DNA of 64,000 nucleotides from the NCBI GenBank assembly GCA_024741835.1, contig JAENRP010000007.1, forward strand, positions 1 to 64,000. Direction: 5' to 3'. Made by a program: the position numbers and the translations under genes. The notes beneath the pieces were generated by a model, which was given only the letters and a program-made list of their open reading frames with translations, ran no database searches and was not told where the DNA came from. Source of the stretch: Diplocarpon mali. Lineage: Eukaryota > Ascomycota > Leotiomycetes > Helotiales > Drepanopezizaceae. Positions 1-64,000 of the stretch are shown here, one piece after another. The stretch's first letter is position 1, and each line of letters starts with the position of its first letter.

Positions 1-429
1 AAAAGTATAAGTTCTATATTACTTAAATTTAATATTTTAAATATATTCTAATAATAACTAAGATCGAATTAGACCTTAAAAAGGTTAAACTATTACGCAA
101 TTAAAAGTATTTAAAAACTATTATTAAAGTAGAGTCCTACTTAGGATTTTGCAAGTTTTACTAATAATTTATTTGCAACTTTAAACTAATTGCTAAACCC
201 TTCTTTATTCTAACCTAACCGATAGTACTTTAGGATTAGATAGAAGAGTGCCGAATTACTTTTAAAGAACTTTATAAGCAGTTGCTTTCGATTTAGCAGA
301 TTTACTATTTTAACCTTAACTTACTTATAAAGTTGGAAACTGATACTTTTAATAGCATTATCGCTAGAGTACTTTCTTAATAATACTCTAATAAGCAATA
401 GTACCTAATTAGCTTCTATTTATATATAC
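1..429 (+). pseudogene. Gypsy-0 RT C-terminus and RNase H start (segment 1 of 5)
   Basis: This is the left-hand visible piece of the outermost Gypsy element. Read on the + strand it gives IELD near 65-77, then SYLGFCKFY near 135-161 (the connection region after the RT palm, normally SFLGFCNFYR), and then KLETDTFNS near 335-360, which is the RNase H start (normally K-x-E-TDAS). TAA/TAG codons interrupt it at places where relatives have Arg, Gln or Trp. The piece stops at 429, where Copia-1 is inserted, and the same reading resumes at 13631. The 5' LTR, gag, protease and most of RT lie left of the window. Confidence 0.85.
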
Positions 430-673
430 TATAGCAATGAGGTTCTCTGATAGTGAACTTGATAGTAAACTAGAAGAGAGGGCACGAAGAAGTATAAGGT
501 GCAAACGACGATGTTGAGTGTCTTGTGTCTTGATTTATAAGAGCTCTCTAACTACGAGCTATTTAATAAGGGCTGCCACTAAGTCATATAGCAAGTCATA
601 TGATATATTATATATATGATATATCATATGATAGATCATATGATAAATATATGATAGGCATACTTGTAATACA
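430..673 (-). repeat. Copia-1 3' LTR
   Basis: About 244 bp, matching 5809-5993 joined to 13575-13630. The section at 583-655 holds a cluster of overlapping CATATGA/TCATATG palindromes. This copy has more TA where the other LTR keeps CA/TG, so it is the more mutated of the two. Confidence 0.88.
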
Positions 674-959
674 CCCCTTTAGGGAGACCTTTAAAGGTAC
701 TTGCCAGCAATACATATGATATTATAACCTTTGTTATAATCTATAGTTTCATATGAAAAATCAACCTATAGATATAGGAAATAGAGTAGAGTTTGCTAGC
801 GCGTTCTACTTTAGAGTAGGAAATCCACCCTTTAAAAAAGTCAAAATCAACTCGCAGGCCTGGCCTAAGAGTAAAAAAAAATCACCCCTTAATAGAAGTG
901 TAAAAAAAAATCACCTTATAATAGAGGTGTAAAAAAAATCACCCCTTAATCGAGGTGCA
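674..959 (-). other. Copia-1 3' untranslated region with polypurine tract and A-rich triple repeat
   Basis: On the minus strand the LTR is preceded by CTAAAGGGGTG, a good polypurine tract, and the same motif precedes the 3' LTR of Copia E. Between 870 and 955 there are three tandem copies of a roughly 29-bp unit made of an A run followed by ATCACC and an AGGTG end. One palindromic unit lies just before them at 849-872. There is no coding frame. Confidence 0.6.
849..872. repeat. Palindromic unit (single)
   Basis: A copy of the 24-bp palindrome: left arm ACTCGCAGGCC, right arm GGCCTAAGAGT. It lies near the 3' end of Copia-1, just downstream of the RNase H frame. Confidence 0.8.
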
Positions 960-2660
960 GAACCTTTATATTTAACAATTTGATAAAGGCGGCGTAGTTA
1001 GAGCTATTTAAGCTCTTAGTAAGTCCATCGGCGGCGTTATCTTTAGTATTAGTATACTAGAGATCCAAATGGCCTTTCTAAAGCTTTTGCTAAATATAAT
1101 AGAACTTGATATTAATATGCTTCGTTTGCTAGTAATATTCGGGGTTTTCGATAAGATAAAGGGCTCCTTAGTTATTATAGATCATCTTGACTTTAGTAGC
1201 GTTATTGCTAGTATAGCCTATTTCCTTAAGTACCTAGCGTATCTAAGAGGCCTTTTGTGCAAATTTGCATATAGCGATATACTTTACCTCTATAGATAAG
1301 AGAGCGATAATAGTTTATCGCTTAAAGAAGGCGGTAATTACGCTATTATTAAGGAAGAAGACGGCCCTAGAATAGGAGGCTCTACTTCCTCTATTACTTA
1401 CTTAGTCAGAATTGCAATAGCTATGCAATTTCTAAAGCTTTAGGTTAGTTGTTTTACTTCTAAAGGTAGTATAATAGAATCGCGTTCCTTATAAGTATTG
1501 TAAAACTCGTTTTAAAGCTGCTATATATTATAGTAAAGGGTTAATAAGGAATTTGCTAAGAATAGAGTAATAGTATAGTATATCCTAACGCGTATAGTGC
1601 GCAAGGTACTATAAAGAACTACAGATCTCTTAGTATAGCTTCACTTCCTATAGAGTGGCTTAGTCTTTAAATTTAACTATATGAACTTTACAGCTATTAT
1701 CAAAAGGCGTTAGTACGCTTTTATAATTAGTTATATAAAAATGTTTAAGAACCTTATTAACGTAGGCATTTTAATAAAGTGAGATCGTTCTATTTTATCA
1801 ATCTCTAATTATACGTACTCTTAAGAAGTAGTTAGCCGATTCGCTACTTATAATTTCAAAGAGGTTGCGAAGGTCTCTTTTAAACTTATTATATATATTA
1901 CCCTTCTTTGCTACTATAAGGAAGTCGTTGATATAAGTAATAATAAGAATCTAAAAGGCGCAATTGATATATATGCAATTGTTAGTATTAAAAGGTTAAA
2001 AATCGAGCTTTTGTAGCTTAGACCGTAGCTTTTCTTACTATAGTCGTAGAGATTGCTTTAAGCTATATAAGGCCTTAAGAAGCTTAAGATAGTATTCTTA
2101 AGGTAAAAGAACGACCTTATCTTAAGTATATTTAAGAGGTAACTTAATGTAAATATTAAAGTTAGCTTTTAAGTTAAGGAAAGCTATCTTAATATCGAAC
2201 TGATCTAGCTCAAAGTTGTAAAGAGCTGCAAGCGCAATTGCAATTTTCTAAATAGCAGATTTGCAAACGCTAGCAAAGGTTTAATTGTAATCTCGACCTT
2301 ATTATTATATATAGTCTTATATAACGAATCTGACCTTCTATTAGGAGATTTTCCTATTTTAATCTCTTTTTATTTTAAAGATAAGCCTCGATCTAAGTAT
2401 TCTATTATCTTTAGAGAGTTTTAAGCGTTTTACTACTACTTATATATTCTTATAAGCGAGGGAATTATACTTAGAATTGATCGCAGATCGCCATTTATTA
2501 GCATTAGCATAAGAGAGGGCTTATTCGACTATTTTTAAGTCATTTAGGTATAAAGAGTCGAATAAGGCTATATGGAAGGCGCTTAAATAGGCTTCCTTAT
2601 CATTAGAGTTATTAGCTTTGAATCCAAGAGTAGTAGAGCAAGTAGCTCTCTTTTTAAAAG
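960..2660 (-). pseudogene. Copia-1 reverse transcriptase and RNase H
   Basis: On the minus strand this gives the Copia RT signature LLKALYSLKQS near 2070 (normally LLKALYGLKQSP) and the palm motif YINDFLIVAKKG near 1890-1930. The palm motif corresponds to YVDDF, with the first Asp turned to Asn. After that comes a stretch like the YFLGVRIxRD block near 1800. RNase H follows toward 960. Stops are TAA/TAG in the pattern expected from RIP. The small plus-strand frame at 1069-1299 is the antisense of this and is not a gene. Confidence 0.82.
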
Positions 2661-2745
2661 GCTAAGGGTAAGCCTTGTTCTTTGAACTAAGAGGTCTTCT
2701 TCTCTTTCTTAAAGTTGGAAGCTCAGCTTCTTCTAAGTTAGAATT

Positions 2746-2866
2746 GACTCGCGGTCCTGGCCTAGGAATGAAAGCATTATAAGAGTCAGTATTAACTCGC
2801 GGTCCTAGCCTAGGAGTAGAATTATTATAAGAGTCAGAATTGACTCGCGGTCCTGGACTAGGAGTC
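2746..2866 (-). repeat. Palindromic unit array, 3 units at 48 bp, in frame in Copia-1
   Basis: Units start at 2746, 2794 and 2842, so both spacings are 48 bp (16 codons). On the coding (minus) strand they lie in an open stretch and read TPSPGPRVNS, TPRLGPRVNT and IPRPGPRVNS. The array sits in the low-constraint linker between integrase and RT of the Copia polyprotein. Arms are of type ACTCGCGG and CCTAGGAGT. Confidence 0.9.
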
Positions 2867-2879
2867 AAATCACCCTTTA

Positions 2880-4530
2880 ATTATAGCTCTATAATTAGGC
2901 CGTCTTTATCGAATCGAACATAAGATAATTGAATAATCTTTTCACCTATTTGCGATAGTATATAGATCTGATAAATACTTTTATTATCAAATCCGATAAG
3001 AGTACCTACCTCTACTCTTAAAGTGAGTTTATTACTTTAAGTTCGCTTTTCTTTTTTAATTAGCATATAAATGCGATAGCCTAGTACTTGAAGATACTTG
3101 ATTAAGGGAATATAAAGCTTATTAGGCTTAATATTATCCTAAAAGACCTTATATAAAGTCTTACTACTAAGAATATCAAAGGCGGTAAGATTGGTAATAT
3201 ATATTACTAAAAGAAGGAGGTAAGGCCAAAGAAAGGAAGGGATATTTTAATCAATTATAGCTATTTGCAACTTTTCTATTAGTGTGCGAATTGATCGTTC
3301 CAATCTGCTATCTTATTCTAGTATATATAAAGTAGATTCTTCTAAAATTATACTAAGGTTTTCTATAAGTATTTGCATCTATATAAGAAAGTACTCCTTA
3401 CTTCTATTAGTTCTCTACTGCTTAATTGTGCGATTATACTAAGTTTATAAAAGGCTGATCATCTTCTTATTTGCTTTAAAGGTATTAGATTTATTTATAT
3501 AGGTCTATCCCTACCTAGCTATTATAGCTGCATAAGTGAAGATAGAAGCATATTTATAGCTATTTAAGCTAGTTGGCTTTAGATGAACCATATCGATATA
3601 TAGCTTATTAAGTGCCTTTATAGGTTAAGGGCAAGCTAAACGTTTATTAATATATTAAAGAGGTCTGCCTTTCTCGCAAGGGGTGCAAATTCGCGTCTTC
3701 CTTAATTTTATTTCCTTAATCTGCATATTAGTAATAGTAGATTAGGTCTTTCTGACTATTTATAGGCTAGCGTAGCCTAATCGACGGTATTAGAGCTTAA
3801 TATCAAGAGGTCCATTCTTAATAGCAGCTAGGAGAGTATATCCACTTATATAATTAGAGGAGTTAGTAAAAGGCTATTTCTTATTAATATATATATTATT
3901 ATTAATAGTGCAAATTTCCTTCTTATTAGATAGGAATAGCTTGCTATTTTAATAGAAGCCTTTGATTTTATTAAGTTTACTACTTAAGTATAGGCAGATA
4001 GGTAATTGAGGTATATAAAGAGTATTAATTAACTTAAGAATATACACCTTTCTATTAGATTTAAATGCATTGACTTTGTAAGTACTAATGCCGAGAGGTT
4101 GAATAGATCTATTAACTATACTTAAGGAGGGTAGATTATCTTAAGTAGTATAGGAAGTGAACTTAAAGAGATTATTAGAAACGTGCTTATTAGCACTTAT
4201 ATTATATAGCTAATGATTCTTCAATTTTAATAAGAAGCAGGAGGTAGAAGAACTGACTCCCGGTCCCGGCTTGCGAGTGGAAATCGGTCCTAAAGAGGAA
4301 TCGCCTCTTAATAAGGAATTGACTCCTAGGCCCGGCTTACAAGTGAGAATTAGCCCTAGGGTTAGTAATAGCATAGTATGCTTAAAGAGATCATTATCTG
4401 ATTCTTTATCTTCCTTCTGAGTCTTTCTTAAAGGCTTCTTGCCTTTTAGTAATAATGATAATAATAATAAGGACTTATCGTCCTTGCCTTTAAGGTGACG
4501 GAATATATACTTCTTCTTTAAATCCTTCTC
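2880..4530 (-). pseudogene. Copia-1 protease and integrase
   Basis: Minus strand. The protease region reads SANKHV near 4190 (normally D-S/T-GA-x-x-H), followed by a Copia-like core with LYIPQLP near 4010. Next come a GAG-pre-integrase segment, YRRLGYAS near 3785 (normally WHRRLGHAS), and the zinc-binding CTPCEKGRPL near 3690. The integrase core follows down to about 3250. Catalytic residues are hard to place because of stops. Two palindromic units are embedded at its start. Confidence 0.75.
4255..4344 (-). repeat. Palindromic unit pair, in frame in Copia-1
   Basis: Units start at 4255 and 4321, 66 bp apart (22 codons). The coding-strand reading is CKPGLGV and TRKPGPGV, the same T-x-x-P-G-x-x-V peptide as elsewhere. 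They lie between the gag zinc knuckle and the protease. Confidence 0.82.
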
Positions 4531-5790
4531 TTAAGCCTCTCTTTTCGATTTATTAATTATAAAGCAATCTTCTGCCTTATGGTATAGCTCTGGTTGCTTG
4601 CAATAAGGATAGGGTAAGTTAGGGGAGGAGGTAGTAGTATTCCTAGAGGTGCTCTTCTTTAAGTCTTTAAAACCTCTCTTGTTTTCTGACTTCTTATAGT
4701 TAGAGGAATGCGGCTTACTAGCCGATTTATTACTATATAAAACGGTTCTATTCATTTTTAAACTTTATAAGGCTTAAGCTTTATTAATAATATCTTTAAT
4801 AAGAGCTTTAAGCGTAATCTCTGATTTTCGTCCAGTTGCTATAGCTAAGCGAAGGTTAGAGCGTTATCGATCTGCCCAAATGGGCTATCTATTAGAACAG
4901 CTAGCAATAAATATAATAAGGTGCTAGTAAGAGGGAGGGGCAGAGTCGAGAGCTTTCAATTTAGTAATTAAAAGCCTAAAGGCGACGACATAAGCTTCGA
5001 GTGAATTGAAGTCGTTATATTTGATAGTAACGTAGGTCTATATAGTATTATATTTAAGTACTATTCTAGATCCTTTGTACTATTTTTAAAGAGCTTTCCA
5101 TATATCTAAGGCAGATTTATCACCTTTTATATAAGCTAATAGGCCTAGTTTGCAATTAAGTATAATAGTAAGCTTTATTTGAGATTCCTTAGCTTCTTAT
5201 CTAATCCAATTGTCCCTTTCCTTAAGAGTAATAGAACGGTCCTATAAGTTAACCTTAGGTGGAGTATATATTCTAGCTTTTATATAAAGATATATAATTA
5301 AGGCATTTGACTTTGCAAGGTTTAAAACCTTATTCTTCTACTAGCTATAGTCCTCTGCGCCTTTAAGCTTTTGAGACTTAGGGAGGCTAAGGGCAGCTGA
5401 AGATAATGACAATATCTTATTTGTATATATATATATAGAGTTGTCGAAAGGAGGGGAAGGAGGAGGAGGAGGAGATGAACTATTGAATTCGAGTTTAGGG
5501 TACTATATATCAGTCCCTTTAAAAATAGGTAATTCAAGTAATAGAATACTTTTAGCAATTAAGCTGGTAATCTCAGCTATTAGTCCTAATGATTTAGCTA
5601 CAGTAACGAATCTTGCGTAAGCTTAGATTATTGCGTAGCGCTTTAGAAGGGGAGTAGCCACTATTTTATTATTAAAATGATACTATCGTGCGTCGTTAGT
5701 TAAGTAAAACTCAAAAAATATCGATTAGCCTCTTCGTTTGTAAGGGAGACTTTGATTAATGGAATTTTATATCGAATGCTATTTATAGGC
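4531..5790 (-). pseudogene. Copia-1 gag
   Basis: Minus strand, running from just inside the 5' LTR. The C-terminal part at 4531-4755 is open and ends in a retroviral-type zinc knuckle, PYPYCKQPELYHKAEDC. The first Cys is expected where Tyr is seen, consistent with TGT to TAT. A GC-rich stretch after the LTR at about 5783-5805 (GGTTATGAGCCCCGC on the minus strand) is the probable primer-binding site. The N-terminal part is broken and its start codon is not identifiable. Confidence 0.72.
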
Positions 5791-5808
5791 ATGCGGGGCT
5801 CATAACCT

Positions 5809-5993
5809 ATAGCAATAAGGTTCTCTGATAGTAAACTTAATAGTAAACTAGAAGAGAGGGCATAAAGAAGTATAAGGTGCAAACGACGATATTGAGTATC
5901 TTGTGTCTTAATTCATAAGAGCTCTCTAACTACGAGCTATTTAATAAGGGCTGCCACTAAGTCATATGGCAAGTCATATGACATATCATGTAT
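5809..5993 (-). repeat. Copia-1 5' LTR, part 1
   Basis: The same sequence as 430 onward. It is interrupted at 5993 by Gypsy-2 and continues at 13575. Confidence 0.88.
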
Positions 5994-6128
5994 AAAACGT
6001 AGGGGTGGTAATACCTCAGAAAAGGGGGAAAAGGTTGTTGTATTAGGTATGGTACAGTTGTAGGTTTTATCCCCTTGCACTAGCGCCCACATGCTCTACT
6101 CTAGCCTATTCAGGACTAGCACTCCACA
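5994..6128 (-). repeat. Gypsy-2 3' LTR
   Basis: 135 bp, nearly identical to 13436-13570. The bases just outside it on the internal side (6129-6160) give the minus-strand purine-containing stretch AAGGGGCTC, a possible polypurine tract. Confidence 0.85.
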
Positions 6129-6650
6129 AGCCCTATAACAAGAACGAGAGCCCCTTAAGCTATTGCAAGTTCATATATATGCACCTATTGTACTCCCCTA
6201 TTCCTGCAGATCTATAGAAATATTTGCTTCCTTCTTCTATCGCCTCGTCGGGCTGGCAACCTCAAGCTTCTGGTGTTCTTAGATCTTTGCTTTTAGCTTT
6301 CTTAGCGGGAGCTCTAGGAGTTCCAAACCCTAAGGATTATCCCCCTCCTTTCTTCCTTCTCTTACCTGGTTCTTCTAACCTCTTGAGGCAAGGAGTGAAC
6401 TGATCTCCTAGCTCGCAGGTTCTAGTACACCAGAATACGCCCTTCCTATCCTAACACAAGGTAGGAAGTTCGGAGGTAAAAGGGCTTTAGCTGATCTATA
6501 TAGAAGTGCCTTGCGATATATATACCGCTGATCTGTTCGAGCTAGTAAGACTTCCTATGCTCCCCTCCCTCTTTAATAATGCGAAATAGTCCTCTTTAGG
6601 AAGGCCGAAGTTTCTGGCCCAAGGCCTTTAAGTTATATAGCATTACCATA
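6129..6650 (-). other. Gypsy-2 region between integrase C-terminus and 3' LTR
   Basis: About 520 bp downstream of the recognisable integrase on the minus strand. Short basic stretches are readable, but there is no chromodomain or other motif that I recognise. It may be a decayed C-terminal tail of pol plus 3' UTR. Confidence 0.45.
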
Positions 6651-7600
6651 GAGCTAAGGAGGAAGCTCTTCTCCTTTCCAGTAAACCGCGCGGCGCGCCT
6701 TTTATACAGCTCCTTTCTTCTATACTCTGATAGCGTCCTAACTTTATCTTAAACACCTTCTTGCGTTGCAATATGCTCGAGAATAGCGTCGCTCTATGCT
6801 TTATATAATTGCGAATCAGCTCCCTATAAGGCTTTAGGGAACCCTTGGTCGGTAAGAGTTTAGTGGATTATATGCGCATAGTAAGCAGGGAATAATAAAT
6901 CGATAGAGGCTTTAGGCTAATGCCCTTAATAGATATTGAAAGGGGAGTATCCTAGGAATAAGATCTCCCTAGCGTTCACCTCGAATAGCACTCTTTGCAG
7001 TTTTTCTTCAAATAAGCCCTAAGACTTAGCTATAGCTTATTGGAAGATATCGACTGCCTTCTCTACCATTCCTATACTCTTCTTAAAGGCAGAAGGGGAG
7101 TTAATCTATAAGACTCCCCTCTTCCTAACAAACTGGCGCACCTATTCTTTAAAATGGCTGCTAAGGTTAATATAGAAGCCGATAGGAACGCCCTCGATCT
7201 GGAAAAGCCTTTCTAAGCTCCGAATGATATAAATAGAACTCGGTATAGGGCATAGAAAAGCCTAGATAAAACGAGAAAAGTAATCGATAACTATTAGGAT
7301 ATGCTTATACTCCTCTAGCATACTAGGAAAGGGTCCGCAAAAATCTGCGCCGAGAAGCTCCATAGGCCTAGAGACAACTACACTTAATAGAGGTTATAAT
7401 CTCTAAGCAGGACTATATTTTGCGCACTAAAGGCACCCTAAGATATATAGAGAAACGTCCCTTATTATAAAGGGCCAGTAGACGTTTCTCAGCTTCCTAA
7501 GGGTAGTAGTAGAAGCAAAATGGCCCCCTTTATCGTAGGTAGCGAATAGAGCGTTAGAAATCTATCCCAGAACTAGGCAAGACTTGTATTTTCCTCTCTA
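6651..7600 (-). pseudogene. Gypsy-2 integrase
   Basis: Minus strand. The HHCC zinc domain is visible near 7410-7550: YDKGGHFAS, then LRNVYWP, then CLxCAKY. The core begins MELLGADFCGPF near 7340-7370, with the first catalytic Asp present, and continues with HILIVIDYFSRFI. The block around the second catalytic residue reads FYINLSSHF, so the Asp is not seen there. Basic residues follow toward 6650. Several TAG/TAA codons break it. Confidence 0.85.
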
Positions 7601-8149
7601 GTAGTACTAAAGAGTATTATTCTCCTATTTGTACTTAAGGCCCTTCTGCTAGAGGCTCCTCTTCCCCACTCGGTCCATTCCATTAGGAAATTCCTAGTAT
7701 AGAAGATATCTTATCACCTTATTATACTAAGGGTATTATAGAAAGGCCTGTAGAGCTTCCTATATCTTAGCATCTGCTATTAGGTCGGCATTTGCTAGCA
7801 GATATATAACATTAGGAGTTATAGCCAGTCTAGCTGGGATTCTTAAGAAGGGAGATATAGGTTGGAGGCCGACCTTTAACTCTACTCCTGCAACTTAGCA
7901 GAGAGCTGCCATAAACAATATATCTTCTTCTCTATCTCCTACGTATCCTAGCACCTTTAAAGGGTAGAGTATCTCTTATACAGCCTTTAGCTTTAAGCGT
8001 TCGATTTCTATTAGTAGGTTGGCGATGTCTTTGAGTAGCTGTTTATAGCCCTCTTTCCTATCTTTCCAGATCCAAATACTATTCCGATCTGCCGCTGCTT
8101 ATATATATCTATATTTCGAGTAGTCTCCCTTATCACAATTGTCTCTTAG

Positions 8150-9700
8150 AAAGATGGTTCTTAATAGCGCGTCTGCGACCTTATTTCTTTCGCCCTTAAT
8201 ATAGGTGATTGTGATATTAAGGAGGCGTAGCTCTACGGCCTATTAAGCATAGATCCCTTCCTATATAGAGCTCGAATTTAAGAAAAAGGTAAGCGGCTGA
8301 TAGTTAATATAAATAGTGCTGGTTTTCTCTCCCTTAAGGAAATGGTAGTATTTTCGGCAGAACTCGATAATAGTTAAAAGCTCTTATTTATAGGTGCTAT
8401 ACTGCCTTTAGGTATGAGAAAAGGTAAAACTATTAAAAAGTATTAGTATTGCAGCAGATTCCCTTGCTTGAATTTGGGTGATATAATACCCTCTTGCGTA
8501 GCCACTCGCGTCGGTATATATAAAGACCGGCTCTAATAGTATATAGCTAGATCGTTCGATAACTGCAGAGCAATACTCCTTGAGTATTAAGAAGGAGAGG
8601 GCCTCTGCTTTTAACCACCTTTACTCCACTGCTCCTATTAGGCGATTCAAGGGCCTTGCTATCTTGGCGAAGTTCTTTATCCAGTTCTATATGATCTGTA
8701 TAGCTCTTAAGAACCGCTATACCTCTATTACGTTCTAAGGTATAGGCTAGAGTTTGATATTCTCTAATCTCTCTAGCTTTATAACAGTCTTGCCTCTTGC
8801 TCTATATCAGATGCCTAGGACTAGCACCTTAATTATAAAGAGGAGGCATTTCTTAAAGGATAGCTTTAGCCTGGACTATAAGAGCCTAGGAAGGAGGTGA
8901 TCGCATAGGAAAGCAAAGGCGGCTTTAAAGTCGGGGAAACCTCTAAAGATATCGTCCATATAGAATATTAGATGCTATAATCGAATGTGGTTATCTGCTA
9001 GAATAAAGGAGAATAGAGAAGGCTTTAAATCATCCCTACCCTTGGCAACAGCTCTCTCTAATATAAGGATAGGGCTAAAAACAAGCTTTATAAGTTTATT
9101 CATTGAGAATGCCGAAGAGGCAGCCCTTTAAGGTATCCTTATAGGTTGCAACTAGCAATGGCCAGGCGCAGAAAAGGCGTAGAAGTATCAGTGATCTAGG
9201 TCTAGGTTGACTGACTAATACGCATACTTTAGGTCTAGCTGTATAAACAGCTAGTGCTAGGGGTTGCTTAAATAATCGAAGCACTTAGATAAACTGATTA
9301 TTATACAACTTAGTATAATCTCCTTAATCCGGGAATAATCGAAGGTGACCTTATACTCTCTTATAGACGCCTTACTCTCTGCACTCTTATCGACTAGGTA
9401 TAGGTAGGAGTTCCAGTCAGAAAGCCTATAGTTTGCAAGAAAGGTGCTCTTAAATATTCCACAGTCTATTCCTTCTATAATCGTCTTATTTAGCCATGCT
9501 AGCTTGCGAGGGTTGTATCGCCTTATAGTATTATCAGCTACTAGAATGGCGCCTTTCGGGATTCGGGCTCGATAGGTATAGAGGTTAGTATAGGGAATAT
9601 CAGTAAGTCTATTAGAGTTGACCGCTCTATAGGTATATAGAAGCTCTTGCACCTCTTTCAATCGGGTTTCAAGGATCCTAGGTCCAAAAGTTATTTTACA
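8150..9700 (-). pseudogene. Gypsy-2 reverse transcriptase and RNase H
   Basis: Minus strand. The N-terminal part of RT is an open stretch at 9257-9661 with YRARIPKGA, YNPRKLAWLNKTI and VTFDYSRIKE. The catalytic box is FYMDDIF, with YMDD encoded at 8951-8962 and fully intact. The RNase H start reads FIYTDASGYARGYY near 8490-8515 with the catalytic Asp present, followed by YSTYKRELLTIIEF. Only a few stops interrupt it, so this is the best preserved RT in the window. Confidence 0.9.
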
Positions 9701-11470
9701 GCTCTCTATCTATGCCTTTAGGTCGCTCTTAAGAGGCTGTTCTATTAGGAGCCTTCTTACTCGTCGATCTATTAGGAAGTTGGGTATAAAGGTCTCCTTA
9801 TCGTTATAGCTTCTTAAAAGCGATGAATATGATTATGCTAATAGCTTTTGCGAGCTTTCGAGTTGGATTCTTCTGCTTCTAGGTCCTAGCTCTCCCTTCT
9901 ATATATGCGAAGATATAGCACTCCCTTTTCTTATTATATTTTGACCCTTTACTAGCCTGAATAGAGCTTTTAAAGCTGGTATAGATATCCCTTCCTATTT
10001 CTCCTTAGTCTTAGAACGGTCTTCTGCCTCTTTAGTCTCCTCTAAAGCTAGCAGATTAGCTATCTGAAGCGATAGGCAGTTCCCTACTATAGCTGAGTTT
10101 AACGCCTTCCTAAGGCGTTGCCGATGATTTAAAAATCCTATTTATCCTCAAAGTCGGTTTCGCTTTTAGAGCTGCTGTTGCTTTCTAAGTCGTCGGTGGT
10201 AGAAATATCGGAGTCTTCAAGTGCGAGTCTTACTATTAGGTTCTCAAGGGGTGTTTTCCGTGGTTTCTCCTTTAAATAAAGCAATAAGTTTAAACCTAGG
10301 CTAAGAGTGAATTGCGGTCCTATAATAGTGATAGGTTTCTCTTCTAGTATATTCCCTTTAATAGTGATCTTGCTCTTCTAGATATTCAATTTTGCATCAA
10401 CTATATATAGCTAAGGTAGACCTAGAAGGAGAGATAGCTCAGTTTTCTTCAAAGGGCTATTTGATCTTAAGAAGGAGTCCACCTTACGCTAGATGCCTTA
10501 AACTCTAATCTCAAACGATATATAGCTAGTCAAGTCATATATCTCTCTATCTGCAGTACTATAGGTTACCTTTGAGTAGCCTTTTAAATTAAGGGAACGC
10601 TTTATAAGATTGAGAGCTCTCTTAAGTCTTTGAGAAGTGAGTAAAATATCACTGCCTTGATCAATAGCACTTATGCTAATAGGCAGATCTACTACTATCT
10701 CTTCTTCCCCTTCCTTCACTTGAATCGATACTAGTACTTTCTAAGCCTTCTCATCCGGGTGTACACTAAGCAGGAGTTTCGTAAGGTTCGACTGCATAGC
10801 TGATAGGGGAGGGGGCTCAGTCTCTTCGGATGCTACTCCTAAGAAGGTAGCCTTCTTCTATCTCTTCTAGTTCTAGCGAGTAGAGAGATTGCAGAACTGC
10901 TTTAATACTTTCGGAGATAGCTGGAATAGATCTAAAAGATTCATCGAGATCTTAAATCCTTTTGCTAGCTTGATATAGTTAATAGGGCCATCGCCCTCTC
11001 TCCCTACGATCTCTTATAAATAGCGAAGCTTCTTCTCCTTAAAGGCTGCCTTCTTCTTTCCAATAGGGTCTGCGCTAGCTTGCTTCCCTTAGGGTTATCT
11101 CCTAGGTTCCGCCTAGGTAGTATCGTCTAATAAACTAGCTATTTGTACTCTCTTCCGAACCCCTTTCCTATCTGCTAAGAAGGAGGTAGCTTAAGGAGGT
11201 GCATCTTCCTTAGTATTATATATAGCATCGTAATATCTAATACCTCCTACCTCTACTAGGTTAGAGACTATAGCAGGTTCGCTAACATCCTCTACTGCCG
11301 CTCTTCGCGATCTATTGAACTCTTTTAGCAATATCCTTATTTCGGGATCTATTTTAACAGAGGCAGGTGTAGGCGCTATAGAGCGACTACTATCAGTATG
11401 TCTTCTATAATTGTGATATTTTCCTTCTTTTACATAGATCTCGATATAATGCACTAAGGCAGCAGATTCA
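9701..11470 (-). pseudogene. Gypsy-2 linker and protease region
   Basis: Minus strand, between the gag zinc knuckle and RT. An open stretch at 10498-10719 and another at 11191-11454 belong to the same polyprotein. Position implies the aspartic protease lies about 10300-10750, but I cannot point to an unambiguous D-S/T-G. A degenerate half-unit of the palindromic repeat may lie at 10290-10314. Confidence 0.55.
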
Positions 11471-12681
11471 AGGAAGACAATCGACCTAAGGTAGGCCTTT
11501 TCTTATAAAGTCAAGGGCGGCCGTATGCATTTGTCCTTATAGTGACCATACTCCCTGCACTTAATATATAGAGGCCTATCCCTAGTTCTATTCTATATCC
11601 TCGATCGGTTGATAAAGGGATTAGATGAATTAGAGGCCGGTTTTAGAGCGTACTGCTAGTAAAGAGGTATCATGCTATTATAGTTTGATACGCCCCTCTA
11701 TTCCATATTCTGATTTAGTATTACCCTTCTCTAAGGGTTTCGATAGTCGTTTTACTAGTTCTAGGCATTATGCTTAAGACGCCCTCCTTAAACTAGGTGG
11801 GTTAGAGGCGGTCCTTGCCAAGGGATGGCTAGGCTCTCTTAGGCGGTAGTTGGTAGTCTAGGCGTAGGCTTAAAGACTAGAGGAGGTTAATACCCTCTTA
11901 TTATCACAGCTAGTGCTAAGCATTATCTTCTAGTGTCTTCTCTAACAACAGGAGCATAGTTCCGGTTATCCAAAGAGGCTAAGGCAGATTGAACTAAGAC
12001 TCCTAAGCAGTTCTCTATATAGGATTCCAAGCGCTTATAGTATCGTTACTTCTCAATCTCAGCCTCGATTTTCTCCTAGGCCTTAAGAGCAGACTATGAT
12101 AAGCAAAGGGTATCATAGGCCCTCTAAAGATACGGAAGTAGTAGGACATTATTGCTTAAGGCATATAATCTAAGCTTATTATCATATACCCCTCTTACAA
12201 AGGCCGATGTGATAGACTTAAGGATATATCGGTCCGAATCCTTCTATAAGGGCATAGGGGATAGGGGGATATTCTAGTCAAGATCTTTACCGCCAGTCTT
12301 CTTTAGCAATACAGCAGTTCTCTAATAATAAGAGGCCAAGTTCTCAAGTGGGCCTTGCTAAAGATTAGCCACCTCTATTATAACATCTAGCTCCTTTATA
12401 GGATTATCCTCATTTGGAAACTGGGTCTTCAGCTATTCGATCACCTCTTGCCTATCTTCTTCAGTAGCAGTAAGCCTATTGGCTATAATACTCTTCATCT
12501 GTTAATTAGACCTAAAGCGGCAGGAAGCCTCTTCCTCAAGTAGGATGGAGATGGCTCTTAGGTAGATGGCAGGAGGTAGTAAGAACTGGCCGTCGACTTC
12601 AAAGTTGTAATCGAGCCTATCAAACCAAAGCTCAGCTGGCATTTCCCTATTGTAGTCCTTGCACCTCTCGAACTTGGGCAT
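11471..12681 (-). pseudogene. Gypsy-2 gag
   Basis: A plausible start ATG is at 12679-12681 on the minus strand, reading MPKFERCKDYN. A retrotransposon capsid-like stretch with AELWFDRLDYNFE follows. The nucleocapsid zinc knuckle is near 11530-11580: YIKCREYGHYKDKC, in which C-x4-H-x4-C is intact and the first Cys of the knuckle is Tyr. Stops are scattered TAG/TAA. The upstream 12682-13435 is leader sequence. Confidence 0.82.
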
Positions 12682-13435
12682 CTTTTAAGAGCATATAGCT
12701 ATTAAGGGCAGTTATTGGCTTAATCTAAATAGGCCAGGTAAGGAGGAGCACTAAGTATTCCTTTATTTAATAGTAGCCTTAAAGAAGTCCTGGTTCATAG
12801 GACAAAACAGAGGCAAGACACTCTCCTTATGCTATAAGTCCCCTTATATAACAGTAGAAGAGAATAGAGGCGTGCTTAAGTCTAAGTTAGATAGGTCTAT
12901 TAATAAGATGCTTCTCCAGCGGCCTTTATACCTCTAGAGTGGAAAGGTGTTATTATTATATATACTCTCTTCATAGTCCCTCCAGGCCTTTTGTAGGATT
13001 TCTGAATAGCTAGGACTTATTAAGAGCTTTAGTAGTTCTATTGAAAAGGAAGGGATAAGTAGTCCTAAAGCTGGTCCTAAGGTAGAGGGTTAGTTATCTG
13101 CTCCTTCCTTACAAGGTTCGGGTAGATATGCAGAATTTTCCAACTGCAGAGTCAATAACGCCTATTAAAGGAGAGCTTTAAGGCAAGACTCTTACTTATT
13201 ATACTCCTATGCTAATTATATTATTCCCCTCTCCTTGCTCTTATAGAAGTTCCTCTTCAATTGCTTATTCTAAAGTATTGGTTACTAAATCTTCGAGTCC
13301 ACAAATAACAGGGGTATCGGACGTATCTCCAGTCTTCTTTTGCGTCTCAACTCGGTTTCAAGAAGGGTTCTGAGTATTAGTCCACTTAATCGAATGGAGA
13401 TGAGAAAGCTTGCTACGCCTCCCTGCGTAGGTCAT
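12682..13435 (-). other. Gypsy-2 5' leader
   Basis: About 750 bp between the 5' LTR and the gag start on the minus strand. No motif is recognised apart from the LTR edge. The primer-binding site should lie just inside 13435, but I cannot assign the tRNA. Confidence 0.45.
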
Positions 13436-13570
13436 CAAACGTAGGAGTAGTAATACCTTAGAAAAGGGGGAAAAGGTTATTATATTAGGTATAGTACAGT
13501 TGTAGGTTTTATCCCCCTGCACTAGCGCCCACGTGCTCTACTCTAGCCTATTCAGGACTAGCACTCCACA
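13436..13570 (-). repeat. Gypsy-2 5' LTR
   Basis: 135 bp, paired with 5994-6128. It is followed by the GTAT target duplication at 13571-13574. Confidence 0.86.
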
Positions 13571-13574
13571 GTAT

Positions 13575-13630
13575 ATGATGTGTCATGTGATAGATCATAT
13601 GACAAATATGTGACGGGCATACTTGCAACA
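13575..13630 (-). repeat. Copia-1 5' LTR, part 2
   Basis: The remainder of the LTR begun at 5809. It ends in the complement of TGTTGCAAG, and the TATAC target duplication follows at 13631-13635. Confidence 0.86.
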
Positions 13631-14426
13631 TATACTCTTTAGCTATAAACCTAATTAGGAAATATATAATAAAGAACTCTTTACTATTATTAAATCCTAT
13701 TATAAATAGAAACTTAAGCTTATATTATTTAAAGAGCGAGTTAATATTTATTTAAATTACTACTCCTTTAAGTACTTTATAACTACTAAGGTTTTAACTG
13801 CGAAATAGTACTAATAGATGGAATTTCTATCTAACTTTAATTTTCGAATTATATATACTCTTAGTAAAGATAATTAAAAGGCTAATATTCTTAGCTATTA
13901 AGAGTAGGATATACTAGTTTATAAATAAGCAAAGTTAAATAGCCGATCTTAAGTTTTGCTTTCCCTTACTTAATTAGACCCTTGAATTAATACTGAACTA
14001 GCTGATAAATTTCTCGCCGAATCTACTAAAGGTACCTTTGCTCTAATATTAATCAATACTCCTAATTCGACCTTAAATCGACTTAAGGATTCTTTTAATT
14101 TAATTAAAAAGCTTTATTAAAATAATCGCAAATCCTTTTAAAAGATTCGCACCGACCTTTTTAAAAACTACTTTTTAAAAGACAGATTGCTTTACTTTAA
14201 GGAGCGTCTTTATATATATTATAATACTCCTTTATATACTTATCTAATTTAAGAAGCTTATAACTAACCTTTAAGCGCGTACCTTAATAGCTTAAAGACC
14301 TATTAGCTACTTACTCTTAAGTACTATTAGGTTAGGATAGGTTTAGATTATAAAAGATTTATTATAAACTGCAGACTTTATTAATTCTTATATTTAAAGA
14401 TAATTAAATAATAAGGCCTTTTATAG
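13631..14426 (+). pseudogene. Gypsy-0 RNase H end and integrase zinc domain (segment 2 of 5)
   Basis: Continues directly from position 429. RNase H blocks are readable on the + strand: EIYNKELFTIIK near 13650-13690 (normally YDKELLAI), YFITTKVL near 13780, and EFLSNFNFRIIYTL near 13820-13855. The region from about 14200 corresponds to the integrase zinc domain, with the end of the Cys block near 14370-14420 where GLL is readable. Element A interrupts the frame at 14426. Joining 14426 to 37443 keeps the same frame. Confidence 0.82.
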
Positions 14427-14672
14427 TATGAAGACCTAAGATAGATAGGTCTCGTGATATATATCATATGATCGGCGTAGGACGGTAGGAGGATAAAAGG
14501 GCCATCTTCTATATATAGAGATAGCGCGCGTCGCTATAAGTACTAAATATACCCTATACTTAAGACTTATTCCTAATATCTTATTTAGAAGAGCCTGCTT
14601 ATAATACTTTCTCCTTTTGTTTTTAGGTCTTCCCTTAAGCCTATTCTTATATTATCTCCCTTCTATTTTATA
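14427..14672 (+). repeat. Element A 5' LTR
   Basis: 246 bp, same family as 37193-37438 and 53137-53383. A TATATATAGAGA box near 14506-14518 sits upstream of a GCGCGCG stretch and could be the LTR promoter, by position only. Confidence 0.87.
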
Positions 14673-15343
14673 TTAATAACTTACGCAAGGACCGATTTCT
14701 TAAGATTTCCGTCCTTATATAACCTTATCAATCTTTTAATTTGCAAATAAGAGACCGGCCTTTGAAATATATCTTTAAAACACTTATAGCATTTTGATTA
14801 ACTTTAAAACCCTTATCCTTAATCGCCTAATTACTTAGAACTATCGATTTTCGTTTAGCAACTATTAATAACTTTAGATTTTCCCTTTTTAGCTCTGCTT
14901 TAAAAACCCCTATTTTCTTTCTTAACTTTGAGATTCTCGGAATTTTCGGCTTTTTAATATAAAAAGTTTGATAAACCCTATAATAGTAATCTCAAATAGC
15001 AGTAGTTTCAAGTACTTAAGTAATACTAAGCGCAAACTCCAATCGGAAGTGCCTTCTTAGAATCTTTAGAAATCCGAATCTAATAATTCAGCCGCTTTAG
15101 CTTAATAGAACTTTAAAAATTGCCTTAGAATTGTCTTTAAAGACCCCTTTATTCTAAGGACTAATAGGAATTAGCTTAAAGGCTAAGAAGAATCTTAGAT
15201 ATAAACCTTATCTTAGAAATTAGTCCTTAATTAGGTAAACCTTATCTTATTGTAATTAGTTGCAACGCTCTTATTAGCTATTTAGCACTTACTTAAAATC
15301 TCTTAGCAAACTTAGATTAAACTTTTAGCAGAATCCGGAATTC

Positions 15344-15367
15344 TACTCTTAGGCCTAGCCTATAAGT
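15344..15367. repeat. Palindromic unit in element A gag
   Basis: Arms ACTCTTAGGCC and GGCC-like TATAAGT. Element C has the same unit at the same place (54061-54084), so it predates the split of these two copies. Here the gag frame reads it as ILLLGLAYK rather than as the usual T-x-x-P-G-x-R-V. Confidence 0.78.
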
Positions 15368-16352
15368 AGAAGGATAAAAAGATATCCTTAAATAACTTAA
15401 GGCCGCTATTTACTTTTTTAATATCAATATTAGAAAATACTATAAATAATAACAATTTTAAACTTTTTACTAACCCTTTATCTAAATCTTTTTAAACTCG
15501 TCTTAATCACTCTAAGATTAACTCAGATTTTAAACGTTCTTTAAGCCCTTTTAAATTTCGAAGTACTCCTCTTAGTAACTAATCTTATAATATTAAAGCT
15601 TCCCCTTTGCCCTTTATAAATTCTATTAACCTAGACAGTTAGTATAAAACGATAATAGCTGCATTTAAAGCTATTACTAATCATTTTTCCTTTCCTAGTT
15701 CCTTTAGCGCTCCTCACTTTATAAGCGCTAATATTACTAATTTCCTTAAGCAATATAAGGAAACTTATTACAATTTTAGTATTATATAAGAGGATATAAT
15801 TTCTCAACTTCCTTGCTACTATAATTATATAAGCAAGGATATTATCAAGTCCCTCCTTAAATAGAAAACTTATAGTTTATAAGAACTCCTTATTAAGGCC
15901 CTTAAATCTGAATTCTGCAAATTTAATAGATAGCAGATTCGCAATACCTTAGCTTTCTTAAAGGAATTTATTCTAATCACTTATACTCCTAAGGAACTCA
16001 AGAACTACTATCGGACTTTTACTTATATATTAAATACCTTAATTAGCTAGAAAATACTTAATAAAGTTAAAAGAGGCCGCCTTTTCTTACTTAGATTACT
16101 TATTAGACTTTAAAACAAGATCATTAAGCATTTTAAAATTAATAAATAAGACCTTATAACCTTTACCTCATTTAAGGAATTCGCAGCCTTTGCTTTAAAA
16201 TCAGATCTTAGTAAGAGAACTATTAATACTATAAAGTAGGAAAAAGCCCCTACTCCCTCTTATACTAAAGACCTTAAGAGCCTGGTCTAAGAACACTCAA
16301 AGGCTTTGGAAGTCATAGAAGAGGTAAAGAAGAACCTAGTAGTTATACCTTT

Positions 16353-16376
16353 CACTTATAAGCCTAACTTAGGAAT
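16353..16376. repeat. Palindromic unit in element A gag (degenerate)
   Basis: ACTTATAAGCC followed by a diverged right arm; read in the gag frame as TYKPNLGIR. The orthologous copy in element C at 62258-62281 is closer to consensus. Confidence 0.55.
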
Positions 16377-18268
16377 AAGATCCAACCTTAGAATTAAGGA
16401 ACTTAAGACCTAATTTATAAAACTCTAAATCTAAAGCTTAAAAACTAAGATTAATAATCTCTTATAAGAAAAATAGTATATTCCTTAATTTAATAATAAG
16501 TAAAACTCGACCACTATAAGCCAATATAGTAGTTCCTATTACTAGACTCCTACTTCTTATTATTTAAAACAACTAGCTAATATAAGAACTTAATAGTTGA
16601 TTAAAAAAGGAGAAATTAATCCTAACTAGCACTCTGCCAATATTAATACTATAGGGTACTAAAGGAATAGCAATAGAAGACAACTAACTTGCAACTTTTA
16701 TAATAATAAAGAACCTAACTGCGCTTTATATAAGTATTATAACAATTGCCCTCTTTTCTATTATTTTATTAATACTAAGGTTATATATATTAATAAGTAT
16801 AAGATGCTTTATATTAGAGATCCTAGGCTAGAAGCTATCCCTATTAAAAAGCACCAGAATCGCTTATAATTATAAACTATTCGAATGATAATATATAGTA
16901 TAAAATAGGATAAGAATTTAGTCGAACGATAGCGTATTATAAATATAAATGCTAAAATTCCAACTTATATATATACTAGTCCAACTAGCAACCTACCTAA
17001 GGGAGTTCTTAAGGACTTAGCTTCTAATTAAATAGCTATAGAAGTTAGAGGCATCTCTATCTTAAGATAGGTTAATAATAATATATCTACTAATATTAAT
17101 GCTACTTCTATATTTAGAAACCCTTAAAATACTTAGCGTCCTTTTAGATCTACCACTTCTTTAATATTAATAAAACCAGCTAAAGTCTAGAAATTAACGC
17201 ATATAACTTAAGAATCTTAATATAAAGTCCAAATGCTAAAAGACACTTAATAATCTAAAACCGTAGTAGATAAGGATAAAGCTAATATAGTAGATAAATT
17301 AATTAGAGATATAATAGATAAAGATAGCTTTAAGCTTAAAGATTAAGAAGTTAAAGTTATTACGCAGACCCTTAACCTTAAGCGAAAGAGATAGATATTA
17401 AAATAGGAAAAATTCGTCGATAAATATACTAGTTCAATTGCAATAGAGAAAGCCGTAGAGAATATTATAGCTTAGCAAATTAACCTTATATTTAAAGACC
17501 TATTTAGTTTAATTAAACGCTTTAATAAAGTGCTAAAAAAGCATATCCCAATTGCCTTTAAAGATTTGAATAATAATAAGCAAATAGAAATTATAATGCG
17601 AAAGAACTTTAAGAAGCACTTAGCCTTAATCAAATGTCTTTAGATTATAGAAAACAAAGGAACCTAAAGGTACTATAATATTATAGCAATAGCTTTAATA
17701 TCTTAGAATATCAATTGAAATTATTTAGCAATTGTAATAAAAAGCCCTATTATTATTTATTTAATAAAAGAATTAGTAAAAGCAAAAGCTTTAATCGATT
17801 ATAGTTTAGAAGTTAATATAATAATTAGAAAAGTAGTAGAAATAGCTCGATTAATAATCGTTAGCGATCGACTCCTTATTTATTCAACTATCTTTAGATT
17901 AAAATACAATTTTAATAGATAAGTGAAAAACGTAAAGATTAGAGTTAAAGGAATTATTAATTATACTGACTTTCTAATAATAGAGAATTCTTTAAATAAT
18001 ATTCTTTTAAAAATGCCCTTTATTTTAAAATCTTAGCTAATATTTAACTATTCTAAAGATAGTCTTATAAAAGCTAGTTTTTAGAATATAGATCGATCTT
18101 TAAAAGGATAAATGGTTATTATAAGAGATATAGCCGAATTCTAAAATAAGGTTTTAAGAAACGATTAGCTAGTATAAGGGCTAGGCTTAATACTAATAAA
18201 AGAAGGCACTTAGTAAAGAGTTATAGTAAAAGAAAGGTGAGTTTGCCGATTTTAAATAATAGCGATTT

Positions 18269-18292
18269 AACTCGCGGTCCTAGACTAGGAGT
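18269..18292. repeat. Palindromic unit in element A
   Basis: ACTCGCGGTCC / right arm CTAGGAGT. Close to consensus, with little mutation. Confidence 0.85.
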
Positions 18293-18430
18293 CAAATTTG
18301 GAATTTTGAAAAATAGTATAATCGGCGTTTTATTAAAATAATAATTAAGAAAAAAGAAAAATAAGGCAAAGAAGAGGGTTCGTTTTATAAATTTCGATAA
18401 TTTATTAATTATTTTGAAAAATCTAAAAAC

Positions 18431-18454
18431 CACTTATAGGCTAGACCCGCAAGT
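18431..18454. repeat. Palindromic unit in element A
   Basis: Arms ACTTATAGGC and CCCGCAAGT. Confidence 0.78.
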
Positions 18455-18640
18455 GAAAAATAATAAAATTATTAATAACATTTCCATTTACGCACTTTAA
18501 ATTTACAACTTAGAAAATCTTTTATTTATTTTTAAAAAGGAAAATTCGGACCGTTTTATAAGATTTAATAAAAAAGGAAAGAAGTAGAGAAGTATAGTAT
18601 TAGCTAATATTCAAACTATATATAAAAGTAAGGCCGATAA

Positions 18641-20397
18641 AGTATAACTAGTAGATTAGGGAATCTCTAACAGCTTAAAGCCTAAAGGACTAAATGATTA
18701 ATTTAAATAAGATAAGAAGCTTTAACCTCTAAAGCTAGGTAGCAAATTCGATAAGTTTATTATAAGTAGATTTTTTAATAAACCTATCGGATATCAATTA
18801 ATAAAAGAACATTTTAATATACTAAAAATTGAAGAAGACTTAATAGAGTAAGAATGCAAACTACTTTATAAAACCTTAATAAATCAAAAGGACGCTTTAG
18901 CTTTTGATTAAATGGAACTTAGCTAAATTTAAAAAGAGGTTACGCCTTATATTAAGATTAAGATAATATCTTATAAAGCTTAGTAAGAGAAAATATTTAA
19001 AGTCCTTAAAGCTCTTTAAGAAAAGGTAATCGAAATATTAAAGGATAGGCTAAAGCAAAATATTCTTAAATTCTATAATAGCCCTTATAGAAACAAATGG
19101 TTCTTAGTTATTAAGAAAGAGAAGGGAACTTATAGACTAATAATAGTAGTAGTAGAGATAAACTGAGTAATTATTAAGGATACTAACATTCCTCCGAATA
19201 TAGATGAGTTCTTAAATGAATTTATAGGATTAACCTGCAGCTCTTTTATTAACTTCTTCTTTAAATATAACTAATTTATTCTTAATATTAAATCGAGAGA
19301 TATAATAGCAATTCAAACCCCTCTTAGGCTACTTTAAATAATAAGATTACCTTAAGAGGCTATAAATTCGATCGCTCAATTTGTTTAAGTAATCTATAAG
19401 ATACTAGTAGATTATATACTTAATATTACGCTCCTTTATATAGATAATATAAGAGTAAAAGGATTAAGATCATTTTACAATTATAAAGAAGTTCTCTTTA
19501 GCATATAGCGATTTATAATAGAATATATTTAAAACCTAAACTAAGTGCTTATACGATTCGAAAGGGCAGGAGCAATAGTCGGTCCGAAGTTATAATACTA
19601 TCTTCTATCGATGGAAATTATTAGTTTTATTACTGATTCTAATGGCCGAAGTCCTTAAAGGGCTAAAGTACTTAAAATCAATAAATAGAAGAGGTATAAT
19701 AATATAGCAGAAGCTCGCGCATTCATTAGCGTTATAGTATACTATCGCATTTAAATTAAGGATTTCGCTAAAAAGGCAGTACCTATTTACTTCTTATTTT
19801 GGAAAGGGGCTGAGTTTTAATAGGAGGAACCTTAAATAGAGGCTATAAAACAACTGAAGCAAGCGTTGCTTAAGGCGCTATATCTAATTAAAATAGATTA
19901 TAAAGCCAACGCTAGGCCAATTATACTAATAATTAACGCAAGCTTAATCAAATGAGGTGCTATCCTTTAATAAGCTGATAGCTAATAGAAAAGACATCTA
20001 GCTTGCTTTAAAAGTAGTCTTTAGAATCTAATAAAGATAAAGTATAATACTATTAAATAGGAATGCAAAGGCGCTTTAAAGGTAATGAAAAAGATAAGAA
20101 GCGACCTTTATAGCATTTACTTCATCTTTGAAACTAATACTAAAGTGCTAATAGAACAATTGAATAAAGCTGCAAGCGACCTACTAAGAGCTTTATTAAT
20201 AAAATAGATTACTTAAATAAGACTAATGGACTTTAAAGTCAAATATATTTTAAGAATAAAAAATACCACTACCGATAGTCTTTTAAGAAGAACTTATCCC
20301 TACCCCTTTAATTTAATTAAAGAAGATAAAATAGATATTAATAAGTAGGTAAAGAACGAAGTTAGTTATTTATTAATATATTACCTTAAAGGGACTC
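18641..20397 (+). pseudogene. Element A reverse transcriptase and RNase H
   Basis: Codons start at positions of the form 3n. RT begins near 18.78 kb; NSPYRNKWFLVIKKEKGTYR is readable near 19080-19130 (the conserved Gypsy RT entry block). The catalytic box is LYIDNIRVKG, encoded at 19437-19448 for YIDN, i.e. YVDD with the second Asp as Asn. RNase H shows KGALKVMKKIRSDLY near 20070. Stops are TAA/TAG only. Confidence 0.85.
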
Positions 20398-20421
20398 GAC
20401 TCGCGAGCCCGGCCCGCGAGT
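20398..20421. repeat. Palindromic unit at the RNase H-integrase junction of element A
   Basis: The most symmetrical copy in the window: ACTCGCGAGCC and GGCCCGCGAGT. It is translated in the pol frame as RLASPAREL, a different frame from most other coding copies. Confidence 0.9.
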
Positions 20422-21515
20422 TAAATAAGAGAATTTTATCACTTAACTACTTAAGTGATTTTAAAGAAATTATAAGATTTTTAGTTATACTTAGATAACT
20501 AAAGATAGTTACTCTTAAAGATTTTTAGAAATTTAAAGCTAAAGCTCTAATTTATCTAATATAAGAAAGACAATTATTTAAAAGGAGCGATAACTCATTC
20601 CTTATATAACTCTACTTAAATAATGAAAAACTAAGGGCTAAGGCTATCTAAGATATTTATAAAGAAACTGGCTACTAAGGAGCTAAGTCCACTTACTACT
20701 GACTCTTAAGGAAATTCTTTTAAAAAGGTTCTTTTAAGGATTATAAAGCCTTTATGAAAAGTTGCGTCCCTTATTAGAAATGAAAACCTAGTTATAAAGA
20801 GAATCCCTTATTTCCAACCTAGCTATTAGGCCTTTTTTATAAAGTCAATCTTAATATTATATAAGTATTAATAATTAAAAATAGGATTATATATTTTATT
20901 TTAATAAAGGAAGACCTATTAGGATAGCCTAAAGGACAACCTTTAAGATCTGCTAACTCTGAATCTATTGCAAAGTTCCTTTAAGAAGATATAGTCTATT
21001 GCTATAGACTTTTTAATAAACTAACTATTAATAGAGGCCTTAAAAATAAAGGAGTAGTTAAAGCTTTTTTATAAAAATATAGCATTAAACGGATTCAAAT
21101 CTTAATATATAACTCGAAAGCTAATAGAGTAATAGAGTAAGGATATTGCGATATTCTTAATAGGCTATTTAAAGTTACTTATAAAGGATTTAAAAATTGG
21201 ATAAAACACTTTTATAGAATACTCTTTGCTTATTAAACGACAATCTATAAACTAACTAGAATTATACTATTTTTCCTTATCTATAGTAGAGAGGCATAGC
21301 TCCCTTTTAAATCCTAATAGCCTATTTAGAGATTGTTTAACTATAGTCAAATTTAAAACCGTTCCGATTTACTAGTAATAAGATACTAATAACTTAAGCT
21401 TTAAGATATAGATATAAAGGAAATCATTCTACAAAAGAAACGATATAAGGAAAAAGCTAAAGAAGCATAAGCTGCTTCTAAAGTACTTAAAATGCATCCT
21501 ATTTAAAAAGATAAT
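20422..21515 (+). pseudogene. Element A integrase, 5' part
   Basis: The same 3n frame as RT. The zinc domain is near 20670-20790: GAKSTYYxLLRKFF, then C near 20760 and CVPY, with the second Cys as Tyr. The core follows with FYKVNLNII near 20830-20860, VLIIKNRIIYFILIKEDLLG, and YSIKRIQILIYNSKANRVIE near 21080-21140 (normally ending S-x-A-N-G-x-x-E-R-G). The frame stops at 21515, where Copia E1 is inserted, and resumes at 28716 in the same phase. Confidence 0.83.
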
Positions 21516-21687
21516 TGTTGCGCCATGAGGAGCCTCAGGCACTGAGGCATCTGAGGACTGGCTTATGTAATATACCCCTGAAGTGGCCACGGAGCACTTC
21601 TATAAAGGGAGCTTAGGTATATAGTTAGAGTAGAATTTTACAAGCTTCTGCCACCACTGAGAATCTACCTCTAAATATAGCACAACA
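21516..21687 (+). repeat. Copia E1 5' LTR
   Basis: 172 bp, TGTTGCGCC at its start and ACAACA at its end; nearly identical to 28539-28710. Confidence 0.93.
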
Positions 21688-21877
21688 GTTATTAGTACTA
21701 TTCGCGAATCTCAAGAGCAAACGATTAAAAATCTATTGTATTTAAAGACTTTTTAAAGAGGTTTTACTACTATTTTTCATCCATTCTCCCTCGCCTATAC
21801 GCGTTATACGACCTAACTCGACGTTCTAACGCTCCTAGCCAACTAATAGACCTATACTCCCTACCAACCCAGTCAAT
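21688..21877 (+). other. Copia E1 leader
   Basis: About 190 bp from the LTR to the presumed gag start. The primer-binding site should be the first bases after 21687; I cannot assign the tRNA. Confidence 0.5.
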
Positions 21878-24800
21878 ATAAGCGAGTACTAGTAAAAAGA
21901 AGCTTAGGAGCTTAGCTCTAGTAGAGTTATGCTTTAGGATAGGAAGTCATAGTGCATTTGGTACGCTAAGCTAGAGTTTCAAGCTGAATTTCTACGCCTC
22001 TAGAAGTATATAAAGAAGCTAAGACAGGTTAATAACCCTGAATTATATACTATAAAGACGGGAAACCAAGCTCTGCTTTATAAGAACGAAGCTCTATATC
22101 TGCTAGATCTAGAAATAGAACCGCCGCAGCTTGAAAAAATTATGGAAGGATAGGACTAGAGAGTATTGCAAAGCTACTATAAGTTATACTAATAGTAGGA
22201 AGCTACCGATCAATAAACGCCAGCTCTACTACTACCTGCGAAGATAATAGCTAAAGACGTGGAGCTGGAGTATAAAATGGCAGTAATGCAATACAATCTT
22301 ATAGTAGAAATATGGAAAAGGAATAGGAGCTCCTATACTTAATTATACTATTGGATTACTAAGATAGTATACCCTACTTTGCTTTAAGCAGTGCAATATA
22401 ACTATAAGGAAGCAGGGAAACTGTCGATTCAATAGATCGTAGAGCACCTGCGCAAGGAACTAGCCCCCTCTGAGGTTAGTATAACGGAGTCAATTCGGGA
22501 AGATTATAATACTAAGCTCTTTAAAACTAAGAGCAGTAAAGTAGACCCAAAGACCTAGCTTGCTAGCTTTAAGGAGATCTATTAGGAAGCTCGAACTTAT
22601 AGAATCCCAGAGGTTCAAGGCTCCTTTGCGATTACAAAGTTTCTATAGTCGGTTTACCGCTAGGCTCCCACTTAGTCTTAGTAGACCTAGGCAGAGCTTA
22701 TTAGAGATAATAAGCTAGGTTTAGAGCACGGAAAAGATATAGTCCACTATATCAATTGGTTCTTGAGCTTAATAGAGCGAAGCCTCGCAAGCTCCTTATT
22801 AAAGGCAACCCTTAAAGTATACGCCTCGCTTAAAGGAGTAGGCGATTATACTAATCTAGGAGCACTAAGTAAAGGCAAGGCAAAGAAGACTCTTAAGGGG
22901 AGCGTTAAAAAGTGCCCTTGCCCTTAGGTCAAAAATCACTTCTAGAACCCAGAGGAGTATAATAGGCTGAAATACGCCTTAACTAGCACTAAGGAAGGTA
23001 CGCTTCGAAACCTCCCTAGCTATGACGAGGTTAAAAGAACGCGCGAAAACCTTGCTTCCTTGGAATGGAAAGAGCTCTGAGCTAAGCTCTCCTATATCAA
23101 ATAAGCTCCTATAGATCAATTTAAGGAAAGAACATCTGCTGAAGCTTTAGGGAGCGGCAAATCCAAGATCATAGCCGCCCTCTTGAATCCAACTCTCTTC
23201 AAAGACTTTACCCTAGGAATATACTCTACCCTTGGAGCTCCCTACGCTCTTTCAAATATAACCCTACTCGATAACTGCGCTGCGACGCACCTTATTAATC
23301 GAGAGGAGCTTCTAGTTCCTAGATCATTGAAAATCGCATATCCTTAGGACTGTATAAAGGCAGGGAGCTTAAGTCTGCTAATAAGGGGGAGGGGTATACA
23401 TCTGATAAAAGGGGTTCTTGCCGATAGAAGAGACTTAGAGCTTAGGAATATAGCGCTTATAGATAGGTTTAATATTAATATTATCTCAGAGCCTCTTTTA
23501 AAGAAGGCTAGGGTATAGTATATAGGCCTAGACGCGACGCTCTAAAGGGGTATAGCAGATAATAACATAGTTATGAAGCAGCTAGAGCGTAGGTCGAACG
23601 TTATAGTATTTGAATATAAGCTTATCAACTTTTATAATGCTCCTACCTTACTATGCCGTGCTTAACCAACCTGCCTAGCTTTCCCTACTTTACAACGGCG
23701 TCTGCGAAGCCAATATAAACCCCTGAGGAGCAGCGTATTCCTAAGAGCTAGGAACGATTCAGTAGATATTTAGCACCTTTGATCAGGCTATCTAAGAGCT
23801 AAGGCGCTCAAGAAGCTTATGCTAAACGCAAGGGAGGTAAAAATCAAAGGGAAGCTATAAATCAATTATAAAGCTTGCGCTTAGGCAAAAGCTAAGTAAA
23901 AGCCTTCTAAGAGAGAGTCAGATTTCAAGGCTCTAAGACCGTTCTTTAAGTGCTTCTGGGACCTATTTAACTATAGTACGTCGAGCCTCTCCTTAGAAAG
24001 CTGGCTTCTCCTAATTAAGGATAAATTTAGTAGGAAGTTATTTAAATATACTCTACTCTATAAGTCCCTAACGCTAGTTCTAGGAGCTCTTTAATCTTTT
24101 GAAGTATAGGTAAAGCGCTATTACAGCCTCTCCTTATATATTCTAAGGAGCGATAATAATACCTTAGTATTCCCTTTATAAGGAGCATCGAAATATAGAG
24201 AGTGGTGCGAAGCTAAAGGCATAGAGGTAGAAGTCACTCTATCTTATACTTATAAACCAAATGGAGCTTCCGAGAGAGCGGGAGCAGAGATTATTAAAAA
24301 GGCACTTACTATACTAATCTCTGCTAACCTCCCGGAGCACCTATAGCCTAAAGCCGTACTAGCCGCAATATACCTTTATAATATCGGCCTATTAAAGCGC
24401 AAGGGATAGAAGAGTCCAAATAAGGTGCTCTAGCTCTAGTTTAGATAATACTTCAAGTGGTATAATCCGTAGATCACTATAAAGCTTACTACCGATTTAA
24501 GACCAGAATAAGAGGGTATAAAAGCGTATAGAGCGCGCGCGTACCTATTAGCAAAGGAGAAGGAAGCTCTAAAGAATAAGAGAGCTTTTAAAACTATGCT
24601 ATAAGGGTATATTAGATACCTAGTTAGTTACTGCGCCACTAATATATATAGGATCTAAGTGCCTAAGCTTCGAAAGGTTATAATCTCTTAAAACGTCGAA
24701 TTCGACAAGTCCAAATTCTACTTTAAAGAGTATGAAAAGGTGGCTGGCCACCTACTCCTAATTATTAAAGAGATTGTGCAAATGATTGAGGAGGAGGAGG

Positions 24801-27226
24801 AGGAAGCTTAAGACGCTGAGTTAATTATTAAGAATGTAGAGGGAGCTCTGGACGAGTAGCCTGCGGATAACCTGGTAAAGGGTAAGCCTATTAATCTTTT
24901 ACTAATAGAAGCTCTAAGCTCAGATCTATCGAGGGCTCTCGTCCCCTATAAGGCTACTTATAGCGTTTCTACTCTAGCTACTTAGGAGCAGCTGCCTAGT
25001 AGCGAAGGGTTAGACGCTTTAAGACAACTATTAATAGTTAGGAGGAGTATCGAAAGCGATATTATAAATGCTAGTTCCGCCGGGGAGCGTAATACTAGGC
25101 CTCTAGTTGCTATACGGACTGAGCAATCGCAAGGGCAGGAGCAGGCCCTTCAATTACTAGAAGCTCTACCATAGGCAACTGGTAAAGAAGCACGCTAGCT
25201 CTTACTAGAAGCACCGATCGATCGGGAGCTACGCTAGGATATAGAAGCTCTTAAGGGTAATACTAAAAGAGGGAGCTCTCTAAAACTAATAGAAGCTTAG
25301 CCTGAAGTACTTGATATAAGGGCCTTTCGAAAATGTAAGAAGCCTAATAAGGAGTAGGAAATGGTACCTGTACTGCTCCGCAGGTCGAAAAGGAGAAGAG
25401 GGAGCGGGAATGCCATATATGCAACGTGCGTTAGGGACCTCCTACTAGCCCTTGAAGAACCTAAAACACATTAGTTAAAGCAGGTAAATAGCTTTATATC
25501 GACTTTCTAGCTAAGTTAGGAGCCTGCGAGAACTGATAGAGAAGAGTATAAAGCAGTATACTACGTTATGGCCGCGGCGACTCAATCTAGAAGCTCTAGA
25601 GGAAACTCTACCCTTCTAATTCCACCTTAAGACAAGCTTCCTAAAGCACCAACTTATTAGAAGGAGCTTGCAAATCACCCTTTTAGAGAGCAATTTAAAG
25701 AGGGAGCTAGAACTGAGATCAAGAACCTGGAAGCGCGCAATTGCTAGAGAGTGATCGATAGAAGCAAGGCTATTATAAGGCCTATACTACTAAAGTGGGT
25801 CTTTAACTATAAGCTAAACTCCTCTAGGAAGATTAGCCGCTTTAGGTTAAGAATAGTAGTAAGAGGAGATCTTCAAAAGGAAGCTTCTATTTTCTCTACC
25901 TACGCTGCGACGCTTGCATTAAGATCTTTTAGGGTTATAATAGCAATCGCTGCTAAATTCGATATGGAGCTCTAATAGTTTGATATTATCAACGCCTTTA
26001 TAAATGCTAAGAGAGACCCTTAGAGCGCGCTAATTGTTTGCTTCTTACTAGATGGTTAGAAGCAGAAAGATAAAGTAGTAGAGCTCGATTGCGCCTTATA
26101 CGGCCTTTAAGACTCCCTAGCGCTCTAGTACAGGGATTTCACTAGTACTCTAAAGTTTCTAAAGCTTACCCCTCTTAGTAAAGAGCCTTGCATATTCGTT
26201 AATAAGGATAGGACTATATTTATAGCCTTCTATATTAACAATATATAAGTAATATACCACTCCTCTTATGTAGAAGAAGCTTAGAAGACTATAGAGGGAC
26301 TGCGCAAAGCATACGAATTAATAGCTATAGGAGATGTTAAGTGGTTCTTAGGGGTGAGAGTCTCTTAAGATAGGAAGTAGGGTACAATTACTCTACTCTA
26401 TAACGCTTATATTAAGAAAATAGCAAAGAGGTTCGGCCTTAATATAGGGCGTTTCCTTAATACGCTGCTCCCTTACTTCGAACTTAAAAAGAACTACGAA
26501 ATAGCTCCCTACTTGAGAATTAAAGAGTTCTAGGAAAAAGTAGGCTCCGCCTTATATATAGCTATTATACTGCGCCTAGATATAGCTTTTGCAATCGCCT
26601 AGCTATCTCATTTCTATATAAACCTAAGTTCTAAATACCTTAAAGCTATCAATTGGATAATTCGCTACCTTTTTAATATACGCTTCTTAGGAATCACTTA
26701 TAATCGATTTAGCAGATCAAATAACCTAATAGTATCGTCAGATGCTTCCTTCGCAGATGATCCAGAGATAAGGCGCTCCTCTTACGGTTTTATTATATTC
26801 CTATTTGAAGGAGCAATCATTTGGAAAGCCTTGAAGCAACCGACAGTTACTACTTCTACTATAGAGGCTAAGCTCCTAGGAGTAGCGCATATAGCAAAGG
26901 AGATGATAGTATTAAAGAGGTTCTTTAAGGAAATAGAGCTTGAGGTAGAAGCTCTATAGTCTATATTTTGCGATAATCAATAGATAATACGGCTTATTAT
27001 AGGAGACTCTTAAAGGATCTCTACAAAGCTCTAATACGTTAATATATATAATATATGGCTACAATAGGAGTATTAAAAAGGGAGCTTTCAAGTGGCCTAT
27101 CTCCTTACTAAGGATATGCACGCAGATGGCCTTACTAAAAACCTTCTTTGATAAAAGTTCGAGAGCTTTATTAAGCTTTTGAACCTCTAAGACGCAAAAG
27201 GTCTAATCGAAAAGCTAGCATTTTAA
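21878..27226 (+). pseudogene. Copia E1 gag-pol polyprotein
   Basis: One frame of 5,349 nt (1,782 codons plus TAA), broken only by point-mutation stops. The start is ATA here, but the same position is ATG in copy E2 (45621), so ATG to ATA is inferred. Order: gag to about 23.1 kb, with a Cys cluster KKCPCP near 22910; protease LLDNCAATHL near 23263-23295; GAG-pre-integrase LRAKALKKL near 23810; integrase with LRSDNNTLVF near 24150 (second Asp) and KPNGASERAG near 24250-24275 (catalytic Glu); RT with WVFNYKLNS near 25800, FDIINAF near 25980 and YINNI near 26231 (YVDDI with both Asp as Asn); RNase H with VSSDASFADD near 26735. The stretch 25751-25975 is part of RT, not a separate gene. Confidence 0.92.
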
Positions 27227-27599
27227 ATGCTCTACAATCCTTTCACATCTCCTTTGTAATAGCAAGTGGGAAGGAAGCGCAAGACAGGGTTCAATTTTCC
27301 TTATACTAATACATAAGGAGGCCTAAAACCAACTCCCTTAGATAATCAGAACCTCTAATAGCTCCGCGAACAATATAAGGGCGCGTCCTTATCGAGAAGC
27401 AACCGACTCCTTCAGTGGCATAGCCCTAGGAGCCGCCTGGGGAGCAACGCCGGGAGCAATAATAGGAGCAGCCGCAGGAGCCTCAAAAGCCTTTGCGAGG
27501 CGGGCGGCGAGGCTAAGAGGTACTATAATCGGCGGCGGCAGGAGCTCCTGACCGACTGGTTCTAGGAAGCTATTAGCTACGATATGAGAAAGCTTATGA
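27227..27599 (+). other. Copia E1 region after pol
   Basis: About 370 bp of relatively GC-rich sequence after the pol stop, with GGAG-rich and CGGCGG stretches near 27430-27550. The 3' end of the antisense ORF may extend into it, but no stop-free frame or motif supports a gene. Confidence 0.4.
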
Positions 27600-28100
27600 T
27601 TAATATACCCTCCGATAACACCACCTCCTCTATCTCTCTCTGGCGCGCCTTCCGAAGCTCCTCTCTCACCTTCCTCTTAGTAGCAGCAAGGCCCTGAACT
27701 GCTTATTAGTAGTAAACTACTTAGAGAGAGCTTAAGAACGTACTGCAGCGTTACTATCGTTCTCCTTTAATAAGAATACGTAGTCTTCCTACGCCTCTAA
27801 GGCGCTGATAGGAAGCTCCTAGCACGCGTAGCCTCCCTTCGTATAACGAAAGCAGCGTACTCCTACTGTGCTATTGAAGTATACGCCAGCCGACTTCCTA
27901 GCTAGGAAGCTCCGAACGCACCCCTTATACGGTATATTCCTTATTAGCCCTTGCTCTGGCTTGCGATAGGAGGAGGGAGCTGCAGAGGGGACCGCCGGTG
28001 TTCTAGGAACTACGGCCTAAGGGGTAGCAAGGAGGGGAGGAGGCGCGCTCCCTCTTAAGGGTATTACTACGTTAAACGTCTTAGGCGCGTTATTATCCTT
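27600..28100 (-). pseudogene. Antisense Cys-rich ORF in Copia E1
   Basis: On the minus strand, opposite to gag-pol, a frame of about 165 codons runs from about 28100 to a stop at 27600-27602, interrupted by a few TAG/TAA/TGA of RIP type. It has a Pro/Ala-rich N-terminal part (APPPLLATP near 28040), then a Cys cluster, GCVRSFLARKSAG followed by RCFRYTKGGYAC near 27840-27920. Tyr codons (TAC, TAT) stand where further Cys would fit. Next comes a polar helix-like stretch, EDYVFLLKENDSNAAVR, and a basic end, RRARER. Copy E2 has the same frame. A similar Cys pattern lies antisense in Gypsy-0. It recalls widespread uncharacterised Cys-rich fungal proteins; function unknown. An upstream ATG at 28251 (MENSNNN) is in another frame and could be a first exon. 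Confidence 0.6.
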
Positions 28101-28538
28101 TTGCTATCTGCCGCGCCGAGAAGCTCTAAGCTATGTTCAAGCATAACGACTTCGCTATAAGTCTTTAGCAGGAGTAAGGGAGCATAATTAAGAAGCGTAT
28201 AGTAGTAGCCCTAGTAGGGCGCTCCTTAGAGTTGTTATTACTATTCTCCATTTTAAAGTGATTATTTGAAGAAGTATAAGGAAGGAAAGCTTCATAAGGG
28301 AAAAACGCGTACTTTTATAGGCGCGCTGCCTTTATTAACTTTCCTTTATCACCTGATTTAGCTTCTATTCTATAAAGGAAGCACCTGGAACGCGCTCCCT
28401 CTTTCATTTATTACAGCTTTATCAAGCAATTTTCATTATTCTAAAAGCTAGGGAGTATAATAAAGGAGTCTTATATACTAGATCTAGCGCTAGTTATAGC
28501 TAAGCCTAGCTTAGGAGCTGCTTCTCACCTAAGGGGTG
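28101..28538 (+). other. Copia E1 3' region before the LTR
   Basis: 440 bp. It holds the possible antisense first exon (ATG at 28249-28251) and ends with CTAAGGGGTG, a polypurine tract directly before the LTR at 28539. Confidence 0.5.
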
Positions 28539-28710
28539 TGTTGCGCCATAAGGAGCCTCAGGCACTAAGGCATCTGAGGACTGGCTTATGTAATATACCC
28601 CTGAAGTGGCCACGGAGCACTTCTATAAAGGGAGCTTAGGTATATAGTTAGAGTAGAATTTTACAAGCTTCTGCCACCACTGAGAATCCACCTCTAAATA
28701 CAGTACGACA
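28539..28710 (+). repeat. Copia E1 3' LTR
   Basis: 172 bp, paired with 21516-21687; ends TACGACA, followed by the ATAAT duplication. Confidence 0.93.
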
Positions 28711-28715
28711 ATAAT

Positions 28716-29200
28716 CTTATCCTAGTTTATAATATTATAAGAAGCATTAATATATTAGCAGATACTAAACTTAATTATTGATAGCTTAGCCTATTTAAAG
28801 TTAAATTTAAGTAAAAAGAAAAAGGATACTATTCTCTTTAAGAACTTAATAGAGTTGATATTAAAGGAACCTTCGCAGCTAACCGACTAAAGCGCTTTTA
28901 CTAATGCGATTAAACCTTATTCCTTTTAAAAGATGAATTAGAAATTAATATAACCTTCGAATCTTCTATAAGAACCGATAGTCATATAAGCAATTTTAAA
29001 CCCTTAGATAAAGACTAAGATTTTTCCAACTTAACCTATAAGCTAGTCCTATGAGTAAAGAATATTAAAATACCTAACTAATCGCAACCTTAAGTTATTA
29101 TTCTTAAAATATCCGAAGAACGCAGACTAGAATACTAAACGATTTCCTAGCCTATCAATTGTCCTACCTTCCTCTAATCCTTATTTTTATATTTTCGGCA
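28716..29200 (+). pseudogene. Element A integrase C-terminus
   Basis: Resumes the element A pol frame after E1. FKVKFK near 28795, GYYSL near 28820 and KGTFAANRLKRF near 28860-28895 match the SH3-like C-terminal block of Gypsy integrases, in which a Leu/Val-Asp-Gly-x-x-Gly segment is followed by NGxRLKPY. The frame peters out by about 29.2 kb. Confidence 0.75.
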
Positions 29201-29451
29201 AGGATACCTCTTTTATTATTTAAGATATAGATCTTTTAGGATTATCTTAAATTCTTACTTGCTTTGACTTATTTTATATTCTTAATATTAGCCTTTAATT
29301 ATAGTATTCCTATTACTTTCCTTAAATAATAAATTAAAAAGTCCAATTTCCTTAATATATATATAGTAAACCTATTATAGCTTATATGCCCTTTTAATTC
29401 TTATATCCTATTAAACTCTCTTATTTATACTCCCTATCTTTTATAAGTAAT
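29201..29451 (+). other. Spacer before X1
   Basis: About 250 bp of very AT-rich sequence between the pol end and the X1 ATG. I see no motif. Confidence 0.4.
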
Positions 29452-30296
29452 ATGCCTTTAAAGAACTTATAAATGGTTTTGTCTATTGCGATAAGGGATA
29501 AATAAATACTAGTTATAAACTTCTCTTAAGATAGTAGAGCTATTATATTATTAAAAAACTTCAAATCGACCTATATAGCCTTAGGAGATATAAAGTAATA
29601 AAAACTCCTTTTAGCTTATGCGAATGCTATTAACAACCTTTCAACCTAAGTAGCCTTTAGAATTCTCTAATTTAACGACTTCCTAATTAAAGAATTAAGA
29701 TTAAAGGGAATCTTTAAAGAGGAATTCTTAGCTGACGCAGATTAATATATAACCTTGGCCGATACTTTTAAAATAGACTAAGATAAAAGAGAAGAATCTA
29801 TTTAATAATTGGATAATTTAGCTATTAATAAGAGAGGATTCCTATTTTATTTGCGCTTTTTAATAAATATTAATTCTAATAATAGAAGATAAGTATTATT
29901 AAAAATTCTTAAGGAAAATACTCCTACTACTAAAGTTATTTAGATTCTTAATTTCTTTATTATTTAAGAAGGAGTAGCAAAATTCTAAGGCAATCGAATT
30001 CGCAATTACAAATTTATAAGCCTATTTAATATAGTACTTATAGCAGCTAATAAGATTATAAAAAGATCAAATTAGGCTGCAGATATTACCTTACCTAATA
30101 GCACTATTATTAATATACTAAGGCTTTGCACTTCTACTTATAGTTTACTTGTTTTAAAAGAGAACTGGACTCTTATAATAGGGTTTAAATGAGATTTCTT
30201 TAATAATAAAGAAGGGAATTAGTTATTTATAGTTAAGCTTACTTTGAAATTCGCTTCTTAATTTAAAGATATAATAAGTACTGAATTATATGATTT

Positions 30297-30320
30297 GACT
30301 TGCGGTCCTAGACTAAGAGT
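30297..30320. repeat. Palindromic unit in X1
   Basis: ACTTGCGGTCC / CTAAGAGT, read in the X1 frame as LTCGPRLRV at codon offset 845 nt from the ATG. X2 has a unit at the equivalent offset, 857. Confidence 0.85.
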
Positions 30321-31682
30321 TAGAAATGAGAATTTTAAAATTAGACCTAATTTGCCTTTTGCTAAAATGATTTTAGAAACTGCTACTAAATAAACTACTT
30401 AAACGCTTAGCGCAGCCTCTTTAGAATTTTTAAAATCTTTAAGGGACTTTCCTTTAGCTAAACGACCTATTTTAACTTAACCTTTAAAAAGGATAGATCG
30501 TTCGATAGCTACTTTAGCTGATTTGCAATTTAAAACTAAAGGATTGTATACTTACTTAAACTCCTTTCCTAATAACTTAAAGGAGCTAGTTCTTAACTTC
30601 TTTATATCTATATACAACTGTTTTAGAAATAATAATATAAGGGAAAACCTTATTCCTATTGCTTTAAAGACAACTAAGAGAGCTATTAAATAGATTTAAT
30701 AGCTTATCTTAAATAAGTTCGCCTTTATAGATATTATTTAATTCTTTAATAATTATAAAAGTTAAGAACCTAGTCTCTTAGATGCTAAGCGAGACTATTT
30801 TATCTTATAAGAAAGAGAATATAAAAAGGAATCTATTAATTAGGATATTTGTAATTATAGCAATATGCCTTAATCGGTTATTCTTAACCTTAAGCTTAGA
30901 GAATAATATAATATTCAAATATCCTTTATAATAAAGACTTGCTTTTGATAGTATCTTCCTAGCGTAGGAATCGAAGGGAAAAGACTTTACGACCTTTATA
31001 TTCGCTCTCTTTCGATTTACTATAGTCTTAATTATAAAGGATTTAATATTAATAAAACTATTAAATACCTTAAACTTCTTTATATAATAGAAGATATTAA
31101 TCTTTTTTTAATCTATCTTAATAATTAGTTCTTTATCTCTTTAAAGATATGCAAATCCAACCTATTAATAATAGAAGCATCTTTAGGTACTATAAAATTC
31201 AAGGCTGATCCTAAAGCCTTAAAGGCGTTAGAGCTAATTAAATAGAATAATTCTTTCTTTTTGATATTATTAAGTAATAAATAGTAAGAGGAAATAAAAG
31301 AAGAAGGATTAATTATAATATCTAAACCCTTTAGATACCGCTTCTTAACCGACAATTTTACTACTAATAATAGTGCTTTTATAAGTATATTCCTTTCTAT
31401 TATAAGATAAGAAGTAGAGATATACCTTTATCACTTCCACCTTATAGATAACGCAACCTTTATACTTTCTTATTTTCTTTATAATATAATATTTAGCCTT
31501 ACTTAATAAGTCCTTCAGATATATTATAGACTCTACCTTTTAATTATAATAGCGAAAAGTAAAGGAGCCTATTAGCTTATAGCCTATCCTAAACCTCTTT
31601 AATTAATTGGCCTTAGTCTTTATAATTAAGTCATTTTAATAAAGAGAGATGCAAGTGCTATTAATAAAGAAATTCCGATTTT

Positions 31683-31706
31683 CACTTACAGTCTTAGCCC
31701 GCGAGT
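31683..31706. repeat. Palindromic unit in X1
   Basis: ACTTACAGTCT / CCCGCGAGT, read as FTYSLSPRVN. The equivalent position in X2 (35634) also has a unit. Confidence 0.82.
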
Positions 31707-32567
31707 CAATTTTATTAGAAAGCAAGTCTTAGATTATTAAATCCTACTAATTAGATAAAGGCTAGCTTTTAAAAGCCTTAATAGGTAGGTCGGCTCTTAA
31801 TTGACTATAAAACTCACTTTATCTACGAAGAAGATAAGTCGATAGACTTCTTAAGCACTTAGTTTAAAATCTTAATTAGCTTAAATAACTATAAAGTTAA
31901 AGCAAAAGGAGATCTTATAACCTATTATTAATAATAGCAATCTAATTATAGTAATAATAAAATAGGAATACCTTTTTAAAATGCTTTTAGACAATTCTTA
32001 TAGGACTAGTGGTTTTATAGCCTTTTGTAATAACTATATAGCCGTCTTTAATAAGAATACTTTAGAAAATAAGACTCAAATCTCCGATTTTATCTTTTTA
32101 ATCTCTACTTTAAAGTAACCTTTAGTACCTTAATAGATTAACGTAAGTAGAACTACTATACCTTTTAAAGCAGCTTTTCATCTTAAGAACTATAGTAGCC
32201 TCTTTAAAGCTATTATTAGTCGACGCTTTTAAATAGATCTATTAGTTATAATCGAAGTATAAGAGTTATTTCTTCTTAATAAAGACAAATTGAAAATCTA
32301 CCTTATAGAATATAATCAAAAGCTCTTTAACGCCCTTATTAAGGCCTAGATAAATATTATAAATACTAAGTCGCTTCTTTATAAACTTAAGTCTTAAGGA
32401 TAGCATAATAAAGTAAATGCTATTTAAGAGCCTAATATACTAATTAATAAAGGCATTATTATAAGAAAATTCGGAAAAGAGACGAACTAAGACTCTAGTA
32501 TAGTATTAGACCCTAATTTAAGAACCAATCCCCTGTTTTTACCCTTAAGCTTAAAAACGCTAAGACT

Positions 32568-32591
32568 AACTCGCGAGCCTAGCCTGCGAGT
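32568..32591. repeat. Palindromic unit in X1
   Basis: ACTCGCGAGCC / GCCTGCGAGT, read as LTREPSLRVR near the C-terminus. X2 has one at 36456, again near its C-terminus. Confidence 0.86.
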
Positions 32592-32823
32592 AAGGTTGGA
32601 CTCGGCTAGCTTAAGCCTATAAGATAGTTTAGATAAACCTTAATCACTAAATCTAAGGGTACTAATAGAAGATCCTTTAAAAGAGGTCCCTAAAGCTGAG
32701 AAATCGCCGAGAAATAAGAACTAACGTAAGAGAAGAAGACTTTAAAGTGATAATAGAACTAATAATTAAGTCGACTTAAGCCTAGAGAATTAAGTCTACT
32801 ACCTCCCTTTGAAAACCATTTAA

Positions 32824-33360
32824 AGAGATTGCGAATTAGAAGTTAAATTTTTTAAGGATTATTTACTTTCTATATACCTATACCTCTTTATTCTTAACCT
32901 ATTATTCTATTCTATATATATTCTTTATTTACTTTACTCTTTATATAATTCATTCTTTAATTATTCCCTTTATATACAACTTTCTAACGCTTACCTTTGA
33001 AATGTCTTCCTTACCTTTGACAATTATCATTTACCAATTGTAGGTCCTTATATATATTATACCCTACTTTTATTCCTACTTCTAAGCTTATTATACCCAC
33101 TTTTCCTTTATATACTAGCGCGATTTCAAATTCTATAAATAAGCCTCTCCTTATACTACAATTTTACTTTTTTTACTTTTTCTATAACCCTATCAGACCT
33201 ATAATACTAGCACTACTACTATTATCTTTTGTTATCAATCTTTTTTAATACAAGCCTCTTATATTATTAATCTTTCTTAAATAATTATCTCTTTATTTAG
33301 AACTACCCCTCTCCTATTAAATAATTCATTATAGTACTACTAAGCTTTAGCAAGAGAGCC
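32824..33360 (+). other. Spacer between X1 and X2
   Basis: 537 bp, AT-rich, with pyrimidine-rich stretches. No palindromic unit and no coding frame that I can support. Confidence 0.45.
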
Positions 33361-34217
33361 ATACCTAAGAAGAATATATCAGTTATAGCTTCGGGTAGCA
33401 AACCCCTAAATACTACTAATAATAAACTAATATTAAAAGGTAACTTTTTATAAGATAGAAAAGCTCTAAGATCATTAAAAGATATGGTAAGTACTTATAA
33501 AACATTAGGTAAAATAGAATAGCAAGTATTCCTAAACTTATCTATAGAAGTATTAAACTATAGAATTTCTACTATAGAAGAAGGATTTTTAAGCTTTGAT
33601 AATTTTCTTAAGAATAAGCTTAAGATAAAAGGGATCGATTATGAAAAATTTCTATAAGAATATTAGAAGTATGCTAATTTAATAGATTTGTTTCGGAAAA
33701 ATCGAAATAAGAAGAATAAGTATATAAAAAGATTATTATAGTTTATAAGTAGCACCTATAGTATACTTTTCCAAACCTACTTTATAACTAATATTATTAC
33801 TAACAATGCCTTACAAGGGCTTAGCAAAATCTTTAAGATATATTAACCTATAGCAAAGGCCATATAAGTATTAAATCATTTCACCATCTAAGAAGATATA
33901 AAAAAGCTATAAAGAAATAGCATTAGAGGTAGAAAATTTATTAAGTTCTTAAGTACTATTATACACTCTACTATTTAGACTATAAAAGATAAACCCTTAT
34001 AGTATAATAATTTTACACTTCTTAACTAAACTATTCTAAATACACTTAGCTTCTAATAGTCGCAATATAGTCTACTTATTATAAAAGAAAAGATAACTTA
34101 TCTTACTAAGTATATTATGAATTACTTTGATAATAAGTTAGAGAAATAGGAGTTTATTATCCCTATTACCTTAAAAATGCTACTACCCTTAGTAGGAATA
34201 ACTGATAAAGAGAATTT

Positions 34218-34241
34218 GACTTATAGGCCTGGCTTATAAGT
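34218..34241. repeat. Palindromic unit in X2
   Basis: ACTTATAGGCC / GGCTTATAAGT, read as LTYRPGLxV. Position equivalent to the unit at 30297 in X1. Confidence 0.85.
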
Positions 34242-34403
34242 GGAATTAGCATATAAGGAGAATATCCTTAAGCCAAAGGTACTTATAATACTAGGAACTC
34301 AAGTAGCTAACCTGCCTAACTACTATTCTTTTAACTTAAACAAATTTGAATTACTATCCTTAGAAATGCCTCGAATACCTTAAATACTAATAGTAAAGAA
34401 AAT

Positions 34404-34427
34404 AACTCGCGGGCCTGGCCTATAGGT
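34404..34427. repeat. Palindromic unit in X2
   Basis: ACTCGCGGGCC / GGCCTATAGGT, read as ITRGPGLxV, 186 bp (62 codons) after the previous unit. X1 has no counterpart that I can see. Confidence 0.87.
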
Positions 34428-35633
34428 TAATATATATAATATTATAGATTTAGAAGATGAATTATCTAATAAAGAAATAGGCACTATTATTAATATGCTA
34501 GAAATTTTTAATAATATTAAGAAGGATACTACTAATATTATACAATCTTTCCCTAATAACTTATAAAAATTTGTTCTCAAATTCTATAAGTTAATAATAA
34601 AGCGTTTAAGAAAAGAAGGTTAAGGAGAAGTCTTATTAGTATAAGAAGGGATAATAAGAGCTATTAAGCAGATTATAAAACTGCTATAAGACGAATTTTC
34701 TATAGATAATATTATATAATTCTTTATTAAGTATAAGAAATTAAAGGGTGACTTCTATATTCTTAAGGAGAAATCCGAAGTTAATATAAATATTATCTTT
34801 ATAGAATATTATTAGGTCCCCCTTAATATAAAAATAATACTATAGCATAGCGACAGTTTTAAAATAATAGTAATATTAAAAATAAAGATAAGATTTGCAA
34901 AGTTTATAATAGGAATGTTTAAGGACTTCAATTTTGAAAAGTTCTACGCCCTTTATAAACGCCAATATGCGTAGTACTATAGATTGGCAATAATAGGCCT
35001 TACTAACGAAGATATATTATCTAATATCTACAAATTTTATACCGCTCCCGACCTGACCTTATTTTTATTGCATTTAAGAAATCATATAATTATGGCCATT
35101 AGCAATAGAATAGCAAGCTAAGTTAAGAAGGATATATCGTTAGGCTTCTCTAAGTTCAGAGTAGTACCTAAAGCCCTTAAATTATTCTATAATATTATAT
35201 AGACCCTTGCCTAGTATAACGCTATACTAACTATTAACAACTTTATATCATTTTATAGTAAAGGCTTTTTAAATATGCCTAAGTTATTTAGCTGCGCCTT
35301 TTTAAGCGCTATGCGCATATATAGTTATGATAATTATAGAAAGAATTCATTTTTAATATTAGTATAAGAAGAATTAGAAATGTACTAATACTACTTCTGG
35401 ACCTTAGATAAGAAGCTAAACCCCCCCTTTGCTTACCTTTATAATATGACTTATAGCTTAATATAATAAATACTAAGGATATATTATAGATTATACTTAA
35501 GTGCTTTGCTAACTTGATATAAGTCTTTATATAAACTAGTAATATATCTTAAGCCTATATAATTTATTAGAATTAACTACTACTTAAGAGTTATTACTAC
35601 TAAGATTAATACTAATATAAGATTTATAAGATT

Positions 35634-35657
35634 GACTCTTAAGCCTGGCTCGCGAGT
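35634..35657. repeat. Palindromic unit in X2
   Basis: ACTCTTAAGCC / GGCTCGCGAGT, read as RLTLKPGSRVN. Counterpart at 31683 in X1. Confidence 0.87.
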
Positions 35658-36455
35658 CAATCTACTTAATAATAGAACTATTAACTACTATATAATTTTA
35701 GTAATTAAATAATCGATTAAAGAATTCGCTATTTAAGAAAAATCCTATAAATTATTAAATCTTATACCTTAACGCCTTAAGAATGCTTAATAGATCTTAC
35801 TAAATCTGGCTCGAAATGCAGTATAATAGAAAGAATTGAATACTAAAGAGAAGATACTTTTAAAGGAGTATATCTCTAATAAGACGACTCTATTCTCTAT
35901 ATTTACTAGATAAGGCATATTTATTAATATAGAATCTACTAAAGAATTAAGAAAAGGTGGCTTTCTTACTATTAGCAATAACTATATAGAAGTTATTAGT
36001 AATAACTTATTAGAGAATGGCATAGACTTAAAAGATTTTCTTATCGATTCTATTAGTATAAAGAGACCTAGCATTATAAGATAGAGTATTACTAAAGAAT
36101 TATTAGCTAAATTTCATATAATACTTAATATAATAAAAGGAGGCCTACTATCAAAGGCACTTATAAGGAAACGGCTATAGAACGATCTATTAATAGTAAT
36201 AATAGTAAAGGAGTTATTCTTTAAAGATATGATTCAATTAATAATATATTTAAAGAAGTATAAGTAGGAACTTTTTAATAATTTCACTTATACTTAGAAG
36301 CTGATTCAATAGTTAAAGTTATAATTATATAAGGATAAGTCCTAGACTAAGACAAAAGGTACTAATAATAATATTAAGGCTAATAATATAATCGATAAGA
36401 CAATCCTTTTTAAAAAGTATAATATTAAGAAACCTTATACTAAACCCTTTAATAC

Positions 36456-36479
36456 AACTCCTAGGCCTAGCCCGCAACT
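36456..36479. repeat. Palindromic unit in X2
   Basis: ACTCCTAGGCC / AGCCCGCAACT, read as TTPRPSPQLV near the C-terminus. Confidence 0.8.
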
Positions 36480-36804
36480 CGTATTAACCAAAGGCAAAGA
36501 AAAGGAAGTATTATCTATTAAATTGCCTACCTTATCTCCCTTTGCAGTAGAAGACTCTCTAAAGGATAATAATAATAATAAAGAGGATAATAATAATAAT
36601 ACTATAATATAAGTCTCCCTCTCTATCAGCAGAAGCTATTAAACTATACTAGTATCTTTATAAAATACTAAAGCTCTTGCAACACTAAGACTAGACTCTT
36701 CTAATACTAATAGTAAACTATTAAAAAGAAGTAAGCGCTTTATAAAAAGAGTATTATCTAGTAATAGTTCTCCCTATCTCTTAAAGAGAACTAAGGAAAA
36801 TTGA

Positions 36805-36912
36805 CATCTAGGTTAATACTATTTTTAATTGTTTTTACAACTTTATAGCTTATTTATTTATTTTACTAGTTTCGTTTTCTGACTCTTAGGCCCGGCCTAT
36901 AGGTAAAAAGCG
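36805..36912 (+). other. Element A 3' sequence up to the gap, with palindromic unit
   Basis: About 100 bp of AT-rich sequence after X2. A palindromic unit at 36881-36904 (ACTCTTAGGCC / GGCCTATAGGT) ends eight bases before the run of Ns. Confidence 0.7.
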
Positions 36913-37003
36913 NNNNNNNNNNNNNNNNNNNNNNNNNNNNNNNNNNNNNNNNNNNNNNNNNNNNNNNNNNNNNNNNNNNNNNNNNNNNNNNNNNNNNNNN
37001 NNN
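36913..37003. other. Assembly gap (91 Ns)
   Basis: A run of N. The left edge is a palindromic unit; the right edge is a long pyrimidine run, TCTTCTTTTTTTTTTC. The true length may differ from 91. Confidence 0.99.
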
Positions 37004-37192
37004 TCTTCTTTTTTTTTTCTCTTTTTCTTTTACCTTTAATAATAATATAGCCTTAGTTTAGGCCTTTTAATATATTAGTTTTCTCGCACTTAAGGGTTTG
37101 CTAATAATTAATATACTATTACCTTAACTTATATTATTTTATATTCTTTACTAATAATAGTAAGGGCTACTACTTTTATTATTTAAAATATA
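37004..37192 (+). other. Element A 3' untranslated region
   Basis: A pyrimidine-rich start, then AT-rich sequence. No clean polypurine tract is visible just before the LTR, perhaps because of mutation. Confidence 0.5.
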
Positions 37193-37438
37193 TATAAAGA
37201 CCTAAGATAGATAAGTCTTATAATATATATTATATAATCGGCGTAGGACGGTAGGAGGATAAAAGGGCTATCTTCTATATATAGAGACAGCGCGTGTTGC
37301 TATAAGTATTGAATATACCCTATACTTAGGACTTATTCCTAATATCTTGTCCAGGAGAGCCCGCTTATGGTGCTTCCTCCTCTTGTTTTTAGGTCTTCCC
37401 TTAGGCCTATTCTTGTATTATCTCCCCTCTGTTTTATA
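37193..37438 (+). repeat. Element A 3' LTR
   Basis: 246 bp, paired with 14427-14672. It keeps more C and G in its second half (CCTCCTCTTGTTTTT) than the 5' copy. Followed by the ATAG target duplication. Confidence 0.87.
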
Positions 37439-37784
37439 ATAGTCTTTCCTTATTTTTAACTATTTTATATAGTACTTATATATAGATTTTAAGGATTTCC
37501 TTCCTAATAAGTACAGTTTTAATTGAATCCTGGTTCTTATAGACCGACTTAGTAAGAGCGCTATTATAATCCCTTATTAAAAGGATATTGATACTTAAGG
37601 AACCGCCCGATTATTTATTTAATAGATTTATCGATTTAGCTATACCCTAGAGATAATTACCTTAAACTAAGGCTTCTAATTCGTCTTTTCATTTTAGAAA
37701 GAGTTCTATTATATTATTAGTATTAAGATTAAACTCTTTATAGTATATTATAAGGAGACTAATAGCTAAATGGAGATTATAAAT
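37439..37784 (+). pseudogene. Gypsy-0 integrase core (segment 3 of 5)
   Basis: Follows directly from 14426 in the same frame once element A and one ATAG are removed. It reads IDFKDFLP near 37493-37515 (first catalytic Asp), ILVLIDRLSKSAIII near 37530-37575, and FVFSFxKEFYYII near 37680-37720, which matches the QFxSxFWxxL block around the second Asp. It then breaks at 37784, where Copia D is inserted. Confidence 0.83.
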
Positions 37785-37979
37785 TGTTGAGATAGGTGAT
37801 ACAGCTATCACTCCAATGTATTATTATATGATCCTATTGCTTAGTCAGTAGGATATTGATACGTATATAGCTATAAGGAAGAAAGGGGTAACCTTCCTTC
37901 CTTAACTCTTACTAATATATCGACCATCGACCTTTAGAAGCCTCCTTTACCTACTACACCGACTTACTTAAGCTTAATA
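37785..37979 (+). repeat. Copia D 5' LTR
   Basis: 195 bp, begins TGTTGAGATAGG and ends CTTAATA, followed by GGTTATAAGCC as probable primer-binding site, similar to that of Copia-1. Confidence 0.88.
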
Positions 37980-38379
37980 GGTTATAAGCCTTAGATAGAC
38001 CGATAATAGATTATTAATTTCTCTTAAAAAGCACTTGCACTATAACTATTAGTAGGAAGTTGAATAAGACTTATAGTAAGAGGCGAGCAATCGGCGAATA
38101 GGAGGTATAATTCCCTATTTAGCTAACCTATATTATAAGAGGTATGATTCCTTGCTCTATAACCCCTTTGGTACTATAAGAGGTATAATTCCTTGCTTTA
38201 CTATATTTTATAAGAGGGGTAATTCCCTGCGTTATAGCCTAAAAACCCTTTTCAATAAGAGGACTTCCTCCCTATTTAATACTTTTATAATACTACTATT
38301 TAATCATTTTAACTTTTCGATAGGAAGAGTGCCTTTAACCATTTAATTTATTTGATTTTAATGCAATTCTATTTAAAAT
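37980..38379 (+). other. Copia D leader
   Basis: About 400 bp between the LTR and recognisable gag. Between 38100 and 38240 it contains imperfect repeats of AGAGGTATAATTCCTTGC. The small frame at 38152-38346 covers these repeats and is not supported as a gene. Confidence 0.5.
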
Positions 38380-39890
38380 AGTAATAGCTTCCGATTCTAA
38401 TTGAAATACTAGGCCTAAAGACCTCTAACTCTCTTAAAAGAACTGGCAATAATAGTTTAATGATTTAGAGCTTTACTTTAAAAGCAAAGGTATTGAAATA
38501 GCGATTTAAAAGACACTTATTAAATATATAAGAATAGCCCTTTATACTCCCTCTATTAATTCGTCTACTTCTACTTTAATAGCTAATACAATTGCTAAGG
38601 ATTTGCCTAATATATTAAATAAGCTTAGCTTAAGAGCTTTAGTAGATAATAACTAAGAATCTTAAAGGTAGATTTTGAATATAGAAAAGGAGAAGGAGTA
38701 TAGGCTAGCTTTAGCTAAATGCAAGCTTAAGATTAATAGAGGTTTAAGCGATAAAGATTAAGATTTTATTAGAGTTTATAATAATGTAAAGATAAGATAG
38801 GATACTTTAAAGGTAAAATACTCTTGGATAACTGCCTTTAATACTTAGCATTTGCTATAGCAAATCACTTCATTTTAATATAGAAAAGATAAAGATAATA
38901 AGGATATAGATATAAATATAGACTCTACTTAGTTTATACTATATAAAGTAAGGAGGAGAGTAAGAGCTATAGATCTTAAGATAGCTATAACTTTTAGGGA
39001 AACTTAGCTTTTTAATTTCCTACTTAATAGCCTCCCTCTTAAGTTTGCTATTGCGAAACAATCTCTTTTTATCTAATCTAACCTTAAGATCTATAAGAAG
39101 ATCGACTTCCTTCGAACTATTAAGTAAGACCTTAAAGGATGCTTTAAATTGGTAAATACTGCATTATAAGGTAATAATAAGCTTAAGAAGAGGAAGGAGC
39201 GTGGGACGAGCCCTTAAGCTTATTAGGAATGCTACTTCTATAATAGTGCATATAATATTACTAATTATAAAGTTAGAAGGCAACTGATTGATATAATTGC
39301 TAGCTTTAATATTAAAAAGTAATTGAAGCAGAAGTTAAGAAGTAAATTGCCCTTATCCTATTAAAGGCTATAACTATTAAGGAAAGGTAAAGGAAAAGGC
39401 TATTTAACTAGAACTTTAGTAAATACCTTTAATAATAATAATAGGTTATTTAAACTTAAATCCACTTTTGATAATTTAGATAATAATTATAATAAAGATG
39501 CTTATATTTTAAAAGCCGATCTTTATAAGATCTTTAAATCCGATTAGTATAATAATACTAGTTATATAGTATATATGATTAATAAACCCTACTTATTTAA
39601 AGGCCTGCTTATTAAAATAAAAAGGCGCTTTATTAAAGTTGGTAGTAGAAGGTTATATATAGACTTAATAGGTATAGTAGAGATGAATATCGCTAGCGTT
39701 TCTTTCCTTTTATAAAATGTTCTCTTTATACTTAGCTTAAGTATTAATCTTTTATTTAATTATAAGATCTATATAAAGTTGAATTGTATAAGAGTTTTTA
39801 ATAATCAATTTATATAGTTTATAAATAATAACTATAAAGTGATCTTTAAGGTTAAAATTAAAGATAGACTTTATATTATCTTAAAGGTAA
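38380..39890 (+). pseudogene. Copia D gag and protease
   Basis: + frame 3n+2. Gag reads FNDLELYFKSKGIEIAI near 38460-38510, a Copia gag entry block. The zinc knuckle at 39230-39275 reads CYFYNSAYNITNY: the first Cys remains, while the second Cys, the His and the last Cys are Tyr (TAT), each explained by one RIP change. The protease follows with NKPYLFKG near 39582, IKVGSRRLYIDLIG near 39635 and NVLFILSLSINLLF near 39715, matching the Copia protease pattern; the D-S/T-GA site near 39555 is lost. Confidence 0.83.
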
Positions 39891-39903
39891 TATTATAGAA
39901 ATT

Positions 39904-40329
39904 AACTCTTAGGCTAGACTTATAAGTAGATTCCTTTAAGGAAAGTGCACTCTTTACCCTAATACAATTAAGTAAGGATAAGGAGAATAGATGGACTCTT
40001 AAGTTAGGATTATAAGTAAAATTCGCGAAAATGACTCTTAAGCTAAGACTATAAGTAGATTATAAGGTATCTTTAAAGGTGACTCTTAAGCTAGGATCAT
40101 AAGTGAATTTAGTAGAAATGACTCTTAAGCTAGGACTATAAGTAGATTTTATAATTTCGCTAATAATGACTCTTAGGCTAGGATCGCAAGTGAAATTCGC
40201 AGAAACGACTCTTAAGCTAGGATTGTAAGTAGATCTTGCCATTTCTAGGAAATCGACTCTTAAGCTAAGACCGCGAGTAGATCTTGCGGTTTTATTAAAA
40301 ACGACTTTTAAGCTAGGCTTATAATTGGA
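39904..40329 (+). repeat. Palindromic unit array, 9 units, in frame in Copia D
   Basis: Units start at 39904, 39994, 40033, 40081, 40120, 40168, 40207, 40255 and 40303. The spacings are 90, 39, 48, 39, 48, 39, 48 and 48 bp, all multiples of three, with a 39+48 (87-bp) higher-order repeat. In the pol frame each unit reads as T-L-K/R-L-G/R-x-Q/R/stop-V, the RIP-altered form of T-P-R-P-G-P-R-V. The array sits between the protease and the GAG-pre-integrase domain. The minus-strand open frame 40060-40338 is its antisense shadow. Confidence 0.93.
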
Positions 40330-41900
40330 AAATGGCAAAACCTTGAACTGCTATTACTAGTCCTTTTTAGCTGCTGATAATAAAGTATCGATTGATAATA
40401 GGCTACTAAAGCTATTAGAAGCTAAAAGCCTATTAAGGTATTAGCTAATATATAAAAGATTCGCATATTTAAGGCTAGAGAAATTAAAGGGCTTGTATAA
40501 GGTCTTAACCTTAAAATAGAAGATCTAAGTATTAAAAGATCGCTTAGTATATTAAATTTGCAAGCTAATAAAACTTTGAAATCGGATACAAATTAAGCTT
40601 AGTCTATAGAAAGATTTAATATTAGCGCTAATATCTATTAATACTATTAGACTATTTACGACCTTAACTAAAGGAAATAATTAGTTTTCTTAAATAGTAG
40701 ATAATTCTATTTAATAAATATAGACTATTTGCGCTAAGACTAAATCTAAGCTTATAGAAAAGCTAGAAATTTAAAAAGTGATAAAGGAACGCTAGACTTA
40801 GTTAAAGCTAATAGCTATTAGGTCTAATAATATATTAAAGATTAGGGTAAAGCTTAATAAATAGGTAAAATAAGGAGTTTATTATAAACTAATTATAATA
40901 TATAAAGGTTCTTATTAAAATGGCATTATTAAGCGAAGCATTTAGTAAGTAGAGACTGACTATCGCACTTTATTGCGAGATACTAACCTACTATTAGAAT
41001 TTTAAAACCTTGCAGTTAAGGCAAATGTATACTTATAAAATAGAATAAGTAGTGGACTAATAGTTAATAGCATCCGAATATTGCTATATAAGGTATATTT
41101 TAAATAGAAATTAAGCCTAGACTATATCTGCGTCTTTAAAAGCGTCTGCTACTCTTATATTAGCCCGAAGTCTTAGCCTATAGGTATAAAGAGTAAGAAG
41201 CTAATAGATTAAGGTAGAGAATATATATTTATTAAGTATATTAAATAAATAATAAAATAATAGATAGTATATACGCTAGATCTAAGGTAAGTAATTATAT
41301 CCTTAGTAGTTAAGTTCGACGAATCTTAAAATAGGGGGAAGCTGTCCTTAAAGCTCTATATACTTAGAGATTCGTAAGGTATACTATTTGATAATAATAC
41401 TATTAAGCCGAACTAATAACCCCTTTCTCTTAGCTTAAGCATATTAAGCGCACCCGCTGATTAACAACCTACTAGTTGCCTAAAGGCCGAATAGACTATT
41501 CCTATTGTTTGCGAACTACTTAAAGTATAAAATAACTTTAATATTATCATCCCTTTAGTTAAAGCACCTAAGGTAAAGGATATTCCTAAAATAGGTATAG
41601 GTAATAATAAGCCTTTACTATTAGAAAGCGGTTCTTTAGATAATAAGCCTATAGAACCTATAGTCGAACCTATATCTTTAAAGAGGAATAAAGACCTAGA
41701 ACCGAAAGATACCTTAAATAAACGCAAGTTTAAGCGTATCTAGGCTATAATAGCATATAAGATCTATAAGCTCGAACTTTAATAGAGCTTTAATGAAGAT
41801 AATGCGTTCTTAACCGCTAGGAGGATAATGAAAATCTCTCTTCTAAAGACGTATAATAAAGCTATTAATAATCTAAAGAATAGAGCAGCATAGAGTAAGA
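40330..41900 (+). pseudogene. Copia D integrase and linker
   Basis: The same frame as gag. The GAG-pre-integrase zinc region is near 40440-40570: YKRFAYLRLEKLKGLYK, then a Cys remnant ICKLIKL. The integrase C-terminal half is clear: IKRSI near 40935, DTNLLLEFQNLAVKANVYL near 40980-41035, SYISPKSQPIG near 41155-41185. A Pro/Ser/Lys-rich linker at 41250-41900 leads to RT. The minus-strand frame at 41461-41727 is antisense to this linker. Confidence 0.8.
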
Positions 41901-43436
41901 CAATCTAAGAGAAGATAAGCTCTTTTATTACAAATGGCATATAGATAGAGGAACTAATACTAAAGGACGTAAACCTAGTATTAATAAAGTGGGTCTTTAT
42001 AATTAAGATATATGCAAATAGGACCTTAGAATATTATAAGGCAAGGCTTATAGCTAAGGGCTTCTCCTAATAGTATAAAGAAGACTACTTCGATATATTT
42101 GCGCCAATAGTTCGCATAAATACCCTTTGCATATTTATAGTAATAGTAGCCGCTAAGGACCTTAAATGCAAATAGTATGATATTAAAAATGCATTTACCA
42201 AAGCAACTATAAAGGAACGGATTTTTCTCTCTTAACCTAATAGTATTCTTATATACGCTAGCCATTCTCTTTATATACTTTGCAATATTTATAGGCTTAA
42301 ATAATCAGCTTATAATTAAAACCTCTTATATAGCTCTACTTTAGTAGAAATAGGATTCGTTTAAAGCCTAGCTAACCCTTATTTATTTACTTATATTAAG
42401 CGTAGAATTAAATTGCTACTATATATTAATAATATTACTGCAATTGCGAAAACAATTACTTAATTGGATTAGTTCTTTATAATAATTTAAAAACGTTTTA
42501 ATACCAAGGATCTAAAGGGAATTTATAAGATCCTTAGCATCTGCGTCATAAGGAACCGCTTTACTTAAGAACTCTAGTTAGATTAAGAGTAGTATATTAA
42601 GAAGATCTTAGACCAAATAGGACTTTCTACTTATGCTTTTAACTTTAAGCTAAAGCGTACTCTAATCGAAGGAAAGTATAATAAGTTAGAGCCTATTAAT
42701 GAAAATAAGCAAAGAGGAGATCTGAAGAAGTATTAATAGGATATTAGAGCGATTATATATACTATAGTATATATAAGACCAGATATCGCCTTTATTATTA
42801 AGCAACTTAATCAGAACTTAAAGGATTTGACAATTTAATACGAAAATGTAATCAAGCGACTTAAAAGGTACCTTCGATCGATAATTATATAAAAGGTAAG
42901 ATATAAATTAATAAAATATATAAGTGCAAAGCTTAAGGTATATACTAATTCCGATTAGGTAAATATAAAAGGTTGGAAAAGTATATCTAAAAGCGTAGTA
43001 GTGCTATATAATAGACTTATATTATAAGGAAGTAGGAAGTAGAAATCAATGGCTATTATAAGTACTAAGGCCGAATATATATTAATATTATTAAATTATA
43101 AGTAAAGATTATAGATCGCTTAAGTTTTAAAAGATATAAGTTTTATTAAGTATATTAGATAAGATAGGAACTATATTAATCTTTAAGCAAATAATATAAA
43201 GGCGATTGTACTTATAAAGAATCCGCACTTATATAAGCGATCGAAATATATTAATATTACCTACTACTTTATCCGCAACCTTATTATAAAGAATAAGTTA
43301 TTAATTACTTATATCCTAATTAATTAAATAGTAGCAAATGGATTTATAAAGCTATTAAAGATAGTTGCAAAGTTTAAAGCGTTTAAAGATATACTAAGGT
43401 TACAGAAGATAGTAAGGGCTTAATAAGCTTAAGGAC
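41901..43436 (+). pseudogene. Copia D reverse transcriptase and RNase H
   Basis: WVFIIKIYANRTLEYYKARL near 41991-42050 (the WVFKxK block), YDIKNAF near 42177 (normally DVxxAFL), YINNITAIAKT from 42422 (YVDDI with both Asp as Asn), RNase H with YTNSD near 42941 (TDSDW) and ISTKAEY near 43060. The C-terminal block NNIKAIVLIKNP is near 43190-43220. Stops are TAA/TAG. Confidence 0.87.
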
Positions 43437-43584
43437 GACTCCTAGGCCCGCCTTGCGAATTAGGTTATATAGTTTTATAAAGGAAAGTTTTTAAATCGAC
43501 TCTTAGGCCTAGACCGCGAGTTAAGTTATATAGTCTTATAAAGGAACGCTTTTAGAAATTTGACTTCTAGTCCTACTTTATAAG
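43437..43584 (+). repeat. Palindromic units in a 61-63-bp tandem repeat, end of Copia D pol
   Basis: Units start at 43437, 43498 and 43561. Flanking bases (GTTATATAG then TTATAAAGGAA) are duplicated with the first two units, so the repeat here is palindrome plus about 38 bp. The 61-bp spacing between the first two is not a multiple of three, unlike the coding arrays. The second unit reads STLRPRPRV. Confidence 0.85.
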
Positions 43585-43723
43585 TAAGATTAGTGATTTT
43601 AATAAAGGTTGCTATTAATTGATTATTTTTAATTTAAAAAGATACTTAAGAGTTAGATTAGCGTAAAAGGATAGTTATTATTTTCCTAACTATAGGTTAA
43701 TTAAAGTAAGGTCTAAGTAAGGG
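43585..43723 (+). other. Copia D 3' untranslated region
   Basis: Short AT-rich stretch ending in GTCTAAGTAAGGG, a mutated polypurine tract, directly before the 3' LTR. Confidence 0.55.
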
Positions 43724-43918
43724 TATTAAGATAGGTGATATAGCTATCACTCTAATGTATTATTATATAATCCTATTGCTTAGTTAGTAGGATATTGATA
43801 TATATATAGCTATAAGGAAGAAAGGGGTAACCTTCCTTTCTTAACTCTTATTAATATATCGACTATCGACCTTTAGAAGCCTCCTTTACCTACTGCGCCG
43901 ACTCACTTAAGCTTAATA
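43724..43918 (+). repeat. Copia D 3' LTR
   Basis: 195 bp, paired with 37785-37979; begins TATTAAGATAGG (TGTTGAG with transitions). Confidence 0.88.
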
Positions 43919-44795
43919 TAAATAAGTATATTAATTTAAAGCTATAGCCTTTTATTAATTACTATTAAGATAATTAAAGTAAGCTGATTCTATTAATAGA
44001 TTATATATAATCTACCCTCTTTTATACTTCTATTAATATAATCCTATATTAGCTTAAGTATAGAGTTATACTTTAGATAAGTTAAGACTAGATCTCTTTA
44101 AAACCGTCTAGCTTATAAGAGAGATTAAACTAAGCAAAGGCTAGGCTAATAGTAAAGAGGATGTAATTAGCTTAGGAAGTAGTAAAAGGCAATATAGAAT
44201 GCGCTTAGGAGAAAATATATAAGTCTATAAATTAATATTAAAAGGAGATTGATTAGAAACCTAAAGATATAGTCTACCTTTTAATAAAAAATCTTAAGAA
44301 CTACTACTTTAATAGGAAACTAGCTAATCAATAGGATAGTCCTTTTAAAGTTCTTAAGAAGGTAGGTAATTTATATTAGATCAAGCTGCTTATAGGTTTT
44401 ATAATATATAATATCTTTATACTAAAGCTACTATTTAAAGATCTATAGAACCCTTTATTAAGTTAGGAATAACCCTAGCCTACTATAGAAAAGATCGCTA
44501 AGTAAGAAGAGTATAAAGTATCTAAGATATTAAGTATACGCCTATTTAAAGGAAAACTAGAGTACTAGGTCAAATGGACTAATTATAACTTTAATTTAAG
44601 TTAGTATCGCGCTTTAAATTTTATAAGGTCCTTATATAAGATTTGCGACTTTTATTAAGCTAATCCTATAAAGCTAGGACTACCTTAGAACCTATAAGCT
44701 TAAATAAAGGCTTAGGAAAGTAGTATAGATGATTATAGTCACTTAGAAGACGATAGGCTGGATATAAAACGGGTTAGTAAACAAATCTAAAAATA
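43919..44795 (+). pseudogene. Gypsy-0 integrase C-terminus and chromodomain (segment 4 of 5)
   Basis: Continues the integrase from 37784: LNYYQDNWSKLI near 43955-43985 (normally Y-x-D-x-W), then a GPY/F-like C-terminal region with VGNLYQIKLL near 44360. A chromodomain-like block, LEYxVKWTNYNFNLS, is near 44557-44605 (normally Y-L-V-K-W-x-G-Y), followed by an acidic-basic tail. This makes the backbone element a chromovirus; in that group the domain directs integration to heterochromatin (family knowledge). Confidence 0.82.
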
Positions 44796-44823
44796 CAAAT
44801 AAAAAAAAAAAAAAAAAAAAAAG
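44796..44823 (+). repeat. A-rich tract at the pol 3' end of Gypsy-0
   Basis: A run of more than 20 A. It lies exactly between the sense pol end and the end of the antisense ORF, so the two frames converge on it. Confidence 0.9.
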
Positions 44824-44854
44824 GAGAAAAAATAATAAAAACAGAAAAACAATA

Positions 44855-45190
44855 ATACCGGGCCCACTGCCCCCTCCCTCTGCCACTCCTCGAAGGCCGC
44901 GGACAGCGCCGCGAACTCCTCCCTGATATAAGAGGGAAGCTATAAATAAGTATTAGCGCGAATAGAACTCTAGAGTCGATTCGAGGTACTTATAGGGATA
45001 TACTCTACCTTTTGCTCCTAGCACTAGTAGCACTTTTTACTACGTTCTGACTCGAACTTGCACTTATGCGCGATATTGCATATAAGGCGCCGTACGCACT
45101 AGTAATAATAAACGCAGTAGGCCATCGCAAAGGCGCCTAACGGCAGGGGAATTAGCATTATACGTATTAGACGCGATTCGACCCTAGACT
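44855..45190 (-). pseudogene. Antisense Cys-rich ORF in Gypsy-0
   Basis: On the minus strand, opposite to pol, a frame of about 110 codons with few stops: CVYYY and CVRRLICN near 45080-45115, then HKCKFESERSKKCYQCQ near 45005-45070, then a strongly GC-rich, hardly mutated segment, EEFAALSAAFEEWQREGAVG, at about 44865-44930. The Cys spacing (C-x-x-C after a charged S-E-R-S-K-K) resembles the antisense ORF of Copia E and many uncharacterised fungal Cys-rich proteins. Function unknown. It may continue into 52454-52680 across the E2 insertion, but no motif supports this. Confidence 0.55.
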
Positions 45191-45260
45191 AGGGTAAACT
45201 TACTTATAATAGTTAGTAGTAGTAGTAGTAATTGTTTCTACTATTATATATTAGCCTTGT
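45191..45260 (+). other. Gypsy-0 3' region left of Copia E2
   Basis: Contains a (TAG) triplet microsatellite at about 45210-45232 and ends with the CTTGT target of Copia E2. Confidence 0.6.
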
Positions 45261-45432
45261 TGTTGCGCTATGAGGAGCCTCAGGCACTGAGGCATCTGAG
45301 GACTGGCTTATGTAATGTACCCCTGAAGTGGCCACGGAGCACTTTTATAAAGGGAGCTTAGGTATATAGTTAGAGTAGAAATTTATAAGCTTCTGCCACT
45401 ATTGAGAATCTACCTCTAAATATAGCATAACA
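45261..45432 (+). repeat. Copia E2 5' LTR
   Basis: 172 bp, TGTTGCGCT at its start; nearly identical to the E1 LTRs. Confidence 0.93.
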
Positions 45433-45620
45433 GTTATTAGTACTATTCGCAACTCCTAAGGAGCAAACGATCAAAAATCTACTGTATTTAAAGACTTCTT
45501 AAAGAGGTTTTACTACTATTTTTCATCCATTCTCCCTTGCCTATATGTATTATACGACTTAACTTGATGTTCTAATGCTCCTAGCCAACTAATACTATAC
45601 TCCTTACTATCTTAGTCAAT
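45433..45620 (+). other. Copia E2 leader
   Basis: Corresponds to 21688-21877 in E1, two bases shorter. Confidence 0.5.
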
Positions 45621-48600
45621 ATGAGCGAATACTAGTAAAAAGAAGCTTAAGAGCTTAGCTCTAGTAGAGTTATGCTTTAGGATAGGAAGTCATAGCGTAT
45701 TTGGCACGCTAAGCTAGAGTTTCAGGCCGAATTTCTACGCCTTTAGAAGTATATAAAGAAGCTAAGACAGGTTAATAACCTTAAACTATATGCTATAGAG
45801 ATAGGAAACTAAGCTTTGCTTTATAAGAACGAAGCTCTATATCTACTGGATTTAGAAATAGAACTGCTATAGCTTGAAAAAATTGTAGAAGGATAGGACT
45901 AAAGAGTATTGCAAAGCTACTATAAGTTGTACTAATAGTAGGAAGCTACTAATTAATAAATGCTAGCTCTACTACTACCTGCGAAGATAATAGCTAAAGA
46001 TGTAGAGCTAAAGTACAAAATGGCGGTAATGCAATATAATCTCTTAGTAGAAATGTAGAAAAGGAATAGGAGCTTCTACACTTAGTTATACTATTGGATT
46101 ACTAAGACAGTATACCCTATATTGCTTTGAGCAGTGCAATATGACTGTAAGGAAGCGGGGAAACTATTAATTTAATAGATTGTAAAGCATTTACGCAGGG
46201 AACTAGCCCCCTTTAAGGTTAGTATAATAGAGTCAATTCGGGAAGACTATAATACTAAGCTCTCTGAAACTAGGAGTAGCAAAGTGGACCTAAAGACCTG
46301 GCTTACTAGCTTTAGGGAGATCTACTAGGAAGCTCGAACTTACAAAATCCTAGAGGTTTAAGGCTCCTTTGCAATTATAAAGTTTCTATAGTTGGTTTAC
46401 TGCTAGGCTCCTACTTAGTCTTAGCAGACCTAGGCAGAGCTTATTAAAGATAATAAGCTAGGTCTAAAGTATAGAAAAGATATAGTCCACTATATTAATT
46501 GGTTCTTAAGCTTAATAGAGCGAAGCCTTGCAAGCTCCTTATTAAAGGCAACCCTTAGAGTATACGCCTCGCTTAAAGGAGTAGGCGATTATACTAATCT
46601 AGGAGTATTAAGTAAAGGCAAGGCGAAGAAGACTCTTGAGGGGAGCGTTAAAAAGTGCCCTTGCCCTTAGGTCAAAAATTACTTCTAGAACCCAGAGGAG
46701 TGTAATAGGCTGAAATACGCCTTAACTAGCGCTAAGGAAGGTACGCTTCGAAACCTCCCTAGCTATAATAAGGTTAAAAGAACGTATGAAAACCTTACTT
46801 CCTTAAAATGGAGAGAGCTTTATGCTAAGCTCTCTTATATTAAATAAGCTCCTATAGATCAATTTAAGGAGAGAATATTTACTAAAGCTTTAGGAAGTAG
46901 CAAATCCAAGATTATCGCCGCCCTCTTAGATCCAGCTCTCTTTAAAGACTTTACCTTAGGAATATACTCTACCCTTAGAGCTCCTTACGCTCTCTCGAAT
47001 ATAACCCTACTTAATAACTGCGCTGCGACGCACCTTGTTAATCGAGAGGAGCTTCTAGTTCTTAGATTATTGAAAATCGCATATCCCTAGGACTATATAA
47101 AGGCGGGGAGCTTAAGTCTGCTAATAAAGGGGAGGGGTATACGTCTAATAAAAGGGGTTCTTACTGATAGAAGAGACTTAGAGCTTAGGAACGTAGCGCT
47201 TATAAATGGGTTTAATATTAATATTATCTTAGAGCCTCTTTTAAAGAAGGCTAGGGTATAGTATATAGGCTTAGATGCAACGCTCTAAAGGGGTATAGTA
47301 AATAATAATATAGTTGTGAAGTAGCTAGAGTATAAGTCGAACGTTATAGTATTTAAATATAAGCCTATCAACTTTTATAATGCTCCTAACTTACTATGCT
47401 ATACTTAACCAATTTGCCTAGCTTTTCCTACTTTATAACGGCGTCTGCAAAGCCAATATAAACCCTTAAGGAGTAGCGTATTCCTAAGAGCTAGGAACAA
47501 TTCGGCAGATATTTGGCACCTTCGATTAGGCCATCTAAGAGCTAAGGCACTTAAGAAGCTTATGCTAAATGTAAAGGGGGTAAAGATCAAGGGGAAGCTA
47601 TAAATCAATTATAAAGCTTGCGCTTAGGCAAAAGCTAAGTAAAAGCCTTTTAGGAGAGAGTTAGATTTTAAGGCTCTAAGACCGTTTTTTAGGTGCTCTT
47701 AGGACCTATTTGACTATAGTATATTAAGCCTCTTTTTAAAAAGCTGGCTTCTCCTAATTAAGGATGAATTTAATAGGAAGTTATTTGGATATACTCTGCT
47801 CTATAAGTCCCTAACGCTAGTTTTAAGAGCTCTTTAATCTTTTAAAGCATAGGTAAAGTGCTATTACTACCTCTTCTTATATATTCTAAGGAGCGATAAT
47901 AATACCTTAGTATTTCTCTTATAGGGAGTATTAAAATATAAAAAGTAGTATAAAGCTAAAGGCATAAAGGTAGAAGTCATTCTATCTTATACTTATGAAT
48001 CAAATAGAGCTTCCGAAAGAGCAGGAGTAAAGATCATTGAAAAGGCACTTAATATACTAATTTCTGCTAACCTTTTGAAGCACCTATAGCCTAAAGCCGT
48101 ACTAGTAGTAATATACCTTTATAATATCGGCCTATTAAAGCGCAAGGGATAGAAGAGTCTAAATAAGGTACTTTAGCTTTAGTTTAGATAATACTTTAAG
48201 TAGTATAATCCGCAGATTACTATAAAGCTTACTACTAATTTAAGACTAGAATAGAGGGGTATAAAAGCATATAAAGCGCGCGTATACCTATTAGTAAAGG
48301 AGAGGGAAGCTCTAAAGAATAAAAGAGCTTTTAAAACTATGCTATAAGGGCATATTAGATACCTAGTTAGTTACTGCGTTACTAATATATATAGGATCTA
48401 AGTGCCTAAGCTCCGAAAGGTTATAATCTCTTGAAATGTCGAATTCGATAAGTCTAAATTCTACTTTAAGGAGTATGAAAAGGTAGCTGGCCACCTGCTC
48501 CTAATTATTAAGGAGATTATATAAATAATTGAAGAGGAGGAGGAGGAAGCTTAGGACGCTGAGTTAATTATTAAGAATATAAAGGGAGCTTTAGATAAGT

Positions 48601-50969
48601 AGCCTACGGATAACCTAGTAGGAGGTAAGCCTATTAATCTTTTACTAATAGAAGCTTTAAGCTTAGATCTATCAAAGGCTCTTATCCCTTATAAGGCTAC
48701 TTATAGCGTTTCTACTTTAGCTACTTAAGAGCAGCTGCCTAGTAGCAAAGGGTTAGACACTTTAAGACAACTATCAATAGTTAGGAGGAGCGTCGAAAGC
48801 GATATTATAAATGCCAGTTCTACTAAGGAGCGTAATACTAGGCCTTTAGTTGCTATATAGACTAAGCAATCGCAAAGGCAGGAGCAGGCCCTTCAATTAC
48901 TAGAAGCTCTATTATAGGCAATTAGTAAAGAAGCACGCTAGCTCTTATTAAAAGCACCGATCGATCGAAAGCTACGCTAGGATATAGAAGCTCTTAAGGG
49001 TAATATCGAAAGAGGGAGCTTTCTAAAACTAATAGAAGCTTAGCTTAAAGTACTTAATATAAGGGCCTTTCGAAAACGCAAAAAGCCTAATAAGGAGTAG
49101 GAAATAGTACTTATACTATTCTGCAGGTCGAAAAGGAGAAGAGGGAGTAGGAATACTATATATGCAATATGCGTTAAGGATCTTTTACTAGCCTTTAAAG
49201 AACTTAAAATATATTAATTAGAGTAGGTAAATAGCTTTATATCAACTTTCTAGCTAAGTCAGGAGCCTGTGAGAACTAATAGAGAAGAGTATAAAGTAGT
49301 ATACTGTATTATTGCTGTAGCGACTTAATCTAAAAGCTCTAGAGGAAACTCTACCCTTCCAATTCTACCTTAAGATAAGCTTCCTAAAGCGCTAACTTAT
49401 TAGAAGGAGCTTGCAAATCACCCTTTTAGAGAGCAATTTAAAGAGGGAGCCAGAACTAAGATTAAGAACCTAGAAGCGCGCAATTGCTAAAGAGTGATTA
49501 ATAGAAGCGAGGCTATAATAAGGCCTATACTACTCAAGTGGGTCTTTACCTATAAGCTAAGCTCCTCTAAGGAGATTAGCCGCTTTAGGTCAAGAATTAT
49601 AGTAAGGGGAGATCTTTAAGAGGAAGCTTCTATTTTCTTTACTTATACTATAACGCTTGTATTAAGATCTTTTAAGGTTATAATAGCGATAGCCGCTAAA
49701 TTCAATATAGAGCTCTAATAGTTTGATATTATTAACGCCTTTATAAATGCTAAGAGAGACCCTTAAAGCGCGCTAGTTGTTTGCTTCTTACTAGATAGTT
49801 AAAAGTAGAAAGATAAGGTAGTAGAGCTCAATCGCGCCTTATATAGCCTTTGAGACTCCTTAGCGCTTTAGTATAGGGATTTTACTAATACTCTAAAGTC
49901 TTTAAAGCTTACCCCTCTTAGTAAGGAGCCTTGCATATTTGTTAATAAGGATAGGATTATATTTATAGCCTTTTATATTAATAATATATAAGTAATATAC
50001 TACTCCTTTTATATAGAGGAAGCTTAGAAGACTATAGAAGGACTGCGCGAAGCATACGAATTAATAGCTATAGGAGATATTAAGTGGTTCTTAAGGGTAA
50101 GAGTCTCTTAAGATAGGAAGCAGGGTATAATTACTCTACTCTATAATGCTTATATTAAGAAGATAGTAAAGAGGTTCGGCCTTAATATAGGGCATTTTCC
50201 TAGTATGCCGCTCTCCTACTTCGAACTTAAAAAGAACTATAAAACAGCTCCTTATTCGAGAATTAAGGAGTTCTAGGAAAAAGTAGGCTCCGCCTTATAT
50301 ATAGCTATTATACTACGCTTAGATATAGCTTTTGCAGTCGCTTAGCTATCTTATTTTTATATAAACCTAAGCTTTAAATACCTTAAAGCTATCAATTAGA
50401 TAATATGCTACCTTTTTAATATACGCTTCTTAGGAATTACTTATAGTCGATTTAGTAGATCAAATAACTTAGTAGTATTATTAGATGCTTCCTTTGCAGA
50501 TGATCCAGAGATAAAGCGCTCCTCTTATAGTTTTATTATATTCTTATTTAAAGGAGCAATTGTTTAGAAGGCCTTAAAGCAACCGATAGTTACTACTTCT
50601 ACTATAGAGGCTAAGCTTTTAAGAGTAGCGCATATAGCAAAGGAGATGATAGCTTTAAGACGGTTCTTTAAGGAAATATAGCTTAAGGTGGAAGTTCTAT
50701 AGTCCATATTTTATAATAATCAATAGATAATACGACTTATTATAAGAGACTCTTAAAGGATTTCTATAAAGCTCTAATATATTAATATATATAATATATG
50801 GCTATAATAGGAGTATTAAAAAGGGAGCTTTCAAGTGGCCTATCTCCCTACTGAGGATATGCACGCTAATAGCCTTATTAAAAACCTTCCTTAATAAAAG
50901 TTCGAGAGCTTTATTAAGCTTTTGAACTTCTAAGATGTAAGAGGTCTAGTTAAGAAGCTAGCATTTTAA
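45621..50969 (+). pseudogene. Copia E2 gag-pol polyprotein
   Basis: Start ATG at 45621-45623 (MSEY), end TAA at 50967-50969; 5,349 nt, the same as E1, so no net indel separates them. All domain landmarks lie at E1 position + 23,743. It retains CPCP near 46660, NNCAATHLVN near 47010 and ERAG near 48020 (Cys, protease and integrase motifs). More stops than E1: for example GTTCAAGG in E1 near 22614 is GTTTAAGG here, showing Gln to stop by a C-to-T change. The minus-strand frame at 47405-47608 is antisense to the GAG-pre-integrase region. Confidence 0.92.
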
Positions 50970-51342
50970 ATACTTTATAATTCTTTTATATCTCCTTTGT
51001 AATAGCAAGTGGGAAGGAAGTATAAGATAGGGTTTAATTTTCCTTATACTAATATATAAGGAGGCCTAAAATCAACTCCCTTAGATAATCAAAACCTTTA
51101 ATAGCTTTGCGAATAATATAAGGGCGCGTCCTTATTAAGAAGCAACCGACTCCTTTAGTAGCATAGCCCTAGGAGCCGCCTGGGGAGCAACGCTAGGAGT
51201 AATAATAGGAGCAGCCGCAGGAGCCTCAAAAGCCTTTGCAAGGCAGGCGGCGAGGCTAAGAGGTGCTATAATCGGCGGCAGCAGGAGCTCCTAACTAACT
51301 GGTTCTAAGAAGCTATTAGCTATAGTATAAAAAAGCTTATGA
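50970..51342 (+). other. Copia E2 region after pol
   Basis: Counterpart of 27227-27599 in E1; GC-rich remnants near 51170-51290. Confidence 0.4.
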
Positions 51343-51843
51343 TTAATATACCCTCTAATGATACTACCTCTTCTGTCTCTCTTTAGTACGCCTTTTAAAG
51401 CTCCTCTCTTACCTTCCTTTTGGTAGCAGCAAGGCCTTAAACTGCTTATTAGTAGTAAATCACTTAAAGGGAGCTTGAGAATGTACTATAGAGTTACTAT
51501 CGTTTTCCTTTAATAAGAATACATAATCTTCCTATGCCTCTAAGGCGCTGATAGGAAGCTCTTAGTATATATGGCCTCCCTTTGTATAATAAAAGTAGCG
51601 TACTCCTACTATGCTATTAAAGTATACGCCAGCTGACTTCCTAGCTAAGAAGCTTTAAACGCACTCCTTATATAGTATATTCCTTATTAGCCCTTACTTT
51701 AGCTTGCGATAAGAGGAGGGAGCTGCGGAGGGGACTGCTAGTATTCTAGGAACTATAGCCTAGGGGGTAGCAAGGAGGGGAAGAGGCGCGCTCCCTCTTA
51801 AGGGTATTACTATATCAAATGTCTTAGGCGCGTTATTATCCTT
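51343..51843 (-). pseudogene. Antisense Cys-rich ORF in Copia E2
   Basis: The same frame and stop position as the antisense ORF of E1 (27600-28100), with more stops. The presence of the frame in both copies shows it belongs to the element and was not acquired by one copy. Confidence 0.55.
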
Positions 51844-52281
51844 CTGCTATCTGCCGCGCTAAGAAGCTCTAAGCTATATTTGAGTATAACGACTTTGCTA
51901 TAAGTCTTTAGCAGGAGTAAGGGAGCACGATTAGGAAGCTTATAGTAGTAGCCCTAGTAGGGCGCTCCTTAGAGTTGTTATTGCTATTCTCCATTTTAAA
52001 GTGATTATTTGAAGAAATATAAGGAAGGAAAGCTTTATAGGGGAAAAACGCGTACTTTTATAGGTGCGCTGCCTTTATTAACTTTCCTTTATCACCTGAT
52101 TTAGCTTCTATTCTATAGAGGAAGCACTTAGAACGCGCTTCCTCTTTTATTTATTATAGCTTTGTTAAGTAATTTTCATTATTCTAGAAGCTAGGGAGTA
52201 TAATAAAGGAGTCTTATATACTAGATCTAGCGCTAATTATAGCTAAGCCTAGCTTAGGAGCTGCTTTTTACCTAGGGGGTG
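51844..52281 (+). other. Copia E2 3' region before the LTR
   Basis: Counterpart of 28101-28538. It contains the possible antisense ATG (near 51994) and a polypurine tract, CTAGGGGGTG, before the LTR. Confidence 0.5.
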
Positions 52282-52453
52282 TATTGTGCTATAAGGAGCC
52301 TTAGGCACTAAGGCATCTGAGGACTGGCTTATGTAATGTACCCCTGAAGTGGCCATGGAGCACTTCTATAAAGGGAGCTCAGGTATATAGTTAGAGTAGA
52401 AATTTACAAGCTTCTGCCACTATTGAGAATCCACCTCTAAATACAGTACGATA
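52282..52453 (+). repeat. Copia E2 3' LTR
   Basis: 172 bp, begins TATTGTGCT (TGTTGCGCC with transitions); followed by CTTGT. Confidence 0.92.
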
Positions 52454-52684
52454 CTTGTGCTATAGTAGTAGGAGTAGGAGACCTATACGGTTATATATAG
52501 TTATTATATAAAGGAAGGAAGATCCTGCGAAAGGAAAAACAAATTTAAGTATATAATGCAACTTGCGCTAAACCAAATATAGAATAGTACTATTTATATA
52601 ATAACGCGCTAAGTATATTATTATACGAAAATTGTTATAACCTATTAACGCTTATAGGCAAGCGTTCTTAAAGGGAGGAGGTAG
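52454..52684 (+). other. Gypsy-0 3' region with polypurine tract (segment 5 of 5)
   Basis: AT-rich sequence ending in AAAGGGAGGAGGTAG at 52670-52684, a clear polypurine tract. Chromovirus F has the closely similar AAAAGGGGGAGGTAG before its own 3' LTR. Confidence 0.8.
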
Positions 52685-53136
52685 TATAATAGTTGCACCC
52701 CTAATTGGTGCAATTACCTAAGAGTATGGCGTTTTAAGGTTTTGCAATCTCGATTCGATATAGGATTATTTCAAATCGACCCTAAAGGTGTAAAAGGATA
52801 TTCTTATATAATATTATATAAATAGGCAAAGAGCCTTAAGCTACTTATATATATAAGGGAAAAGGGCTCTCTTATAGGAAGGGCTCTTTAACTTCTTCGT
52901 TTCTTTTGTATTAGACCTATAGAATACGCCTTTTGCACCACTTCTTGCTACTATACTTGATCTCGCACTTCGGCGGTTCTATATCGTTATAGAAACTCCT
53001 TATATCGCATATGGTATAGCTATATAGGATGACCCTAGGAACGAGGGCAGCTTGCCTCCTGCATAGGAATCTGCGTACTAACACCGGCAGTACTCTCTTT
53101 TAAAAAGACCTTTTCAACTCGCATAAGGAAGTATAT
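52685..53136 (+). repeat. Gypsy-0 3' LTR (interrupted by element C)
   Basis: Begins TATAATAGTTGC (TGTAATAG expected) after the polypurine tract. It contains an inverted repeat, TTGCACC / GGTGCAA, at 52694-52716, and a TATA-like TATATAAATAGG near 52824-52836 that may be the LTR promoter. Less RIP-mutated than its coding segments: CA and TG are frequent. Its end is cut by, or hidden beyond, element C, and its partner LTR is outside the window. Confidence 0.7.
52824..52836 (+). promoter_or_regulatory. Putative TATA box in Gypsy-0 LTR
   Basis: TATATAAATAGG, about 140 bp into the LTR, in the usual position for the U3 promoter. Sequence match only. Confidence 0.4.
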
Positions 53137-53383
53137 TGTAGAGACCTGAGATGGATAGGTCTTATGATATATATCACATAATCGGCGTAAGACGGTAGGA
53201 GGATAAAAGGGCCATCTTCTATATATAGAGATAGCGCGCGTTACTATAAGTACTAAATATATCCCATACTTAAGACTTATTTCTAATATCTTATCTAAGA
53301 GAGCCTGCTTATAGTGCTTCCTCCTTTGGTTTTTAGGTCTTCCCTTAGGCCTATTTTTATATTATCTCCCTTTTGTTTTTATA
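53137..53383 (+). repeat. Element C 5' LTR
   Basis: 247 bp, begins TGTAGAGACCTGAG, the best preserved start of the three family LTRs. Confidence 0.88.
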
Positions 53384-54124
53384 TTAGTGATCTATGCAAG
53401 GACCGATTTCTTAAGATTTCCGTCTTTATATGACCTTATCGATCTCTTAGTTCGCAGATAAGAGACTAGCCTTTTGAAAAATATATCTTCGAAATACTTA
53501 TAGCATTTTAATTAATTTTAAAAAACCTTATCCTTAATCGCTTAGTTACTTAGAATTGTCGATTTTCGTTTAGCAATTATTAATAACTTTAGAATTTCCC
53601 TTTTCGGCTCCATTTTGAAAAACCCCTATTTTTTCTCCTTAACTCTAAGATTCTCGGAATTTTCGGCTTTCTAATATAAAAAGTTTGATAAACCCTATAA
53701 TAGCAATCTCTAATAGCAGTAGTTTTAAGTACTTAAGTAATACTAAGCGCAAACTCTAATTAGAAGTACTTCCTTAGAATCTTTAGAAATCCGAATTTGA
53801 TAATTCAGCCGCCTTAGCTTAATAGAACTTTAAAAATTGCCTTAGAATCGTTTCCAAAGACCCTTTTATTCTAAGGACCAATAGGAATTAGCCTAAAGGC
53901 TAAGAAGAATTTTAGATATAAACCTTATTTTAGAAATTGGTCTTTAATTAAGTAAACCTTATCTTATTGCAATTAATTGCAATACTCCTATTAGCTGTTT
54001 AGCACTCACTTAGAATCTTTTAACAAACTTGGATTAAACTTTTAGCAGAATTCGGAATTCTACTCCTAAGCCTAGCTTATAAGTAGAAGGATAAAAAGAT
54101 ATTTTTAAATAACTTAAGACTACT
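53384..54124 (+). pseudogene. Element C leader and gag start
   Basis: Aligns with 14673-15405 of A. The gag frame is readable from about 53.65 kb and is cut at 54124 by chromovirus F. Confidence 0.75.
54061..54084. repeat. Palindromic unit in element C gag
   Basis: ACTCCTAAGCC / AGCTTATAAGT; orthologous to 15344-15367. Confidence 0.8.
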
Positions 54125-54374
54125 TGTTACGGCCGCATCATATGCACGGTTATATCATATATCGGTCAGGTGCACAAAGTCAGGTGCACGCTAAGGTAGC
54201 AAGGTGGCTGGATCACGTGCACGCTAGTAAAGCACCTGTACTTATTCTAAAGGAGCTCTACTAGAGACTCTCTCTCCTTTATCTTTTCTTCTCTATTATA
54301 TAGCGTACCTCTTAAGGTAATACAGTCAGCGTTCGATTCTCGCTCTACTATACGCTCTAGAGCCAGTTGTAATA
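54125..54374 (+). repeat. Chromovirus F 5' LTR
   Basis: 250 bp. It contains two copies of TCAGGTGCAC at 54167-54194, a stretch TAGCAAGGTGGC near 54197 that resembles a Pol III box A, and GCGTTCGATTCTC near 54331 that resembles a box B. The same motifs are kept in the 3' LTR. Confidence 0.92.
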
Positions 54375-55400
54375 TAAGAAAAGATCAACTCAACCTCTGC
54401 TAAGAAGCTTAATATCTACCACCTTTAGAATCGTCACTTCGAACTGCCTTAAGTAACTCAATCTCTCAATCTTAATACTTCTACTATAAACTGCCCTAAG
54501 CAACTCATATATAGCGCTTAGATCTTATTAATCTAGTTTTTAAAGAAAGCTGAATAATAACCTTCGAATAATATAAGATCAGCTTGTTTTTTCGACCCTT
54601 TATGCATTCTATTTTACAAACGGAAATTCACCTTTAATTTCAATTCGAAAAAAAATTATTCACTATGCCCTTATTTCACTAGCATAGGCTATTGCCTAAA
54701 GTAGTATAATAACTTTTCTCTTCTTAACTCTCTTCTTCCCTTATAAATACTCTATAATATATCGACTTATACTTATCGATAACTCTCCTTTTACTCTTTA
54801 AAGCTCCTTACTCCTTCCTTCCCTTAAATACAACTCGACTCTTTAAAAAACCCTCCTTGCGAATAAGTCATCGACCTTCTCTATACTCCCTATCGACCTA
54901 TACTTATCGATAACTCTTCTTATAACTCTTCGAAGCTCTTTACCTCTTTAAAGTTCCTTACTCCTTCCTTCGAAACACTCGGGTACGAAACTAGGGGATT
55001 TATACCTATATATATATATAGAGACTTAGTTAGCTTTAATAGGTTATACTATACTATTAAAGATTAGGTCAACTTTAATAAAATAATAAGCTTTAGATCC
55101 TTGGACCCTACTTCCCTAGATTTGCACTATACCTTTAAGCAACCTTATTATAACTCCTAATTAGTAAAGAGACGTAATCTTAAAGTAAAACCTTCTTTCT
55201 TAAGATCTATAAACCTATAATACCTTAATATATACTTTATTAAAAGGCTTTAAGAATATATATAGCTCTGCCTATACTAATCTTCCCCCTTTTAAATAGG
55301 TTACTATTTAGCATTAGGTCCCTTTAGACTAAACTAAATAATATAAAGAGAGTTAGTACTTATAACCTTTAATCTTATACTACTTAGGAGAAGTAAAAGG
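54375..55400 (+). other. Chromovirus F leader
   Basis: About 1 kb between the LTR and recognisable gag. It has a pyrimidine-rich middle and several copies of TATCGATAACTCTCCTTTT-like sequence (near 54775 and 54900). The primer-binding site after 54374 is not assignable. Confidence 0.5.
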
Positions 55401-56770
55401 TTAACCATACTACCTCTAGGCCTTATTGCCACTAGTTCTCTAGGCCTTACTGCCAACCCTACTCTTAAAGATATTCCCCTTCCTAAGCCCACTTAAGAAG
55501 CTCCTTCCCTTAGTATAGATTTCACTCTTAGTCCTAGCTTATAAGTGGATTCTCGAAATACCCTATTACTATTGATTGAAGTTAAGGAAGAAGATATACT
55601 CTCCTCGACGACGTCTACCCTTACTATATCGGCCCCTCTCTTTTCAATTGCCTAGCAGGCCGAAATTGCGAACCTTATTAGCGCTGCTATAGCCGCTGCT
55701 TTCTAAAATAATACTACCGCCCCTTTTTTCTTAAGTGCTAGCCCTTGGAATACTCGGTCTCTTACTGCTGACTTACTGCCTCCTTTAAACTACTACCTCC
55801 TAATCATCTAACCTTTAGTCTTAGCTATTAACCCTTATCAAATCAAGTACTTTTAAACCCATTTTAGCAACTATTAAAGCGAAATTACCTATAACGCTTA
55901 AAAGATAGCTATAAAGGTATTTATTTAAAAGTACTTAAGTAACTTTACTTTAAGAGAGGACTAGATCACTGCCTACTTTAAATATATAATAGGTAAAGCT
56001 TAAAACTTAATCTTATAATATATAAATCCTATCTTTATTAATAAGTTTATATATATTACTAATATCCTTAGGGTCTTAAATCAAAGGTTCTTTAATTATA
56101 ACTATATTCAGTCCGCTAAGCTTAAATATAGCAAGCTAACTATAGGTTTATTATTATATAATAAGTTCTAATCTAAGTTCGTTACCCTTATTATAGCTAA
56201 TAAGATCGATTAGTCTTACTAGTTTAATAACATTTGTAAAAAGGTCTCCTTAGCCTTAAAGAATAACCTTTAAGTAAAGAAGTATAAAATAAATAATAAT
56301 TATATTACTCTAGATGAGTTCTTAGCTATTGCAAACTATAAGGCCTATAATATTAAGTAAGAAGAGGCCTATAACGCTTAACAAGTCGCCCTTATTATTG
56401 CGTTTTCCCCTTCAAAGGACCGCGTCCTTAGCATACTAAAAAGGGAGTTATAGAGACCTATAGCTATAGCTACCTCCCTAGCTCCTTATACTCATTCCCC
56501 CTTGCCAGCGGCCTATTAAGAAAGGTCTACTAGCCCAAAGCCATTATCTAGTCTCTATTATAACTGCAAAGCCCTTAGTTATTATATAATAAATTGCCTT
56601 AAGTTAAAGAAGTAGGGCGAGTTTATAATAGCTAAAGTTAAGATGGAAAACGACCTACTATTAGGAAACTGCTAAGCTATAGTAAAGACTCCTACTATAG
56701 TATAGATTATAATTTATAAAAAGACTTGGATTTTGATTCTTACCTATTAATAGGCGGCCGCTAGTTCTTA
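55401..56770 (+). pseudogene. Chromovirus F gag
   Basis: The frame with codons at 3n is readable from about 55.4 kb. It includes one palindromic unit (55523) near its start, a capsid-like stretch with REDWITAYFKYIIG near 55950-55990, and a zinc knuckle near 56550-56590: YYNCKALSYYIINC, with the first Cys and the His read as Tyr. Downstream the pol frame is at 3n+2, so a -1 change occurs between about 56.64 and 56.77 kb. Confidence 0.8.
55523..55546. repeat. Palindromic unit in chromovirus F gag
   Basis: ACTCTTAGTCC / AGCTTATAAGT, read as FTLSPSLxVDS. Confidence 0.82.
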
Positions 56771-57300
56771 GTTCTTATAGAATTAGCTTAAAATAGATTA
56801 TTTATTAAAACAGTTACCTATATTAATAATAGAGCTAATATTTTCAGTATTATTAAGATGTCTTTAGTATACTAGCTCTTTTAAAGACTTAAGGTAAAGT
56901 TTATTAAATTGCCTAAACTGATTACCCCTATTAGCTATAATAGCCTTAAGGGAGAAACCATTCGATTCGCTATCTTACTTACCTTTATAATCAATAGGCG
57001 ATAAATAAACTTCCCTTTCTTAATTATAAGCTTAAGAGCAACCGACGTTTTAATTAGTAGGAAGTTCCTAGAGCACTATAACCTTAAATAGTCCTATAAA
57101 AGGGGAAAAAATAGTATCTCTTAGCCTAAGGATATGCCTATTATCCTTTACTTTAATTAACGCGTACTAATTGATCTCTTATAGCTAATAAAACCTTTAA
57201 TAGCTTAATAAGATATCAATTGTCGAGTAGCTATAATAGATGCTAAGGATAAAGACCTAAGAATGGCCTAAGCCTAGCTCTCAGCGCTAGCAAGCAATAA
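56771..57300 (+). pseudogene. Chromovirus F protease
   Basis: Frame 3n+2. The catalytic loop reads YINNRANIF near 56822-56850, where D-S/T-GA is expected, so the Asp is Asn. The later block LRATDVLISRKFLEHYNL near 57030-57085 matches the Gypsy protease end (I-L-G-x-x-W/F-L-x-x-x-x). Confidence 0.78.
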
Positions 57301-57309
57301 CTCGAATTC

Positions 57310-57468
57310 CACTCCCAGTCCTAGCTTATAAGTGAAATCTGCGAACTCGAATCCTACTCCTAGTCCTAGCCCGCGAGTGAAATCTGCGAACTCGAATCCT
57401 ACTCCTAATCCTAGCTTGCGAGTGAAAACTGCAAACTTGAATTCTACTCTTAGTCTTAGCCTATAAGT
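57310..57468 (+). repeat. Palindromic unit array, 4 units at 45 bp, in frame in chromovirus F
   Basis: ACT of each unit at 57311, 57356, 57401 and 57446; three spacings of exactly 45 bp (15 codons). The pol frame reads STPSPSLxVKSANSN, then PTPSPSPRVKSANSN, then PTPNPSLRVKTANLN, then STLSLSLxV. It lies between protease and RT. Confidence 0.93.
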
Positions 57469-57479
57469 GGCCTCTTATA

Positions 57480-59260
57480 AACTTAAGGATAGTAGTTTCT
57501 TTAAAGACTTGAAAAGAGATCTAAACTATATAAAGAAGGCCTTATTAAGAGTACTAGACCCCTTGCTCCCTCTTTTAGTAAAAAGAAATACTCTTTTAAA
57601 AATAGCTTATTAGATTAGCTTAATCTTAGCTTTAGTAATTAGCGCCCTTTACTACTGCTTTATAACTAAGGCAAAGCGAGCTATACAAACTTAGGAACCA
57701 GCGCTTAAAGAGTTTATATTCGTAAGCTTAATTTATAATCTAAACCAAGAGATCAATCGCTAAGAATCGGCTAGGCAAGCTAAAATTAGCTCCCTTAGCC
57801 TTAGTTTAGCGCTGCAAGCTAAGTATAAGAGCAATAATAAGCTAATAGACTAGAAGCTCCTGCCTTAATACGCTGAGTTTAAGAATGTCTTTAATTGCTA
57901 GGCCTTTGATTAGCTACTAAAACCTAGACTAAAGGTAGATTATAAAATTGAGCTAATAGGCGAGAATAACTTAATAATTAAGCCCTTCTGCCGCCTTACT
58001 AACAAATAGCTCTTAAAGGTTAAGAGCTATATTCTTAAGAACTTATATAAAGGATTTATTAAAGCTTTAAGTTCCCCTTAGGTAGCCCTAATCCTCTTTA
58101 TTAAAAAAGCTAATAGCTCCTTATATTTATACGTTAATTACTAGAAACTGAACGCCTTAATAAAGAAAGACCCCTACCTGATTCCCCTTATTAATAAGAT
58201 AATAGTATGCATATCGAAAGCTTGTGTTTTTATAAAAATCGATATATAATAAGCCTTCTATTATATCCGCATATCAGCTAATGCTAAGGACCTAACTATA
58301 TTCCGCACGCGTTATAGGACTTATAAATATAAGGTTTTGCTATTCAGGCTAATAAATGGGCCTATTACCTTTTAAAGGTTTATTAATAATATTCTCTTTA
58401 ACCACTTTAACGATTTCTGCTCTACTTACTTAAATGATATTCTAATCTACTTAGAAAACTCCCTTAACTATAAGATTTATATTAAAAAGATCTTAGGAAT
58501 TCTCTAATACTATAGCCTTTAAGTAGATATTAAGAAAAGCGAGTTCGGGGTTACTAAGACTAGGTTCTTAGGGTTTATTATTAGAGTTTATAGAATTGAG
58601 GTAGACCCTAATAAGGTCTTAGTCATTTAGGAGTGGAAATACGCTAAAAACGTATATAGTATATAGAGCTTCCTAGGGTTTTGTAACTTTTACCAAATAT
58701 TTATTAAAGGCTATAGTTGTATTTGCCGACCTTTAATAGCTCTTATAAGAAACGTTCCTTTTAATTTTAATACTACTTATAAAGAAGCTTAGGAAGCTCT
58801 GCGCTTAAGCTTTTAAACGACCTCGATTTTATACTACTATTACCTTTAGAAGTAGATAAGGCTTAAGACCGACGCCTCTGATAGCGTAGTCGCTAGCGTA
58901 CTCTCTTAACTCTAGGAAGACGATAACTACTACTTAATCGGGTACTTTTTAAAGATAATGAATAACGCTGAGCTGAATTACCCTATTTATAATAAGGAGC
59001 TCTTAGCGATTTTTAGATCGCTCTACTAGTATAAGGCAAAGCTACTTAGGGCCTAGAAAATAGTATATATATATATAAATCATAAAGCCCTTAAGTACTT
59101 TATAATAACTAAGGACTTAATAGCCTAGTAGGCTCGCTAGGCGGAGTTCTTCACTAACTTCAACTTCCTTATTATATATTAAATAGGTACGATAAATATA
59201 CTAGCTAATATACTCTTATATTAAGACTAGGAGCTGACCCCTCTTAAGGCCAGGAAATGA
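57480..59260 (+). pseudogene. Chromovirus F reverse transcriptase and RNase H
   Basis: Frame 3n+2. SSLYLYVNYxKLNALIKKDPYLIPL near 58120-58190 is the RT entry block. The catalytic box is YLNDILIY near 58429 (YLDDILIY with the first Asp as Asn). Then SFLGFCNFY near 58670, RNase H LKTDASDSVVASVLS near 58862-58905 (Asp present), and NKELLAIFRSL near 58990. The RNase H end reads EFFTNFNFLIIY near 59145-59180. Confidence 0.88.
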
Positions 59261-59331
59261 GCTTTACGCTATTAGTAGCTCTTACCTAATGATAAGCTCT
59301 CTATAGAAGTACTTACTACTAAAGGCGATTC

Positions 59332-59400
59332 TACTCCTAGGCCTAGCCTACGAGTGACTTTAGCGCAGATCGATTCCACTCTTAGGCCTAGCTTATAAGT
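59332..59400 (+). repeat. Palindromic unit pair, 45 bp apart, in frame in chromovirus F
   Basis: ACT at 59333 and 59378. Read as DSTPRPSLRVTLAQI and DSTLRPSLxVTTMPI. They lie between RNase H and integrase, a second linker site in the same polyprotein. Confidence 0.9.
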
Positions 59401-59419
59401 GACAACTATGCCAATCGCG

Positions 59420-60780
59420 CTAATAGAGGCACTTGCCAACCTAACGTCTAAGGTCGAGTATGATATAGCGAACTACTATATTATTAATAAGGTTATTTAA
59501 GCTAATAAGACCTCCTTTAAGCTATAGAAGTTCTAAGATAAGGCGTAGAGCCATAGCCTCGACTATGAACTTAGCTAAGGTAAACTCTTCTTTTAAGGTA
59601 GACTTATTATACTATCCTAACCTCCCGAACTGCAAATAGCCCTAATTCGTTATATATATAAGTAACCTTATATTGCATATATTAGAATTGGGAAAATAAG
59701 ACTTCTAATAAGAAGAAAATACTATTGGAAAAGCCTTAGCAGCGACGTTAGCACTTATATTTAGAACTATCGTTATTCGAGAATGAAAGCTTATTATAAT
59801 AAGACCCTCGGTTTCCTGCAACCCTTGCTAATTCTTAAATGAGCTTACTAACACTTGATAATAGATTTTACAAAGCTCTTGCTTAATAAACTCGGTTATA
59901 ATTTTGCCTTTATAATTATTGATAGGTTATTAAAGAAGGCAGTTTCGGTTCTATACTATAATTCAGTCGATATAAAAGGCCTTATAGAGTTGTTTTTAAT
60001 TTACTAGATACGCTATTTTAGTATACTTGACTCGATTCTATTAAATAGAGGCGCCTAATTCGTCTCTACCTTTTAGAAAGAGCTCTATTAAATACTAGGT
60101 ATAAAGGTTAAGCTAACTATAGCCTATAACCTTAATATCGATAGCTAAACTAAGATTATGAACTAGTACTTAAAATAATGCCTTAGACTGTTCTACTTAT
60201 ACTATTAAGATAATTAGAGTCGTCTCTTCCCTTTAATAGATATTACCCAATTGACCTTACTATATAAATCGCTAAGGCAAATTTCCCTTTTCTAAGTGCT
60301 AAACGGCTATGAAGCTCGCTCCTTTTGGAATTTAATTAACCTAGAGCCTTTATAGATAGCAACTAAGAGAGTAAATTGTAAAACAGCGCTTTATATAGCT
60401 ATTAGAGCTTAAAAAGTAGTCCAATTCGCTTAATCATCTCTTTAAGTATAATAGGCTAAAATAAAACGGCTTGCAAACCTCTACCGATAGCCAGTTGATT
60501 AGACTATAGGAAATGATATACTAATTAGTATTAAAAACTAGAAGCTCGATCGGCTGAGCTAGAAGCTCTCTGATAAGTGGTATAGCCTAGTAAAAGTATT
60601 AGAAAAGCTAGGAGAAAGCTAGAAGCTATAATTGCCCGATTTGCTCTATTCGATCTACCCTATTTTCCACTCGCACTTACTGTATAAATATATTCCCAAC
60701 CCCTTGCTAGGACAAGTTCGAGAACCTCCTGCCCTAATTAAAGTGCTATTAGAATAGAAGGAGTAGGAGATAGAAGCAAT
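59420..60780 (+). pseudogene. Chromovirus F integrase
   Basis: Zinc domain remnants near 59690-59790 (RRKYYWKSLSSDVSTYI, with the Cys pair lost); core with LIIDFTKLLL near 59860 (first Asp), FAFIIIDRLLKKA near 59910, LLNRGAxFVSTF near 60045-60080 where the second Asp reads Asn, and LNIDS followed by Asn-Gln near 60135. The C-terminal GPY/F region has EARSFWNL near 60310, then KLSDKWYSLVKVLEKLGE near 60575. Confidence 0.83.
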
Positions 60781-61057
60781 AATTGGATCTTGTATTTGAG
60801 CTTAAAAGCTCGAATATCAGATTAAGTGGAAAGGAGCTAATGAAGACCTTAAATAGTACCTATGCTCTAATGCTATAATAGCGTTGTATACTATTTAAGA
60901 TTTCTATTTAAAAAACGTTTAAGCTAAAGGGCTACTAAGGGCACTATTAAGCTGGCTTATATTATATAATAATGGAATTGACGATTATAAGGACTTAAAG
61001 GATAATACGCCTATAGATACAACTGCATAGGCGCAGTTTTTCAAAAGGGGGAGGTAG
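60781..61057 (+). pseudogene. Chromovirus F chromodomain and polypurine tract
   Basis: LEYQIKWKGANEDLK at about 60813-60860 is a chromodomain core (Y-x-I-K-W-K-G) with a stop at a likely Trp or Glu position, then the pol end. AAAAGGGGGAGGTAG at 61043-61057 is the polypurine tract, immediately before the 3' LTR. Confidence 0.86.
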
Positions 61058-61307
61058 TATTACAGCCGTATCATATATATAGTTATATCATATATCAGTT
61101 AGGTGTATAAAGTCAGGTGCATACTAAGGTAGCAAGGTGGCTGGATCATATGCACGCTAGTAAAGCACCTGTACTTATTTTAAAGGAGCTCTACTAAAGA
61201 CTCTCTCTCCTTTATCTTTTCTTCTCTATTACATAGCGTACCTTTTGAGGTAATACAGTCAGCGTTCGATTCTCGCCCCATTGTACGCTCCAGAGCCAGT
61301 CGTAATA
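61058..61307 (+). repeat. Chromovirus F 3' LTR
   Basis: 250 bp, paired with 54125-54374; begins TATTACAG (TGTTACGG with transitions). Confidence 0.93.
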
Positions 61308-61312
61308 CTACT

Positions 61313-64000
61313 ATTTACTTTTTTAATATTAATATTAGAAAATACTAAAAATAATAATAATTTTAAACTTTTTACTAACCCTTTATTTGAATCTTTTCAA
61401 ACTCGTCTTAGTTACTTTAAGATTGACTCGGATTCTGAATATTCTTTAAGCCCTTTTGAATTTCGAAATACTCCTCTTAGCTATTAATCTTATAATATTA
61501 AAGCTTCCCCTTTGCCCTTTATAGATTCTATTAACTTAGACAGTTAGTATAAAACGATAATAGCTGCATTTAGGGCTATTATTAGTCACTTTCCCTTTCC
61601 TAGTTCCCCTAGTGCTCCTTACTTCATAGGTACTAATATTACTAATTTCCTTAAGTAATATAAGGAAACTTATTACAATTTTAGCATTATATAAGAGGAT
61701 ATGATTTCTCGACTTTCTTACTACTATAATTATATAAGTAAGGATATTATTAAGTCCCTCCTTAAATGGAAAACTTATAGTTTATAAGAACTCCTTATTA
61801 AGGCCCTTAAATCTGAATTCTGCGAATTTAATAGATAGTAGATTTGCAATACCCTGGCTTTCTTAAAGGAATTTATTTTAATCACTTATACTTTTAAGGA
61901 ACTTAAGAACTACTATCAGACTTTTACTTATATATTAAATACCTTAATTAGTTAGAAAATACTTAATAAAGTTAAAAGAGGCCGCCTTTTCTTATTCGGA
62001 TTACCTATTAGCCTTTGAAATAAGATCATTAAGCATTTTAGGATTAATAAGTAAGACCTTATAACCTTTGCTTTATTTGAGGAATTCTTAGCCTTTGCTT
62101 TGAAATCAGATCTTAGTAAGAGAACTATTAATGCTATAGAGTAGGAAAAAGCCCTTACTCCTTCTTATATTAAAGACCTTAAGAGCCTGGTCTAAGAATA
62201 CTCGAAAGCTTTAGAAGTTATAAAGGAGGTAAAGAAGAACCTAGTAGTTATACCTTTTACTTATAGGCCTAACTTAAGAGTAAGATCTAACCTTAGAATT
62301 AAGGAACTTAAGACCTAATTTGCAAAACTCTGAATCTAAAGCTTAGAAACTAGAATTAATAATCTCTTATAAGAAAAATAGTATATTCTTTAATTTGGTA
62401 ATAGATAAAACTCGGCTACTATAAGCCAACCTAGTAGTTCTTATTACTAGACTCCTGCTTTTTATCATTCGGAATAACCAGCTAATATAAGAATGCAATA
62501 GCTGGTTAAAGAAGGAGGAATTGATCCTAATTAGCACTTTGCTAATATTAATGTTATAAGGTATTAAGGAAACGGTAATAGAAGATAGCTAATCTGCAAC
62601 TTTTGCAATAATAAAGAACCTAACTGCGCTTTATATAAGTACTATAACAATTGTCCTCTTTTCCTTTATTTTATTAATATTAGGGTTATGCATATTAATA
62701 AGTATAGGATACTTTGTATTAAAGATCTTAGGCCAGACGCTATTTTTATTAAAAAATATTAGAATCGTTTATAGCTATAGACTATTTGAATAATAATATA
62801 TAATATAAAGTGGGATAAGGATTTGGCCGAATAGAAGCGTATTATTGAAATCAACTCTAAGGTCCTAACTTATATATATATAGGTTTAGCTAGCAATCTA
62901 CCTAAGGGAGTGCTTACTAATTAAACTTTAAACTAGACTGCTATTAAAGTTAGAGGTATCTTTATTTTAAGGTAGGTTAATAATAATATATCTACTAATA
63001 TTAATGCTACTTCTATATTTAAAAACCCTTAGAATACTTAGTATCCTTTTAGATCTACTACTCCTTTAATATTAATAAAACTAGCTAAAGTCTAGAAATT
63101 AATATGTATAACTTAAGAATCTTAATATAAAGTCCAAACGCTAAAAGATACTTAATAATCTAGAACTATAGTAAATAAGGATAAAGCTAATATAGTAGAC
63201 GAATTAATCAAAGATATAATAGATAAAGATAGCTTTAAGCTTAAAGATTAAGAAGTCGAAGTTATTATATAGACCCTTGACCTTAAGTGAAAGAGATAGA
63301 TATTAAAATAGGAGAAATTCGTTAATAAATACGCTAGTTTAACTATAATAGAGAAAGCTATAGAAAATATTATAGCTTAGTAAATTAACCTTATATTTAA
63401 AGACCTATTTGGTTTGATTAGACGCTTTAATAAAGTGCTAGGAAAGCATATCCTAGTTGCTTTTAAAGATTTGAATAATAATAAGGAAATAGAAATTATA
63501 ATATAAAAGAACTTTAAGAAGCACTTAGCCTTAATCAAATGTCTTTAGATTATAGAAGATAAAGGAACTTAAAGGTATTATAATATTATAGTAATAGCTT
63601 TAATATCTTAGAATATTAATTGAAATTATTTAATAGTTATAATAAAAAGCCTTATTATTATTTATTTTATAAAAGAATTAGTTAAAGTAAAGGCTTTGAT
63701 CGATTATAGTTTAAAAGTTAATATAATAATTAGGAAAGTGGCAGAAATAGCTCGATTAATAATTGTTAGCAATCAACTTCTTATTTATTTAACTATTTTT
63801 AAATTAAAATACAATTTTAATAAATAGGTGAAAAACGTAAAGGTTAAAGTTAGAGGAATCGTTAATTATATTGACTTTCTAATAATAGAGAATTCTTTAA
63901 ATAATATTCTTTTAGGAATGCCCTTTATTTTAAAATCTTAGCTAATATTTAACTATCCTAAAGATAGTCTTATAAAAGCTAGTCTTTAAAATATAGATTA
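61313..64000 (+). pseudogene. Element C gag and protease (to the window end)
   Basis: Resumes gag after F, aligning with 15406-18100 of A. Open at first, with LFESFQTRLSYFKIDSDSE near 61380-61440, INDFLK-like ITNFLK near 61640, the Cys block ICNFCNN near 62590 (one Cys more than A keeps), and the protease near 63680-63920, including ILLGMPF near 63910 where A has ILLKMPF. The short open stretch at 61281-61487 is its start fused to the end of the F LTR, not a separate gene. Confidence 0.82.
62258..62281. repeat. Palindromic unit in element C gag
   Basis: ACTTATAGGCC / AACTTAAGAGT; orthologous to 16353 in A and closer to consensus. Confidence 0.65.

Follow-up and report, generated by a model that had tools for sequence, protein, structure and literature searches.

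Palindromes that code for protein are known in bacteria, in one archaeon and in the mitochondria of animals, and PARCELs occur in unicellular eukaryotes as well. The Rickettsia palindromic elements (RPEs) and the coding palindromes of Wolbachia and Methanocaldococcus are presented, in the sections cited here, as in-frame inserts in unstructured parts of unrelated proteins (PMC2996958, PMC6649704). PARCELs are tandem coding palindromes in which 75 nt code for a 25-aa amphipathic repeat, with a link to mobile elements in some taxa (PMC2996958, in part). In nematomorph mitochondrial genes, perfect inverted repeats with arms of up to 142 bp lie in coding sequence and are apparently actively kept (PMC6649704, in part). 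As far as the cited sections go, the GC clusters of yeast mitochondria are short GC-rich palindromes viewed as selfish, with putative target duplications (PMC4478555), and the hairpin-forming palindromic repeats of Volvox, also held to be selfish, have similar repeats in nuclear DNA (PMC2670323). The palindrome reported in the cited part of a study of fungal Copia is a different one, located beside the LTR (PMC5445492). Our literature search found no account of a unit like the one below in fungal nuclear retroelements; the main text of a Diplocarpon rosae paper (PMC5628827) does not contain "palindrom-", nor does that of PMC11527701.

We analysed a 64,000-nucleotide stretch of Diplocarpon mali DNA, called the window here. 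With a symmetric weight matrix including 6 flanking bases (threshold 4.6, derived from shuffles), 41 copies of an imperfect palindrome were detected between positions 850 and 62281, the lowest scoring 19.7, close to the roughly 40 counted in a preliminary description. The count varies with the cut-off, from 41 with flanks included to 39 and to 34 with a core-only matrix at cut-off 12, the top score in a 1 Mb Markov shuffle being 9.1. A pattern search of the 49.4-Mb genome gave 3,082 and 2,995 strand matches versus 8 and 7 for a reversed-pattern control, and the GC-rich form gave 164 and 150 versus 0 and 0. This confirms that the palindromic unit is real. The GC-rich patterns had 0 matches in prokaryote and viral contig collections, and of the protein searches one returned a distant RT fragment leaving the unit uncovered, another had no hits and a third gave two Diplocarpon coronariae proteins. 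We give practically no credence to a low-complexity or RIP artefact making GC-rich islands by chance, for which the strong CpA/TpG depletion of the window might speak: RIP depletes GC and is unable to generate the unit, the controls returned the low counts just given, and the little-damaged element L035 (GC 0.48) holds an intact unit within frames of 174 and 271 aa.

The arms recovered were the same as those first described, and the length of 22-24 bp given with them proved too short. The conserved part spans about 35 bp, a 23-bp core with palindromic shoulders; core position -1 is a pyrimidine and +25 a purine in 22/22 site representatives, between which conservation fades 5-6 bp beyond the core. 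In phase 0 the unit makes 12 Pro/Gly-rich codons, [DN][FSL]TPGPGPRV[KND][SF], a segment that is probably disordered. Selection for pairing between the arms was considered and dropped. The gag family looked compensatory at first (T:A to G:C at 9/15), yet mixed states are common, and among 223 copies, strands unoriented and related by descent, pairing was 0.43 at both 9/15 and 6/18 (0.50 expected), 0.63 at 7/17 (0.52 expected) and 0.79 at 8/16 (0.70 expected), so that the deviations over the four position pairs point both ways.

Table 1. Host elements and palindromic units in the window; flanking direct repeats were taken as LTRs when elements were delimited.
Feature	Position	Strand	Context
Copia-1	429-616/5807-5994		direct repeats
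Copia-1 unit near 3' LTR	850..872	-	frame unlike the window's other five Copia-1 units
Copia-1 3-unit array (2747, 2795, 2843; spacing 48)	2747..2865	-	integrase-RT linker, phase 0
Copia-1 units 4256, 4322	4256..4344	-	gag-protease linker, phase 0, unit orientation opposite
Gypsy B	14422 onward; second copy 53129-64000		second copy split by Gypsy A
Gypsy B 5' part unit	15345..15367; second copy 54062..54084	+	frame not established
Gypsy B gag-region unit	16354..16376; second copy 62259..62281	+	frame shared with ORF 16663-16866
Gypsy B units 18270, 18432	18270..18454	+	phase 0, in frame upstream of RT-like ORF (19020)
Gypsy B unit, RNase H-integrase linker (inspection)	20399..20421	+	phase 1, LAVLARE in L029
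Gypsy B 3' part unit, past nested element	29034..29056	+	
Unclassified repeats	30-37 kb		
F5 site a unit (unclassified repeat)	30298..30320	.	
F5 site b unit, fully paired subtype	31684..31706	.	
F5 site c unit, fully paired subtype	32569..32591	.	frame common to sites a, b
F7 units 34219, 34405 (unclassified repeat(s))	34219..34427	.	
F7 unit	35635..35657	.	
F7 unit	36457..36479	.	in 88-aa open frame, phase 0
F7 unit	36882..36904	.	adjoining N run 36913-37003
Copia D	37787-37979/43726-43918		direct repeats
Copia D 9-unit array (39905, 39995, 40034, 40082, 40121, 40169, 40208, 40256, 40304)	39905..40326	+	after protease region; all nine in protease frame; mostly 39/48 spacing
Copia D units 43438, 43499, 43563	43438..43585	+	near right LTR; spacing 61 and 64; probably non-coding
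Gypsy A	54127-54374/61060-61307		direct repeats
Gypsy A gag unit	55524..55546	+	phase 0 via alignment to L035 family
Gypsy A 4-unit array (57311, 57356, 57401, 57446; spacing 45)	57311..57468	+	protease-RT linker, phase 0
Gypsy A units 59333, 59378	59333..59400	+	RNase H-integrase linker

About 20 sites carry the unit, in both orientations, in four families of LTR retroelements, a class assigned in part by inspection, and in unclassified repeats (Table 1). This upholds the first claim that copies occur in different Copia and Gypsy families and, for most polyprotein copies, that they lie in linkers between domains. One cluster joined 15345/54062 with 59333/59378, which are sites of two elements and were counted apart. 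The F5, F7 and Gypsy B pieces had no convincing Pfam match, and F5 and F7 are treated as unclassified repeats of putative retroelement nature. For the Copia-1 integrase-RT linker array, an SH3-like domain (PF25597) was seen upstream in the relative L037. The host families nest in one another and co-occur, as would suit ordinary recombination or gene conversion between elements with the palindrome as a passenger. We hold such a passenger role to be improbable: conservation fades 5-6 bp outside the core and it is by unrelated flanks that the site clusters are told apart, which would leave the palindrome itself as the tract exchanged, and homologous exchange usually requires longer identity than that.

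We looked at the reading frame of the unit. Phase 0 was found at 8 of the 9 sites having separate frame evidence (P 0.00097 for phase 0 and 0.0029 for any phase, same-element sites being treated as independent), and at 6 of the 7 where that evidence is strongest (P 0.0069, or 0.021 for any phase). Both unit orientations occur on coding strands. The shared phase on either strand that had been claimed is thus borne out at most sites and is not absolute, since Gypsy B 20399 reads in phase 1. The longest open frame reached at least 60 aa in 97 of 165 copies, with the unit in phase 0 in 79 of these; 15 of the other 18 belong to one gag site and are mostly RIP-damaged. In the 18 copies of that gag cluster, the longest frame of at least 60 aa has the unit in phase 2 (12 copies), phase 1 (3) or phase 0 (3), and the phase of the site was taken from alignment to its least damaged copy (L039), which reads phase 0. 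The least damaged copies have the unit in an open frame. Array spacings, most commonly 39, 45, 48 and 54 bp, were divisible by 3 in 91 of 93 pairs, both exceptions being at the Copia D 3' site; the tally omits the pair 43499/43563 (64 bp, also not a multiple of 3), which fell below the cut-off.

The predominance of phase 0 (8/9 sites) would also fit selection of the peptide TPGPGPRV for retroelement function, the likeness of the DNA being secondary. In the gag family, the transversions within the unit, few in number, all fall at third codon positions, with none at positions 1 and 2. Transversions per cell were 0.025 in the unit versus 0.017 and 0.005 in the flanks, so there the unit is conserved no better than its flanks. 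Contrary to what peptide selection predicts, third codon positions over the 22 sites are, by class, either invariant or two-state: positions 3, 6, 18 and 21 each keep a single purine/pyrimidine class in 22/22, and silent positions 9 and 15 are only T or G and only A or C, respectively. A peptide-first scan of 346,854 bases, overlapping loci included, gave 224 distinct matches of at least 6/8 residues to TPGPGPRV or TRGPGPGV, of which 223 are the DNA unit, indicating that the silent-position conservation does not arise from the use of a DNA-based search. Within the retroelement sequence scanned, the peptide did not occur in any differently coded form, the sole match lacking the unit being in a gene-rich control stretch. 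Moreover, phase 1 is the reading phase at the Gypsy B site and gives LAVLARE, the Copia D 3' units are spaced by non-multiples of 3, and one Copia-like and one other LTR-bounded element in the window have no unit. Peptide convergence as sole cause is therefore rejected on the silent positions and the 223/224 matches, and the peptide tag first proposed finds no support as the only cause, given also the phase-1 site and the copies near 3' ends; we consider a primary role of the peptide improbable.

To place the unit in the genome, we clustered its copies after dropping those with identical flanks and two loci that overlap, L007 and L008. All 66 places sampled, drawn from listings in contig order rather than at random and with some neighbours within one array, are recurrent repeat sites (52 by clustering and 14 by overlap with clustered loci), and among them are 38 of the 57 distinct places that the GC-rich form matched without mismatch. 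No single-copy insertion in a host gene was seen among them, and 40 kb of gene-rich DNA contained no unit, a small sample in which an even spread would predict about 2.4 copies. Copies examined lie on large nuclear-type contigs, in LTR retroelements and other repeats. The empty sites that the preliminary description had suggested looking for, or a polymorphic insertion, were not found at the two sites tested within the genome: the gag site was filled in 30/30 fetched loci, one being the query's own place, and at the Gypsy B site 150/150 scored matches aligned across the site without length change; two Diplocarpon coronariae proteins were likewise filled. Together, the recurrent sites and the filled families indicate that the copies come mostly from amplification, by host elements, of few insertions. 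Of the proposed mobile element, dispersal over about 20 sites holds, the multiplication of copies by their hosts argues against thousands of separate insertions, and mobility itself is what we infer, the boundaries of the insertion being likewise putative.

These data also bear on a DNA-level mobile palindrome, RPE- or MITE-like, that would insert anywhere, its copies outside retroelements being purged or unsampled. Since RIP acts on repeats, single-copy insertions would be spared, should stay intact and should be easily matched by the zero-mismatch pattern, and yet 66/66 sampled places, with 38/57 zero-mismatch places among them, are recurrent repeat sites. No clear target duplication was detected at 22 sites over 40 length-by-offset combinations; the largest excess of flanking repeats (4/22 sites versus 0.5 expected) concerned 4-mers inside the AT shoulders, where self-complementary words like AATT can produce such an excess. 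The phase-1 site and the copies near 3' ends would suit such an element, as would the in-frame linker insertions in both orientations, which resemble RPEs as partly described in PMC2996958. On balance we judge it unlikely.

The likeness to RPEs first noted is supported by these in-frame linker inserts, the fungal unit being palindromic DNA inserted in frame in unrelated proteins. RPEs are longer than about 35 bp, and the fungal unit differs in being nuclear, about 35 bp long, often tandem, amplified by its hosts and observed in retroelements and other repeats alone, whereas RPEs occupy assorted housekeeping genes (66/66 sampled places in recurrent repeats here, and 0 copies in the 40 kb of gene-rich DNA). 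Like PARCELs, as far as these are described in the sections used, it forms tandem coding palindromes associated with mobile elements; unlike their 75-nt amphipathic repeat, it is Pro/Gly-rich and of 12 codons, and no 75-bp spacing occurred in 93 pairs. Set beside MITEs, with their terminal inverted repeats and target-site duplications, the unit forms an inverted repeat along its entire length, and flanking direct repeats are not clearly above expectation. From the same partial sources, it shares with yeast GC clusters and Volvox repeats a short, GC-rich or hairpin palindrome dispersed in the genome, but those are mainly organellar and non-coding, with target duplications putative in the yeast case, while it is coding, on nuclear-type contigs, and shows no clear duplication. 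With the nematomorph repeats it shares inverted repeats in coding sequence, its units being instead short, imperfect, dispersed and decaying. Altogether, it is apparently a nuclear counterpart of the Rickettsia coding palindromes, with the difference that all copies observed to date belong to retroelements or other repeats.

What is observed is one DNA unit in four families and in unclassified repeats, mostly in one phase, and in every copy at the two sites tested. We lean towards a selfish or neutral micro-element of about 35 bp, rarely spread from one LTR retroelement to another within a single fungal lineage, probably via RT template switching. The palindrome would have passed among elements in rare transfers, the copying step being a template switch that reverse transcriptase makes at the self-complementary sequence or its hairpin while it copies RNAs of different elements, packaged together, into cDNA; spread of this kind would explain the restriction to retroelements. 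In linkers the unit would survive because, read in phase 0, it contributes a short stretch that is rich in Pro/Gly and probably disordered in either orientation. In-frame tandem duplication would later have given arrays, the host element would then have multiplied the copies, and RIP would finally have caused decay. Rather improbably, the unit may be a self-complementary RNA tag, by which unit-bearing RNAs of different families would pair, form mixed dimers and be co-packaged, favouring spread of the unit by strand transfer and exchange between families. It would then be a parasite of reverse transcription living only in retroelement RNA, its coding location tolerated since phase 0 would be harmless on either strand.

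If the micro-element we favour is confined to reverse-transcribing elements, the unknown spreading mechanism of coding palindromes would be tied to reverse transcription. It would also show, if true, a route by which retroelement linkers acquire new peptide segments. For repeat annotation it suggests caution, as thousands of short genomic repeats may go back to about 20 original insertions.

The window DNA is AT-rich and depleted in CpA/TpG, carries a RIP-type signature and is densely filled with LTR retroelements. With a symmetric weight matrix, 41 copies of an imperfect palindrome (hereafter the unit) were detected, in agreement with the about 40 of the preliminary description, and they show RIP-type decay. 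The genome search proposed there, with a degenerate palindrome pattern, gave 3,082 forward and 2,995 reverse matches versus 8 and 7 for the control (at most 2 mismatches; 49,369,952 bases, 676 contigs), although one palindromic place may score on both strands and the places are thus possibly far fewer than this sum. The GC-rich undamaged form gave 164 and 150 matches by strand, and the control 0 and 0 (at most 1 mismatch). A Gypsy B fragment matched two Diplocarpon coronariae proteins at 78 and 77 percent; assemblies of that species measure 50.3-54.5 Mb with repeats making up about a third, according to PMC11527701.

On the coding strand, the unit reads RATTY-N-ACTC[C/G]CGG[T/G]CC-N-GG[A/C]CCGCGAGT-N-RAWTY, with shoulders weaker than the core. 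Among 22 site representatives, shoulder base -1 was always a pyrimidine and +25 always a purine, and conservation dropped off about 5-6 bp beyond the core. Phase 0 encodes [DN][FSL]-TPGPGPRV-[KND][SF], or TRGPGPGV when the reverse strand is read in that phase. In most larger clusters, core positions 5/19 form a fixed C.C (or G.G) mismatch in a palindrome that is paired elsewhere; the paired form was found at F5 sites b and c, at the Gypsy B 20399 site and at some others. RNA hairpins were predicted for five 40-nt examples, at -8.5 to -19.4 kcal/mol and with z scores between -3.54 and -0.70, the latter for a RIP-damaged copy. No consistent sign that arm pairing is maintained was seen across copies.

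Clustering of 239 non-redundant copies by their flanks, with the unit masked, gave 18 clusters, from which we counted about 20 sites after splitting one lumped cluster and adding the weak 16354/62259 site. That different Copia and Gypsy elements have the palindrome in common was borne out for four families, whose class was assigned by inspection, and for the unclassified repeats F5 and F7. The location in linkers described at first holds for the gag-protease, protease-RT, integrase-RT and RNase H-integrase linkers, with further units in gag, but some copies lie near 3' ends or LTRs. Pfam searches detected the SH3-like domain of Copia-1 (PF25597, E 1.1e-5, 25.6 bits, slightly under the cut-off of 27), Pol_BBD in Copia D (E 0.0022, under cut-off) and RVT_1 in the related fragment P0001; the remaining domains, and the Copia or Gypsy class of every element, were assigned by inspection. 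No convincing Pfam match was obtained for F5, nor any for the Copia-like element. The first copy of the latter interrupts a Gypsy B copy, separating units 20399 and 29034; in locus L029 the equivalents of these two units are 1,435 bp apart. The nesting order of Gypsy A in the second Gypsy B copy can be read from an uninterrupted equivalent of the insertion point.

Elements of the window, their unit sites and reading phases
Element	Unit site	Window position	Frame evidence or remark	Phase
Gypsy A	gag		174-aa frame	0
Gypsy A	protease-RT linker		271-aa frame	0
Gypsy A	RNase H-integrase linker		130-aa frame	0
Gypsy B	two in 5' and gag region			
Gypsy B	protease-RT linker		frame of RT-like ORF downstream	0
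Gypsy B	RNase H-integrase linker			1
Gypsy B	3' part			
Gypsy B	16354 and equivalent in second copy (one of the two in 5' and gag region)	16354/62259	frame of downstream ORF, weaker evidence	0
Gypsy B, second copy		53129-64000	Gypsy A nested, junctions 54118-54127 and 61307-61311; uninterrupted equivalent 15401-15406	
Copia-1	gag-protease linker		175-aa frame	0
Copia-1	integrase-RT linker behind SH3-like domain		SH3-like domain in same frame	0
Copia-1	near 3' LTR			
Copia D	array after protease region		protease ORF frame: 6/6 units in locus L005, 9/9 in window	0
Copia D	second array near right LTR			
F5, unclassified (relatives L012, L026, L034)	three units in one frame	30298-32591	open frames on both strands	
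F7, unclassified		within 30-37 kb (with F5)		
Copia-like (by inspection)	no unit	21515-28708; 45260-52451	7.2 kb each, 89.8 percent identical	
LTR-bounded element	no unit	5992-13570		

Reading phase was determined at nine sites having frame evidence separate from the unit. Phase 0 was found at eight of them (P 0.00097 for phase 0, 0.0029 for any phase) and, among the seven strongest, at six (P 0.0069 and 0.021, respectively), so that the common frame first proposed stands for these nine apart from the Gypsy B RNase H-integrase linker. Likewise, the longest open frame was phase 0 in 79 of 97 copies with a frame of at least 60 aa, these copies being related by descent. The GC-rich unit is free of stops in all phases, so the bias is not due to stop codons present when the unit inserted. 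As anticipated, the unit lies in both orientations on coding strands: reversed at the Copia-1 gag-protease site and in the first Gypsy B protease-RT unit, and the other way round at the Gypsy A sites, the Copia-1 integrase-RT site and Copia D. Arrays are in frame, their spacing being divisible by 3 in 91 of 93 distinct adjacent pairs at most 100 bp apart; both exceptions (61 and 65 bp) come from the Copia D 3' site. Genome-wide, the Gypsy A protease-RT stretch gave near full-length matches that span about 765 to 855 bp (142 scored candidates), including 765, 810 and 855 in 45-bp steps with intermediates, which suggests that this 45-bp array changed in copy number.

At all 22 sites, codon third positions 3, 6, 18 and 21 each belong to a single purine/pyrimidine class; position 9 was only T or G, and position 15 was restricted to A or C. 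Since the third codon position is free for Thr, Pro, Gly, Arg and Val, such a peptide would not need this restriction. Because the copies had been found by DNA, we also ran a peptide-first search over 346,854 bases (overlaps included), which returned 224 distinct eight-residue matches (at least 6/8 to TPGPGPRV or TRGPGPGV); 223 were the DNA unit and one lay in a gene-rich control stretch. Added to the site read in phase 1 and the copies near 3' ends, these results say that what was copied is a DNA or RNA sequence. In the gag family, every transversion within the unit affects a third codon position, a pattern compatible with constraint on the peptide, but the whole unit is not more conserved there than its flanks.

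All 30 loci fetched for the Gypsy A gag site carried the unit, the query's own place among them (at least 42 matches, with 40 of 172 candidates scored). For the Gypsy B RNase H-integrase linker, 150 of 150 scored matches (of 259 candidates) aligned over the unit without length change, as judged by alignment length alone. All 66 sampled genome places fell in recurrent sites, 52 by flank clustering and 14 by overlap with clustered loci; 34 came from degenerate and GC-rich pattern searches and 20 and 12 from further sampling, taken in contig order, some being neighbours within an array. Of the 57 distinct places that match the GC-rich pattern without mismatch, 38 are among them. In contigs C1-C5 of the assembly (2.49 Mb), the pattern allowing at most 2 mismatches had three zero-mismatch matches, all inside 4.2 kb. 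The unit was absent from four gene-rich stretches (40 kb, GC 0.45-0.57, without RIP signature; best score 4.3, cut-off 12). Within the sample it occurs in repeats only, to which it is apparently restricted. Therefore, the thousands of copies are mostly host amplification of about 20 founding insertions. Shared descent accordingly covers most copies, but the sites themselves are spread over several families.

We propose that reverse transcriptase copied the unit by switching strands at the hairpin between RNAs packaged together, since such a mechanism would confine its spread to reverse-transcribed sequence. We read the phase bias as tolerance, the phase 0 peptide being Pro/Gly-rich; the other phases read LPGRARE or SRAGPAS. 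Neither an empty site, a clear target duplication nor a population variant was found in the copies examined, and for this reason strand transfer is proposed rather than observed.

The likeness to Rickettsia palindromic elements noted at first is one of behavior: the unit works like these coding palindromes, but insertion into host genes was not seen in the sample. PARCELs differ from it in the length of the repeat and the type of peptide. The GC clusters of yeasts and the palindromes of Volvox are similar in kind, those described being mainly organellar; palindromic repeats resembling the Volvox organellar ones are also reported from Volvox nuclear DNA in PMC2670323. As the preliminary description had supposed, no nuclear coding palindrome of this sort was found described from a fungus among the papers listed from the open-licence literature. 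Altogether, confidence is strong for the description of the unit and moderate for the mechanism, and the unit is real and unusual.
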